Below, piece after piece: positions 1 to 64,000 of a stretch of 64,000 nucleotides of DNA. The stretch is from the NCBI RefSeq assembly GCF_026914265.1, contig NC_069131.1, forward strand, positions 10,804,001-10,868,000, in the 5' to 3' direction. Each line of letters starts with the position of its first letter. Position 1 is the first letter of the stretch. Source of the stretch: Mya arenaria (lineage: Eukaryota > Mollusca > Bivalvia > Myida > Myidae). A program made the translations under genes and the position numbers. Under the pieces are notes generated by a model. That model saw only the letters and a program-made list of their open reading frames with translations, searched no databases and had not been told where the DNA came from.

Positions 1-893
1 TTGACTATTCTAAAAGTCTCACAGTGTTTACTCTTCACACAAATCCGAATTTCTTCATTCAATTGATAATAATTTAAGATCAATTTTATATCAGATAGTT
101 GTAAGAATAGTAAGTCTAATTTCTTTTCTTTTTTTTAAATATGGCCAACAAAAAATTTGAGTCTCTTTAGAAAAAAAAACACCCTGTAACATTGCGCTAA
201 GAAATTTAATGTGTGAAGAATATACCATTGTTGAACTTGTGATCATGTGACTTATGGTGACAAATCACATGATCATTGAAAGCATTACCCAAAATACAAT
301 GCCAAAATGAAATCAAATGAGTTAAATCTGTTAAACTGATCTTGGTATTTTAAATTTCAGAATAGGATATAAAAAGTAGAACTGAAAACTATAACCTCAC
401 TGCAATAAGAGGTACAACTTTCAACTTTTTGATAACTAACACATTACATGAATGTAGAATCACAAATAAGAAATCATCATAATTATTAACAGAAAAACAC
501 AATCATCACATCAAAATATGACTGAGTCTAACAGATATTAAAATTAAAGCTTTATAATACAGAACAACCACACGGTGAATTGTAGAACTATATTTTTTTT
601 AAAACACTACTGCAAATAAAAACTAATTGGTTTAAGGGATTCTAATTTTGAAGATCGAGTACAAAATTGTTTTATTGTTTACAGCTAAATGCATGCTATG
701 AATTTCAATCTTTAATAAAAGTGCTTGTTTAATCTGGGGCTTTATTTAATAACCAACTTAGATTAAACTTAAATTTTAGAATAGAATCAGAGTGTTGTGA
801 TTGGATTGTAAAATTAACCAGCCAATCAAATGAATGGAATCACTGAGGCTTGTCTAAAGATACGGATGAGAAATAATATTGAAAAAGGCCCCA

Positions 894-1144
894 GGGCCCA
901 ATTTCTGGAAACTTCCGAAGCTTAACAGGCTTAAGTAGCTTATTTCAATTAGCCAAAATACATACTTAAATTGAATTTTGATATATGAAAAATGGTTTAT
1001 TGTATTTATCATAAAGTTAAGTCCTATTTAAGTATAAAAACTCTGAAAGATGTTTATATTATGCAAATTTTTGAAACACAAAAATAGAAAGCTTATCTTA
1101 ATCCTGTTATAAGGGACTTAAGAAGTTTGGAGAAATTGTTGCCA
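894..1144. mobile_element. Foldback element with GGCCC-AATTTCT ends (MITE family 1), array copy
   Basis: The inverted ends read AATTTCTGGAAACTTC and, on the other strand, AATTTCTCCAAACTTC, with shared inner blocks CTTAAGTAGCTTATTTCAAT and TCCTGTTATAAGGGACTTAA. It recurs in every array unit (from 6608, 12355, 18068 and 23784) and as an independent copy at 63117-63372. Non-autonomous, no coding. Confidence 0.7.
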
Positions 1145-2115
1145 GTAGATTACACAAACTATCAACTTGTCAACTGTGGTAAGTACTTACTAAACATTTC
1201 ATTTTATACCAACAATATCATTTTAATGAAATCATTTGCCAGGATCCAATTCCTTGTAACTAAATAATATTTTGTTATAACATTAGTACAACTAAGATGA
1301 AACGAACAACAGAACAGGTATTTAACTCATGTTCGACAACTGTTTTCCTTATTGCCATAATGTATATTTACAATGTTCACAAAATTTAAGAATGTTGTTT
1401 TAATCATTCTAAATGTGTCATTGAAAATCTAAAGGTGCATCAATCAATGCTAAAGTTTTAAACAAAATATGCAGAACATTAACAAATATACAAAACAAAT
1501 GTTGTTTACAACTATGATGGCAAAAAGAAACACAGTCAGCATTTAGAGATTTCTTCCTAAAATAACTATCAGTCGAAGGGTGAAAGCGAAAGAGTTCTAT
1601 GTTAATCTTTCAATCATGTCATTTAGGACTGTTTCGCGTTCAACCACGCCATTTCCAGGGCTAAGTGCAAAACAGACATAGCTCTTTCTATATTAAGATG
1701 GAGTTATGACCCTTTTGCACTGAGTTCCAAATTTGCAGACTTGTAATCGTCAGAGAATTGTGGGTAATCAACGTCCGTCACCGATACATCTCATCTGAGA
1801 AGCTACTACTTCGTTGTCTGGGTCCTTAAATAAAAGAATAAGATCGGCACATTTGACTTACACTGTTCGACTATCTTTTAAAGATTTAAATTAGGTATAA
1901 CTCACAAGATAATAAAAATTAATTTCTGTAAGCTCAATTGTGACAAGAGCTGATCAAAGCTGATACAATCCATTCTCTTGGAAGAAACCAGCACTTATGT
2001 CCAACACAGCCTTTTGGGTGAAAGGGGAGCATCTAATACCACTAAAAAACTTTCAACCTTTATACCAAATAGACCAACACAGAGAAATTATTAAACATTT
2101 AAGAAGAATCTGCCC

Positions 2116-2295
2116 TCACCCGTCTCCGGAAGCAATCACCGGCCCTGGGGAATCTTCTTTCCCAGGATCACCTAGGATTTTAAGTGCTAGGAGAGAGGCT
2201 TGGTCTCTAGCAGCCTCGGGGGTGGGGCCTGAGCCATGCAAGGTCTGAGGGGGGCTCGAGACTATGATCAGCCGTGATAGGTACTCATTCGTGCT
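2116..2295 (-). pseudogene. Staufen terminal exon, duplicate 5 (intact)
   Basis: Encodes the same peptide as the copy at 19290-19469, including the VIASGDG end. The splice AG and stop are intact. It is the copy farthest from the gene inside the window, about 24 kb from exon 15. Confidence 0.85.
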
Positions 2296-2303
2296 CTGGA
2301 AAT

Positions 2304-2474
2304 ATATATACATTCGGCCTTCATCAGCAGTGCGTTCAGTAAAGATGTTTGAGGCGAACGTTCGCTGTTTGGTTTCCCGCTTAACGTGTATGCGTAGCGT
2401 TGCAACAGGGATACAAAACAAAACGTTTTGTAAACGCTCGCCTTACTGAACGCACTGCAGGTTGTATGTATATA
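2304..2474. repeat. Hairpin element at array junction D/E
   Basis: Inverted arms of about 35 bp, GCAGTGCGTTCAGTAA (2327-2342) against TTACTGAACGCACTGC (2443-2458), extended by TATATACAT on both outer ends. Two perfect 12-bp palindromes lie inside: GCGAACGTTCGC and CAAAACGTTTTG. No transposase. Its outer edge coincides with the unit junction. Confidence 0.75.
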
Positions 2475-2486
2475 ATGAACAGGAAA

Positions 2487-2510
2487 TGACGTCAACATTA
2501 AATGACGTCA
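2487..2510. promoter_or_regulatory. Paired palindromic CRE-like sites (TGACGTCA x2)
   Basis: Two perfect TGACGTCA octamers, 2487-2494 and 2503-2510, 16 bp apart, followed by an AACGTCAA half-site. The pair recurs in each whole unit at 8201-8224, 13948-13971 and 19661-19684. TGACGTCA is the consensus CREB/ATF site. Function here is untested. Confidence 0.45.
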
Positions 2511-2883
2511 ACGTTGATAACGTCAAAATATAGCATACATTTTTGCGCAAAATAATGTCTTATAGGATCTATAGAGATACAATTATACACTAGATTTTAC
2601 ACTACGTAACACATTCGTATTCATTCGCGCATTTGACAGATGGTGGTAAATTTAACCGAAAAAAATAGAAAAGGGAAAATTAAATAGGCACGTATATAAT
2701 AAATATAAGCTTAATTCAGAGGACATGTATCATGTCTCGTTCGGTGAGTAAACATGTATCCGCCTCGAAGTTATACAGTACAGGTCACCAGAAAAGCGTC
2801 CTACCATAATATCCCCTAAACGAGATGTAGATACTGCGTATGTCAGGTAAGTGGCCTTTCTGTAGTGTGTGAGGGTAAGAACC

Positions 2884-2958
2884 AGCCACCCGGCTCAGTT
2901 GGTAGGAGCGCTGTGCTAGTGTTCCGCCTGTTGTGAATTCAAGCCCTCATACGTGACA
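2884..2958 (+). repeat. tRNA-like SINE head 1 in the array unit
   Basis: An A-box-like GGCTCAGTTGG and a decayed B-box-like GTGAATTCAAGCC, no clean cloverleaf. It shares its upstream flank (GTAAGAACCAG) with head 2, so the two are diverged duplicates. Copies at 8603-8677, 14345-14419 and 20058-20132. Confidence 0.6.
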
Positions 2959-3079
2959 CACTTTTACCTTCCAGATTTACTCTAATAAATGCAGTGGTCA
3001 ATGGCAGGAGTGCCTACAGCCGACTTAAACAGGGTCGACTTAAACAGGTTATTTGGAGGAGTGCGGTGTGTAAGAACCA

Positions 3080-3152
3080 GTCGCCCGATTAGCTCAGTTG
3101 GTTAGAGCGCCGTGCTTGTGTTCCCTCGGCCGTGAGATTGAGCCCGAGGTGA
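3080..3152 (+). repeat. tRNA-like SINE head 2 in the array unit
   Basis: The A-box TTAGCTCAGTTGGTTAGAGC is near consensus. The B-box GAGATTGAGCCC is decayed (GAGTTTGAGCCC in unit C). The anticodon arm does not pair. Copies at 8799-8871, 14541-14613 and 20254-20326. Confidence 0.6.
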
Positions 3153-6100
3153 AAGTGAGCAGGTTCAAGAAAAAAAAAGTAAACGACATAACATGGGTTT
3201 ATCCTTTTTCATTTGCAGACAGATTTCGCTTCATGCTCATCGGGGCAAATCACGTGTTAACACCTTGACCGTAATGAAACCTTGAATGGTATTGGCCATC
3301 CAATATAATTGAACTCAGAACAGGCATCCCAAACGATGACTGGTAACGCAAATGTTTTGGGAAATTAAAGCAAGAATCAGACCACATTTTTGTGTATTAG
3401 AATTTGATATCTACATTAATTTAGTCTTATAATTTGACAGTCGCACACAGTCGCCTCACGGCCTGGGCTCATGCTACACAATTATTCCTATAAAACCACA
3501 ACATTCTTGACCATGTGTTCATCGAGAATTCTATGACCCCGATAGTATTGTTAATTACCTTCGGCGATGAAGATATTTTTAATGTCCTACCACCTACCTA
3601 TAAGTTTCTCATTGACCAATCGCCCTATAACAAACTATCACCCGCAATAGATTTCGCATTTGTCTCATATCTTGTACAGGATCCGCACGTGCATTCACCA
3701 GACTCAATAAATGGACTTCGGGAGCCATGGTTACGAACAGTCTCATGTCCAAGTCTAGACTCAGACTCAGAAAAGCATTTTAATAAAGGAACAAAATCAT
3801 ATTAATTCCATTTCTTTAACAAAAGTGTATGTAAATAATAGCAAAACATTAATATATCTCAGCAAATTATACGAACATTGATCAAAGAGAAGAAAAAATA
3901 CAATGAGCTGAGGTTTTGCCTTGATGAGTCTTGTGTCTGAAATCAGATGAATTTATTGCATAAACCTTCATAAAACTGGCCTCCTAATGCATTTAACGAG
4001 CACGTAAAGCCATATGATATTGGAACTGCAGAGGTCAATGACGCCTTTTCAAGGCAACAAACACTTTTAAGGGACTGAGTTGAACAGGGCAGTCCACGTT
4101 ACCGTTCCAAACTCAACTTCACACTCTAAATCAATGAGTATTACAAAAACGGCAATACGTCGGTTCAGAAAAACCCTACATCAGTGGAGGCTAAATCATG
4201 AAGCTCTATTTACGACGATTTTATATGGCAGCAGATTTTGAATGTAGAACATTTTTGAAGCCAATACAATAATTGTCAAATACATTATTGATTTTCAAAC
4301 TAACACCTTCATAGCTCGTCAAATTTGATACAGTGAGACACTATACGTGAATGCTTAAACTAGGCATCTTAGAATAATTAAAACGTCAGAGATAGATTGT
4401 CAGGAAATGATACCCGGCAAATGAAATGTAAATTATAAAACAAAAATGCTCTGATAACTGTTTATTTTTTTAAGCAACATAATGTTTTGGAGCACTTAAT
4501 ATATGAAGATGGATTAACACATGTATTGCACGATGCCTGTAACTTAAATGTAAGCCCCAGCTCATTCAAACAAGTACGTCTTCATAAAAAACTTCACACA
4601 ATTATATTTCAGGTTAACATTGGTTAATGGTAGACATTAGAATGTTAGAATGGTTGTGTCCGAAAATGTAAAATAAGGCTTTCTATTGGTACAAAGTACT
4701 GATTGGCAATCAATTGTCCACAATGACACTGAAATATCACCACAGAAAGCTGCCTTCACCCAGTCAGAAGGATCCAGGTCAAGGCCAAGGTCAAAAGATA
4801 CACATACAATATTTAAAGTCCTGTTTGAAATCATCATAGCATTTGACAATAAATATGAGCCAACTTTTTTTTACACAAGCAACGAATGACCTGAAACTTA
4901 ATGTATGAAGCATTATGAAAATCTAATTTACAGAATCCGACCCTCAAATTAGCTACTAGCAGTTCTCAGATAGCTCCCATTGACCTTAATGTTCAATTGT
5001 GAGGCCAGGTGACCCTATAAGATGTTGGCATCATTTGAAGGGTATTTGATTGCTGAGTTTAAATATGTAATATACATGTAAATGAACAAAAGTACATCAT
5101 TTCATAAAGTTATTACAGCTTAAATATATTTATAATATTTCTTACACAATCATTGAAAGCAATGCATGTGACACTTAAAATGTATCATTTTGCAATAAAT
5201 GCACTATACTTGATTGATTATTGTTGTCTTAATTCCGGTCATTGATGCTTTGTAAAATAGTACTCGATTGTTCGTATATCTGCACTGTTACATACAACTT
5301 ATGTTTTATATGAAATTATGCTCCATATACCGCCGATTTATAGGTGACTTATAGACCCAATGGGCCTGGTGTAAATGTAAAACTATTTATTATGAAATGT
5401 TGTTACGCTATGTACGCATAACACTATAATAAACAACTTACTGACTGATTTGTTCTTTATAACTGAAATTGGACATACAGGAATCATTTTGAAATCTTTA
5501 AAAGCTGAGTAATTGCGGTTGTTACCTTAGTTTTGTATTTTCTTTATGTGCACACAAAACACTTTCAAATGATACCAAAATCACATGGGGCCACCTTGCA
5601 TACAAAGTCACATATTTGTGAGTCAGATACCTTAAATATCCCATGAGCCAGGGCCACCTGTTTACAAATACATGTATTTATTATTAAAGCAGGGAACAAA
5701 TACCTGTAAGTGTAATACTTTGACTATTCTAAAAGTCTCACAGTGTTTACTCTTCACACAAATCCGAATTTCTTCATTCAATTGATAATAATTTAAGATC
5801 AATTTTATATCAGATAGTTGTAAGAATAGTAAGTCTAATTTCTTTTCTTTTTTTTTAAATATGGCCAACAAAAAATTTGAGTCTCTTTAAAAAAACACTG
5901 TAACATTGCGCTAAGAAATTTAATGTGTGAAGAATATACCATTGTTGAACTTGTGATCATGTGACTTCTGGTGACAAATCACATGATCATTGAAAGCATT
6001 ACCCAAAATACAATGCCAAAATGAAATCAAATGAGTTAAATCTGTTAAACTGATCTTGGTATTTTAAATTTCAGAATAGGATATGAAAAGTAGAACTGAA

Positions 6101-7829
6101 AACTATAACCTCACTGCAATAAGAGGTACAACTTTCAACTTTTTGATAACTAACACATTACATGAATGTAGAATCACAAATAAGAAATCATCATAATTAT
6201 TAACAGAAAAACACAATCATCACATCAAAATATGACTGAGTCTAACAGATATTAAAATTAAAGCTTTATAATACAGAACAACCACACGGTGAATTGTAGA
6301 ACTATATTCTTTTTAAAACACTACTGCAAATAAAAACTAATAGGTTTAAGGGATTCTAATTTTGAAGATCGAGTACAAAATTGTTTTATTGTTTACAGCT
6401 AAATGCATGCTATGAATTTCAATCTTTAATAAAAGTGCTTGTTTAATCTGGGGCTTTATTTAATAACCAACTTAGATTAAACTTAAATTTTAGAATAGAA
6501 TCAGAGTGTTGTGATTGGATTGTAAAATTAACCAGCCAATCAAATGAATGGAATCACTGAGGCTTGTCTAAAGATACGGATGAGAAATAATATTGAAAAA
6601 GGCCCCAGGGCCCAATTTCTGGAAACTTCCGAAGCTTAACAGGCTTAAGTAGCTTATTTCAATTAGCCAAAATACATACTTAAATTGAATTTTGATATAT
6701 GAAAAATGGTTTATTGTATTTATCATAAAGTTAAGTCCTATTTAAGTATAAAAACTCTGAAAGATGTTTATATTATGCAAATTTTTGAAACACAAAAATA
6801 GAAAGCTTATCTTAATCCTGTTATAAGGGACTTAAGAAGTTTGGAGAAATTGTTGCCAGTAGATTACACAAACTATCAACTTGTCAACTGTGGTAAGTAC
6901 TTACTAAACATTTCATTTTATACCAACAATATCATTTTAATGAAATCATTTGCCAGGATCCAATTCCTTGTAACTAAATAATATTTTGTTATAACATTAG
7001 TACAACTAAGATGAAACGAACAACAGAACAGGTATTTAACTCATGTTCGACAACTGTTTTCCTTATTGCCATAATGTATATTTACAATGTTCACAAAATT
7101 TAAGAATGTTGTTTTAATCATTCTAAATGTGTCATTGAAAATCTAAAGGTGCATCAATCAATGCTAAAGTTTTAAACAAAATATGCAGAACATTAACAAA
7201 TATACAAAACAAATGTTGTTTACAACTATGATGGCAAAAAGAAACACAGTCAGCATTTAGAGATTTCTTCCTAAAATAACTATCAGTCGAAGGGTGAAAG
7301 CGAAAGAGTTCTATGTTAATCTTTCAATCATGTCATTTAGGACTGTTTCGCGTTCAACCACGCCATTTCCAGGGCTAAGTGCAAAACAGACATAGCTCTT
7401 TCTATATTAAGATGGAGTTATGACCCTTTTGCACTGAGTTCCAAATTTGCAGACTTGTAATCGTCAGAGAATTGTGGGTAATCAACGTCCGTCACCGATA
7501 CATCTCATCTGAGAAGCTACTACTTCGTTGTCTGGGTCCTTAAATAAAAGAATAAGATCGGCACATTTGACTTACACTGTTCGACTATCTTTTAAAGATT
7601 TAAATTAGGTATAACTCACAAGATAATAAAAATTAATTTCTGTAAGCTCAATTGTGACAAGAGCTGATCAAAGCTGATACAATCCATTCTCTTGGAAGAA
7701 ACCAGCACTTATGTCCAACACAGCCTTTTGGGTGAAAGGGGAGCATCTAATACCACTAAAAAACTTTCAACCTTTATACCAAATAGACCAACACAGAGAA
7801 ATTATTAAACATTTAAGAAGAATCTGCCC

Positions 7830-8009
7830 TCACCCGTCTCCGGAAGCAATCACCGGCCCTGGGGAATCTTCTTTCCCAGGATCACCTAGGATTTTAAGTG
7901 CTAGGAGAGAGGCTTGGTCTCTAGCAGCCTCGGGGGTGGGGCCTGAGCCATGCAAGGTCTGAGGGGGGCTCGAGACTATGATCAGCCGTGATAGGTACTC
8001 ATTCGTGCT
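7830..8009 (-). pseudogene. Staufen terminal exon, duplicate 4 (intact)
   Basis: Encodes the same peptide as the copy at 19290-19469, including the VIASGDG end. The splice AG and stop are intact. Confidence 0.85.
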
Positions 8010-8017
8010 CTGGAAAT

Positions 8018-8188
8018 ATATATACATTCGGCCTTCATCAGCAGTGCGTTCAGTAAAGATGTTTGAGGCGAACGTTCGCTGTTTGGTTTCCCGCTTAACG
8101 TGTATGCGTAGCGTTGCAACAGGGATACAAAACAAAACGTTTTGTAAACGCTCGCCTTACTGAACGCACTGCAGGTTGTATGTATATA
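8018..8188. repeat. Hairpin element at array junction C/D
   Basis: Same inverted-arm element as 2304-2474, at the same place in the unit. Confidence 0.75.
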
Positions 8189-11100
8189 ATGAACAGGAAA
8201 TGACGTCAACATTAAATGACGTCAACGTTGATAACGTCAAAATATAGCATACATTTTTGCGCAAAATAATGTCTTATAGGATCTATAGAGATACAATTAT
8301 ACACTAGATTTTACACTACGTAACACATTCGTATTCATTCGCGCATTTGACAGATGGTGGTAAATTTAACCGAAAAAAATAGAAAAGGGAAAATTAAATA
8401 GGCACGTATATAATAAATATAAGCTTAATTCAGAGGACATGTATCATGTCTCGTTCGGTGAGTAAACATGTATCCGCCTCGAAGTTATACAGTACAGGTC
8501 ACCAGAAAAGCGTCCTACCATAATATCCCCTAAACGAGATGTAGATACTGCGTATGTCAGGTAAGTGGCCTTTCTGTAGACTAGTGTGTGAGGGTAAGAA
8601 CCAGCCACCCGGCTCAGTTGGTAGGAGCGCTGTGCTAGTGTTCCGCCTGTTGTGAATTCAAGCCCTCATACGTGACACACTTTTACCTTCCAGATTTACT
8701 CTAATAAATGCAGTGGTCAATGGCAGGAGTGCCTATAGCCGACTTAAACAGGGACGACTTAAACAGGTCATTTGAAGGAGTGCGGTGTGTAAGAACCAGT
8801 CGCCCGATTAGCTCAGTTGGTTAGAGCGCCGTGCTTGTGTTCCCTCGGCCGTGAGTTTGAGCCCGAGGTGAAAGTGAGCAGGTTCAAGAAAAAAAAGCAA
8901 ACGGCATAACATGGGTTTATCCTTTTTCTTTGCAGACAGATTTCGCTTCATGCTCATCGGGGCAAATTACGTGTTAACACCTTGACCGTAATGAAACCTT
9001 GAATGGTATTGGCCATCCAATATAATTGAACTCAGAACAGGCATCCCAAACGATGACTGGTAACGCAAATGTTTTGGGAAATTAAAGCAAGAATCAGACC
9101 ACATTTTTGTGTATTAGAATTTGATATCTACATTAATTTAGTCTTATAATTTGACAGTCGCACACAGTCGCCTAACGGCCTGGGCTCATGCTACACAATT
9201 ATTCCTATAAAACCACAACATTCATGACCATGTGTTCATCGATAATTATATGACCCCGATAGTATTGTTAATTACCTTCGGCGATGAAGATATTTTTTAA
9301 TGTCCTACCACCTAGCTATAAGTTTCTCATTGACCAGTCGCCCTATAACAAACTACATTGTATCACCCGCAATAGATTTCGCATTTGTCTCATATCTTGT
9401 ACAGGATCCGCACGTGCATTCACCAGACTCAATAAATGGACTTCGGGGGCCATGGTTACGAACAGTCTCATGTCCAAGTCTAAACTCAGACTCAGAAAAG
9501 CATTTTAATAAAGGAACAAAATCATATTAATTCCATTTCTTTAACAAAAGTGTATGTAAATAATAGCAAAACATTAATATATCTCAGCAAATTTTACGAA
9601 CATTGATCAAAGAGAAGAAAAAATACAATGAGCTGAGGTTTTGCCTTGATGAGTCTTGTGTCTGAACTCAGACTTGAGACTGTTCGTAATGCATAAAGCT
9701 TCATAAAACTGGCCTCCTAATGCATTTAACGAGCACGTCAAGCCATATTGGAACTGCAGAGGTCAATGACGCCTTTTAAAGGCAACAAACACTTAAAAGG
9801 GACTGGGTTGAACAGGGCAGTCCACGTTACCGTTCCAAACTCAACTTCACACTCTAAATCAATTAGTAAATCTCAATTGAGTAATACAAAAACGACAATA
9901 CATCGGTTCAGAAAAACCCTACATCAGTGGAGGCTAAATCATGAAGCTCTATTTACGACGATTTTATATGGCAGCAGATTTTTTGAATGTAGAACATTTT
10001 TGAAGCCAATACAATAATTGTCTAATACATTATTGATTTTCAAACTAACGTCTTCATAGCTCGTCACATTTGATACAGTGAGACACTAGTTTAATGCTTA
10101 AACTAGGCATCTTAGAATAATTAAAACGTCAGAGATAGATTGTCAGGAAATGATACCCGGCAAATGAAATGTAAATTATAAAACAAAAATGCTCTGATAA
10201 CTGTTTATTTTTTTAAGCAACATAATGTTTTGGAGCACTTAATATATGAAGATGGATTAACACATGTATTGCACGATGCCTGTAACTTAAATGTAAGCCC
10301 CAGCTCATTCAAACAAGTACGTCTTCATAAAAAACTTCACACAATTATATTTCAGGTAAACATTGGTTAATGGTAGACATTAGAATGTTAGAATGGTTGT
10401 GTCCGAAAATGTAAAATAAGGCTTTCTATTGGTACAAAGTACTGATTGGCAATCAAATGTCCACAATGACACTGAAATATCACCACAGAAAGCTGCCTTC
10501 ACCCAGTCAGAAGGATCCAGGTCAAGGCCAAGGTCAAAAGATACACATACAATATTTAAAGTCCTGTTTGAAATCATCATAGCATTTGACAATAAATATG
10601 AGCTAACTTTTTTTTACACAAGCAACGAATGACCTGAAACTTAATGTATGAAGCATAATGAAAATCTAATTTACAGAATCCGACTCTCAAATTAGCTACT
10701 AGCAGTTCTCAGATAGCTCCCATTGACCTTAATGTTCAATTGTGAGGCCAGGTGACCCTATAAGATGTTGGCATCATTTGAAGGGTATTTGATTGCTGAG
10801 TTTAAATATGTAATATACATGTAAATGAACAAAAGTACATCATTTCATACAGTTATTACAGCTTGAATATATTTATAATATTTCTTACACAATCATTGAA
10901 AGCAATGCATGTGACACTTAAAATGTATCATTTTGAAATAAATGCACTATACTTGATTGATTATTGTTGTCTTAATTCCGGTCATTGATGCTTTGTAAAA
11001 TAGTACTCGATTGTTCGTATATCTGCACTGTTACATACAACTTATGTTTTATATGAAATTATGCTCCATATACCGCCGATTTATAGGTGACTTATAGACC

Positions 11101-13766
11101 CAATGGGCCTGGTGTAAATGTAAAACTATTTATTATGAAATGTTGTTATGCTATGTACACATAACACTATAATAAACAACTTACTGACTGATTTGTTCTT
11201 TATAACTGAAATTGGACATACAGGAATCATTTTGAAATCTTTAAAAGCTGAGTAATTGCGGTTGTTACCTTAGTTTTGTATTTTCTTTATGTGCACACAA
11301 AACACTTTCAAATGATACCAAAATCACATGGGGCCACCTTGCATACAAAGTCACATATTTGTGAGTCTGATACCTTAAATATCCCATGAGCCAGGGCCCC
11401 CTGTTTACAAATACATGTATTTATTATTAAAGCAGGGAACAAATACCTGTAAGTGTAATACTTTGACTATTCTAAAAGTCTCACAGTGTTTACTCTTCAC
11501 ACAAATCCGAATTTCTTCATTCAATTGATAATAATTTAAGATCAATTTTATATCAGATAGTTGTAAGAATAGTAAGTCTAATTTCTTTTCTTTTTTTTAA
11601 ATATGGCCAACAAAAAATTTGAGTCTCTTTAGAAAAAAAACACCCTGTAACATTGCGCTAAGAAATTTAATGTGTGAAGAATATACCATTGTTGAACTTG
11701 TGATCATGTGACTTATGGTGACAAATCACATGATCATTGAAAGCATTACCCAAAATACAATGCCAAAATGAAATCAAATGAGTTAAATCTGTTAAACTGA
11801 TCTTGGTATTTTAAATTTCAGAATAGGATATAAAAAGTAGAACTGAAAACTATAACCTCACTGCAATAAGAGGTACAACTTTCAACTTTTTGATAACTAA
11901 CACATTACATGAATGTAGAATCACAAATAAGAAATCATCATAATTATTAACAGAAAAACACAATCATCACATCAAAATATGACTGAGTCTAACAGATATT
12001 AAAATTAAAGCTTTATAATACAGAACAACCACACGGTGAATTGTAGAACTATATTTTTTTTAAAACACTACTGCAAATAAAAACTAATTGGTTTAAGGGA
12101 TTCTAATTTTGAAGATCGAGTACAAAATTGTTTTATTGTTTACAGCTAAATGCATGCTATGAATTTCAATCTTTAATAAAAGTGCTTGTTTAATCTGGGG
12201 CTTTATTTAATAACCAACTTAGATTAAACTTAAATTTTAGAATAGAATCAGAGTGTTGTGATTGGATTGTAAAATTAACCAGCCAATCAAATGAATGGAA
12301 TCACTGAGGCTTGTCTAAAGATACGGATGAGAAATAATATTGAAAAAGGCCCCAGGGCCCAATTTCTGGAAACTTCCGAAGCTTAACAGGCTTAAGTAGC
12401 TTATTTCAATTAGCCAAAATACATACTTAAATTGAATTTTGATATATGAAAAATGGTTTATTGTATTTATCATAAAGTTAAGTCCTATTTAAGTATAAAA
12501 ACTCTGAAAGATGTTTATATTATGCAAATTTTTGAAACACAAAAATAGAAAGCTTATCTTAATCCTGTTATAAGGGACTTAAGAAGTTTGGAGAAATTGT
12601 TGCCAGTAGATTACACAAACTATCAACTTGTCAACTGTGGTAAGTACTTACTAAACATTTCATTTTATACCAACAATATCATTTTAATGAAATCATTTGC
12701 CAGGATCCAATTCCTTGTAACTAAATAATATTTTGTTATAACATTAGTACAACTAAGATGAAACGAACAACAGAACAGGTATTTAACTCATGTTCGACAA
12801 CTGTTTTCCTTATTGCCATAATGTATATTTACAATGTTCACAAAATTTAAGAATGTTGTTTTAATCATTCTAAATGTGTCATTGAAAATCTAAAGGTGCA
12901 TCAATCAATGCTAAAGTTTTAAACAAAATATGCAGAACATTAACAAATATACAAAACAAATGTTGTTTACAACTATGATGGCAAAAAGAAACACAGTCAG
13001 CATTTAGAGATTTCTTCCTAAAATAACTATCAGTCGAAGGGTGAAAGCGAAAGAGTTCTATGTTAATCTTTCAATCATGTCATTTAGGACTGTTTCGCGT
13101 TCAACCACGCCATTTCCAGGGCTAAGTGCAAAACAGACATAGCTCTTTCTATATTAAGATGGAGTTATGACCCTTTTGCACTGAGTTCCAAATTTGCAGA
13201 CTTGTAATCGTCAGAGAATTGTGGGTAATCAACGTCCGTCACCGATACATCTCATCTGAGAAGCTACTACTTCGTTGTCTGGGTCCTTAAATAAAAGAAT
13301 AAGATCGGCACATTTGACTTACACTGTTCGACTATCTTTTAAAGATTTAAATTAGGTATAACTCACAAGATAATAAAAATTAATTTCTGTAAGCTCAATT
13401 GTGACAAGAGCTGATCAAAGCTGATACAATCCATTCTCTTGGAAGAAACCAGCACTTATGTCCAACACAGCCTTTTGGGTGAAAGGGGAGCATCTAATAC
13501 CACTAAAAAACTTTCAACCTTTATACCAAATAGACCAACACAGAGAAATTATTAAACATTTAAGAAGAATCTGCCCTCACCCGTCTCCGGAAGCAATCAC
13601 CGGCCCTGGGGAATCTTCTTTCCCAGGATCACCTAGGATTTTAAGTGCTAGGAGAGAGGCTTGGTCTCTAGCAGCCTCGGGGGTGGGGCCTGAGCCATGC
13701 AAGGTCTGAGGGGGGCTCGAGACTATGATCAGCCGTGATAGGTACTCATTCGTGCTCTGGAAATAT
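8020..13766 (-). repeat. 5.7 kb tandem array, unit C
   Basis: 5747 bp, the longest unit because of small insertions around 8577-8582, 9350 and 9860-9890. It contains the terminal-exon copy at 13577-13756, tRNA-like heads at 8603-8677 and 8799-8871, and paired TGACGTCA sites at 8201-8224. Confidence 0.95.
13577..13756 (-). pseudogene. Staufen terminal exon, duplicate 3 (intact)
   Basis: Encodes the same peptide as the copy at 19290-19469, including the VIASGDG end. The splice AG and stop are intact. Confidence 0.85.
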
Positions 13767-13935
13767 ATATACATTCGGCCTTCATCAGCAGTGCGTTCAG
13801 TAAAGATGTTTGAGGCGAACGTTCGCTGTTTGGTTTCCCGCTTAACGTGTATGCGTAGCGTTGCAACAGGGATACAAAACAAAACGTTTTGTAAACGCTC
13901 GCCTTACTGAACGCACTGCAGGTTGTATGTATATA
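13765..13935. repeat. Hairpin element at array junction B/C
   Basis: Same inverted-arm element as 2304-2474, at the same place in the unit. Confidence 0.75.
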
Positions 13936-16900
13936 ATGAACAGGAAATGACGTCAACATTAAATGACGTCAACGTTGATAACGTCAAAATATAGCATACA
14001 TTTTTGCGCAAAATAATGTCTTATAGGATCTATAGAGATACAATTATACACTAGATTTTACACTACGTAACACATTCGTATTCATTCGCGCATTTGACAG
14101 ATGGTGGTAAATTTAACCGAAAAAAATAGAAAAGGGAAAATTAAATAGGCACGTATATAATAAATATAAGCTTAATTCAGAGGACATGTATCATGTCTCG
14201 TTCGGTGAGTAAACATGTATCCGCCTCGAAGTTATACAGTACAGGTCACCAGAAAAGCGTCCTACCATAATATCCCCTAAACGAGATGTAGATACTGCGT
14301 ATGTCAGGTAAGTGGCCTTTCTGTAGTGTGTGAGGGTAAGAACCAGCCACCCGGCTCAGTTGGTAGGAGCGCTGTGCTAGTGTTCCGCCTGTTGTGAATT
14401 CAAGCCCTCATACGTGACACACTTTTACCTTCCAGATTTACTCTAATAAATGCAGTGGTCAATGGCAGGAGTGCCTACAGCCGACTTAAACAGGGTCGAC
14501 TTAAACAGGTTATTTGGAGGAGTGCGGTGTGTAAGAACCAGTCGCCCGATTAGCTCAGTTGGTTAGAGCGCCGTGCTTGTGTTCCCTCGGCCGTGAGATT
14601 GAGCCCGAGGTGAAAGTGAGCAGGTTCAAGAAAAAAAAAGTAAACGACATAACATGGGTTTATCCTTTTTCATTTGCAGACAGATTTCGCTTCATGCTCA
14701 TCGGGGCAAATCACGTGTTAACACCTTGACCGTAATGAAACCTTGAATGGTATTGGCCATCCAATATAATTGAACTCAGAACAGGCATCCCAAACGATGA
14801 CTGGTAACGCAAATGTTTTGGGAAATTAAAGCAAGAATCAGACCACATTTTTGTGTATTAGAATTTGATATCTACATTAATTTAGTCTTATAATTTGACA
14901 GTCGCACACAGTCGCCTCACGGCCTGGGCTCATGCTACACAATTATTCCTATAAAACCACAACATTCTTGACCATGTGTTCATCGAGAATTCTATGACCC
15001 CGATAGTATTGTTAATTACCTTCGGCGATGAAGATATTTTTAATGTCCTACCACCTACCTATAAGTTTCTCATTGACCAATCGCCCTATAACAAACTATC
15101 ACCCGCAATAGATTTCGCATTTGTCTCATATCTTGTACAGGATCCGCACGTGCATTCACCAGACTCAATAAATGGACTTCGGGAGCCATGGTTACGAACA
15201 GTCTCATGTCCAAGTCTAGACTCAGACTCAGAAAAGCATTTTAATAAAGGAACAAAATCATATTAATTCCATTTCTTTAACAAAAGTGTATGTAAATAAT
15301 AGCAAAACATTAATATATCTCAGCAAATTATACGAACATTGATCAAAGAGAAGAAAAAATACAATGAGCTGAGGTTTTGCCTTGATGAGTCTTGTGTCTG
15401 AAATCAGATGAATTTATTGCATAAACCTTCATAAAACTGGCCTCCTAATGCATTTAACGAGCACGTAAAGCCATATGATATTGGAACTGCAGAGGTCAAT
15501 GACGCCTTTTCAAGGCAACAAACACTTTTAAGGGACTGAGTTGAACAGGGCAGTCCACGTTACCGTTCCAAACTCAACTTCACACTCTAAATCAATGAGT
15601 ATTACAAAAACGGCAATACGTCGGTTCAGAAAAACCCTACATCAGTGGAGGCTAAATCATGAAGCTCTATTTACGACGATTTTATATGGCAGCAGATTTT
15701 GAATGTAGAACATTTTTGAAGCCAATACAATAATTGTCAAATACATTATTGATTTTCAAACTAACACCTTCATAGCTCGTCAAATTTGATACAGTGAGAC
15801 ACTATACGTGAATGCTTAAACTAGGCATCTTAGAATAATTAAAACGTCAGAGATAGATTGTCAGGAAATGATACCCGGCAAATGAAATGTAAATTATAAA
15901 ACAAAAATGCTCTGATAACTGTTTATTTTTTTAAGCAACATAATGTTTTGGAGCACTTAATATATGAAGATGGATTAACACATGTATTGCACGATGCCTG
16001 TAACTTAAATGTAAGCCCCAGCTCATTCAAACAAGTACGTCTTCATAAAAAACTTCACACAATTATATTTCAGGTTAACATTGGTTAATGGTAGACATTA
16101 GAATGTTAGAATGGTTGTGTCCGAAAATGTAAAATAAGGCTTTCTATTGGTACAAAGTACTGATTGGCAATCAATTGTCCACAATGACACTGAAATATCA
16201 CCACAGAAAGCTGCCTTCACCCAGTCAGAAGGATCCAGGTCAAGGCCAAGGTCAAAAGATACACATACAATATTTAAAGTCCTGTTTGAAATCATCATAG
16301 CATTTGACAATAAATATGAGCCAACTTTTTTTTACACAAGCAACGAATGACCTGAAACTTAATGTATGAAGCATTATGAAAATCTAATTTACAGAATCCG
16401 ACCCTCAAATTAGCTACTAGCAGTTCTCAGATAGCTCCCATTGACCTTAATGTTCAATTGTGAGGCCAGGTGACCCTATAAGATGTTGGCATCATTTGAA
16501 GGGTATTTGATTGCTGAGTTTAAATATGTAATATACATGTAAATGAACAAAAGTACATCATTTCATAAAGTTATTACAGCTTAAATATATTTATAATATT
16601 TCTTACACAATCATTGAAAGCAATGCATGTGACACTTAAAATGTATCATTTTGCAATAAATGCACTATACTTGATTGATTATTGTTGTCTTAATTCCGGT
16701 CATTGATGCTTTGTAAAATAGTACTCGATTGTTCGTATATCTGCACTGTTACATACAACTTATGTTTTATATGAAATTATGCTCCATATACCGCCGATTT
16801 ATAGGTGACTTATAGACCCAATGGGCCTGGTGTAAATGTAAAACTATTTATTATGAAATGTTGTTACGCTATGTACGCATAACACTATAATAAACAACTT

Positions 16901-19479
16901 ACTGACTGATTTGTTCTTTATAACTGAAATTGGACATACAGGAATCATTTTGAAATCTTTAAAAGCTGAGTAATTGCGGTTGTTACCTTAGTTTTGTATT
17001 TTCTTTATGTGCACACAAAACACTTTCAAATGATACCAAAATCACATGGGGCCACCTTGCATACAAAGTCACATATTTGTGAGTCAGATACCTTAAATAT
17101 CCCATGAGCCAGGGCCCCCTGTTTACAAATACATGTATTTATTATTAAAGCAGGGAACAAATACCTGTAAGTGTAATACTTTGACTATTCTAAAAGTCTC
17201 ACAGTGTTTACTCTTCACACAAATCCGAATTTCTTCATTCAATTGATAATAATTTAAGATCAATTTTATATCAGATAGTTGTAAGAATAGTAAGTCTAAT
17301 TTCTTTTCTTTTTTTTAAATATGGCCAACAAAAAATTTGAGTCTCTTTAAAAAAACACTGTAACATTGCGCTAAGAAATTTAATGTGTGAAGAATATACC
17401 ATTGTTGAACTTGTGATCATGTGACTTCTGGTGACAAATCACATGATCATTGAAAGCATTACCCAAAATACAATGCCAAAATGAAATCAAATGAGTTAAA
17501 TCTGTTAAACTGATCTTGGTATTTTAAATTTCAGAATAGGATATGAAAAGTAGAACTGAAAACTATAACCTCACTGCAATAAGAGGTACAACTTTCAACT
17601 TTTTGATAACTAACACATTACATGAATGTAGAATCACAAATAAGAAATCATCATAATTATTAACAGAAAAACACAATCATCACATCAAAATATGACTGAG
17701 TCTAACAGATATTAAAATTAAAGCTTTATAATACAGAACAACCACACGGTGAATTGTAGAACTATATTCTTTTTAAAACACTACTGCAAATAAAAACTAA
17801 TAGGTTTAAGGGATTCTAATTTTGAAGATCGAGTACAAAATTGTTTTATTGTTTACAGCTAAATGCATGCTATGAATTTCAATCTTTAATAAAAGTGCTT
17901 GTTTAATCTGGGGCTTTATTTAATAACCAACTTAGATTAAACTTAAATTTTAGAATAGAATCAGAGTGTTGTGATTGGATTGTAAAATTAACCAGCCAAT
18001 CAAATGAATGGAATCACTGAGGCTTGTCTAAAGATACGGATGAGAAATAATATTGAAAAAGGCCCCAGGGCCCAATTTCTGGAAACTTCCGAAGCTTAAC
18101 AGGCTTAAGTAGCTTATTTCAATTAGCCAAAATACATACTTAAATTGAATTTTGATATATGAAAAATGGTTTATTGTATTTATCATAAAGTTAAGTCCTA
18201 TTTAAGTATAAAAACTCTGAAAGATGTTTATATTATGCAAATTTTTGAAACACAAAAATAGAAAGCTTATCTTAATCCTGTTATAAGGGACTTAAGAAGT
18301 TTGGAGAAATTGTTGCCAGTAGATTACACAAACTATCAACTTGTCAACTGTGGTAAGTACTTACTAAACATTTCATTTTATACCAACAATATCATTTTAA
18401 TGAAATCATTTGCCAGGATCCAATTCCTTGTAACTAAATAATATTTTGTTATAACATTAGTACAACTAAGATGAAACGAACAACAGAACAGGTATTTAAC
18501 TCATGTTCGACAACTGTTTTCCTTATTGCCATAATGTATATTTACAATGTTCACAAAATTTAAGAATGTTGTTTTAATCATTCTAAATGTGTCATTGAAA
18601 ATCTAAAGGTGCATCAATCAATGCTAAAGTTTTAAACAAAATATGCAGAACATTAACAAATATACAAAACAAATGTTGTTTACAACTATGATGGCAAAAA
18701 GAAACACAGTCAGCATTTAGAGATTTCTTCCTAAAATAACTATCAGTCGAAGGGTGAAAGCGAAAGAGTTCTATGTTAATCTTTCAATCATGTCATTTAG
18801 GACTGTTTCGCGTTCAACCACGCCATTTCCAGGGCTAAGTGCAAAACAGACATAGCTCTTTCTATATTAAGATGGAGTTATGACCCTTTTGCACTGAGTT
18901 CCAAATTTGCAGACTTGTAATCGTCAGAGAATTGTGGGTAATCAACGTCCGTCACCGATACATCTCATCTGAGAAGCTACTACTTCGTTGTCTGGGTCCT
19001 TAAATAAAAGAATAAGATCGGCACATTTGACTTACACTGTTCGACTATCTTTTAAAGATTTAAATTAGGTATAACTCACAAGATAATAAAAATTAATTTC
19101 TGTAAGCTCAATTGTGACAAGAGCTGATCAAAGCTGATACAATCCATTCTCTTGGAAGAAACCAGCACTTATGTCCAACACAGCCTTTTGGGTGAAAGGG
19201 GAGCATCTAATACCACTAAAAAACTTTCAACCTTTATACCAAATAGACCAACACAGAGAAATTATTAAACATTTAAGAAGAATCTGCCCTCACCCGTCTC
19301 CGGAAGCAATCACCGGCCCTGGGGAATCTTCTTTCCCAGGATCACCTAGGATTTTAAGTGCTAGGAGAGAGGCTTGGTCTCTAGCAGCCTCGGGGGTGGG
19401 GCCTGAGCCATGCAAGGTCTGAGGGGGGCTCGAGACTATGATCAGCCGTGATAGGTACTCATTCGTGCTCTGGAAATAT
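13767..19479 (-). repeat. 5.7 kb tandem array, unit B
   Basis: 5713 bp, in direct tandem with its neighbours with no spacer. It contains the intact terminal-exon copy at 19290-19469, a foldback element from about 18068, tRNA-like heads at 14345-14419 and 14541-14613, and paired TGACGTCA sites at 13948-13971. Confidence 0.95.
19290..19469 (-). pseudogene. Staufen terminal exon, duplicate 2 (intact)
   Basis: The same 180-nt exon as 25000-25179, with the acceptor TTTCCAG, the open frame and TGA preserved. It differs by Ser to Ile near the C-terminus (VIASGDG for VSASGDG, two base changes in one codon) and one silent Leu codon change. Listed as pseudogene only because no transcript evidence exists; it could serve as an alternative last exon. 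Confidence 0.85.
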
Positions 19480-19648
19480 ATATACATTCGGCCTTCATCA
19501 GCAGTGCGTTCAGTAAAGATGTTTGAGGCGAACGTTCGCTGTTTGGTTTCCCGCTTAACGTGTATGCGTAGCGTTGCAACAGGGATACAAAACAAAACGT
19601 TTTGTAAACGCTCGCCTTACTGAACGCACTGCAGGTTGTATGTATATA
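19478..19648. repeat. Hairpin element at array junction A/B
   Basis: Same inverted-arm element as 2304-2474. It is absent at the gene-side end of the array (25190), where intron 15 begins instead. Confidence 0.75.
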
Positions 19649-22600
19649 ATGAACAGGAAATGACGTCAACATTAAATGACGTCAACGTTGATAACGTCAA
19701 AATATAGCATACATTTTTGCGCAAAATAATGTCTTATAGGATCTATAGAGATACAATTATACACTAGATTTTACACTACGTAACACATTCGTATTCATTC
19801 GCGCATTTGACAGATGGTGGTAAATTTAACCGAAAAAAATAGAAAAGGGAAAATTAAATAGGCACGTATATAATAAATATAAGCTTAATTCAGAGGACAT
19901 GTATCATGTCTCGTTCGGTGAGTAAACATGTATCCGCCTCGAAGTTATACAGTACAGGTCACCAGAAAAGCGTCCTACCATAATATCCCCTAAACGAGAT
20001 GTAGATACTGCGTATGTCAGGTAAGTGGCCTTTCTGTAGTGTGTGAGGGTAAGAACCAGCCACCCGGCTCAGTTGGTAGGAGCGCTGTGCTAGTGTTCCG
20101 CCTGTTGTGAATTCAAGCCCTCATACGTGACACACTTTTACCTTCCAGATTTACTCTAATAAATGCAGTGGTCAATGGCAGGAGTGCCTACAGCCGACTT
20201 AAACAGGGTCGACTTAAACAGGTTATTTGGAGGAGTGCGGTGTGTAAGAACCAGTCGCCCGATTAGCTCAGTTGGTTAGAGCGCCGTGCTTGTGTTCCCT
20301 CGGCCGTGAGATTGAGCCCGAGGTGAAAGTGAGCAGGTTCAAGAAAAAAAAAGTAAACGACATAACATGGGTTTATCCTTTTTCATTTGCAGACAGATTT
20401 CGCTTCATGCTCATCGGGGCAAATCACGTGTTAACACCTTGACCGTAATGAAACCTTGAATGGTATTGGCCATCCAATATAATTGAACTCAGAACAGGCA
20501 TCCCAAACGATGACTGGTAACGCAAATGTTTTGGGAAATTAAAGCAAGAATCAGACCACATTTTTGTGTATTAGAATTTGATATCTACATTAATTTAGTC
20601 TTATAATTTGACAGTCGCACACAGTCGCCTCACGGCCTGGGCTCATGCTACACAATTATTCCTATAAAACCACAACATTCTTGACCATGTGTTCATCGAG
20701 AATTCTATGACCCCGATAGTATTGTTAATTACCTTCGGCGATGAAGATATTTTTAATGTCCTACCACCTACCTATAAGTTTCTCATTGACCAATCGCCCT
20801 ATAACAAACTATCACCCGCAATAGATTTCGCATTTGTCTCATATCTTGTACAGGATCCGCACGTGCATTCACCAGACTCAATAAATGGACTTCGGGAGCC
20901 ATGGTTACGAACAGTCTCATGTCCAAGTCTAGACTCAGACTCAGAAAAGCATTTTAATAAAGGAACAAAATCATATTAATTCCATTTCTTTAACAAAAGT
21001 GTATGTAAATAATAGCAAAACATTAATATATCTCAGCAAATTATACGAACATTGATCAAAGAGAAGAAAAAATACAATGAGCTGAGGTTTTGCCTTGATG
21101 AGTCTTGTGTCTGAAATCAGATGAATTTATTGCATAAACCTTCATAAAACTGGCCTCCTAATGCATTTAACGAGCACGTAAAGCCATATGATATTGGAAC
21201 TGCAGAGGTCAATGACGCCTTTTCAAGGCAACAAACACTTTTAAGGGACTGAGTTGAACAGGGCAGTCCACGTTACCGTTCCAAACTCAACTTCACACTC
21301 TAAATCAATGAGTATTACAAAAACGGCAATACGTCGGTTCAGAAAAACCCTACATCAGTGGAGGCTAAATCATGAAGCTCTATTTACGACGATTTTATAT
21401 GGCAGCAGATTTTGAATGTAGAACATTTTTGAAGCCAATACAATAATTGTCAAATACATTATTGATTTTCAAACTAACACCTTCATAGCTCGTCAAATTT
21501 GATACAGTGAGACACTATACGTGAATGCTTAAACTAGGCATCTTAGAATAATTAAAACGTCAGAGATAGATTGTCAGGAAATGATACCCGGCAAATGAAA
21601 TGTAAATTATAAAACAAAAATGCTCTGATAACTGTTTATTTTTTTAAGCAACATAATGTTTTGGAGCACTTAATATATGAAGATGGATTAACACATGTAT
21701 TGCACGATGCCTGTAACTTAAATGTAAGCCCCAGCTCATTCAAACAAGTACGTCTTCATAAAAAACTTCACACAATTATATTTCAGGTTAACATTGGTTA
21801 ATGGTAGACATTAGAATGTTAGAATGGTTGTGTCCGAAAATGTAAAATAAGGCTTTCTATTGGTACAAAGTACTGATTGGCAATCAATTGTCCACAATGA
21901 CACTGAAATATCACCACAGAAAGCTGCCTTCACCCAGTCAGAAGGATCCAGGTCAAGGCCAAGGTCAAAAGATACACATACAATATTTAAAGTCCTGTTT
22001 GAAATCATCATAGCATTTGACAATAAATATGAGCCAACTTTTTTTTACACAAGCAACGAATGACCTGAAACTTAATGTATGAAGCATTATGAAAATCTAA
22101 TTTACAGAATCCGACCCTCAAATTAGCTACTAGCAGTTCTCAGATAGCTCCCATTGACCTTAATGTTCAATTGTGAGGCCAGGTGACCCTATAAGATGTT
22201 GGCATCATTTGAAGGGTATTTGATTGCTGAGTTTAAATATGTAATATACATGTAAATGAACAAAAGTACATCATTTCATACAGTTATTACAGCTTGAATA
22301 TATTTATAATATTTCTTACACAATCATTGAAAGCAATGCATGTGACACTTAAAATGTATCATTTTGCAATAAATGCACTATACTTGATTGATTATTGTTG
22401 TCTTAATTCCGGTCATTGATGCTGGGTAAAATAGTACTCGATTGTTCTATATCTGCACTGTTACATACAACTTATGTTTTATATGAACTTATGCTCCATA
22501 TACCGCCGACATATAGGTGACGTATAGACCCAATGGGCCTGGTGTAAATGTAAAACTATTTATTATGAAATGTTGTTACGCTATGTACGCATAACACTAT

Positions 22601-23885
22601 AATAAACAACTTACTAACTGATTTGTTCTTTATAACTGAAATTGGACATACAGGAATCATTTTGAAATCTTTAAAAGCTGAGTAATTGCGGTTGTTACCT
22701 TAGTTTTGTATTTTCTTTATGTGCACACAAAACACTTTCAAATGATACCACATCACATGGGGCCACCTTGCATACAAAGTCACATATTTGTGAGTCAGAT
22801 ACCTTAAATATCCCATGAGCCAGGGCCCCCTGTTTACAAATACATGTATTTATTATTAAAGCAGGGAACAAATACCTGTAAGTGTAATACTTTGACTATT
22901 CTAAAGTCTCACAGTGTTTACTCTTCACACAAATCCGAATTTCTTCATTCAATTGATAATAATTTAAGATCAATTTTATATCAGATAGTTGTAAGAATAG
23001 TAAGTCTAATTTCTTTTCTTTTTTTTTTAAATATGGCCAACAAAAAATTTGAGTCTCTTTAGAAAAAAAAACCCTGTAACATTGCGCTAAGAAATTTAAT
23101 GTGTGAAGAATATACCATTGTTGAACTTGTGATCATGTGACTTATGGTGACAAATCACATGATCATTGAAAGCATTACCCAAAATACAATGCCAAAATGA
23201 AATCAAATGAGTTAAATCTGTTAAACTGATCTTGGTATTTTAAATTTCAGAATAGGATATAAAAAGTAGAACTGAAAACTATAACCTCACTGCAATAAGA
23301 GGTACAACTTTCAACTTTTTGATAACTAACACATTACATGAATGTAGAATCACAAATAAGAAATCATCATAATTATTAACAGAAAAACACAATCATCACA
23401 TCAAAATATGACTGAGTCTAACAGATATTAAAATTAAAGCTTTATAATACAGAACAACCACACGGTGAATTGTAGAACTATATATTTTTTAAAACACTAC
23501 TGCAAATAAAAACTAATTGGTTTAAGGGATTCTAATTTTGAAGATCGAGTACAAAATTGTTTTATTGTTTACAGCTAAATGCATGCTATGAATTTCAATC
23601 TTTAATAAAAGTGCTTGTTTAATCTGGGGCTTTATTTAATAACCAACTTAGATTAAACTTAAATTTTAGAATAGAATCAGAGTGTTGTGATTGGATTGTA
23701 AAATTAACCAGCCAATCAAATGAATGGAATCACTGAGGCTTGTCTAAAGATACGGATGAGAAATAATATTGAAAAAGGCCCCAGGGCCCAATTTCTGGAA
23801 ACTTCCGAAGCTTAACAGGCTTAAGTAGCTTATTTCAATTAGCCAAAATACATACTTAAATTGAATTTTGATATATGAAAAATGG

Positions 23886-23891
23886 TTTATT
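23886..23891 (-). promoter_or_regulatory. First AATAAA downstream of the Staufen stop (possible poly(A) signal)
   Basis: This is the first canonical AATAAA on the minus strand below the stop codon, implying a 3' UTR of about 1.1 kb. It lies inside the foldback element carried by each array unit, so each terminal-exon copy has its own signal at the same offset (for example 996-1001 in the leftmost unit). Confidence 0.35.
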
Positions 23892-24999
23892 GTATTTATC
23901 ATAAAGTTAAGTCCTATTTAAGTATAAAAACTCTGAAAGATGTTAATATTATGCAAATTTTTGAAACACAAAAATAGAAAGCTTATCTTAATCCTGTTAT
24001 AAGGGACTTAAGAAGTTTGGAGAAATTGTTGCCAGTAGATTACACAAACTATCAACTTGTCAACTGTGGTAAGTACTTACTAAACATTTCATTTTATACC
24101 AACAATATCATTTTAATGAAATCATTTGCCAGGATCCAATTCCTTGTAACTAAATAATATTTTGTTATAACATTAGTACAACTAAGATGAAACGAACAAC
24201 AGAACAGGTATTTAACTCATGTTCGACAACTGTTTTCCTTATTGCCATAATGTATATTTACAATGTTCACAAAATTTAAGAATGTTGTTTTAATCATTCT
24301 AAATGTGTCATTGAAAATTTAAAGGTGCATCAATCAATGCTAAACTTTTAAACAAAATATGCAGAACATTAACAAATATACAAAACAAATGTTGTTTACA
24401 ACTATGATGGCAAAAAGAAACACAGTCAGCATTTAGAGATTTCTTCCTAAAATAACTATCAGTCGAAGGGTGAAAGCGAAAGAGTTCTATGTTAATCTTT
24501 CAATCATGTCATTTAGGACTGTTTCGCGTTCAACCACGCCATTTCCAGGGCTAAGTGCAAAACAGACATAGCTCTTTCTATATTAAGATGGAGTTATGAC
24601 CCTTTTGCACTGAGTTCCAAATTTGCAGACTTGTAATCGTCAGAGAATTGTGGGTAATCAACGTCCGTCACCGATACATCTCATCTGAGAAGCTACTACT
24701 TCGTTGTCTGGGTCCTTAAATAAAAGAATAAGATCGGCACATTTGACTTACACTGTTCGACTATCTTTTAAAGATTTAAATTAGGTATAACTCACAAGAT
24801 AATAAATATTAATTTCTGTAAGCTAAATTGTGACAAGAGCTGATACAATCCATTCTCTTGGAAGAAACCAGCACTTATGTCCAACACAGCCTTTTGGGTG
24901 AAAGGAGAGCATCTAATACCACTAAAAAACTTTCAACCTTTATACCAAGTAGACCATCACAGAGAAAGTAATTATTAAACATTTAAGAAGAATCTGCCC

Positions 25000-25179
25000 T
25001 CACCCGTCTCCGGAAGCAGACACCGGCCCTGGGGAATCTTCTTTCCCAGGATCACCCAGGATTTTAAGTGCTAGGAGAGAGGCTTGGTCTCTAGCAGCCT
25101 CGGGGGTGGGGCCTGAGCCATGCAAGGTCTGAGGGGGGCTCGAGACTATGATCAGCCGTGATAGGTACTCATTCGTGCT
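25000..25179 (-). CDS. stau: Staufen exon 16 (terminal coding exon, dsRBD5 second half and stop)
   Basis: The acceptor ATTTCCAG precedes 25179. The exon reads [20 protein letters not shown], then [16 protein letters not shown], and ends SASGDG then TGA. It continues exon 15 in phase and completes dsRBD5. It lies at the gene-side end of the 5.7 kb tandem array, whose other units each carry a further copy of this exon. Confidence 0.93.
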   Translation of the reverse strand, partial: STNEYLSRLIIVSSPPQTLHGSGPTPEAARDQASLLALKILGDPGKEDSPGPVSASGDG

Positions 25180-28100
25180 CTGGAAATATGTGTCATGAAT
25201 AAATGAACACTTCATTCAGCTTAACATGAATATGCAAATACTCAATACATATTCATATGAATATATAAACAGTTCTTTCATCTTAAGATGAATATATGAA
25301 CACTTCATTCAGTTTAACATGAATATGTAAATACTCAATACATATTCATATTAATACATAAACAGTTCAATCATCTTAAAATCAATATATGAATATATAA
25401 ACAGTTCATTCATCTCAAGATGAATATATAAACAGTTCATTCATCTTAACATGAATGTCCAGAAATCATTAAACTCAGTACAGGGCCTGCCGGCTTGTGG
25501 TAATTTTGATCACTGCATTTAGCGAATGGGATCTGGCCTTCCTTTTTTTCAAAAAGAAATTCACAATTTTGACTATAATTGGAATTTCCAGTCTCAAAAA
25601 CAACAGGGCTGGTGATGACCATCCTGCCTACCTAGTTTGAGGGGCCTTGGAATAAGAGATCACAAGTTATTGATAGGAAACTATGGGGACAGACACATGG
25701 ACAGACTGATGGCCTAATCACTTTATGCCACCATTCAGCCGCATAAAAATGCCACGCCCTAGTATGACACAAACTAGCCAACTCATGGTCTAACACCTAA
25801 GCCGGAAAACCATTGCGTACATAAATACAATTATTCATTTAATAGGGTAACTGCACCATGAATTATTTTCAATCATCTAAGGAATATTAATTTGCCATAT
25901 AAACATTTACAGACATCAAAACATTTTACACAACTCATCCAGGAAAAATGTTAGTAAGCTTGCCAAAGGATTGCTCTTTTACAAATTTCCGGGACTCATT
26001 GAATAAAATTGTGCATTATTAATGGTGATGGGTGACAGATCCTATTTGTATTTTTTATATTTGGTTGGTTGATACCTCATCATAGCTTATATTCACTAAA
26101 TTATATGAGAACAGAACAGATGTTTATTCAGACTCTACACTGAAGTACATTGTAAATGCAGTTGAAGTTGTACATGATAATGATGATACACGTGTCCGAC
26201 AAATAAACAAACATTGAACTACATACAGAGTAGCGTCACTTACCGAGCCAGCAAACTCGTCAAACTTGATTTCCAGGTTTTTGCGGATACAGGCCTCCCT
26301 CAGTTTGAGTTCAGGCCTGTTTGTGAACTGGGAAACATTTGATACAGGGCTGGAGAAATGTAGACCTGAAATATTACTCTGTAAGTACATGTATGTACAG
26401 GAGCTTGATCACGTTAAGTGAGCATGCAGTTAGGTGAAATCAGAAATAGAAAGGTTTTATGTACATGTGAAATGACCCAAATCCTCAAAACATCTTAAGT
26501 CCCTTATAACAGGATCAAGCTAAACACACTTCTTTTATTTCAGAATAATTTGTATGATAATCTGGAGAGCTCTGAGACTTTATCTTTATCAGAATCAAGA
26601 CAAACTCTAGCAGAATGATAAACCTTGGTACCACTTGTGTACCCCAGTCCCCGCCCCCATCACCCAACAATCTCCCTACCTTTGAGTGAAGAGTAGTTGG
26701 CCCTGTTTCCCTCTGGCAGAATGATAAGCCCTGGGACCGCCTGTCTGGTGCCATTCATCACTGGGCCTAAAGACACAGCAAGACATAGGAATTATCACAC
26801 CATGAATAATGTTATAAATTTGATGTAAAACTTCATACAATCATGTCTTGGTATAACTTAAAGCTGCACTCTCACAGATTGAACGTTTTGACAACTTTTT
26901 TATATTTTGTCTTGGAACGAGCAAATTTTTGCTTAAATATCTGCAAACCAGTGTAAAAAGACTGCTGACAAAATATCAGATCGCAGATTGTCATATTTCC
27001 ATTCCAAATTTGATGTTTTTAGCATTTTTCTTAAACCGTTAGTAATGGTTTAAGCCATAAAACATCAATTTTGGAACGGAATTATGAAAATCTGCGATCT
27101 GACCTTTTGTCAGCAGCCTTATATCACTGGTTTGCAGATATTTATGCAAAAAGTTGTTCATTCTAAGACAAAAAATAAAAAAGTTGGAAAAACGATAAAT
27201 CTGTAAGAGTGCAGCTTTAAGAGGGCAACATGATATGGCTAATGAACTACTTGTGTAAAAAGTTGTCATTTATTGTCCAAACAAATATAATTTCAAGATT
27301 TAGTCCTATTAAACAGTAATTTATAGATTTTTTTACAAATAATTTATTTTATGGTTAAACTGCAAAATATCAATACCTACATTAAAAAGATATAAACATA
27401 TTTAAAGACTTAATTATTTTAATACCTGATTCTTCAGTTCTGTCAGAAAACGTCACCTTTTTCTCACTCAAGCCAGTCTGTAGAAAGAAACAGGTCTCGT
27501 CACCACATGAAATTGTTCGTAATATTTTTTTAAGAATATGTCACAAATAAACAAAAGAAGTAAAGCAAAACACTGTTGATGTTATACATCAATAATCTTT
27601 ATGACTTTTTCACAAACTACAACAATAGTTACAAACCATTCAAAATTATGCAAAAAATAATGTTAAGTTGTTGACTAAGACACCAGCAATTATTGACTCA
27701 CATCTCCCTGCATTTTGATGGCTGGTTTGACTGGCTGTGGTGAGGGCTTGTTAAATCCGAGCATCTGTAACATGGACTCAGCAGCATGACGTTTGGCCAG
27801 CTTCTTGTTGGGCCCCACCCCTGTACATGTATGTTCATCCACCTGCACCTAGCGATAGATCATACATAGTGAGTGAATTAAACAGTCTCCGTTCATATGC
27901 TCATCACACTGCACCTGGTGATACATGGGGAGTGAATTAAACAGCCTTAGCTCATATGCTCATCAAACTGCACCTGGCGATACATGGGGAGTGAATTAAA
28001 CAGCCTTAGCTCATATGCTCATCACACTGCACCTGGTGATACATGGGGAGTGAATGTAACAGCCTTAGCTCATATGCTCATCAAACTGCACCTAGTGATA

Positions 28101-31100
28101 CATCCGCCCGGTTAGCTCAGTCAGTAGAGCGCTGGACTGTTAATCGGACAACCCGGGTTCGATTCCCGGGCGGACCAGGTCACTTCTGTTGTGATTGGTT
28201 ATGAAATCCTTTCTACGACCATTCGCACTGTACCACTGCCCCTGGCATGTACAGAAGTTGTCAGTTCCTTGCAGAAGTGAAGGCACCTAGTACTGGTTCA
28301 CCGCCCAGGATAGGTGTGCGGTGGTTGAACTGTCACTCTGGGACCCTTCAATGTGCTCACGCCGGGACCCGGAGTATAAACTACTAACACCACCACCACC
28401 ACCTAGTGATACATGGGGAGTGAATGTAACAGCCTTAGCTCATATGCTCATCACACTGCACCTGGTGATACATGGGGAGTGAATGTAACAGCCTTAGTTC
28501 ATATGCTCATCAAACTGCACCTAGCGATACATGGGGACTGACTTAAACAGCCTTAGCTCATATGCTCATCAAACTGCACCTAGTGATATACAGGGAGTGA
28601 ATTAAACAGCCTAAGTTCATATGCTCATCAAACTGCACCTAGTGATACATAGGGAGTGAATTAAACAGCCTTAGTTCATGTGCTCATCAAACTGCACCTA
28701 GTGATACATAGGGAGTGAATTAAACAGCCTTAGTTCATGTGCTCATCAAACTGCACCTGGTAAAAGATGGGGAGTGAATTATATAGCTTTGTTCATATGT
28801 TCATCCACATCAGCCTGGTGAAACATGGGAGTGAATTCAATAGCCGAAGCTCATATGCTCACCCAACTGGGCCTGGTGATATGTGGGGGCTGAATTCAAT
28901 AGCTTTAGTTCATACACTCATCTACCTGCACCTGGTGAAACATGGGAGTGAATTATATAGCCTTAGTTCATATATGCTCAACCACCTGCACCTGGTGAAA
29001 CATGGGAGTGAATTATATAGCCTTAGTTCATATATGCTCAACCACCTGCACCTGGTGAAACATGGGAGTGAATTATATAGCCTTAGTTCATACACTCATC
29101 TACCTGCACCTGGTGAAACATGGGAGTGAATTATATGGCCTTAGTTCATATATGCTCATCTACCTGCACCTGGTGAAACATGGGAGTGAATTATATAGCC
29201 TTAGTTCATATGTTCATCTACCTGCACCTGGTGAAACATGGGAGTGAATTATATAGCCTTAGTTCATATGCTCATCTACCTGCACCTGGTGAAATATGGG
29301 AGTGAATTATATAGCCTTAGTTCATATGCTCATCTACCTGCACCTGGTGAAACATGGGAGTGAATTATATAGCCTTAGTTCATATGCTCATCTACCTGCA
29401 CCTGGTGAAACATGGGAGTGAATTATATAGCCTTAGTTCATATATGCTCATCTACCTGCACCTGGTGAAACATGGGAGTGAATTATATAGCCTTAGTTCA
29501 TATATGCTCAACCACCTGCACCTGGTGAAACATGGGAGTGAATTATATAGCCTTAGTTCATATATGCTCAACCACCTGCACCTGGTGAAACATGGGAGTG
29601 AATTATATAGCCTTAGTTCATATATGCTCAACCACCTGCACCTGGCCATATGTAGGGAGTGAATTACATAGCCTAACTTTATGTATATCATAGTAACTGT
29701 TATTACAACATTATATCACTTTCTCTTGTTGGCACAATGTTACACAAGAGTGTGGTCTTCTACTGTAGAGTTCTCAGAGGAAAACCACTTGTCTGGCTTG
29801 ATGATCTTAAACCAAACTCACATATGCCCAGGCCGAGAATCAAACTGGATACCTTGATGAGCAGTGAGTGCCATTACCATTGCGCTAACCGGACAACCAT
29901 TAATGTTGCACATGCTGAATTTCTAAAGTTAAGGACAACAAGACAACTTAATTCACACACTCCTCCACACACATGTACCTGCATGACAAACTCTCTTCGC
30001 CTAGGTAAGCCCCTCTCGGCCAGGAGGGAGTACACCGGCTCACGTTTTTTCTGTGCCTGTTGTATCTGTATAAGCCGGGAGATGGGGTTGATGCCCACAC
30101 CATACGCCGGGTCAGCCTTCTGCATCTGCTTAGAACATCCAGAACCAGTACACAGAACACTGTCTAGATAATGTCATCTCATACATAATAAATTGTATTA
30201 AGGTCAATTATGACAAGAGCCTATAGTTAATAAAATAATGCTTGAATAGATAAATATTACTCGATAAAACCAGTATATTTGATAAAATACAGGAAACCTT
30301 GAATTTTCATGTTTTTATGATATAACTCAAACCCAATTACCGGTATGTGATAAAAGTTGAATTACTCACTGGCATAACATTCTTTTTTAACTCTTCCATA
30401 AAATGTTGAAACATGTATAAATCAATAAAACCAATAAATTAAAGTGAATTTATTGAATCTAGTTCCATGAATATCATGCTTATAAAAGAGGTTCTTTTGT
30501 ACTCAAACAAATACGGTCTCACTATGGAAAGCCATAAAACAATAACTATATAGTAGAACTTAAAACGAGGTAAAGCCTTGATAAAAAATATAGGTAGTTA
30601 AATCCAACATATTTGTTGAAACATATTGAAGACTTGAGATCATTCACAAACATAGGCCCAAAACATTCAAAGTTTGACTCGCGCAAACCTTTATGAGATT
30701 CCTGTTCTTCTTCTTGTTCACGACAGGTTTCATTTTTGGCCTCGGTATGTTTGGCGGAAGGGTTGGAAGGGTCTTTAACTCCTGTCAAAATAATGCAAGA
30801 CACAGTTTGGTGTTATGAAATGAACAAAATACTTGGAAAAGACTGAGAATCTTCTCATGGTTATGCATAACCTTTCAGATCTTCCCTCACGGTTAGATAT
30901 AACCTTCATCAAGGTTAGATATAACCTTCATCAAGGTTAGATATAACCTTTCATCAAGGTTGGATATAACCTTTCAGATCTTCCCTCAAGGTTAGATATA
31001 ACCTTCATTAAGGTTAGATATAACCTTTCATCAAGGTTGGATATAACCTTTCATCATGGTTGGGTAAAACCTTTCAGATCTTCCCTCAAGGTTAGATATA

Positions 31101-34100
31101 ACCTTTCATCAAGGTTAGATATAACCTTTCATCAAGGTTGGGTATAACCTTTCAGATCTTCCCTCAAGGTTAGATATAACCTTTCATCAAGGTTAGATAT
31201 AACCTTTCATCAAGGTTGGGTATAACCTTTAGGATCTCCCCTCAAGGTTAGATATAACCTTTCATCAAGGTTAGATATAACCTTTCATCAAGGTTGGGTA
31301 TAACCTTTAGGATCTCCCCTCAAGGTTAGATATAACCTTTCATCAAGGTTAGATATAACCTTTCATCAAGGTTGGGTATAACCTTTAGGATCTCCCCTCA
31401 AGGTTAGATATAACCTTTCATCAAGGTTAGATATAACCTTTCATCAAGGTTGGGTATAACCTTTAGGATCTCCCCTCAAGGTTAGATATAAACTTTCAGA
31501 TCTTCCCTCAAGGTTCGAGATATCCCCTCAAGGTTAGATATAACCTATTATATCTTTCATCAAGCTTGAGTATATAACCTTTCAGATTTTTCTTCAAAAT
31601 CGGATATAAATGATGGATTTAGTATAAATGTATTTGGCTACATCATTGACCTATAAACCAGAGGTCCGTGGCTACTTGTACCATAACGTGATCTTATTGT
31701 TAAGCTGTAGTAAGTTTTATTTGAATACCTTGAGATATTGCTTAACAAGAGTCAAGTAGATTGATCAGATAAAAGGAGGATTTTCATTGGTTGAATTATA
31801 TTTTTATCCAATCAGAACCATGTAACATAATAAAAGTTCTTCACATTGTGTTAAAAACCTCAATTTTAAACAAAAGAATAAATTAAGATTAAATTGACAG
31901 TAAATTATCTGGTATTTTATTACCATATAGGCAAGCCTATTCCTTTGTCATGCTCTACTACGTTTTAACATACATGTACATTGCCATTATTCTTAATATG
32001 ACAAAGTTGGAATATGACAAAGTGAAACTACAAGTAAACAATCAACTCTATATGGGAGAAAAGGATGTCACTTTATTTTTTACAATCCTGATATCTGTTT
32101 TTGATTAATAATGCCAAAAGGAAATATGTTAATCAACAAAAACTGACACATTTATATTTTATCATGATCAAAGGCAAACAAATCTGACTGTTTAGGAAAT
32201 GGAAGAAATGAACAATCATTGATAACATTTATTCCACTCTCCATATTAGTCTGGAAGTCAACATTTCTGATAGTAAGCAGAATGTTCTACTTGATTTTGG
32301 AGGAAGGTAATAGCCCATTAAATTGGCTCTTATATATATTTTTCCGTGAAATATTTTGATGTGCATCATATTTCTATATGGCATATGGTCATCACAGTGT
32401 CTCATAAAAATAAATAAGTGATTCAAATTGAAATATAATTAAAATTCTTCTGAATGTTTTAAAAAGGTAAAATGATGCTCATGTGGTAGAGACATGCTAG
32501 TCTTATGTCAAATCCCCTGGGATTCTAAACAAAAATGTCAAACATCTGGAATGGTCGCCAGAAGTATGGCGTATATGCATTATCATGACTTATTTTTTTT
32601 TACAAAATGAACCAATAATGTCAACATCGATTAGAGATTCCCCAGTACCTTAAGCATAAGTTCAGCTCCACGTTTCTTTGAAAGTTTCTTGCTGTTTCCC
32701 TCGGCTTCAGTTACGAATGATCCAACGATACACTGGGTCACAAACGTCTTCATGTGAGGTGGACCAGACTCTCGAACCACCTGTAGAAGTGAGGCCAATT
32801 TAAACATGCTGACTACAGTATCTATTTTACTATGTCACTCTTGTTTGCACAATGGAGCAGGAGAGTGTGGTTTTGTGGTGTAGGTGAAACCAGAGTGCCT
32901 GGCAAAACACAATCTTTTCTAGCCTGGTTACCACAATCCAAACTCTCATATGCCCAGATTTTTTTGTCACTTATCAGCAAAAGAATCCTGCCGATGAAAA
33001 TGATGTTTCCAGAATAGCATAATTATATTGATATATATTAATAAATAATATGGATATATTGTGCATTATAATTGTAGCTTTTTTAAATTACATATTACAA
33101 TACTCTATTTTAACTTACCACACTGTGATCAGTACGTTTTTTATCCTGATCACTTGGATAAATATTAATTATTTTTTTCTCCTTATTATGTGACTACCTA
33201 AACAGTATTCATTTATTTTGGCTAATGTCAGACAACAATTTATTTCATCAAAACAGCTCAAATTGTCATTAAGTATGAGGTGCCTTCACAATCAAGCACA
33301 CAGTACAACATGCCATCAGCATCAAGCATGTAGTGTGACATGCCATCGCAATCAAGCATGTAGTGTGAAATGCCATCACAATCAAGCATACAGTGCTACA
33401 AGCAATCCAAATCAAGCATACAGTACAACATGCCATCACAATCAAGCATACATGGCTACAAGCAATCCAAATCAAGCACACAGTACAACATGCCATCACA
33501 ATCAAGCATACAGTGCTACAAGCAATCCAAATCAAGCACACAGTACAACATGCCATCACAATCAAGCATACAGTGCTACAAGCAATCCAAATCAAGCATA
33601 CAGTATCACATGCGATTACAATCAAGCATACAGTACAACATGCCATTACAATCAAGCATACAGTATCACATGCCATTACAATCAAGCATACAGTATCACA
33701 TGCCATTACAATCAAGCATACAGTATCACATGCCATTACAATCAAGCATACAGTTTCACATGCCATTACAATCAAGCATACAGTATCACATGCCATTACA
33801 ATCAAGCATACAGTATCACATGCCATTACAATCAAGCATACAGTTTCACATGCCATTACAATCAAGCATACAGTATCACAAGCCATTACAATCAAGCATA
33901 CAGTATCACATGCGATTACAATCAAGCATACAGTACTACATACCATCACAATCAAGCAAACTTAAAGCAGTATAAGAAGCTTACGTCAAATGAGACAGGC
34001 ATGTTATGGCGCAGAGCTATCTCGTGTACGAGGCTGATCTCGGACTTGGAGTCGTCCGCCTCCCCTGTACATGGGAAGTAGATTTGAATTAATTTAATTT

Positions 34101-37100
34101 ATTTTCAATTATAAAACTTCTTTTCAAACTGGCATACATTTATATAGGAAACAAAAACCAATTCACATAATTTAATACTTGATATCGGCAGATATCATTA
34201 TAATTTTAGCAGAATGATGAGATTTCTTCATTTTTAAGGCTAGATATTTCAGGTCCTTTCAGATTGTCCTTGATGTTTTCACAATAGGGTCGTCCTTGAG
34301 TTGAAAATATATTTTAATTTAAAACACAAACTCAAATTCCTGAAAAGGAATTCCTTAAGAAGTTTATCCCTAAGAATTCTTCGATAACTGAAACTTATGT
34401 CATGTGCTTACCAGATTCCCCAGCTTGGTTTTCCACTTCTTCCTCCACATTATCTCCCCCTGCCGTTGGCTTTTCCATTCCGTCAGGAATCTGTAGGTGG
34501 CGTAAAATCTCCAGTGCTTTCTTGGCCGCGTTGTGCCGAGCCATCTGCCGCGAGATGCCTTCCCCAATAAATTCCCGAGTGCCAACTTTCAGTGAGACAT
34601 AGAACGACCTGGCTGGTCTCATGTAATGGTATCTAGAAATAAATATTTATTGAAAAAATGATAACACTAATTATCCATTCAATTTATCTTAAAATCTTGG
34701 ACTATAATCAGATCAAAATCCTATGTAACATTGACTCAAAATACAACCCCACATATCAGTTCAAAATCTTGACCGAAACATAAATTCAAACCATTGTATG
34801 GAACAATCATGTTGGATGATCTACATCCCAATAATTGAGCGACTGGGGAGTAACACATTATCTCTCATGTCAACTAATAAAACACTAGTCTTCAAAACAA
34901 GACTCTGGATCAACAAGCCACAACTCTTAACACTTCTTCTTGGTTAAATACATCTGAACCAGTCTAGGGGGTGGGGATGTAATATTTAAGCAAGCCCAAC
35001 TCTGCACTACCTATTAGCCAGTGCAAATTTCAACAACTTCAAACGTTTACCTTTGGTTCAGGTTCATATTATGGTTTCAAACAAACAGAAACTCTCATGA
35101 TAATAAACAGGGATGTGAATGCTTGGTCACGAATCCACTAAAAATGGGGTCACCCTTATTAAACTTACAAAACGTAAATCAATTTTGAACATTTCTGACC
35201 AGCACCAACACATTTTAAAATCTTTTTTTTGTGCAAAAACAGCTGAAATCGGCTGATCCACTGAAAATTATCATGCCTGAATAAAAATGGTAGAATTGAG
35301 CAAGTTAGCAAATTCCTATAGAATATGAAACCTCTTTCCTAATGGTCCTTTGATTGTACATGGTGGTGAAGTCCAGACTATTGTGAAGGGCCCATTTTCA
35401 CTACCATCATGAGTCTGAGACTCATGCTATGAAAACTGAATCTTAAACATTTTAAAATATCTATAATACAGTCCAGACTCGCTATGTCGACATCGGATAT
35501 GTCGACTTTCCGGTTGTGTTGACTTTTTCTTCCGGTCCCAAATTTATTCCTTCTTATTCTATATAAAAATAAATCTGTTTGTGTCGATTTTTTTTCTCTC
35601 GACTTTTTCGCTATGTCGACCTCGTTTTTCAGTCCCTGTGGTCGAATTTCACACATTTCCTATGATCTTTATGTCAAACTGTAGATCGAGATGTAGGTGT
35701 GAAAATATTCATGACGGTTTGCGGCATGACGCAAAATACCGTGCGTATCAATATAACAAACTGTCTAAATTGGAGGATACAAAAATATAATTGGTAAGTG
35801 CGAATAATTAAAATTGTTTATGTTTTTTATTAAAGAGACATTTATTGCTCAAGCTCTTTTTGGTATTTTTTAAAACATGAACATTTTACTGATTTGATAA
35901 CAATTCCGAATGGGCACTGAAAGATTAACTTCATAATGTCAAATGTTAGTTCCATGCTCTGGTCGACCATTAAATAATAATGCTTGAATGCTTTTTTTAG
36001 AATGTGCTAAATTGCTGTGTATAAACGAAACACGAATGTGCTATTTTATAAAAGTTGTTGTCATATGTACGGTATAGCACATATGACAACAAGTGTATGC
36101 GATTGTGGTTTTATATGTGTTTTGTGTGATCCGTAAACGTAAAAGAAATAAATTTGACACATATAATTCTTCTTTTGTTTCACTTTATTTTTCAATAATA
36201 AGTTTGCTGTTTTTACGATGGAAATATGTAGCACGACCGTTCAATTGTAAATGTTAACATCGAACATCAATCTAACTAACACGTGTTGGGATTGGTGATA
36301 TTTTTTGTTATTTCGACTTTTTTCACTAGGTCCCGCAAGTCGACATAACGAGTATCGACTGTATAGCTAATTTTGACAAAAGATGTGTGGTCGATTGTAG
36401 AACATATTTTTGGTAAAACATCCAGCCATTTTTACCATCTTTTCTGTCTGTAACAGCATTTTAACAACAAAATTAATATTGTGCTTTTCTTAGTCGAAGT
36501 CTAACTCCAACACAAGACATTTGTGAATATGGGCTCCAGTCATACATGTTGGTTTGTTTCTCGATGTCAGACAACTGTTGTAGATTCCGTAAATTTAGTG
36601 AGAGTGGTAAATTGGTGATTTTTTGCAAATCAATCAGGTCACAGATTAAAAAGTTAGCAAATTATTAATTTACCTATTGTTCCCAATGATAAGCATCTGC
36701 AGTGTGAATATCACAAATTGGGTCAAAATCTACTATCCCATAATGCTCACCTTTGGTTGTACATGCCACGGAAGTCATAGTTATGGTGTGGGTAGTACAT
36801 GTTTGTTCGGTTCTCAATGTTCCGGTAGATCGCTGGCTCCCCCCTCTTCATGGCCAGGGCATTGAGCTCTACCGTTGGCGTGATAGAGCTGCCCAGACCC
36901 AAATCTGTCAGAAAAGAACTTCCATGTTTGGAGTTTCATGACATTAGTTATGTTTGAAAGTTGATGAGTTTGTTTTTCCACACAATCACTTATTTAGAGC
37001 TTTGTTTACAGGTGGTTGGTTTTCAACAGCAATATAGACATTGGGAGGATACAAAGGACCATTATTCGAGCAACGATGAAATAATAAAGGCATAGCCCTA

Positions 37101-40100
37101 AAAAAATGTTTTAAGTAACCAGACCCTACATAATAAAAGACAAAGACCCATGTGATTTTTTGCTGTTTCTGAAATAAAAAAATTGATTTGCCAGTTAACC
37201 AAAATAAATAGCATAAAATCAATGATTTGTAAGACCTAATATGGTTGGCTGTGAAAATACCTGTCAAATCAAAATCTTGCTTTCAGAACAAGATACGTGA
37301 TTTAACCATGACGACTGTCCAGTTATATTTAAACAAAATGTTGAAATATTAAAACCAGCAAGTCACTGAGATTAAACTATATTTGCCAATAAATACAATA
37401 CAAAAATATATAATAAAATTCCTGCCAACCATATCTTATAATTTTAGGGATGTTACCTGAAACATTTGTTTTGCTATGCGTATCAACATTAACTGATCAA
37501 TTTTGGTTCATAGTTTAGCTGTATGTATGTTTAGAGAAAGTGTGAGACCTTCCAAGTCTTCCCCTGGTTTCCTGGAGGGTTTGGGAGGCGGGTGTTTGAA
37601 CTCGGTCTTCTCCAGGGCGATCTCAGCTGCTGCATGCTGGGCTTTCTGGAAGAGCAAGCAAGATTAGCGTCAAGTTTGAAGTCTGTTGTAGCAGTTTCAT
37701 TTACTGAATTGTTGTAGCTTCATTCTTCATAAAATTATAAGATTCCACCCAATATATAACCCTATAACGAAACCAAAGCATTTTTTACAAGCCTGGGCTT
37801 GATTCAGACTTGCAAGTGTATGCTAATGTCAACCAGTGCTTTTAAATCTGTGACCTCTTGGATGAGAGGAAGACACAATTATTACTACACTTAAAAGATA
37901 TTCAAAGATCTTCAGTTTGTTTTAACATCCTTGACTTAAAACACAGAGTATGTTGTTGAAGGAATTTTGAAGGCTGACTCACATAAACACCTGAAGACTT
38001 TTAAGCCTTTTTGGTTGTCATAATATTTTCTAACGTTTTTCATTGTGAAATTGAGGGGTGACAAAGTAAAGACTTTAAACAACCATCATAATTGCTCCAC
38101 CTTAATACTGGGACCAGATGCAGAGTAGTTTTCCTTGTCACCAATCTGAAGCTTGACGAAGAAGGTCTTCTTGTGGGCCGGACCTTGCTCGTCAACCAGC
38201 GTGTACTGGTGTGTTACCTAGGCAACAGATATTCAAATTAAAAAGGTTTATAGATAAATTTATGCAAAAGAAAACATATGCAAAAGAAAACAGACTTTGA
38301 AATTTATGCTGTAAATAATAACAAGAGCTGTCACAGAGACAGCGCGCTCGACTATTCCGCCGCTTTTCAGTGTAAGGATTGAAAAGTTTTGGCGAAACAT
38401 GCATGGATCACTGTTAGAATAGATTTCAATGCAATTCATGATGTGCTGAGATAGTAACATAAATGTGGTTACATGCAAAATTTCAACCAGATTTTTTAAG
38501 TCTAATAATAAAGGGCAATTATTTGCAAAATACAGTTATATATCTTGGTTATTCAACTCGTTGAGAATACCATTCTATAAAGTCTCAATTCAATACATCA
38601 AGTAGTTGCTTAGAAATTAACCCATGTGTGCTTACACACAAAACCTTAACCAGAATTTCTATGTCGAATAATAAAGGGCAATTATTTGCATTAAATGAAA
38701 CTAGAGTTATCTTACATGTTTAATTAAGTAGGTTGGATGGTTGAGTACCAATGTATCGAGTCTCAATGCAATACAACAAGTAGTTGCTTTGATATTAAAA
38801 TAATGTGTGCTTGCACACAAAACCTGAACCAGAATTTCTAAGTCGAATAATAAAGGGCAATTATTTGCATTAAATGCAAAGTAGATTATCTAACTTGGTT
38901 AATTAATTAGGTTGGATGGTTGAGTACCATTGTATCAAGACTCAATGCAATACCACAAGTAGTTGCAGAGATATTAAACTATGTGTGCTTGCACGCAAAA
39001 CCTTAACCAGAATTTCTAAGTCGAATAATAAAGGCCTATTATTTGAATTAAATGCAAACTAGAGTTATCTAACTTGGTTAATTAAGTAGGTTGGATGGTT
39101 GAGTACCAATGTATCAAGTCTCAATGCAATAACTCAAGTAGTTGCTGATATATTGACCTATGTGTGCTTGCACGCAAAACCTTAACCAGAATTTCTAAGT
39201 CGAATAATAAAGGCCTATTATTTGCATTAAATGCAAAGTAGAGTTATCTAACTTGGTTAATTAAGTAGGTTGGATGGTTGAGTACCATTGTATGAAGTCT
39301 CAATGCAATAACTCAAGTAGTTGCTGAGATATTAACCTATGTGTGCTTGCACGCAAAACCTTAACCAGAATTTCTAAGTCGAATAATAAAGACCTATCAT
39401 TTGCATTAAATGCAAACTAGAGTTATCTAACTTGGTTAATTGAGTAGGTTGGATGGTTGAGTACCATTGTATCAAGTCTCAATGCAATACCTCAAGTAGT
39501 TGCTGAGATATTAACCTATGTGTGCTTGCACGCAAAACCTTAACCAGAATTTCTAAGTCAAATAATAAAGGCCTATTATTGGCATTAAATGCAAAGTAGA
39601 GTTATCAAACTTGGTTAATTAAGTAGGTTGGATGGTTGAGTACCATTGTATAAAGTCTCAACGCAATACCTCAAGTAGTTGCTGAGATATTAACCTATGT
39701 GTGCTTGCACGCAAACCTTAACCAAGGGGTGACGCCGACGCTTGGGTGAGTAGTATAGCTCTCCATATTCTTCAAAAAGTCGAGCTAAAAATAGAGAAAT
39801 ACTTTTTAAAATCTGCCATTTATGCCCATGTGCAACACTAATTCTCAAATGTTGGCTCCAATTTCCTTATTGGCATTCAATTTTTTTTTTAATTCCTTTA
39901 TGAACCATTGTGTGAATTTATAGAAACATGTAATAAATATGCATTTATAAGTCATATTATAGGGGGTTTTTAATGATTATTCAAAGGAGGGATTTTTGAC
40001 TCTATACTAGAGGGTATGAATTTGAGACTTTTAAAGCTGTACTCTCACAGATTTACCGTTTTTACAACTTTTTTATTTTTCGTCTTTGAACAAGCAAATT

Positions 40101-41540
40101 TTTGGGTAAATATCTGCAAACCAATGTCAGATTAAAGATTGCTGACAATCAGAGCCCAGAGTTGCATATTTCCATTCAAAAATTAATGTTTTACGGCTTA
40201 AAAAAGTTGTAAAAACGTTCAATCTGTTAGAGTGCAGCTTTAATAGGGGAACTTACTCTATTAAAGCGAGCTAACTCGTTGATGAGACACATAGGGGTTT
40301 TCTCTTTTGTGTTTGCCAAGTTCTCTGAATTTCCCTTATCCTCATTGGTCAATATTGTGCCAGTGGGAGTGTCATGTGACTGGCTCAAAGTCACATGACC
40401 ACTCGCTCCGTTCTGATTGGCCAAGGAGGCAAAGTGTCTTGGGTTTGCTGAAGTGCCTTTTGATTGGACGCCATCATTCAAGCCTGTAAACAACACAAAT
40501 CTTTTAAATACATAAGAAATTTGCAAAAAAATATTTTTATACTTTAAAATTGCTCAAAAATCTCATTTCTACCTTAACTGAGAAATATACATGTAAAATG
40601 GAAATGTTCATAGCCAAGAAACAAACCACACACCTCTTCAGTTATTTTTCTTGGTGCAATTTACCGCCTTCTAAAGGCTGTTTCTCTTTAAATGTCCATT
40701 TCCCCCCAAAAATATTAAAAACATTATCCCAAATCATTAGGCACAGTTCCCTTGAATGAATAAAAAAGCAATATATTTCTGCTAAAAACAAACAAATCGT
40801 TCAATACCTCCCCTATTATAGATAAGTCATGCATAAAAAAGTCAAAATATGTACGCTTTTTTATACTGTGTACTGTAAAGAATATGGTGGCTGCTAATTT
40901 TGACAATTTTTCACTGCGTCTTATCTATGGCAGTCATCGAAATTAGACTTTGGGATCAACAAGCCTGAATTATTATACTATTGCTTGGCATCAATTTTTT
41001 TAACAAGCCCTGCTATATAAAATTCAGAATTTGAGCAAGCCCGAAAGACATTTAACCAGTGCAGGGCTTGCAGGCTTGTGCTAATTTCGACCACTGCTAT
41101 GGTATTAAGTTTTTTATCCGATTTTTCAGGATTCTTTACCAGCATCCTATCTATGCTAGCGTCCAATACAAAATATAATACAGTATTTGCTGTTATATCA
41201 GTATTTGTTTGCAGGATTTTGTATTCTCCAAGTCTGAAAATTCTCCCAATTTGTAAGGTACAGGTGGTGAGAAAAAACAGTAAGACTGATGCAAGACTGA
41301 CAAACACTAAGAAAAACAGAAGACTAACTTAGTTTTAAACACACCTGATGTTTTTGAGACGTTAAATGTTCCCATCACCGCAGTATGGCCCTGCAGGTTG
41401 ACATTCGGGGACTGAGTTGGCTTTTGAAAAGTGACTTTGGTTGGCTGTTTCACCCCAATGGTGGCCTTAACTGCAGGAGTAGATGTTTGTTTTACACCAG
41501 TGCCTGCGCTTGTTTTGTTGACTGGGACTATAGGCTTCAT
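25000..41540 (-). CDS. stau: Staufen double-stranded RNA-binding protein (15 coding exons, complete)
   Basis: Staufen binds structured RNA, usually in 3' UTRs, and acts in mRNA localisation, translation and Staufen-mediated decay in the cytoplasm. Coding exons on the minus strand, in order: 41540-41345, 40483-40257, 38217-38101, 37645-37549, 36904-36751, 34632-34412, 34064-33985, 32780-32649, 30781-30689, 30125-29979, 27848-27702, 27477-27426, 26766-26680, 26365-26244, 25179-25000. All introns are GT-AG and the phases match throughout, giving 683 codons. Five dsRBDs are visible: dsRBD1 about 127-195 ([31 protein letters not shown]), dsRBD2 220-310, split by a Tyr/Asn-rich insert ([36 protein letters not shown]), dsRBD3 343-410 ([12 protein letters not shown]), dsRBD4 450-518 ([27 protein letters not shown]) and a C-terminal dsRBD5 600-675. 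dsRBD5 lacks the KKxxK signature of an RNA-binding helix 2, as in other Staufens, where it is a protein-interaction domain. It is longer than vertebrate STAU1/2 (about 500-580 residues) and shorter than Drosophila Staufen. The start is the first in-frame ATG after the exon-2 acceptor. Confidence 0.95.
25195..25455. repeat. AT-rich short tandem repeats in Staufen intron 15
   Basis: Irregular repeats of about 30 bp built from ATGAATATATAAACAGTTCA and CATTCATCTTAA blocks. They begin about 15 bp from the exon-16 acceptor, directly at the edge of the 5.7 kb array. Confidence 0.7.
25480..26243. other. Rest of Staufen intron 15
   Basis: No coding sequence seen. A GC-rich stretch at 25483-25520 (CAGGGCCTGCCGGCTTGTGG, then TTGATCACTGC) is similar to 41060-41098 in intron 2, so both are pieces of one dispersed repeat. 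Confidence 0.5.
26244..26365 (-). CDS. stau: Staufen exon 15 (dsRBD5, first half)
   Basis: It ends [19 protein letters not shown] and DEFAGS at the donor GTAAGT. This is helix 1 and strand 1 of dsRBD5. It ends in phase 0, so it can join any copy of the terminal exon in frame. Confidence 0.92.
26484..26540. mobile_element. Fragment of MITE family 1 in Staufen intron 14
   Basis: Shares the CTTAAGTCCCTTATAACAGG block with one end of the family and then loses similarity. No second end is seen. Confidence 0.5.
26680..26766 (-). CDS. stau: Staufen exon 14 (linker to dsRBD5)
   Basis: It reads [20 protein letters not shown] and onward. The PGLIILPE stretch resembles PAGILPMVPE of STAU1. The donor GTAGGG follows 26680, with 1 nt of carry on both sides. 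Confidence 0.87.
26858..27220. mobile_element. TTAA-flanked foldback element (MITE family 2), copy 1
   Basis: A long near-palindrome with ends AAAGCTGCACTCTCACAGAT and, inverted, AAAGCTGCACTCTTACAGAT. TTAA lies at both edges. It sits in Staufen intron 13. No transposase. Family assignment is open: TTAA target sites suggest a piggyBac-type origin, but the ends lack the usual CCC. Confidence 0.8.
27426..27477 (-). CDS. stau: Staufen exon 13 (linker)
   Basis: A 52-nt exon reading [17 protein letters not shown]. It aligns with the KKPGDGRKVTF linker of vertebrate STAU1, which is tubulin-binding in mammals. The acceptor is TCTACAG and the donor GTATTA. Confidence 0.88.
27702..27848 (-). CDS. stau: Staufen exon 12 (dsRBD4, second half)
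   Basis: 49 codons, with [20 protein letters not shown], the RNA-binding helix of dsRBD4. The acceptor is CGCTAG before 27848. The first ~20 nt of the exon and the splice site are copied ~25 times in the preceding intron. Confidence 0.94.
27840..29690. repeat. 58-60 bp minisatellite built on the exon-12 splice acceptor
   Basis: About 25 units fill most of Staufen intron 11, interrupted by a SINE at 28104-28399. On the minus strand each unit carries AG followed by GTGCAGGT(G/A)G(A/T)TGA, the same junction that starts exon 12 at 27848. Units near the exon differ more; those at 28920-29690 are almost identical. Confidence 0.93.
28104..28399 (+). mobile_element. tRNA-derived SINE (family A), full length with target duplication
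   Basis: The head is a tRNA-like sequence with A-box TTAGCTCAGTCAGTAGAGCG and B-box GGTTCGATTCC. The body begins AGGTCACTTCTGTTGTGATT and the tail is (ACC)n. It is flanked by a perfect 15-bp duplication CACCTAGTGATACAT (28089-28103 and 28400-28414). The same element lies reversed at 50222-50518. Confidence 0.93.
29722..29896 (-). mobile_element. tRNA-derived SINE (family B)
   Basis: On the minus strand it starts with a head containing TTAGCGCAATGGTAATGGC (A-box) and AGTTTGATTCTC (B-box), then a body with GAAGACCACACTCTTGTG. It lies between exon 11 and the minisatellite in intron 11. A truncated relative is at 32839-32957. Confidence 0.75.
29979..30125 (-). CDS. stau: Staufen exon 11 (dsRBD4, first half)
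   Basis: 49 codons, with [20 protein letters not shown] and [12 protein letters not shown], very close to vertebrate STAU1. The acceptor could be at either AG of a TAAGCAG, which changes the protein by one Gln. The downstream one is used here. Confidence 0.94.
30689..30781 (-). CDS. stau: Staufen exon 10 (basic linker)
   Basis: 31 codons read in phase 0 from exon 9: [20 protein letters not shown], then [10 protein letters not shown]. It matches the LKKLPPLP...KPRIKKK linker between dsRBD3 and dsRBD4 of vertebrate STAU1. Another frame is also open here and can mislead. Confidence 0.92.
30893..31560. repeat. Near-palindromic minisatellite with 78-bp higher-order period
   Basis: The basic unit is about 23-26 bp around AAGGTTAGATATAACCTTTC, itself almost an inverted repeat. 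From about 31060 the units group in threes into a repeating 78-bp block ending in a TTGGGTATAACCTTT variant. It lies in Staufen intron 9, about 110 bp from the exon-10 acceptor. Confidence 0.9.
31561..32648. other. Staufen intron 9, upstream part
   Basis: AT-rich unique-looking sequence. No exon, RNA gene or recognisable element seen. Confidence 0.5.
32649..32780 (-). CDS. stau: Staufen exon 9 (dsRBD3 core)
   Basis: 44 codons, phase 0. It encodes [14 protein letters not shown] and [14 protein letters not shown]. dsRBD3 is the main RNA-binding domain of Staufen, and its Lys-rich helix 2 motif is intact. Confidence 0.94.
32839..32957 (-). mobile_element. SINE family B fragment (body only)
   Basis: Shares the CTTGTTTGCACAATG and CTCATATGCCCAG blocks with 29722-29896 and lacks the tRNA-like head. 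It lies in Staufen intron 8 near exon 9. Confidence 0.6.
33283..33960. repeat. 30-bp minisatellite in Staufen intron 8
   Basis: About 22 copies of a 30-bp unit (ATGCCATTACAATCAAGCAT, then ACAGTATCAC). Because 30 is a multiple of three and the unit lacks stops, several frames on both strands stay open for 190-290 codons. These are not genes. The array stops 24 bp from the exon-8 donor. Confidence 0.92.
33985..34064 (-). CDS. stau: Staufen exon 8 (dsRBD3 helix 1)
   Basis: 27 codons, with [20 protein letters not shown], matching the first helix of vertebrate Staufen dsRBD3. The donor GTAAGC lies 24 bp from the edge of the 30-bp minisatellite in the next intron. Confidence 0.93.
34412..34632 (-). 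CDS. stau: Staufen exon 7 (rest of dsRBD2)
   Basis: The acceptor TTTCTAG precedes 34632. The core reads [20 protein letters not shown], the strand 2-3 and helix 2 region, followed by an acidic linker. The donor is GTAAGC after 34412. Confidence 0.95.
34633..35468. other. Staufen intron 6, part without genes
   Basis: No exon or clear element seen before the Tigger-like element. Confidence 0.45.
35469..36361. mobile_element. Tigger/pogo-like non-autonomous DNA transposon
   Basis: 893 bp flanked by TA. The ends are CAGTCCAGACTCGCTATGTC and, inverted, CAGTCGATACTCGTTATGTC, the pattern of Tigger (pogo, Tc1/mariner superfamily) termini. No transposase frame is seen. It is inserted in Staufen intron 6. 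Confidence 0.8.
36751..36904 (-). CDS. stau: Staufen exon 6 (dsRBD2 helix 1 and insert)
   Basis: It encodes [19 protein letters not shown], the conserved opening of dsRBD2, then a Tyr/His/Asn-rich insert ending MYNQ. The insert corresponds to the Pro-rich loop that splits dsRBD2 in all Staufens. The donor is GTGAGC. Confidence 0.94.
37549..37645 (-). CDS. stau: Staufen exon 5 (dsRBD1 helix 2)
   Basis: It begins [14 protein letters not shown], the RNA-facing helix of dsRBD1, and continues into a Pro/Lys-rich linker. The donor GTCTCA is weak by consensus, but the 1-nt carry joins exon 6 in frame (Asp), and the next exon continues the family alignment. Confidence 0.92.
38101..38217 (-). CDS. 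stau: Staufen exon 4 (dsRBD1 beta sheet)
   Basis: 39 codons, phase 0 at both ends. It contains [19 protein letters not shown] and ends SASGPSIK at the donor GTGGAG. The acceptor is GCCTAG. The exon carries strands 1-3 of dsRBD1. Confidence 0.94.
38328..39790. mobile_element. 'Pearl'-like / possible Helitron-type element with 178-bp tandem core
   Basis: One end reads AAGAGCTGTCACAGAGACAG, which can form a small hairpin (CTGTC/GACAG). The other reads GTGACGCCGACGCTTGGGTG, then GTCGAGCTAAAA. Between them lie about seven ~178-bp direct repeats (for example AATTTCTAAGTCGAATAATA at 38831, 39010, 39188, 39367). Conserved ends around a tandem core is the published layout of bivalve pearl elements, thought to be non-autonomous Helitrons. 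It is inserted 110 bp upstream of Staufen exon 4. Confidence 0.6.
40031..40243. mobile_element. TTAA-flanked foldback element (MITE family 2), copy 2, shortened
   Basis: The same ends as 26858-27220 with part of the middle lost (213 bp). It ends 14 bp downstream of the Staufen exon-3 splice donor. Confidence 0.8.
40257..40483 (-). CDS. stau: Staufen exon 3 (start of dsRBD1)
   Basis: The acceptor TTTACAG precedes 40483 and the donor GTAAGT follows 40257 (phase 0). It encodes a polar linker and then [14 protein letters not shown], the hallmark first helix of Staufen dsRBD1. A foldback element ends 14 bp inside the following intron. Confidence 0.93.
41060..41098. repeat. Fragment shared with 25483-25520
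   Basis: CAGGGCTTGCAGGCTTGTGC followed by TTTCGACCACTGC matches the intron-15 fragment. Both look like one end of a dispersed DNA element (CAGGGC start). Confidence 0.5.
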
Positions 41541-41544
41541 ATTT
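41345..41544 (-). CDS. stau: Staufen exon 2 (first coding exon)
   Basis: The acceptor is a TTTTTCAG ending at 41545. The ATG is at 41540-41538, and the donor GTGTGTTT follows 41345, leaving 1 nt of carry. It encodes residues 1-65, a low-complexity Lys/Thr/Val/Pro stretch with no domain. This matches the disordered N-terminus of Staufens. Confidence 0.85.
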
Positions 41545-41836
41545 CTGAAAAATAAGTTATAATTATGTTATGTCTCTTAAAAAATGTTACAAGACTTGTT
41601 TGGACGATAATACTTAATATAATTCAATAACTAAATAATCAGTTTGAATCTGTAATCATCCCTTATTATTATTAAAAGTGCAATACTTTTCAATGCCAGC
41701 CTATGAGATTAACAGTGGCACAGTATCAGACAAGCTCCAAGTACCTTCACTAAAACAATCATAACTTTTGATATTAAAAAAATCATTTTAGCAAATTATT
41801 CATCACTGGAATGGTTAAAAATTTTGTTTGCTAATG

Positions 41837-42317
41837 CAGGGCTTTTTCTATAGTACCAACGGGTCCGACTATCGGACCCATTCCCAAAGCAAAATAAAAG
41901 ATATTTTTCCCAATCTTCAGAAAAAAATCCCAATCCAAAAAAAAAAAACAATTTTTTTTTTTTTTTTAGAAATTCTTTATACCTGTACTGGTTCATTTTC
42001 AACATTCTAATAAATTACGTGATGTGAAGTTTTTTTGGTACTTGAACTCAAAAATCATTGATTTTCATCACATTCAGAGATATGAAATATCTGTCATGAT
42101 TTATTGAAATAGATATTTACACCCCAAGGATTGTTATTTCAGCCATTGTGGGTCTTTTAAAGAGAAAATAAACTAATATTAAATCATTTCCTAATTCACA
42201 GGAGACTAGACAGCTTTTTCTTTTCACTGTAAAATTTCCCAATTTCCGCATTTTCACGACGCAAAATTTCCCAAAATGTCTAGGGTCTTTTTCCCAAAAT
42301 GGGCAGAAAAAGCCCTG
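41837..42317. mobile_element. hAT-like MITE with 5-bp target duplication TAATG
   Basis: 481 bp. Termini CAGGGCTTTTTCT on both strands, flanked by TAATG at 41832-41836 and 42318-42322. CAGGG ends with 5-bp duplications fit the hAT5-type subgroup. It lies just upstream of Staufen exon 2. Confidence 0.8.
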
Positions 42318-42745
42318 TAATGGTAAAAATCTATTTTGTGAAAACTGTACTTGGACAGTTTTACAGCGAGTTAATAAGACAAAATCACTATGTAAAATGC
42401 CAACGTACAGCTTTCTTCGAAATTTACATACATTTGCAAAAAAGAGTAAAATGAAGAATTTCCATTGAAGAACTTTTTAACTATCCAATGAAGGAACCAA
42501 ATAAAAACTGCATAATCCATATTAATCTGTAGTGGTGTAAACAGTTATCGTGCAATTTGTAAGAATATATTAATTAAATTTAATGAAAATATGATTTTAT
42601 GGGTGAAAGTGTAGAATTTGAAAATTTTTTGCTGGGGGCCACCAGGGCCCCAGGTAGTCCAGAGGTTGAGGGGGCTGGAGGCCCCCATAGCGTCTAGAAT
42701 TAAGCTTTCTATAGAATAGTTCAAAGCCTCTCCTGACATTACTTT

Positions 42746-43713
42746 CAGGGCTCGACATTAACCACTGCCCGATTGCCCGGGGCAAGTAATTTTTGCAGGC
42801 GGGCAGTAGTTTTTAGAATCTACCTGCCCGATCGGGCAGTAACCAAAAAAACTCGTCATAGTGGCGACTTTTCTGGTAAAAAAAGTAGTCCATCTCCTTC
42901 TTGGAGAGTATTTATCAAACCGAAACTAATGCACTCATTGGTTGTTGACTCGAAAAATCGGGTCAAACGGAGCTCCTCTGACATTTTCATTCGAAACTAC
43001 GATGGCGAAGACTGCCGAATATTTTCCGATAGAGCTCGAGTAATTCCGTCTAGATCCGTTGGCCAATCGCGTGAGCTGCACCAAATCCATATAGCTAGCA
43101 TTCCAGTTAATGCCCTCACAATGTACACAAATCGTCAAATAATGTTTTGACAGTCGACGCTGTCAAGTTTTTTTAATGTTTCAAACGAAAAAAGGCTAAG
43201 TCATCAAGTCATCCGAGAAAAAGACCAGCTATGAAAAGAAACGAAAACGACGCTGGGTCGAGTCTTGGGGAAACAGTTTTCCTGGACTCAGACACAGCGA
43301 GAATGGTCATTTTGGCTATTTTTCGGACTGCTCCAATTTTCGGATGCTCGGTTTTTGGAACTGTACGATTTCACTTTACATTGCAATAAATTATAATTTA
43401 CTTCAAAATAAATGTAAGATAACAAGGCTAAGATAATAAGAGGTTGACTGTTCATTCTTATAATTCAATTTTATTTCATCCTTAATAATTTGAATGTATG
43501 TGCTATTAGTTACAAATTTCATGACAACTGATTTATTTAAAATACAGCAAGCCCTGATGTGCAGGTTGAATCTGGAAATGGATTTTGATGTGAAGTATAA
43601 CAACAAAATGAGCCCAAAAAAAATGGGCAAGTAAAAAATCCATTCGGGCAAGTGAAAATGGCTAGGTGGTTGCCCTTTCGGCAACCAAGTATTAGAATAA
43701 GCGTCAAGCCCTG
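42746..43713. mobile_element. hAT-like element with 5-bp target duplication ACTTT and a possible zinc-finger relic
   Basis: 968 bp. The termini are CAGGGCTCGACATTAACCAC and, inverted, CAGGGCTTGACGCTTATTC, flanked by ACTTT at 42741-42745 and 43714-43718. On the plus strand near 43200-43290 a frame reads YEKKRKRRWVESWGNSFPGL, which resembles the K/R-rich start of the zinc-finger region of hAT transposases. No long frame remains. Confidence 0.75.
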
Positions 43714-43718
43714 ACTTT

Positions 43719-46676
43719 GACTATTTCAAAACACATAGCCACTCTGGATATCAACAGTCTGAAACAAGCAACAATTTGGTTCTTTAAACCTCGCTGTAAA
43801 ACTCTCTAGCTATGGTTTGATCAAGTTATAAATGTTAAATTAAGTAGAGGTACTTGGGAGTTCTTGCTGGAACCATGCTACTGTAAATTAATGAGTGCAC
43901 ATTAAATATAGATCGCAGTTCTTCTTCTTTCGGATACCAGCAACCTCACACTGATTGAAGATTACTGCCAGAATTCACATTTTGTTGACAAAAACAAATT
44001 CTGACCCAACACTAGAAGTCACTTTCCCTTTCATTATTATATTAAAAAGATGATTTATATTGCTTCCAGTATGAACATGGGTCTATTTTGATATATTTCT
44101 GCAATCAGTGTAGCCCGATTCTTTTGTAGTATAAGACAACAGTCTATTATTCAAGATGTTCCCATTTTAGCCAAAAATGGTCACATTTTTGTTATTCTTT
44201 AAAGTTTAATAGTGACAGCTTCACAACAAGCCATAAACAGGTATTCAGTGAGAAAATAGAACAAAAAACTTCGGAGAAATAAACAAAATATTTCAAATGT
44301 ACAATTTATACCAACCTTTTTGTAATCAGCTGTTTCGTTTCAGAGGATATCTTGGCAAACATGAAAGAAAATTGCAGGCAAACACACCAAATTAGTGTTA
44401 GTCTGCACCCGATAGGCGATTTATTTTATTCATCTGCGTCATTGGAGGATTGATACTCAACACAGCAAAAGTGTACAAAGATATTCAAACGCCAACTTGC
44501 ATCAATTATCTCCCTTTACAAAAGTCGTAAACGGACCAAATGATTTATTGAAATAAATAGTGCAGTATATAACTAGGTTGAAGTAATGAAACAAACATTT
44601 TATTTTAACAAGCTGTTATGTTGACTTTGGAAATATCTTAAGAAAGTTACTGATAGCATCTGAACATTAACCGTATCATTTTCACACACGACACAGAAGG
44701 AAATCTTGACTTCTCCTTTTACTGCTTTTTCCCCTTTGCCAAAAACATGTGACTTCCATATTAATAGACGTATAAAATTGGAACACCATAGTCACCGAAC
44801 ACAAAAAAGAAACCATTTTATATTTTGTCTATCAGTTACAGACGGCAGTCCACTTCTTGGTTGAGTTAACAACTGAACCATTGCTTATCGTATTGATAGA
44901 GTCACCATATTATAGCTGTACATTCGTATCCGAACAGTATTTGAAATGGCTGACCAGAAGATAAAGTGTCGCTCGTATCAGTTGTATTTCCACCCCAAAT
45001 CTACTACTGGTTCAGAAGTTTGCATTTCAAACTTGCCATTCACAGAAGTGACCATAATATCCTCAAAATTTACATCGTCGACTTCGCCCTTAAACGCAAA
45101 CATTGACGTTGCACTGATCATCAGAGCTAACATTCACTATGCAAAGAATCAGCTCTATCAACGCTACCAGAACGAACATGTATGCTAAACAAAGCGATTT
45201 GGTTGAAATGACGAATCTGTCGAATGGCCGTTTGCCATGTTAGTATAACACACATTAATCTTGAGCGACAGTATCTCGAACAACACGACCGACTACAGAC
45301 TGCCACTTTGTTGAACGGTTCTGAGGAATTTCCTGCCAATATCTGATGTGCATAAAAGGACCTTACCCGTATAGACTGTCGGATGGCCGCACTATCAAAG
45401 ATGATAACGAAAGATGTTTCGCCCTGGAGTTATCGTTTTACTCAAGAGTGTTGAAAACTTGAATTGAACAAATTGCTGTTTTAATTAAACAAAATAAGTG
45501 TTGGGCGTTGATATGTATGTTAAAAATCAGTTGAACGCGACCAATAACTTTATTTACACATTAGCTGTCAGAGAAAACAGTTGACTGCCTGGGAGGGGTG
45601 TTAACTGCTCCATATTGGTTCTGGTTTTACTGATTTGGAGGCAATAAACAGCATTTAAATAATGTTTGAACAACAAAAGGATGTTAAGAGCTTGTAAAAA
45701 TACTTTTGAACTGTATGCATTGCAAACCCCAGCGAATCTCGAAGAACTGGAAAAATAAATAGCAGAAGCTAGAAATTTACTGATCGAAGAAAAGACGCAA
45801 GACCCGAGAGCCTATGACATAATATAGTACGTCTTTTGAAGGTGACCGGTCAGTGTTGGCAGTAGCTTCTGCGAACTCGTACTGGCCTGTGCTAAGTACT
45901 TCATCCAAACAGAACCTATTCTCGAAACTACTGAGAACAAATATAAAATATGTCGAATTGAAACCATGTGCTTAAAAGATATTCTCACTGAGATTTTGTA
46001 TTGTTTAATTCCTTTGATGTGTCTGCTTCTCATTTGGTTATATATGTTTTCCATCCAGGTAGGGCTTATATTATATGTTTTAAATGAATATTTCATTAAC
46101 TGCATCGCCAGGTATAAACGTCCTGGTAAAATGTACAACGTGGTGATTATAGAAAAAACGTCAAAAGATATACAAAATTGATGGATATTTGTTTTATCTT
46201 TTCAGAATACATCGATAACACCACATGATAATTAATGTTCTTAACGCTCTACCATCCTCAGCCATATATATATGCAAAGACAGCTTGTCGGCATGGCTCA
46301 CCTGAGTAAATTTAAGTTTTACAACTATGTATTAAATCGTACAATCCCACATTTTAGGTTTTAGTATTGAACACACTAGGAGCTCAAACAAAATACAGAT
46401 GGACAAAAATAAAAGTAAATTAATATGTCGTGTCTGACTATTCAAACTAAATGTTTATTTTTTATTCCTAAGCAACATGCACCATAAACAAATTAAAACA
46501 ACAACATCGTCACTGAACAATGGTGACTGACTCTAATCCACTACTTTACTTATTTGCTACTATAACATAAATACTATTGAACTGCCATTCTGCAAACTTT
46601 CCTAAACTGTTTGCAATTCGGTAATTACCAACACACTACATTGTTTCGTGGTACTTCTTACTTCGTTAGTTTCCGT
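43719..46676. other. Intergenic region between Staufen and FBXO16 (divergent genes)
   Basis: No gene can be supported. Promoters of both genes should lie here. A TTATCTCCCTTTA block at 44507-44519 resembles a GGGAGATAA motif that is common in molluscan DNA; related GGGAGGTAATT blocks occur at 56085 and 56611. Short open frames at 44946 and 45127 show no known domain. Confidence 0.45.
44296..44370 (-). other. stau: Possible Staufen 5' UTR exon 1 (non-coding)
   Basis: Exon 2 begins with only 4 nt before its ATG, after a clear acceptor at 41546-41545, so a non-coding first exon must lie upstream (higher coordinate). The only appealing donor seen is on the minus strand near 44317, where an AAAAG is followed by GTTGGTAT. 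The 5' end cannot be fixed from sequence, and this is a suggestion only. Confidence 0.3.
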
Positions 46677-47064
46677 ATGTTTCCGTAAGACATTCGGAAC
46701 TCCTCGGCCATTTTTTCAAAAACAACCTCGGATGTATGCAAGAACATCAGTTGAAATAGTTCGTAAAATTTTGAATTATATCATTAATTAAATGTAGTGT
46801 TTCAGAGTTGTATTTATTGATTTTATTTTAAATTGATTGCCATTGAATTGAATTATTGCAAACATAATTAAGAATTCCAAGAGTTAAGTCACAAAGTTTA
46901 AATGCTAAATAAAATTACTACGCGATCTACTTGCAGCGGACTTAAACGTACCACTTTTTGAGTATGTAAACCGTCCAAATACATCCGAGGTTGTTTTTGA
47001 TAAAATGGCCGAGGAGCTCCGAATGTCCGTAAGACAGCAACGAAAATAGCTTCAAAATGGCCGC
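46677..47064. promoter_or_regulatory. Inverted repeat and YY1-like sites upstream of FBXO16
   Basis: Arms of about 60 bp at 46677-46742 and 46978-47040 (reverse complement, about 85-90% identical) around a 235-bp AT-rich spacer. Each arm contains ATGGCCGAGGAG reading outwards. AAAATGGCCG at 47002-47010 and CAAAATGGCCGC near 47053 resemble YY1 sites, which often lie at transcription starts. A promoter role is inferred from position only. Confidence 0.4.
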
Positions 47065-47153
47065 GTATTATTGATTTGTTCACATCTAAAAATCTTATTA
47101 CATCTTTTAGATATATTTCTTTGCCCCTTTTCTCTGAAACCTTTCCCTTAAAA

Positions 47154-47225
47154 ATGTCAATGATAGCAAAGAATCGAACAAAAAGCACATGGACTCCTCT
47201 AAGTAACGAGGAAACAAATAATCAA
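47154..47225 (+). CDS. FBXO16: FBXO16 exon 1
   Basis: 24 codons: MSMIAKNRTKSTWTPLSNEE, then TNNQ, then donor GTAAGT. STWTPL is shared with vertebrate FBXO16. Confidence 0.88.
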
Positions 47226-50200
47226 GTAAGTTAATTGAAAAACAGGTGCCCAGTCATGTTCGTTAGTTTTCTATTAATGTAATTGAAGCATTAAAGACTA
47301 ATTAAGCATCGTTTTGTTGAACCTAATTTTCGCTCCCAAAGGAAATGTTCAGGCCGATTTATTGATTTTAAAATGAAAGTCTAATACAAATCATTGAACG
47401 GCAGTCTGAGCAGAAAGAATTACCGAGGTTTCGTCAACTCCCCAGTTCGTCACTAGTTCAATATAGTAAATTGCTAACATGTTTCATCACATCTATTTGC
47501 CGTTTCGTCAACTGATCTATGTAGATCAATTTCACACATTAAGTATAGCTAAACCAATTAGTCCGAGCAATTAATGACCTTATTAACCGCATGCGACTTC
47601 GTGTGTTTTGGCATAAGCAAGAAAATGACTTGCCAAGCTAGCATCAAGCACTTTGGAAAAATGTTTGGTTCAGGCATCATGGGCCATGTCAACCCTGCCA
47701 ACCCCACAAAAAAGATAAAGATAGCTACAAAGGTGAAGGAAGCGGATAGAATTTCATTCTTGATGATATCTGGGTCGACAGTCAGTGCCACATCATCTTC
47801 GCTACACAGGGGCAGCTACACCACCTCCGACATTCTAGAAGATTGTTCATTTAGACCTTGAAGCTGCTGAATCATCAGTTTTATCAGCTTTTACCATTCA
47901 CTGAGAAGAAGGGTGAAGACACAAAGCAGGTTCCACTTGTATACATTATGTCGTTAAGAACTATTAAACACAGCTGCATATAGGTGCTGAGGTGTCTGCT
48001 ACAACACCTAGGCCAGTCATTTGTGGAGTGGTTTATGCTAGACCTCGAGGTCACAACATGGTCAGCGATGAGAGAAGTTATCCCGATACCATAATCAAGG
48101 GTTGTGTCCTCCACTGGACGCATCAGATATACCGGAAAATCCAAGTGGAGGGCCTGGCCAGTGCTTACATCCAGAAGGAGGACAAGTTTGAGTTCTTGTG
48201 CTAGATGATGTCCCTAACCTACATGTCGAACAAGCATATTGTCCCTGCATTTGAACTACTTAAGCTGACAGCAACAGAGGTGGCTGGCCCTGTCTATCGG
48301 GTCACTTATACTCATATTTGTTGATGAAACAACTACCCATTTTGTGGTATAAGGTAGACAAACTGACAAGATCATGTAACATCCAGTAACCAGCAGAAAT
48401 ATTCTCATTGATCAAATATTTTATTATTACCAACAAATCAAAGGTGAATTATATATGATAGTGTCGGGTTAACTTTTTACGATGAAAGTCACAAACAACC
48501 AATTATAGGTTATCACATCACAATATTACTTTTCATTTGATGATTTTTACATAATGTAGTAATTGTTTAGATCAGATTTTCCTTGTTATTTTCAGATATT
48601 TGAAGAAAGGAGAGTCCTGATAAACAAATGGGTAAGTCAAAGAAGACAAAAGAAATCAAGATAGGAAGCTGAAATTATTTTTTATATGCTCTTTTTTACC
48701 AAAGATTGTAGATTGGTGGAATTATAATTTTACCTTATTAAACTTTTTATTCAATCTGATAAAAAATACAAGAAAATTAATTGTCCTGAACTGGTTTTCT
48801 AAAAACAGAATTAAACATAAATTATTTTGAATATAAACACTTTTGAAATCATCTGCTGTGTAATACATATGATACTGTGATATTATAGTTCGACAAATGG
48901 ACCCACGACCAGCGAAAACATATCATGGAGGACCTTATCCACAAGGCAAAGATCCGTGAGAAAGGATTTATCCGAGATTATGTGAAGGAGCATGTACCAG
49001 CCCTGAAGCGGGACTTCACCCGACACCTGCCCCGTGTCATCTCCATTTACATTTTCTCATTCTTGGATCCTAGGAGTCTTTGTCGTGCTGGCCAGGTAAA
49101 CTATTACAGTCTTGGTTATAACTGCATCCTATGAAAGTGCTTATATCTAAGACATGGCAGACATTGCAAGTAACATTTTTGTGAATATGAAAGTGCTTGG
49201 GACACTAGTTTTCTATGGCATGAACTTCAATGACTTGATTTTAAAGGGGCTGTACTCCGTATGATGAAAAAGCAAAAAAAAAGAGAAAATTGTTGAAAAC
49301 TGACATAAACTTGGTATGGATGTGGTCAATGCATTGAAACATACTAACTGAAGTACCACAAAGTTTACAATTAATTCATTTCTCGCAGTTTTTTCGTATT
49401 TTTCCTTTAAAAAAGATTACTATGTGTGTACCTAGTAGAATTCATTCCTTATGTATCACGTGATATTACCAAGTTAGGTATATAGCTTAAACATTCTAAC
49501 TGTTTAGGGTAAGCCTTCGTAGCACAGTGGATACAACACTGGACTGTAATTTTGACAACACCAGTTCGAACCCGGTGTCGGTCGGATTTTTTTTTTACAT
49601 TTTGGTATTTTTTTACAATTATGATATCAATGAGTAAAACATTTTATTAAATAATTGTCCTGAGATCGTTACAGAAAAAACTTTTTTTGGTGCCAATCTG
49701 GTGTGTAGTCCCTTTATGTTCAGACTCTGTAATTAAGTCTTTCTGAGTGTTTTTGAATAAGAAAGAGGTGTTAAAGATACATTTTGAAATGGGCATTTTT
49801 TGTACACAATAAAATGTATGTTACACAGACAGATACATAAAATTATCTTAAAAGTACCTGTGACCATCAAAGCATCTCACACTATGGTTTCCGTTATTAT
49901 ATTCCAGCCATAGGTAGCTATGAAATCATGTTATACTGCTTACATCATATTTAATCTTATGGCCCAGACATGTGGACTCTACCGGCGCTGGACAAAAACT
50001 GCCCATATCTCCTTGTCCTCCAAAAAGCAAAATTACCTCCCCCTTTTCCTCAGGTATGCTGGTACTGGAAGTATCTGACTGATCTGGACCAGCTGTGGAT
50101 GCTCAAGTGTGTCAAGCTGGGCTGGAACTTGCCCGTCATGCCTGGACAGTATGAGACCGGTGTGTGGAAACGTAACTACGTCGAGAACATCAAAACACTC

Positions 50201-53200
50201 CAGATCATGTTCCCAAAGGTTAGTGGTGGTGGTGTTAGTAGTTTATACTCCGGGTCCCGGCGTGAGCATATTGAAGGGTCCCAGAGTGACAGTTCAACCA
50301 CTGCACACCTATCCTGGGAAGAACCAGTACTAGGTGCCTTCCCTTCTGCAAGGAACTGACTACTTCTGCACATGCCAGGGGCAGTGGTACAGTGCGAATG
50401 GTCGTAGAAAGGATTTCATAACCAATCACAACAGAAGTGACCTGGTCTGCCCGGGAATCGAACCCGGGTTGTCCGATTCACAGTCCAACGCTCTACCGAT
50501 TGAGCTATCCGAGCGGACCCCAAAGTTTGGTGGGCCGAAGTAGATGTTTTATATGCTTGAGGCTTGTATGTGGAAATATAACTACATCAAGAACATTTAA
50601 TAAACTCGAGGTTATGTTCACAAAGGTTGGTGGGCTGAAGTAGATGCTTGAGACTGGTGTGTGGAAACTTAAATAAATTGACACCATTAGATATTACAGA
50701 CTATGTTCCCTAAGTTTACAGTGTGTGTATATCACATGATAAATTACATCATAAATGCTATGTTGGAAGGCAATATTTTGCTTCGAATGAAGACTTTAAA
50801 CAAAGACAATTTCACTATTCTTTCACCATTTTAAATGAAACATAGCGCAGTCTACGCCACTCGCGGAGCCCCACCTTTGGTTGTTTACCAGAGTTTGATT
50901 GAGAGTTTAGTTTCTTAAAACACTTGAACAAACCTTTTCCCAAAACGACTGTCTGGCAGAGCACTGTCAAAACATTATTTTGGAAATATGTTTGTCAAAG
51001 TGTTTGATGAAACTAAGTACCTTATCAAACTCCGGTAATAAAACGAATGCGGGGCACCTTAAGCGGCATAGACTGCCCTTTGTTTCAATTAAAATGATGT
51101 AATAAAAGAAAAGTTATCATTGTTTTATGTCTTCACTTTAAGCAGAATGTTGCCGTCCGATGTAGCATATATGACGTAATTTATCACGTGGTATACACAC
51201 ACTGGTTTATGGTTGTAAAAGTATAGTAGTTGCCACGTGTGAATCAAACATGATCAGTTGATGCATACCTATTTAATGAGTGAGGGGAGGTTGGGGACGG
51301 TGAGTAAATGCATTGAGGACTTGTTTATTTGGTTGATGTTTAATGTCTTGAGAAAATTTAAGTTTCGGGAAGGGAAGTAAGTATATGCATTTTTCCCTGT
51401 TTTATGTTCAATATTATTGTCAAGTTTAAATATCTTAGATTACATTACAATTTTATGACAAAACATTTGTTTTACAACTTTTTGCTTCTTTCGTTTCATT
51501 AACATTTCATTTTTTCAAACAGTAAGTACAACACATATATAAACTATTTGTTGATTTGAGACTTAATGATTTTCTTTTCTAAATGATAATTAAAATTTAT
51601 TATATTCTCCTCCTATAGAAAAGCACAAAGATTGACTTGTCAAAGATCGTCCCTCAGCAAAAGCCCCCCAAGTCTGCCAAGTCTGGAAAGTCGACCCCAT
51701 GGCGAGGGTCAGACCCGGTACCCAAGGATACGTGGAGATATAACTACCTAGAGAATAACGATGTTGTCCAGGATGTGAAAACAATGTAAGTTCAGTGGTA
51801 ATGAAAATAACAATGCTTTACTCATTAACATTTACTCTGATTATCAGGCACAACTAGAAAAATTAGAAAAACTGCAAGTTAAGTTTGTCTCTTTCGAAGA
51901 AAATAAGTCTGGTATGATAAGTTGGTGTAGCTGTGGTTGGCGATTTTGTGCAAAAACTTTGACCTTGGCCATTATTAAAAAAAAACTTTCAATATATTTA
52001 AATAACTTGGTACACATCTTGCTAAAATTATTGCAAACATGTACAGCATGGCTTATGTTTCTGGCTTTAATTATTTTTATTATGCCCCTTGCTTCATTCA
52101 GAGATAAAAACAACAAACGTTGACTTTTTCTCTTTGGGGCTCTTGTTTGACTAAGTATATCCCTTCCAACAAACATGTGAGGATATGGTAAATTCTGTCA
52201 TTTTATTGCCATAGTACTTTTTGATATCTCCATGGTGAGGCAATACACTCAGTGTAAGTAAGCCACTTAGTTAAACCAAGCAAGTTATCAGATGTCACAT
52301 AAAAATGTAACAATTGTAGAAAAAGACCTTTCGAAAACAACATGATTTTAAGTAATATATTAATTAGCAATGATTCTACTGTTTATCAGGCATAGTCGGA
52401 AAAATGTCCGATAACATATTACTGTTTTTAATTGCAGGCTAAATCAGGGCAATATAAGAAATCAAGTGTTTATAATTTCAGTCGTAGTCTGGACAATGTC
52501 AGTAGGCAACTGTTTATCATGGCAGGCGTAGTTGGGACAATGTCAGTAATCAACTGTTTATCATGGCAGGCGTAGTTGTGACAATGTCAGTAAACAACTG
52601 GTTATTATTGCAGGCGTAGTCTGGACACTGTCAGTAATCAACTGTTTATCATGGCAGGCGTAGTTGGGACAATGTCAGTAATCAACTGTTTATCATGGCA
52701 GGCGTTGTTGGGACATTGTCAGTTGTCAACTGTTTATCATGGCAGGCGTGGTCTGGACAATGTCGGTAGTCACCTGCGTATCATTGCGGTCGTAGTCGGG
52801 ATAATGTTAGTAATCAACTTTTTATCATTGCAGGTGTATTCTGAGCACTGTCAGTAATCAACTGTTTATCATTGCAGGCATAGTCTGGACAATGTCAGTA
52901 ATCAACCGTTTATCATGGCAGACGTAGTTGGGACAATGTCAGTAAACAACTGGTTATAATTGCAGGCGTAGTCTGGACACTGTCAGTAATCAACTGTTTA
53001 TCATGGCAGGCATAGTCTGGACAATGTCAGTAATCAACTGTTTATCATTGCAGGCATAGTCTGAACACTGTCAGTAATCAAGTGTTTATCATTGTAGGCA
53101 TAGTCTGGACAATGTCAGTAATCAACAGTTTATCAAGGCAGGCGTAGTCTGAACACTGTCAGTAATCAAGTGTTTATCATTGTAGGCATAGTCTGGACAC

Positions 53201-55489
53201 CGTCAGTAATCAAGTGTTTATCATTGCAGGCGAAGGAGGAAGGACTACGCTCCAGAAGGGAAGGAGGTGAGTCGACATTCCCGCAGCAAAGTTAAGACTG
53301 GTCAGAATATTCACAACACGGAGGTCAGGAGATCACAGTCCTACACAGTGAGTATATGATTGCACAGTGTGTGTATACCATGTGATAAATTGCGTCATAA
53401 ATGCTACGTCGGAAGGCAATATTTTGCTTCGAATGAAGACTTTAAAAAAGAAATCTTCCATGATTTCTTCATAATTTTTAATGAATCATAGTGCAGTCTA
53501 AGCCGCTAACAGAGCCCCGCCTTGGGTCTTTTACTAGAGTTTGATTGAGAGTTTAGTTTCTTAAAACACTTCAACAAACCTATTCACAGTACAGCCGTCT
53601 GAAGGAGCACTGTCAAAACATTACTTTGTCAAAGGGTTTGATGAAACTAATCACCTTATCAAATTCCAGTAATAAAACGAAGGTGGTGCTCTTTAAGGGG
53701 CTTAGACTGCCTTTTGTTTCATTTAAAAAGATGTAGTAAAACAAAAGTTATCTTTGTGTTCAGTCTTCATTTTAAACAAAATGTTGCCTTCCGACATAGC
53801 ATATACCGTATGATAAATTTATCACATGGTATACACACACTGCATATGTGGCTCTAAAAGTGAATGAAAACAAAAAGTGTTGATTTTTTCACATTTCTTT
53901 GAAGATCATGAATTCCATTATTTATTTTGTCCAATCACGTGAAAAATATCGAAATTATGACTTTTATTCGGTAAAATGAGTTTTGGCGTATTATGATTTA
54001 ATACTTTGAGTGGAACAGTAATTTCATTTTTCATATTGATCTGGCACTTTTGTTTATCTGTGATAAAAAATTTAAATACTGCCATAGCTGTTGCATGGTA
54101 ATGGTTGTAATTTTAGTGATAGTTGTAGTGAGATGAAAATGTGTAAATATTTGCTGTATATACATATATGTAACTGAAAGTCACACAAATATGAGCATTA
54201 ATTAACATTGCTCCAATTGTTCTCTTATTCCTTTCAGAAAATAGTTACCACTTCCCAAGATCACCTGAACAACTGGGATGGTTTTACCATGTCGATGACG
54301 ATGCCCCCAGATGCCTCCATGGGTGTGACCCGCCCCGCCCCGGTTCACTCTCACCCTCGACCCACCAAACGCCAGCAAGTCTCCGCCCGCACACCAAGGG
54401 ACCCACCTAGTATGAAATGTTTAAAAATTATTACATGCTGGATTAAATTGTTAAAATTACATGTATTATTTTAAGCCTATCTGTGTTTTGAAGAAGAAAA
54501 GCCTGAAGGTATTTTGATAGCATGGTTGTTGTTGTTGGCAGTGGAGGTAGCATGTAAGGCCCATAGCTCTGTTGCGGTATTCATAAAACTTCTTTGTCGT
54601 TTCCTAACATAAGTCACTTTCCTAGTTTTAGTCTCTCTTTAATCAGAATTTAAAAAAAAATAAGAATTTTCAAAATACATTATTTTCATTGACCTTATTG
54701 AAAGAAAGGTATGTAAGAAACACTTATACATTTCTTTTTATTTGAAATGGAAATTTTAAGAAATCCACTTAAGTAAGGAATTGACTTATTGAAAAAGATG
54801 TATATGAATACCGCCCCAAGCTTTTAAAATTGTTGAAATAGACAACAGAAGTGTCATGAGGGATGAGCTTTGCTTGTGGAGCCCATGTCTATCAATATTT
54901 ACATTGCATAATCTACTTTATTTTGGTGCTAATTGTGGTGATCAGTTTCTATGATGTTCAAAGTAACATTTTAGCTTGAACATATGTATAACATCATAAG
55001 AAAGAAAGTAGTCCCAGCACTGGCGTCTACACCACTGATGAGTTCATATAGATAGTAAGAGTCCTCGAATAAAATTATTGTTTTGCTCATACCAAAGAAG
55101 GTGACCTTTAGACAATTACTCTTAATCTTATTTAATATAAAGTAAAACAAACACGTAAATAAATAACACGAACACATGTTCATTAATTGTTCATTATATT
55201 GATAAACGAATATAGTCAAAATGCATAATTCACAAAATAATGTAGACAAATGTTTAATAATGCATATCAAATACTATAGTGCTATTTTGTTTAACTAAGA
55301 TGGTAAACCAATTTTGCCATTTTGTTTACTTCATTGACTGAATCTTTATATCTTCTCCACATAAATATGTTAGATAAAATTCCCTACTTCATGACATTAA
55401 TGTTTAACCCGTTATTTGCAGGTACAGATCTGTTTCCAAAGCAACCATGGAAGGTTGGTAATAAAGAGGAGTCGGATGAAGAACTTTGA
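47154..55489 (+). CDS. FBXO16: F-box only protein 16 (8 exons, complete)
   Basis: FBXO16 is an F-box protein, the substrate-recruiting part of an SCF (SKP1-CUL1-F-box) ubiquitin ligase. Exons: 47154-47225, 48596-48631, 48889-49095, 50054-50218, 51619-51785, 53230-53347, 54238-54409, 55422-55489. Every intron is GT-AG and phases agree; 334 codons against about 290 in human. The N-terminus has KSTWTPLSNEE and IFEERRVLINKWFDKWT, matching the FBXO16 opening. The F-box, residues 82-127, reads LPRVISIYIFSFLDPRSLCR and VCWYWKYLTDLDQLWMLKC. A conserved C-terminal block has STPWRGSDPVPKDTWRYNYL. The tail ends EESDEEL. Downstream of the F-box there is no WD40 or LRR, as in the family. The start is the first ATG of exon 1; a second ATG lies two codons on. 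It is divergent from Staufen, with no shared function implied. Confidence 0.94.
47992..48300 (+). pseudogene. MULE-type transposase fragment in FBXO16 intron 1
   Basis: The frame reads PVICGVVYARPRGH, then GCVLHWTHQIYRKIQVEGLA and, after one stop, SLTYMSNKHIVPAFELL. The GCxxHWxQxxxRKxQ...GL...Y pattern followed by a MxLxxLP-like line is typical of Mutator-like transposases. Only this C-terminal piece is recognisable. The frame at 47574-47860 upstream was not recognised. Confidence 0.6.
48596..48631 (+). CDS. FBXO16: FBXO16 exon 2 (36-nt micro-exon)
   Basis: It encodes IFEERRVLINKW between TTTTCAG and GTAAGT. It is too short to be found by frame length alone, but is confirmed by the VFEERRALLGKW block of vertebrate FBXO16. 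Confidence 0.92.
48889..49095 (+). CDS. FBXO16: FBXO16 exon 3 (start of F-box)
   Basis: 69 codons from FDKWTHDQRKH to LPRVISIYIFSFLDPRSLCR and AGQ. The donor is GTAAAC. Confidence 0.95.
49243..49716. mobile_element. Inverted-end element with internal tRNA-like sequence, FBXO16 intron 3
   Basis: The ends are AAAGGGGCTGTACTCC and, inverted, AAAGGGACTACACACC. At 49511-49584 lies a tRNA-like block with A-box TAGCACAGTGGATA and B-box AGTTCGAACCC; its D-stem does not pair well. No transposase is seen. Confidence 0.6.
50054..50218 (+). CDS. FBXO16: FBXO16 exon 4 (end of F-box)
   Basis: It begins VCWYWKYLTDLDQLWMLKC and ends LQIMFPK. The donor, GTTAGT, is formed at the exact edge of a reversed SINE. 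Decayed copies of the exon's 3' end lie downstream at 50559-50715. Confidence 0.94.
50222..50518 (-). mobile_element. tRNA-derived SINE (family A), reversed, on the FBXO16 exon-4 donor
   Basis: The reverse complement of 28104-28399 with about 90% similarity: B-box GGTTCGATTCCCGGGCAGAC, body GGTCACTTCTGTTGTGATTG, tail of ACC repeats. The flanks CCCAAAGGTTAGTGG (50212-50226) and CCCAAAGTTTGGTGG (50519-50533) look like a target duplication spanning the exon/intron boundary. Confidence 0.9.
50559..50715 (+). pseudogene. Two decayed duplicates of the 3' end of FBXO16 exon 4
   Basis: 50559-50649 and 50650-50715 each resemble 50153-50240 without the SINE: TGTATGTGGAAATATAACTA and TGTGTGGAAACTTAAATAA match the exon's TGTGTGGAAACGTAACTA, and ATGTTCACAAAGGTTGGTGG matches its donor. 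Frames are lost. The second copy is cut by the foldback element at 50719. Confidence 0.75.
50719..51204. mobile_element. Long-TIR element (CAGTGTGTG family), copy 1
   Basis: 486 bp. The ends CAGTGTGTGTATATCACATG and, inverted, CAGTGTGTGTATACCACGTG pair for about 90 bp. It is flanked by GTTTA at 50714-50718 and 51205-51209, a 5-bp duplication. No coding. CAGTG ends and a 5-bp duplication suggest the hAT5-type group. Confidence 0.8.
51619..51785 (+). CDS. FBXO16: FBXO16 exon 5 (conserved C-terminal block)
   Basis: A Lys/Ser-rich stretch, then STPWRGSDPVPKDTWRYNYL and ENNDVVQDVKT. The acceptor is TCCTATAG and the donor GTAAGT (phase 2). Confidence 0.93.
52438..53229 (+). repeat. 44-bp minisatellite in register with the FBXO16 exon-6 acceptor
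   Basis: Eighteen successive units of exactly 44 bp run up to the true acceptor AG at 53228-53229. AG falls in the same register at 52437, 52481, 52525, 52569 and so on. A typical unit ends TGTTTATCATTGCAG and continues GCGTAGT(C/T)(T/G)GGACA, against GCGAAGGAGG in the exon. A diverged earlier unit is at about 52375-52400. Confidence 0.93.
53230..53347 (+). CDS. FBXO16: FBXO16 exon 6
   Basis: It starts RRRKDYAPEGKEVSRHSRSK, basic as in vertebrate FBXO16. An internal GTGAGT after KE is a possible alternative donor. The acceptor is the last of a 44-bp repeat series. Confidence 0.9.
53365..53842. mobile_element. Long-TIR element (CAGTGTGTG family), copy 2
   Basis: About 85% similar to 50719-51204 over its whole length. 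No target duplication is evident. It begins 17 bp after the FBXO16 exon-6 donor. Confidence 0.8.
54238..54409 (+). CDS. FBXO16: FBXO16 exon 7
   Basis: 57 codons, Pro/Met/Ser-rich: FTMSMTMPPDASMGVTRPAP and so on. The donor is GTATGA, with 1 nt of carry. Confidence 0.88.
54570..54818. mobile_element. Foldback element (MITE family 3), copy 1
   Basis: The ends GCGGTATTCATAAAACTTCT and, inverted, GCGGTATTCATATACATC, with inner CTTAAGT blocks. It lies in FBXO16 intron 7. Confidence 0.65.
54819..55421. other. FBXO16 intron 7, remainder
   Basis: AT-rich. No exon or recognisable element seen. Confidence 0.4.
55422..55489 (+). CDS. FBXO16: FBXO16 exon 8 (terminal)
   Basis: It reads TDLFPKQPWKVGNKEESDEE, then L and TGA. 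The acceptor TTATTTGCAG is strong. It ends in an acidic tail. Confidence 0.9.
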
Positions 55490-55627
55490 CCAGCCTACTG
55501 TTTGCCAATCCTGAATAATTCTGAAATCTCAAGTTCAACATGGAACACTCCATATGTGAATTTTCTACACCGAAATTGAATGTTGGCTGATATAATAGCT
55601 TATAAAACTGAACTTATTTTTGATATG

Positions 55628-56700
55628 AAGTATCTTTCATGGCCGAGAGTGTAAGATAGATTAATCCCGACCTGAGCGTAGGGTGTTTTGTGCAGAAACA
55701 AGGTTTACAGAGTTTCCACAAAACATGCTGCGCAAGGTTTGGGATGAACCTATCTTACATAATCCGCTATGGTAGATGCTTTTTCTCCCACCTCAGTTAA
55801 ACAAAATAAAGTGAAAGTGTATTTTTTGCTCGAACTCTTTTGTGCGTAGTTAAAATAATTTGCATATAGTTATGGGATATTTGTGGTTATGCGCAGTGAT
55901 TCAGATTATGTAAATAGTCAAATCATTCTTTAAATAGTTCTGGAGAGAGGGCAGCATTATTTCTTGAATGCTGCTTGAAAACTTAATGGTGCCATTTGAA
56001 ACGAGAAATAATTAATTTAGATTTTAAATATTGCCACAAGACATGGTTTCCATGATGCTAGAGACAACGGTCTTCAACAAGGGAGGTAATTGTGTGAAGA
56101 CAATAAAGGAGTTCCATATGGGTATTTGTTTTATCTTTGCCTGTGGGCAAGATTATAAGTATCTTCCATGGCCGTGAGTGTAAGATATGTTCATTCCGAC
56201 CTGAGCGTAGGGTGTTTTGCGGAAATGAGGTTTACCGAGTTTCCGCAAAAACACCCTGCGCGAATTCGGGATGAACCTATCTTACACGAGCGGCTATGGT
56301 AGATGCTTTTTCTCCCACCTCAGTTAAACAAAATTAAGTAAATATGTATTTTTTGCTGGAACTCTTTTGTGCTTAGTGAAAATAATTGCGTATGGATATG
56401 CGATAGCACGTGGTTGTCATGGATATTCGCGCAGTGATTCAGAATATGTTAATAGTCAAATCGGTCTTTTTAAATAGTTCTAAAGAGAATGAAGCATTAT
56501 TTCTTGAATGGTGCATGAGATGGTGACATTTGAAGCGAGAAATAATTAATTAGCGTTCTAAATATTACCATAAGACAAGATTTCCTTAATGCTGCAGTCT
56601 TCAACAAGGGAGGTAATTACAATGTGGTAACCGTTAAAAAGGAGTCCCATACGGGCATTTTATCTTCGCCCGTGGGCAAGATAAGAATATCTAGCATGGT
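55628..56700. repeat. 529-bp tandem duplication downstream of FBXO16
   Basis: Units start at 55628 and 56157 (AAGTATCTT(T/C)CATGGCCG) and a truncated third at about 56681. Within each unit an inner inverted pair, CATGGCCG...GTAAGAT against ATCTTAC...CGCTATGG, gives a foldback. It probably forms part of the 3' UTR or the immediate downstream region. Confidence 0.8.
55805..55810 (+). promoter_or_regulatory. FBXO16: Possible FBXO16 poly(A) signal (AATAAA)
   Basis: The first AATAAA after the stop, giving a 3' UTR of about 330 nt. It lies inside a 529-bp tandemly duplicated repeat, so later signals (about 56101) are also possible. Confidence 0.4.
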
Positions 56701-57498
56701 TAAATTATTGGATCTACTTATCTGAGGTGGGAGAAAAGAATTTCTCGCATGACCATAAAATTTTGATCTACTTATCTGAGGTGGGAGAAAAATGATTCTA
56801 CATTTCCCATGCTTTAGTTACACAACAAATGTTTCTGGCTGTCTCTGGGATTTACCTCATCTATCAATTTAATTTTCACACACCTTTTCAAAAAATATTA
56901 TACATTTCTTTTCTTCCTTTATGTAGGTTGTTAACAAGCCATAATTGGTTGATATGTTAGTATTGAACATTCCAAAGTTTTGACTGCCATAAAAGTCATT
57001 TTCATAGCAAAAAAACTATTATATCACTTTATACTTGGAAACTTGCATATTTAATATCATTATCAGATTGATGCTGCAACTCAGCCTGATGGCACATTAT
57101 GCATTGTTTGCATCAATACTTGGTAACAAGCATATTTAATAACATTATCAGATAAAATTCTGCAACTAAGCCCGATGACCCATAATGCATTGTTTGCCTC
57201 AATTTAAGATATCCGACCCACAGATATATGTGCTTACGATGCCCAGTGTCCCATCTTATTTTGGTATCTTTATTACTAAACAACTTTATTTGGCATTCAG
57301 AAAATTTTAGCTGAGATTTCAGTTGAAATAAATAACAATTATACAAACTATAATAAGTTTATGTATAATAGACTTGTGGTTATTAATGTAATATATTAGT
57401 AATCAGCAACCATATTATACAGGGACACCAGGCATCAACATTGAACATTAACGGTAATAGAGCTATCAGACAGTGAGCTTAATTGTGGGTCGCACTCC
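56701..57498. other. Downstream of FBXO16, no gene
   Basis: A short block, GATCTACTTATCTGAGGTGG, is repeated at 56712 and 56768. Another pair of ~75-bp direct repeats (CTTGGAAACTTGCATATTTA / CTTGGTAACAAGCATATTTA) is at about 57032 and 57119. No gene seen. Confidence 0.45.
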
Positions 57499-57499
57499 T

Positions 57500-57765
57500 G
57501 GGCTGGTATTCATAAAACATATCAACAAACATATAAGTGATTAAGTCATTTTCCTAGATAAGTAACTTACTTGTCATATGGTATAATAACTTAATACTAT
57601 CTAAGATGCTTTATTTTCATTAATTTAATGTAATAAGCACACTTGTATGTTATTGTCACTTGTACATTTCTCTCAATCTGATTACGAAAGTCTTAGTAAA
57701 TCGACTTAAGATAAGAATTGACTTAAGATAAGAATTGACTTAAGATGTTTTATGAATACCGGCCC
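57500..57765. mobile_element. Foldback element (MITE family 3), copy 2
   Basis: The ends GGGCTGGTATTCATAAAACA and, inverted, AGGGCCGGTATTCATAAAAC, with inner CTTAAGATAAGAATTGA repeated. Confidence 0.75.
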
Positions 57766-57978
57766 TGAACTCCTACTGTAACAAAATGTATGTGTTTGCT
57801 TTATTTTTGAAACTCATCTTGCAACATGTTAATGAGTTATATTTAATGAAATCTTGTTTTATAATGCTGGATCTTATTTATTTATTTGTTTATTGTACTA
57901 TTGTTAACTATGTTTACTGTGACTGTGATACTATGTCAATAATTTTAGGAACGCTTTGAATCTAAGATAAATACATAA

Positions 57979-58361
57979 TGGGCCGGCATTCATACAGCAT
58001 CTTAAGTCATGGGCTGGCATTCATACAGCATCTTAAGTCATGGGCCGGCATTCATACAGCATCTTAAGTCATTTCCTTACTTAAGTTGATTTTTTTTAAA
58101 TTTTATGGTCAAATTAAAAAAATATGTGTAGGTGTTTTGACATTAAATTAAGTTGATTTTTTTAAAATTTTATGGTCAAATTAAAAAAATATGTGTAGGT
58201 GTTTTGACATTAAAGGATGTATTTTCAATAAAGTCTAGGATAATAGAGTACACCAGAAATGGTTAAGCTTTACTATCATATGACCAGTGTGATACTTAAG
58301 TAAGGAAAATGACTTAAATGAGGAAATTACTTAAAATGTAAGACTTATGGATACCAGCCCC
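57979..58361. mobile_element. Foldback element (MITE family 3), copy 3, with internal repeats
   Basis: Begins GGGCCGGCATTCATACAGCA, a 31-bp block repeated three times, and ends with an inverted GGGGCTGGTATCCATAAGTC. A second ~63-bp internal duplication lies at 58084-58215. Confidence 0.7.
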
Positions 58362-58769
58362 TGTATGATTTAAGAATTGTCAGAGTTTCTGTTCTTTTTG
58401 TGAAATTTGTGTACTGCATATGCTACAATATCTGTTTAAGTTTCATACAACCTCCAAGACTTTAACTTACTTATATTTACATAAAATCCTGAGAGGGAAC
58501 AATAGTTTACATTGTGTGTTTATGACTGTTAAATAATAACACATGCATGTGTCTGTTTCCAAACAAAACAAAGAAATAGTTAGCAATGTTCCAGTGCCTG
58601 TCTTAACTTTCATGTTTTTGTTTCTAATAACCTTCAGGATGGTATTATTCAGGTATTGTGATTTTTATTGCCTTCATTGTCTTTTTAGTGGCTTAAGTAT
58701 ATACTTATTTATCTTAGCTTGGTTGTGTTGAAAGCTGATAGCTTCTAAAATAACTCTCCAGTCCGTTTC

Positions 58770-58887
58770 CTTGGCAGAAACAAGTACTGTGTCCTTTTTG
58801 AGAGGCTACGAGAAAGTACTCCTGGTGGGGATCGAACCCACTACCTCTTGGGTGAGAGGTGGACACTTATACCACTTCTCTCACCTT
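58770..58887 (-). mobile_element. tRNA-derived SINE (family C)
   Basis: On the minus strand it has a head with GAAGTGGTATAAGTG (A-box-like) and GTGGGTTCGATCCCC (B-box), then a short body ending near GTACTTGTTTCTGCC. Confidence 0.65.
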
Positions 58888-59220
58888 TAAATGGCCTTAG
58901 ACATTATGTTTGTTTTTTAATTATAGATCAACATTTTTGGATAACAATGAATACATTAGATAGTAATTGTTTTAGATGTCTGTAATTTGTTTTACATGTA
59001 CATAAGTTTTTCCGCAGATTTTTGCATATGCCTGGGATAGATTTTATTTCAAATACAACTTGCTTTATATTTATATTGTTAGATTGAATTTGTAGTTATT
59101 TTAGCTTAAAATGTATTTGATATTAAAGATTTTATGAAAAATGTATAGAAAATAAAAATATGTAAAGATGTTGCCTACTGATACAGGTAATCCCTAAAAA
59201 TCAACTTCAATCTTCAACAA

Positions 59221-59710
59221 TCGAACTTTATGCCGATGCATGATTGGGATTGGATGGGAGGAATGGAATTTGGATAACTAGGATTGGATGGGATGGAGTG
59301 ATGGATGAATGGATTTGAACGACTGGAATTAGATGGGATGGAATTGGATGGAGGGGTGGATGGATGAATGGGATTTGAATGACTTGGATTGGATGAAGGA
59401 ATAGGATTGGATGGGATGGAGGGATGGATGAATGGGATTTAAACGCCTGGGATTTGATTGGATGGAGGAATAGGATTGGATTGGATGGAGGAATAGGATT
59501 GGATGGGATGGAGGGATGGATGAATGGGATTTAAACGCCTGGGATTTGATTGGATGGAGGAATAGGATAGGATTGGATGGAGGAATAGGATTGGATGGGA
59601 TGGAGGAATAGGATTGGATGGGATGGGCTTGGAATTGGATTTGTATGGCTGGGAAGGGATGGGATTTGTTGAATGGATGTATGGCTGGGATATATTGGAT
59701 GGGCGCATGT
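59221..59710. repeat. GGATTGGATGGGATGGAGG minisatellite
   Basis: Irregular purine-rich units of about 20 bp with longer blocks such as GAATGGGATTTAAACGCCTG repeated at about 59430 and 59522. Open frames across it are repeat artefacts. Confidence 0.85.
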
Positions 59711-60145
59711 ATATTACCTCGACTAAAATAGACGTTTATTGTGTAATAATATACTAGTAGACTATATACCAGGGCGTCGCACTTCTTTGTTCCAACTCCC
59801 GGTAGTTTCCTTTATATTTTTCAAACCAAGTCAAAACTGTAAATTTGATAGGTACATTTTCATTCTTCTGAATATCCTTGTTATGCACATTTCAATACAT
59901 CAAGTACGGTATGTTGGATACATATCCGTCTAATAAAGATATGACAAAGTCAAATTTTGACATAATTCAGTTGAACTAATATGTCAGCTAAATCCGATAA
60001 CTTAAAGTATTCAAATAATTCAAAGAAGTTGAATAGTCAAGGCTCACCCAAAGCATATGACTAAAGAAGATCACAAGAGCATGAACATCCCAACATGTTA
60101 CCTCACACATAAATGGGATGATAAATGGTAACACTATGATTACTG

Positions 60146-60362
60146 TTCGGTTAACGCAGTGGTTAGCGCACCAGCTCTTCACCGGACCGGGTTCGATTCC
60201 CCGCATGGGCGCATGCTAGTTTTGTTGGAAGACACCCCAAGTGTGTTTTCTCCGGTTTCCCCCACACCACACGTGCACGCAGCATCGTGCCAACGAGAGT
60301 GACTTAGTATAAGTAAATGTAACTTTTTCACAATCGTTGTAAAGAAAATAAAGTTTAACTTA
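60146..60362 (+). mobile_element. tRNA-derived SINE (family D)
   Basis: The A-box is TTAACGCAGTGGTTAGCGC and the B-box GGGTTCGATTCCCC. The body has GTTTTCTCCGGTTTCCCCCA, with an AATAAAGTTTAACTT tail. The family resembles V-type and other bivalve SINEs only in layout; I do not name it. Confidence 0.75.
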
Positions 60363-61066
60363 AATACCATGTAACATTTTTTTCAATTGGCCTCTGACAC
60401 GGGAGGTATTTCCCTTACATTGTTTGCTATGTACTAGTTAGAATTAACCTTTACTTCAGGTCATTCATCTAACCGACTTACAACAACATTGGCTGACACA
60501 TTGCATACAAGCCCTTTTAATCATCAAGATTTAACTTCGGGTCATCTTAGACTTGGAATTGGAATACGTATGTATCGGATGAGTTGCAGTGGACAGACCT
60601 TGAAACATACGCGAAAGTTAAAATTGTTAATGATTTAAGTCTTGTAATTAATGCTTGCCTATCTGCAATTCCATTGGCTGAAAATGAAGGTTGTATTCTA
60701 TGAACTGATGGCTCTTTGGGCGGGCATGCTGATGTTTCGAACGTCCGCCACGCGGTGTCTCATTAGAACGCTTCAATATAACAAACCTACTCAATTTCGA
60801 AGCGTAAGGAATAACACGGGGATTATTACAATGAACAAAGTGAAACAACTGATTTACAGATAATTGTTAGATCTTTAGTACATATTTTGCTCACATCAAG
60901 AGCTAAGTAAAAACAGAAAATGGTTTAGAAAAAGCGTTTTCTGATGAAAATGATATCGCTCAACACACTCGTGGTGTTCCCTTTTTCATCAGGAATTCTA
61001 GTATAGACAGAAATAGAAACGTATACTATACAATATAGAAACTACAATTAAAGTAGTCCGGCCCAT
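60363..61066. other. Non-coding stretch before the carboxylesterase-like exon
   Basis: No gene seen. It would be the 3' UTR or downstream region of the gene at 61067. Confidence 0.4.
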
Positions 61067-61304
61067 TTAGCCACAATTTCCTTCAGCATCACACGATTCG
61101 TCAGATTTCTTGGCAAATGGAGATTCTTCCGCATGAGCGTGTTCTTTGGTCGCATCAAGTAGTGCGGGAACTATTTCCCGCAATAATTTGACCTCCCTGG
61201 TATAGAGGCGATCTTCAACCGAGTCGGTTCTGTCAAACACGTACGACTTCAAGGTGTCCATGTTGTATTCTGGCCAAGTTTCCGCACCATCTCCGTTAGG
61301 GTTT
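61067..61304 (-). CDS. Carboxylesterase-like gene, terminal exon (partial)
   Basis: The exon starts after ATTTTCAG and reads NPNGDGAETWPEYNMDTLKS, then VEDRLYTREVKLLREIVPAL, then a polar tail and TAA. The NPNG...WPxYN...RxREVxLLxEIVPxLL pattern is the C-terminal end of the carboxylesterase/cholinesterase (alpha/beta hydrolase) family. The catalytic Ser, Glu and His lie in earlier exons, not found within the window and expected at higher coordinates. The tail EESPFAKKSDESCDAEGNCG is unusual and has no GPI or membrane signal. The family call rests on one exon, so it is moderate. Confidence 0.65.
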
Positions 61305-63116
61305 CTGAAAATGCATTTTAAGGTTTATCAATCCTATATGCATCTGTAAAGCATTTCGTTCCGGGACTACCTTTCCAGCATGTTCTTGACTCGCTTGTTG
61401 GTATTCAGTGGCATCGCCGGACATATTAAAAGAACATCCATTAAGCAGATTACAACAACAAGATTTCAGCGATTTGGTTTCAATAATAAGTTTGAGCTCG
61501 CGGACGCGCTTTGACTGACGTAAAGGCATTTCGCGCTCAACATTAAAACAGTTAACATGTATTTTTGGACTCTTAACGTCGAAGTCGGTGTCACAGGCTT
61601 CGGCCTGTCGACTTCATTGTTTAAAAGACCATAATAAACACTAACTATTGTATATTATAGAAGACTAAAAATGGATGGATTGAATGATAATTCAAAGTAG
61701 CCTTTCAGCTCTGCGCGACTGGTAAAAACAGTTTCTCATTTCCCAGAATACGAATTCTTATCATTTATTATCATATTTCAGAAAAAATGCGCCTAAATGT
61801 ATTTCGACAACAATTCTAGTACATTGTCTTGTTAAATCATAATATTCTCAAGTTTGGTTTAGGCTTGGAATAATATCCATTAAGTAATCTTTATAATTTA
61901 CAATTAAGTATAGGTTGTTGTTGTTTTTTGGAGGTCTACATGGACTCTAATAGTTCGAGCATGGCGCAGTCAGACGAACGTTAAATGTTCATTTATGCCT
62001 CCGCATAAATGGCAACGTATATAATGGTTGAAAATTTTTTTTTACTGACAAAGCCCTGCCTAACTGACCTTTTTGTGTGTTTATCTTTCACTAATCTATC
62101 AATGACCAGCCGATGGTAAGACGGTAAATGAAGCAATATGCATGTTAACATTAAGTATTTTGCAATTAAACACCATTCATGGTCATTTACACGAGTATTA
62201 ATCCTTTTACTAACCAGAAATGTTATATTTCCAGTGCAAATTTCGCTTAAAGCGTCTGGTTGAATGATACTCATTACTCTAAAATAATATTAAGCAGGGA
62301 CGGGTCCATGAATCAACCTAAGAGGGTGCGTAACCCTTTTGACTTGTGGCCCTCCGTCAGAACCGAAAATAAATTGGTTTAAAGTGTTGGCGTGGGGGGG
62401 GGGGGGGGTGCTCCCCCAAGAACATTGAAAACAATTTCTAGTTCAAAATGGTGCTTTTTTGGAGTAATTTGGTACTTATTTTCTCCTATATTGACATTAA
62501 AAGTAAACTTGGACGAGGTTAGGGTGGATGTGGTGGGCGCCGGGTGTTCCCCTACCCCTGATACCGCTTCTGTTATGCACTTTTAAATACGGCAAATATA
62601 ACGTCAGCCAATATGAACATTTATCGAAGAAAAACTTGAAAAATACCATCATCAACTTGGCCCAAAGATGATTTCAACGATGTTCTTAATTTGTTTGTTT
62701 ATGCAGCAAATCCATAGCCTGGCGGCTCTAACATTTGAAAAATAGAACAAACAAGTGACTTATGAATTTGGTAGATTATATTGAATAAGAAGTTATAGTC
62801 AGCGTTTATTTTTGATCTTCTATATAAAATCGGAGGCCGCCAAGGGGCAGCCCGGCGTCGAAGTAGTCGTTAAGATCACCCAAGATAAACACTGTTTTTT
62901 TGTCAAAAATGTAGAAATTCCTATCAAGCGTGCATCCGCAAACCACTGGGCAGCCATTGAATGACTAAATCAAACTTTGGTGGAACGTTTCTTAATCATA
63001 CAATCCCGGGTCTCGACCGGCGATCGCATTTGCGGATACATGAGCGTAAAGACTATTTAATAGTAACTTAAAGTCTCAGTTTTAGTTTTGGTTTTCTGAA
63101 CAATTAAGTAGGCAGG
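61305..63116. other. Region upstream of the carboxylesterase-like exon
   Basis: No further esterase exon recognised. It holds a 15-G run at 62394-62408 within a dispersed repeat-like block (62295-62580), and otherwise AT-rich sequence. If the gene is real, this is intron. Confidence 0.4.
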
Positions 63117-63372
63117 CCGGGTCCCGATTTCTCGAAACTTCTTCAGTCTCTTATAACAGGATTGAGCTAAGCTCACTATTTTTGGTTTTAAATAAATTGC
63201 GTAATGTGAACTTCCTTAAAATATGTTATACTTTAGATAGGATTTATCTTCATGATAATCAGAATAAACCAGTTCTTATTCATCAAAATTCAATATAAGT
63301 GTGTTATTTGGCTTATTGAAATAAGCTACTTAAACCTGTTAAGCTTAAGAAGTTTCGAGAAATTGGGGCCGG
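63117..63372. mobile_element. Foldback element, MITE family 1, full copy
   Basis: The ends GGGTCCCGATTTCTCGAAAC and, inverted, GAAGTTTCGAGAAATTGGGG are a better-preserved pair than in the array copies. It is in opposite orientation to the array copies. Confidence 0.75.
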
Positions 63373-63509
63373 GTAAAGCCTGTCGCCGACTTATTATTTG
63401 GAAGATTAAAAATGAATGCTAACAGTAAGAAATGGCGATCAAATGCGTCTATACTAGCCACTGCGCACGTACAAGTTTCTAAATACAGTAACTCACTTAA
63501 AACAACACA

Positions 63510-63862
63510 TTAAAGCTGCACTCTCACAGATTGAACGTTTTGACAACTGTTTTAGTTTTTGTCTTGAAACGAACCAATTTTTGCGAAAATGCATAGAAAC
63601 CAGTTAAATAAGACTGGTGACAAAAAAATAGATCGTAGATTTTGTATATTGAAGTTCAAAAATTGGTGTTTTATGCATTTTTCTTAACGGGTTAAGCCAT
63701 AAAATATTAATTTTCGAACGGAAATATGATAATCTGCGATCTAATATTTTGTCAGCAATCTTTTATCATTGGTATGCAGATATTGACGCATAAATTTGCT
63801 CTTTCCAAGACAAAAAATAAAAAGGTTGTAAAAACTGTAAATCAGTGAGAGTGCAGCTTTAA
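63510..63862. mobile_element. TTAA-flanked foldback element (MITE family 2), copy 3
   Basis: 353 bp, with TTAA at both edges and the same AAAGCTGCACTCTCACAGAT end. No gene nearby. Confidence 0.8.
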
Positions 63863-64000
63863 TGATGAACTGGAATTATGGTTGTGTTCGTTATTTAATG
63901 GCATTTCGGTAGTTTTGTAATGTTTGGTTGTCCGAGCTTTTCTAAATGAAAACATGTGAGGCTCTGTCCGGCGATCCCATTAGCGGAGGCATGACACTGA

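Follow-up and report, generated by a model that had tools for sequence, protein, structure and literature searches.

In the LPA gene, the KIV-2 unit carries coding exons in near-identical tandem copies; these exons are internal and add domains to the protein. The unit is about 5.5 kb long, and its copy number is described as highly variable (PMC12123407). The D4Z4 macrosatellite of DUX4, as presented in PMC4965136, consists of near-identical 3.3 kb units with two exons each. Tandemly duplicated terminal exons or 3' variable regions, expressed and mutually exclusive, are described for the Drosophila genes pip, PGRP-LC, and CG42235 (PMC9013439). In Drosophila populations, recent and often strain-specific duplications have been reported, the tandem ones making new gene structures (PMC6380325, PMC5460883), and 83.4% of the duplications given in PMC6380325 are under 500 bp.

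The locus considered here lies in a stretch of 64,000 nucleotides from Mya arenaria, which we call the window. Positions 1-25189 (minus strand) are a head-to-tail array of four whole units of 5.71-5.75 kb each and one partial unit, called U1 (joined to the gene) to U5, and every unit starts 10 nt before the Staufen exon that supplies the second half of the fifth double-stranded RNA-binding domain (dsRBD5). Multi-kb, near-identical, head-to-tail units place the array among macrosatellites or exon-bearing VNTRs. The locus also has the repeated terminal-exon copies, each with an acceptor and a compatible phase, that mark a pip-type cluster, the terminal status of the exon being uncertain.

The Staufen gene and the end of its coding sequence

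The gene was modelled from position 40483 on, with exons 15 and 16 numbered as in an earlier note on this DNA. One frame runs through 14 modelled exons from 40483 to 25004 (13 exons at 40483-26244 and the exon at 25179) and continues into a tentative exon at 24707. The conceptual protein scores 164 bits over four stretches with the Pfam family dsrm and 29.6 bits, versus a cut-off of 27, with Staufen_C (PF16482). Two dsRBD5 chains, 5cff (Staufen, E 2.5e-05) and 4dkk (Staufen homolog 1, E 1.9e-04), align with its end, which bears out the identification of Staufen and its dsRBD5 in that note. Over the stretch checked, the gene reads as an intact and otherwise ordinary animal Staufen. A search for relatives of exon 16 gave 296 pattern matches in bacterial and archaeal contigs and 26 in viral contigs, none of which was confirmed, as expected for an animal gene.

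The domain is encoded by two exons separated by an intron whose last ~260 nt are an A+T-rich 31/93-nt minisatellite (25194-25456). The reading frame agrees with the earlier claim that exon 15 ends in phase 0 before its donor. Because exon 16 encodes no more than the second half of dsRBD5, a distal copy by itself does not give a complete domain. According to PMC4600727, Miranda is bound in the fly structure by residues on strands 1 to 3 and in two loops of dsRBD5. The features at the end of the gene are as follows.

26244..26365, minus strand: exon 15, ending in phase 0, first part of dsRBD5, donor at 26243 (reading frame; alignment to 5cff and 4dkk)
25190..26243, minus strand: intron between the two dsRBD5 exons, single-copy in the window
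25004..25179, minus strand: gene-linked exon 16 (U1), second half of dsRBD5; TGA at 25002-25000 if donor 25003 is unused
24668..24707, minus strand: candidate exon 17, in-frame QRSSSFSDEMYR followed by a stop; tentative (reading frame)
19294..19469, minus strand: exon 16 copy in U2
13581..13756, minus strand: exon 16 copy in U3
7834..8009, minus strand: exon 16 copy in U4
2120..2295, minus strand: exon 16 copy in U5

All five acceptors lie where they had been placed before (25180, 19470, 13757, 8010, and 2296), and the acceptor AG and a frame open to the same TGA are found in each of the five copies, as had been claimed. The earlier description of exon 16 as the last coding exon has become uncertain. 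Exon 16 may not be the last coding exon, since a strong donor, CGG/GTGAGG after the exon end at 25004, overlaps its TGA. With splice matrices trained on only 13 exons of the Staufen gene, and hence weak and crude, this donor (25003) reaches 7.9; with leave-one-out scoring, 11 of the 13 reference donors fall below it, and it is among the best 0.75% of GTs on that strand. The acceptor of candidate exon 17 (24708) scores -3.3, below all 13 reference acceptors (leave-one-out scores -2.4 to 9.1), which counts against this exon; with another acceptor 8 nt upstream, which scores 1.7, the tail would be shorter. Both possibilities fall within the unit, and all five units contain the sequence for them. 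Past candidate exon 17, U1 holds 15 poly(A) hexamers (7 AATAAA and 8 ATTAAA), a count not significantly above that of two-base-block shuffles (mean 10.8; 28 of 200 reach 15), so the hexamers locate no 3' end.

A separate observation concerns the intron before the second dsRBD4 exon, which contains a minisatellite of 58-60 nt units that repeat the true acceptor together with ~20 nt from the start of the exon. With up to 8 mismatches in 24 nt, 18 decoys are found in addition to the true site, and an AG precedes all 19; each decoy, read in frame to the exon end, meets a stop. At the same threshold, 14 further places match elsewhere in the window on both strands, and none of them is preceded by AG. 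This decoy-acceptor minisatellite may deserve a study of its own.

Layout of the array and relatedness of its units

The units were cut at a common boundary. U5 leaves the window, so that the far end of the array lies outside it and the array comprises at least 4.4 units in the assembly.

19480..25189, minus strand: U1 (5710 nt), joined to the gene; exon 16, candidate exon 17, and downstream DNA
13767..19479, minus strand: U2 (5713 nt)
8020..13766, minus strand: U3 (5747 nt)
2306..8019, minus strand: U4 (5714 nt); versus U2, 1 substitution and 1 homopolymer indel
1..2305, minus strand: U5 (2305 nt, partial), cut by the window edge; versus U3, 0 substitutions and 1 homopolymer indel
19501..19632, minus strand: 16-nt perfect inverted repeat (arms 19501-19516 and 19617-19632) near the unit's distal breakpoint, at the end of U1

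BLAST of the window against itself aligns positions 1-19479 with 5720-25189 (98.6% identity), 1-13766 with 11463-25189 (99.0%), 1-8019 with 17181-25189 (99.3%), and 1-2305 with 22892-25189 (98.7%), that is, at offsets of about 5.72, 11.46, 17.18, and 22.89 kb with 98.6-99.3% identity. By substitution, the units diverge by 0-1.2%. Identity of this degree across 19 kb would not arise by chance. Together with the unit alignment, these matches confirm the four whole units and one partial unit noted before. The head-to-tail junction is identical at the four internal boundaries, and the boundary of the array is sharp: the proximal breakpoint is marked by the 10 nt ATATTTCCAG, common to the array and the unique intron before the exon, upstream of which the gene side reads ...TCATGACAC and the array ...CGAATGTATAT.

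The units are not equally related and form a higher-order dimer. Substitutions number 28 in 5700 positions between U1 and U2, 69 in 5695 between U1 and U3, and 55 in 5704 (0.96%) between U2 and U3, compared with 1 in 5713 between U2 and U4 and none in 2304 between U3 and U5, each of the last two pairs also differing by one homopolymer-length indel. The near-identical pairs span about 8.0 kb in all, which makes an 11.46 kb dimer the latest amplified unit, unless the assembly repeated a dimer. The copies beyond U1-U3 accordingly stem either from a dimer that was duplicated very recently or from the assembly.

Variable sites among U1-U4 set apart U1 alone at 21 positions, U3 alone at 48, U1 and U3 from U2 and U4 at 7, and U4 alone at 1. 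They are arranged in blocks along the unit, with U1 grouping with U3 in one part and with U2/U4 in another, a pattern such as exchange between units, or haplotype switching in the assembly, would leave. The stretch flanking the junction on either side, unit positions 5000-5710 and 1-1671, is free of substitutions among U2, U3, and U4. It does contain a 5-nt insertion in U3, at unit position 5150, past which U1-U4 show neither substitutions nor indels.

Origin of the array and possible roles of the distal copies

The account we think probable is that of a young partial-gene tandem array in which the gene uses the 3' end in U1 and the distal copies are carried along as passengers. A 5.7 kb stretch that starts with the final 10 nt of the intron preceding exon 16 and reaches about 5.5 kb beyond that exon would first have been duplicated head to tail; unequal exchange or rolling amplification would then have multiplied it, the dimer being the latest unit to be amplified. 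The gene would work on through U1, which adjoins exon 15 and would supply its ordinary 3' end; the distal copies would be intact because they are young and normally unreached because transcription ends in U1. The sequence shows the array itself, the intact frame of the gene, the identical junctions, the arrangement of variants in blocks, and the dimer register; we infer the age of the array, the mechanism of its amplification, the end of transcription, and the silence of the distal copies.

That the frames of the copies are open carries little weight here, since only 17 of 522 single substitutions in the exon 16 frame create a stop and divergence is low, so open frames are expected. Exon 16 (176 nt) holds three of the 28 U1/U2 substitutions in a unit of about 5700 nt, two of them adjacent (Fisher p = 0.054, towards excess), and reveals no constraint compared with the remainder of the unit. 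The distal copies retain the acceptor AG, the sequence upstream of it differs from that in U1, and with the crude acceptor matrix they score 4.54 versus 5.20 for U1. The distal acceptors are not visibly broken, and transcription through them could allow their use. To reach a distal exon, polymerase has to run through one or more full copies of the gene's 3' end.

The earlier note had proposed working alternative last exons, with exon 15 spliced to any of at least five copies to give mRNAs with different 3' ends. The phase-0 donor and the intact AG and frame of all five copies speak for this, and there are precedents in the repeated mutually exclusive terminal exons of Drosophila pip and the mutually exclusive 3' variable regions of PGRP-LC, as described in PMC9013439. 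We nevertheless consider it unlikely. The exon 16 residues are identical among U2-U5, and U1 differs at a single residue (S versus I, codon TCT versus ATT) in the tail past the dsRBD, so splicing to distal copies would add almost no protein diversity; the 3' regions of the units are near-identical as well, and the isoforms would hardly differ. Splicing of one exon 16 to another shifts the frame and meets a stop eight residues past the junction codon, so that no protein with several dsRBD5 results. That the copies yield different products is thus not supported. Nor is there a sign of docking structure when intron 15 is compared with one stretch, the 600 nt preceding the exon in U2: the longest exact complement, the only type of pairing covered, is 10 nt, a length that 25 of 50 shuffles equal. 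It is similarly improbable that some transcripts run past U1 and are spliced or polyadenylated in distal units, such that the length of the array tunes the level of Staufen or the fate of its mRNA while the protein stays the same. If this were true, a copy-number-variable Staufen 3' end would set the share of mRNA ending in each copy.

A partial assembly artefact is a more substantial possibility, which we take seriously but hold to be less likely than not: only U1 and one or two further units would be real, and a repeat loop would have been walked twice or two haplotypes joined. The near identity of U2/U4 and U3/U5 over about 8.0 kb, while the neighbours U2 and U3 differ by 0.96%, is what such an error could produce, and two haplotypes of a very heterozygous animal could differ by about this much. 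However, U1, U2, and U3 differ pairwise by 28-69 substitutions arranged in blocks, which is no simple two-haplotype pattern, and the head-to-tail junction is needed in any case; together these make it likely that at least one extra unit is real. Should U4 and U5 be products of the assembly, the array would have fewer units than given here. This explanation can hold together with the passenger-array account, and the two probabilities overlap. The sharp boundary of the array and the inverted repeat near the unit's distal end would suit a different origin, in which the unit is a mobile element, or a cluster of repeated non-coding genes, into which the Staufen exon was captured. Against it, no break separates the unit from the gene's own exon 16, Rfam gives no match in 19300-25300 (U1) at E values up to 1, and the terminal TC...CTRR motifs of Helitrons were not seen on inspection by eye. 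None of the 10 unit ORFs of at least 50 aa scanned with Pfam exceeds the cut-off, the sole match being a weak one to MIOX in one of them (15.3 versus 25 bits); this argument is weakened by the 15 of 25 U1 ORFs that lay outside that scan, one of which, the exon 16 frame, was covered by the protein domain search. Capture by such an element strikes us as very unlikely.

At gathering scores, Rfam matches in the whole window are limited to two tRNAs (28110-28177 and 50443-50514), neither in the array. A hammerhead-like CTGATGA...GAA motif at the unit end, resembling that of Penelope-like elements, was dropped when the permissive Rfam scan returned no match.

Comparison with known systems

Tandem terminal-exon clusters, exon-bearing multi-kb repeats, and young duplications, both segmental and tandem and frequent in fly populations, are already known as kinds. 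An amplified Staufen exon is not reported among the matches listed in our literature search, which is not proof of absence. For annotation, the array carries a warning: automated prediction may yield additional partial Staufen genes or spurious isoforms there. If the array is real, a gene's 3' end has been caught multiplying, and a few kb hold both a higher-order organisation in dimers and traces suggesting that units have exchanged sequence.

The repeated multi-kb unit within a gene recalls LPA KIV-2 as described in the source cited above; in contrast to KIV-2, what is repeated in Staufen is the gene's 3' end, and splicing exon 16 copies in series shifts the frame. As in the published description of D4Z4, the array is a macrosatellite with exons in every unit; there, each unit holds the whole DUX4 ORF, whereas the Staufen units hold the gene's tail only and the gene body stands at one end of the array. 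Compared with the duplications presented in PMC6380325, the Staufen case is a multi-copy array of a 5.7 kb unit. With pip, PGRP-LC, and CG42235, as far as PMC9013439 describes them, the locus has in common a terminal exon region that is present several times head to tail, with an acceptor in every copy; it differs in that the Staufen copies are near-identical and read from DNA alone, with no docking-like pairing in the stretch compared. If real, the array would show how terminal-exon clusters like that of pip can begin, before the copies diverge.

Decoy acceptors in the dsRBD4 intron

The Staufen intron that precedes the second exon of dsRBD4, a dsRNA-binding domain, holds a minisatellite of 58-60 nt units, each of which copies the real 3' splice site together with the first ~20 nt of the exon.

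27849-29978: decoy-acceptor minisatellite locus; repeat parts 28400-29674 and 27862-28103

The AG is present in all 18 decoy acceptors; at decoy-like places in the rest of the window, it was found at 0 of 14. If used without further splicing, every one of the decoys (18/18) would lead to a stop.

Dispersed repeats

28103-28399 and 50223-50517: ~297-nt repeat with tRNA-like head, opposite orientations
26858-27220, 63510-63862 and 40028-40202: dispersed fold-back element

The two ~297-nt copies share 94.6% identity, and ARAGORN calls the head as tRNA-Asn (28106-28176); the repeat is probably a SINE. One copy interrupts the dsRBD4 minisatellite. Copies of the fold-back element are ~79-84% identical and match in both orientations.

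Other tandem arrays and features of the array unit

30887-31607: Staufen intron minisatellite built from the near-palindrome AAGGTTATATCTAACCTT
33281-33958: 30-nt tandem array
38568-39724: 179-nt tandem array
52421-53232: 44-nt tandem array
20049-20319: pair of similar stretches, within every array unit
19501-19632: perfect inverted repeat, 16-nt arms, 100 nt between arms

Part of the near-palindrome minisatellite displays a 78-nt higher-order unit, and the 30-nt array starts ~26 nt beyond the donor at 33984. Within the ~5.7 kb unit that carries the Staufen exon 16 copy, the paired stretches share 76% identity and appear tRNA-like by eye; ARAGORN and Rfam gave no tRNA call for them, and they are perhaps SINE remnants. 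The inverted repeat lies near the unit's distal breakpoint.
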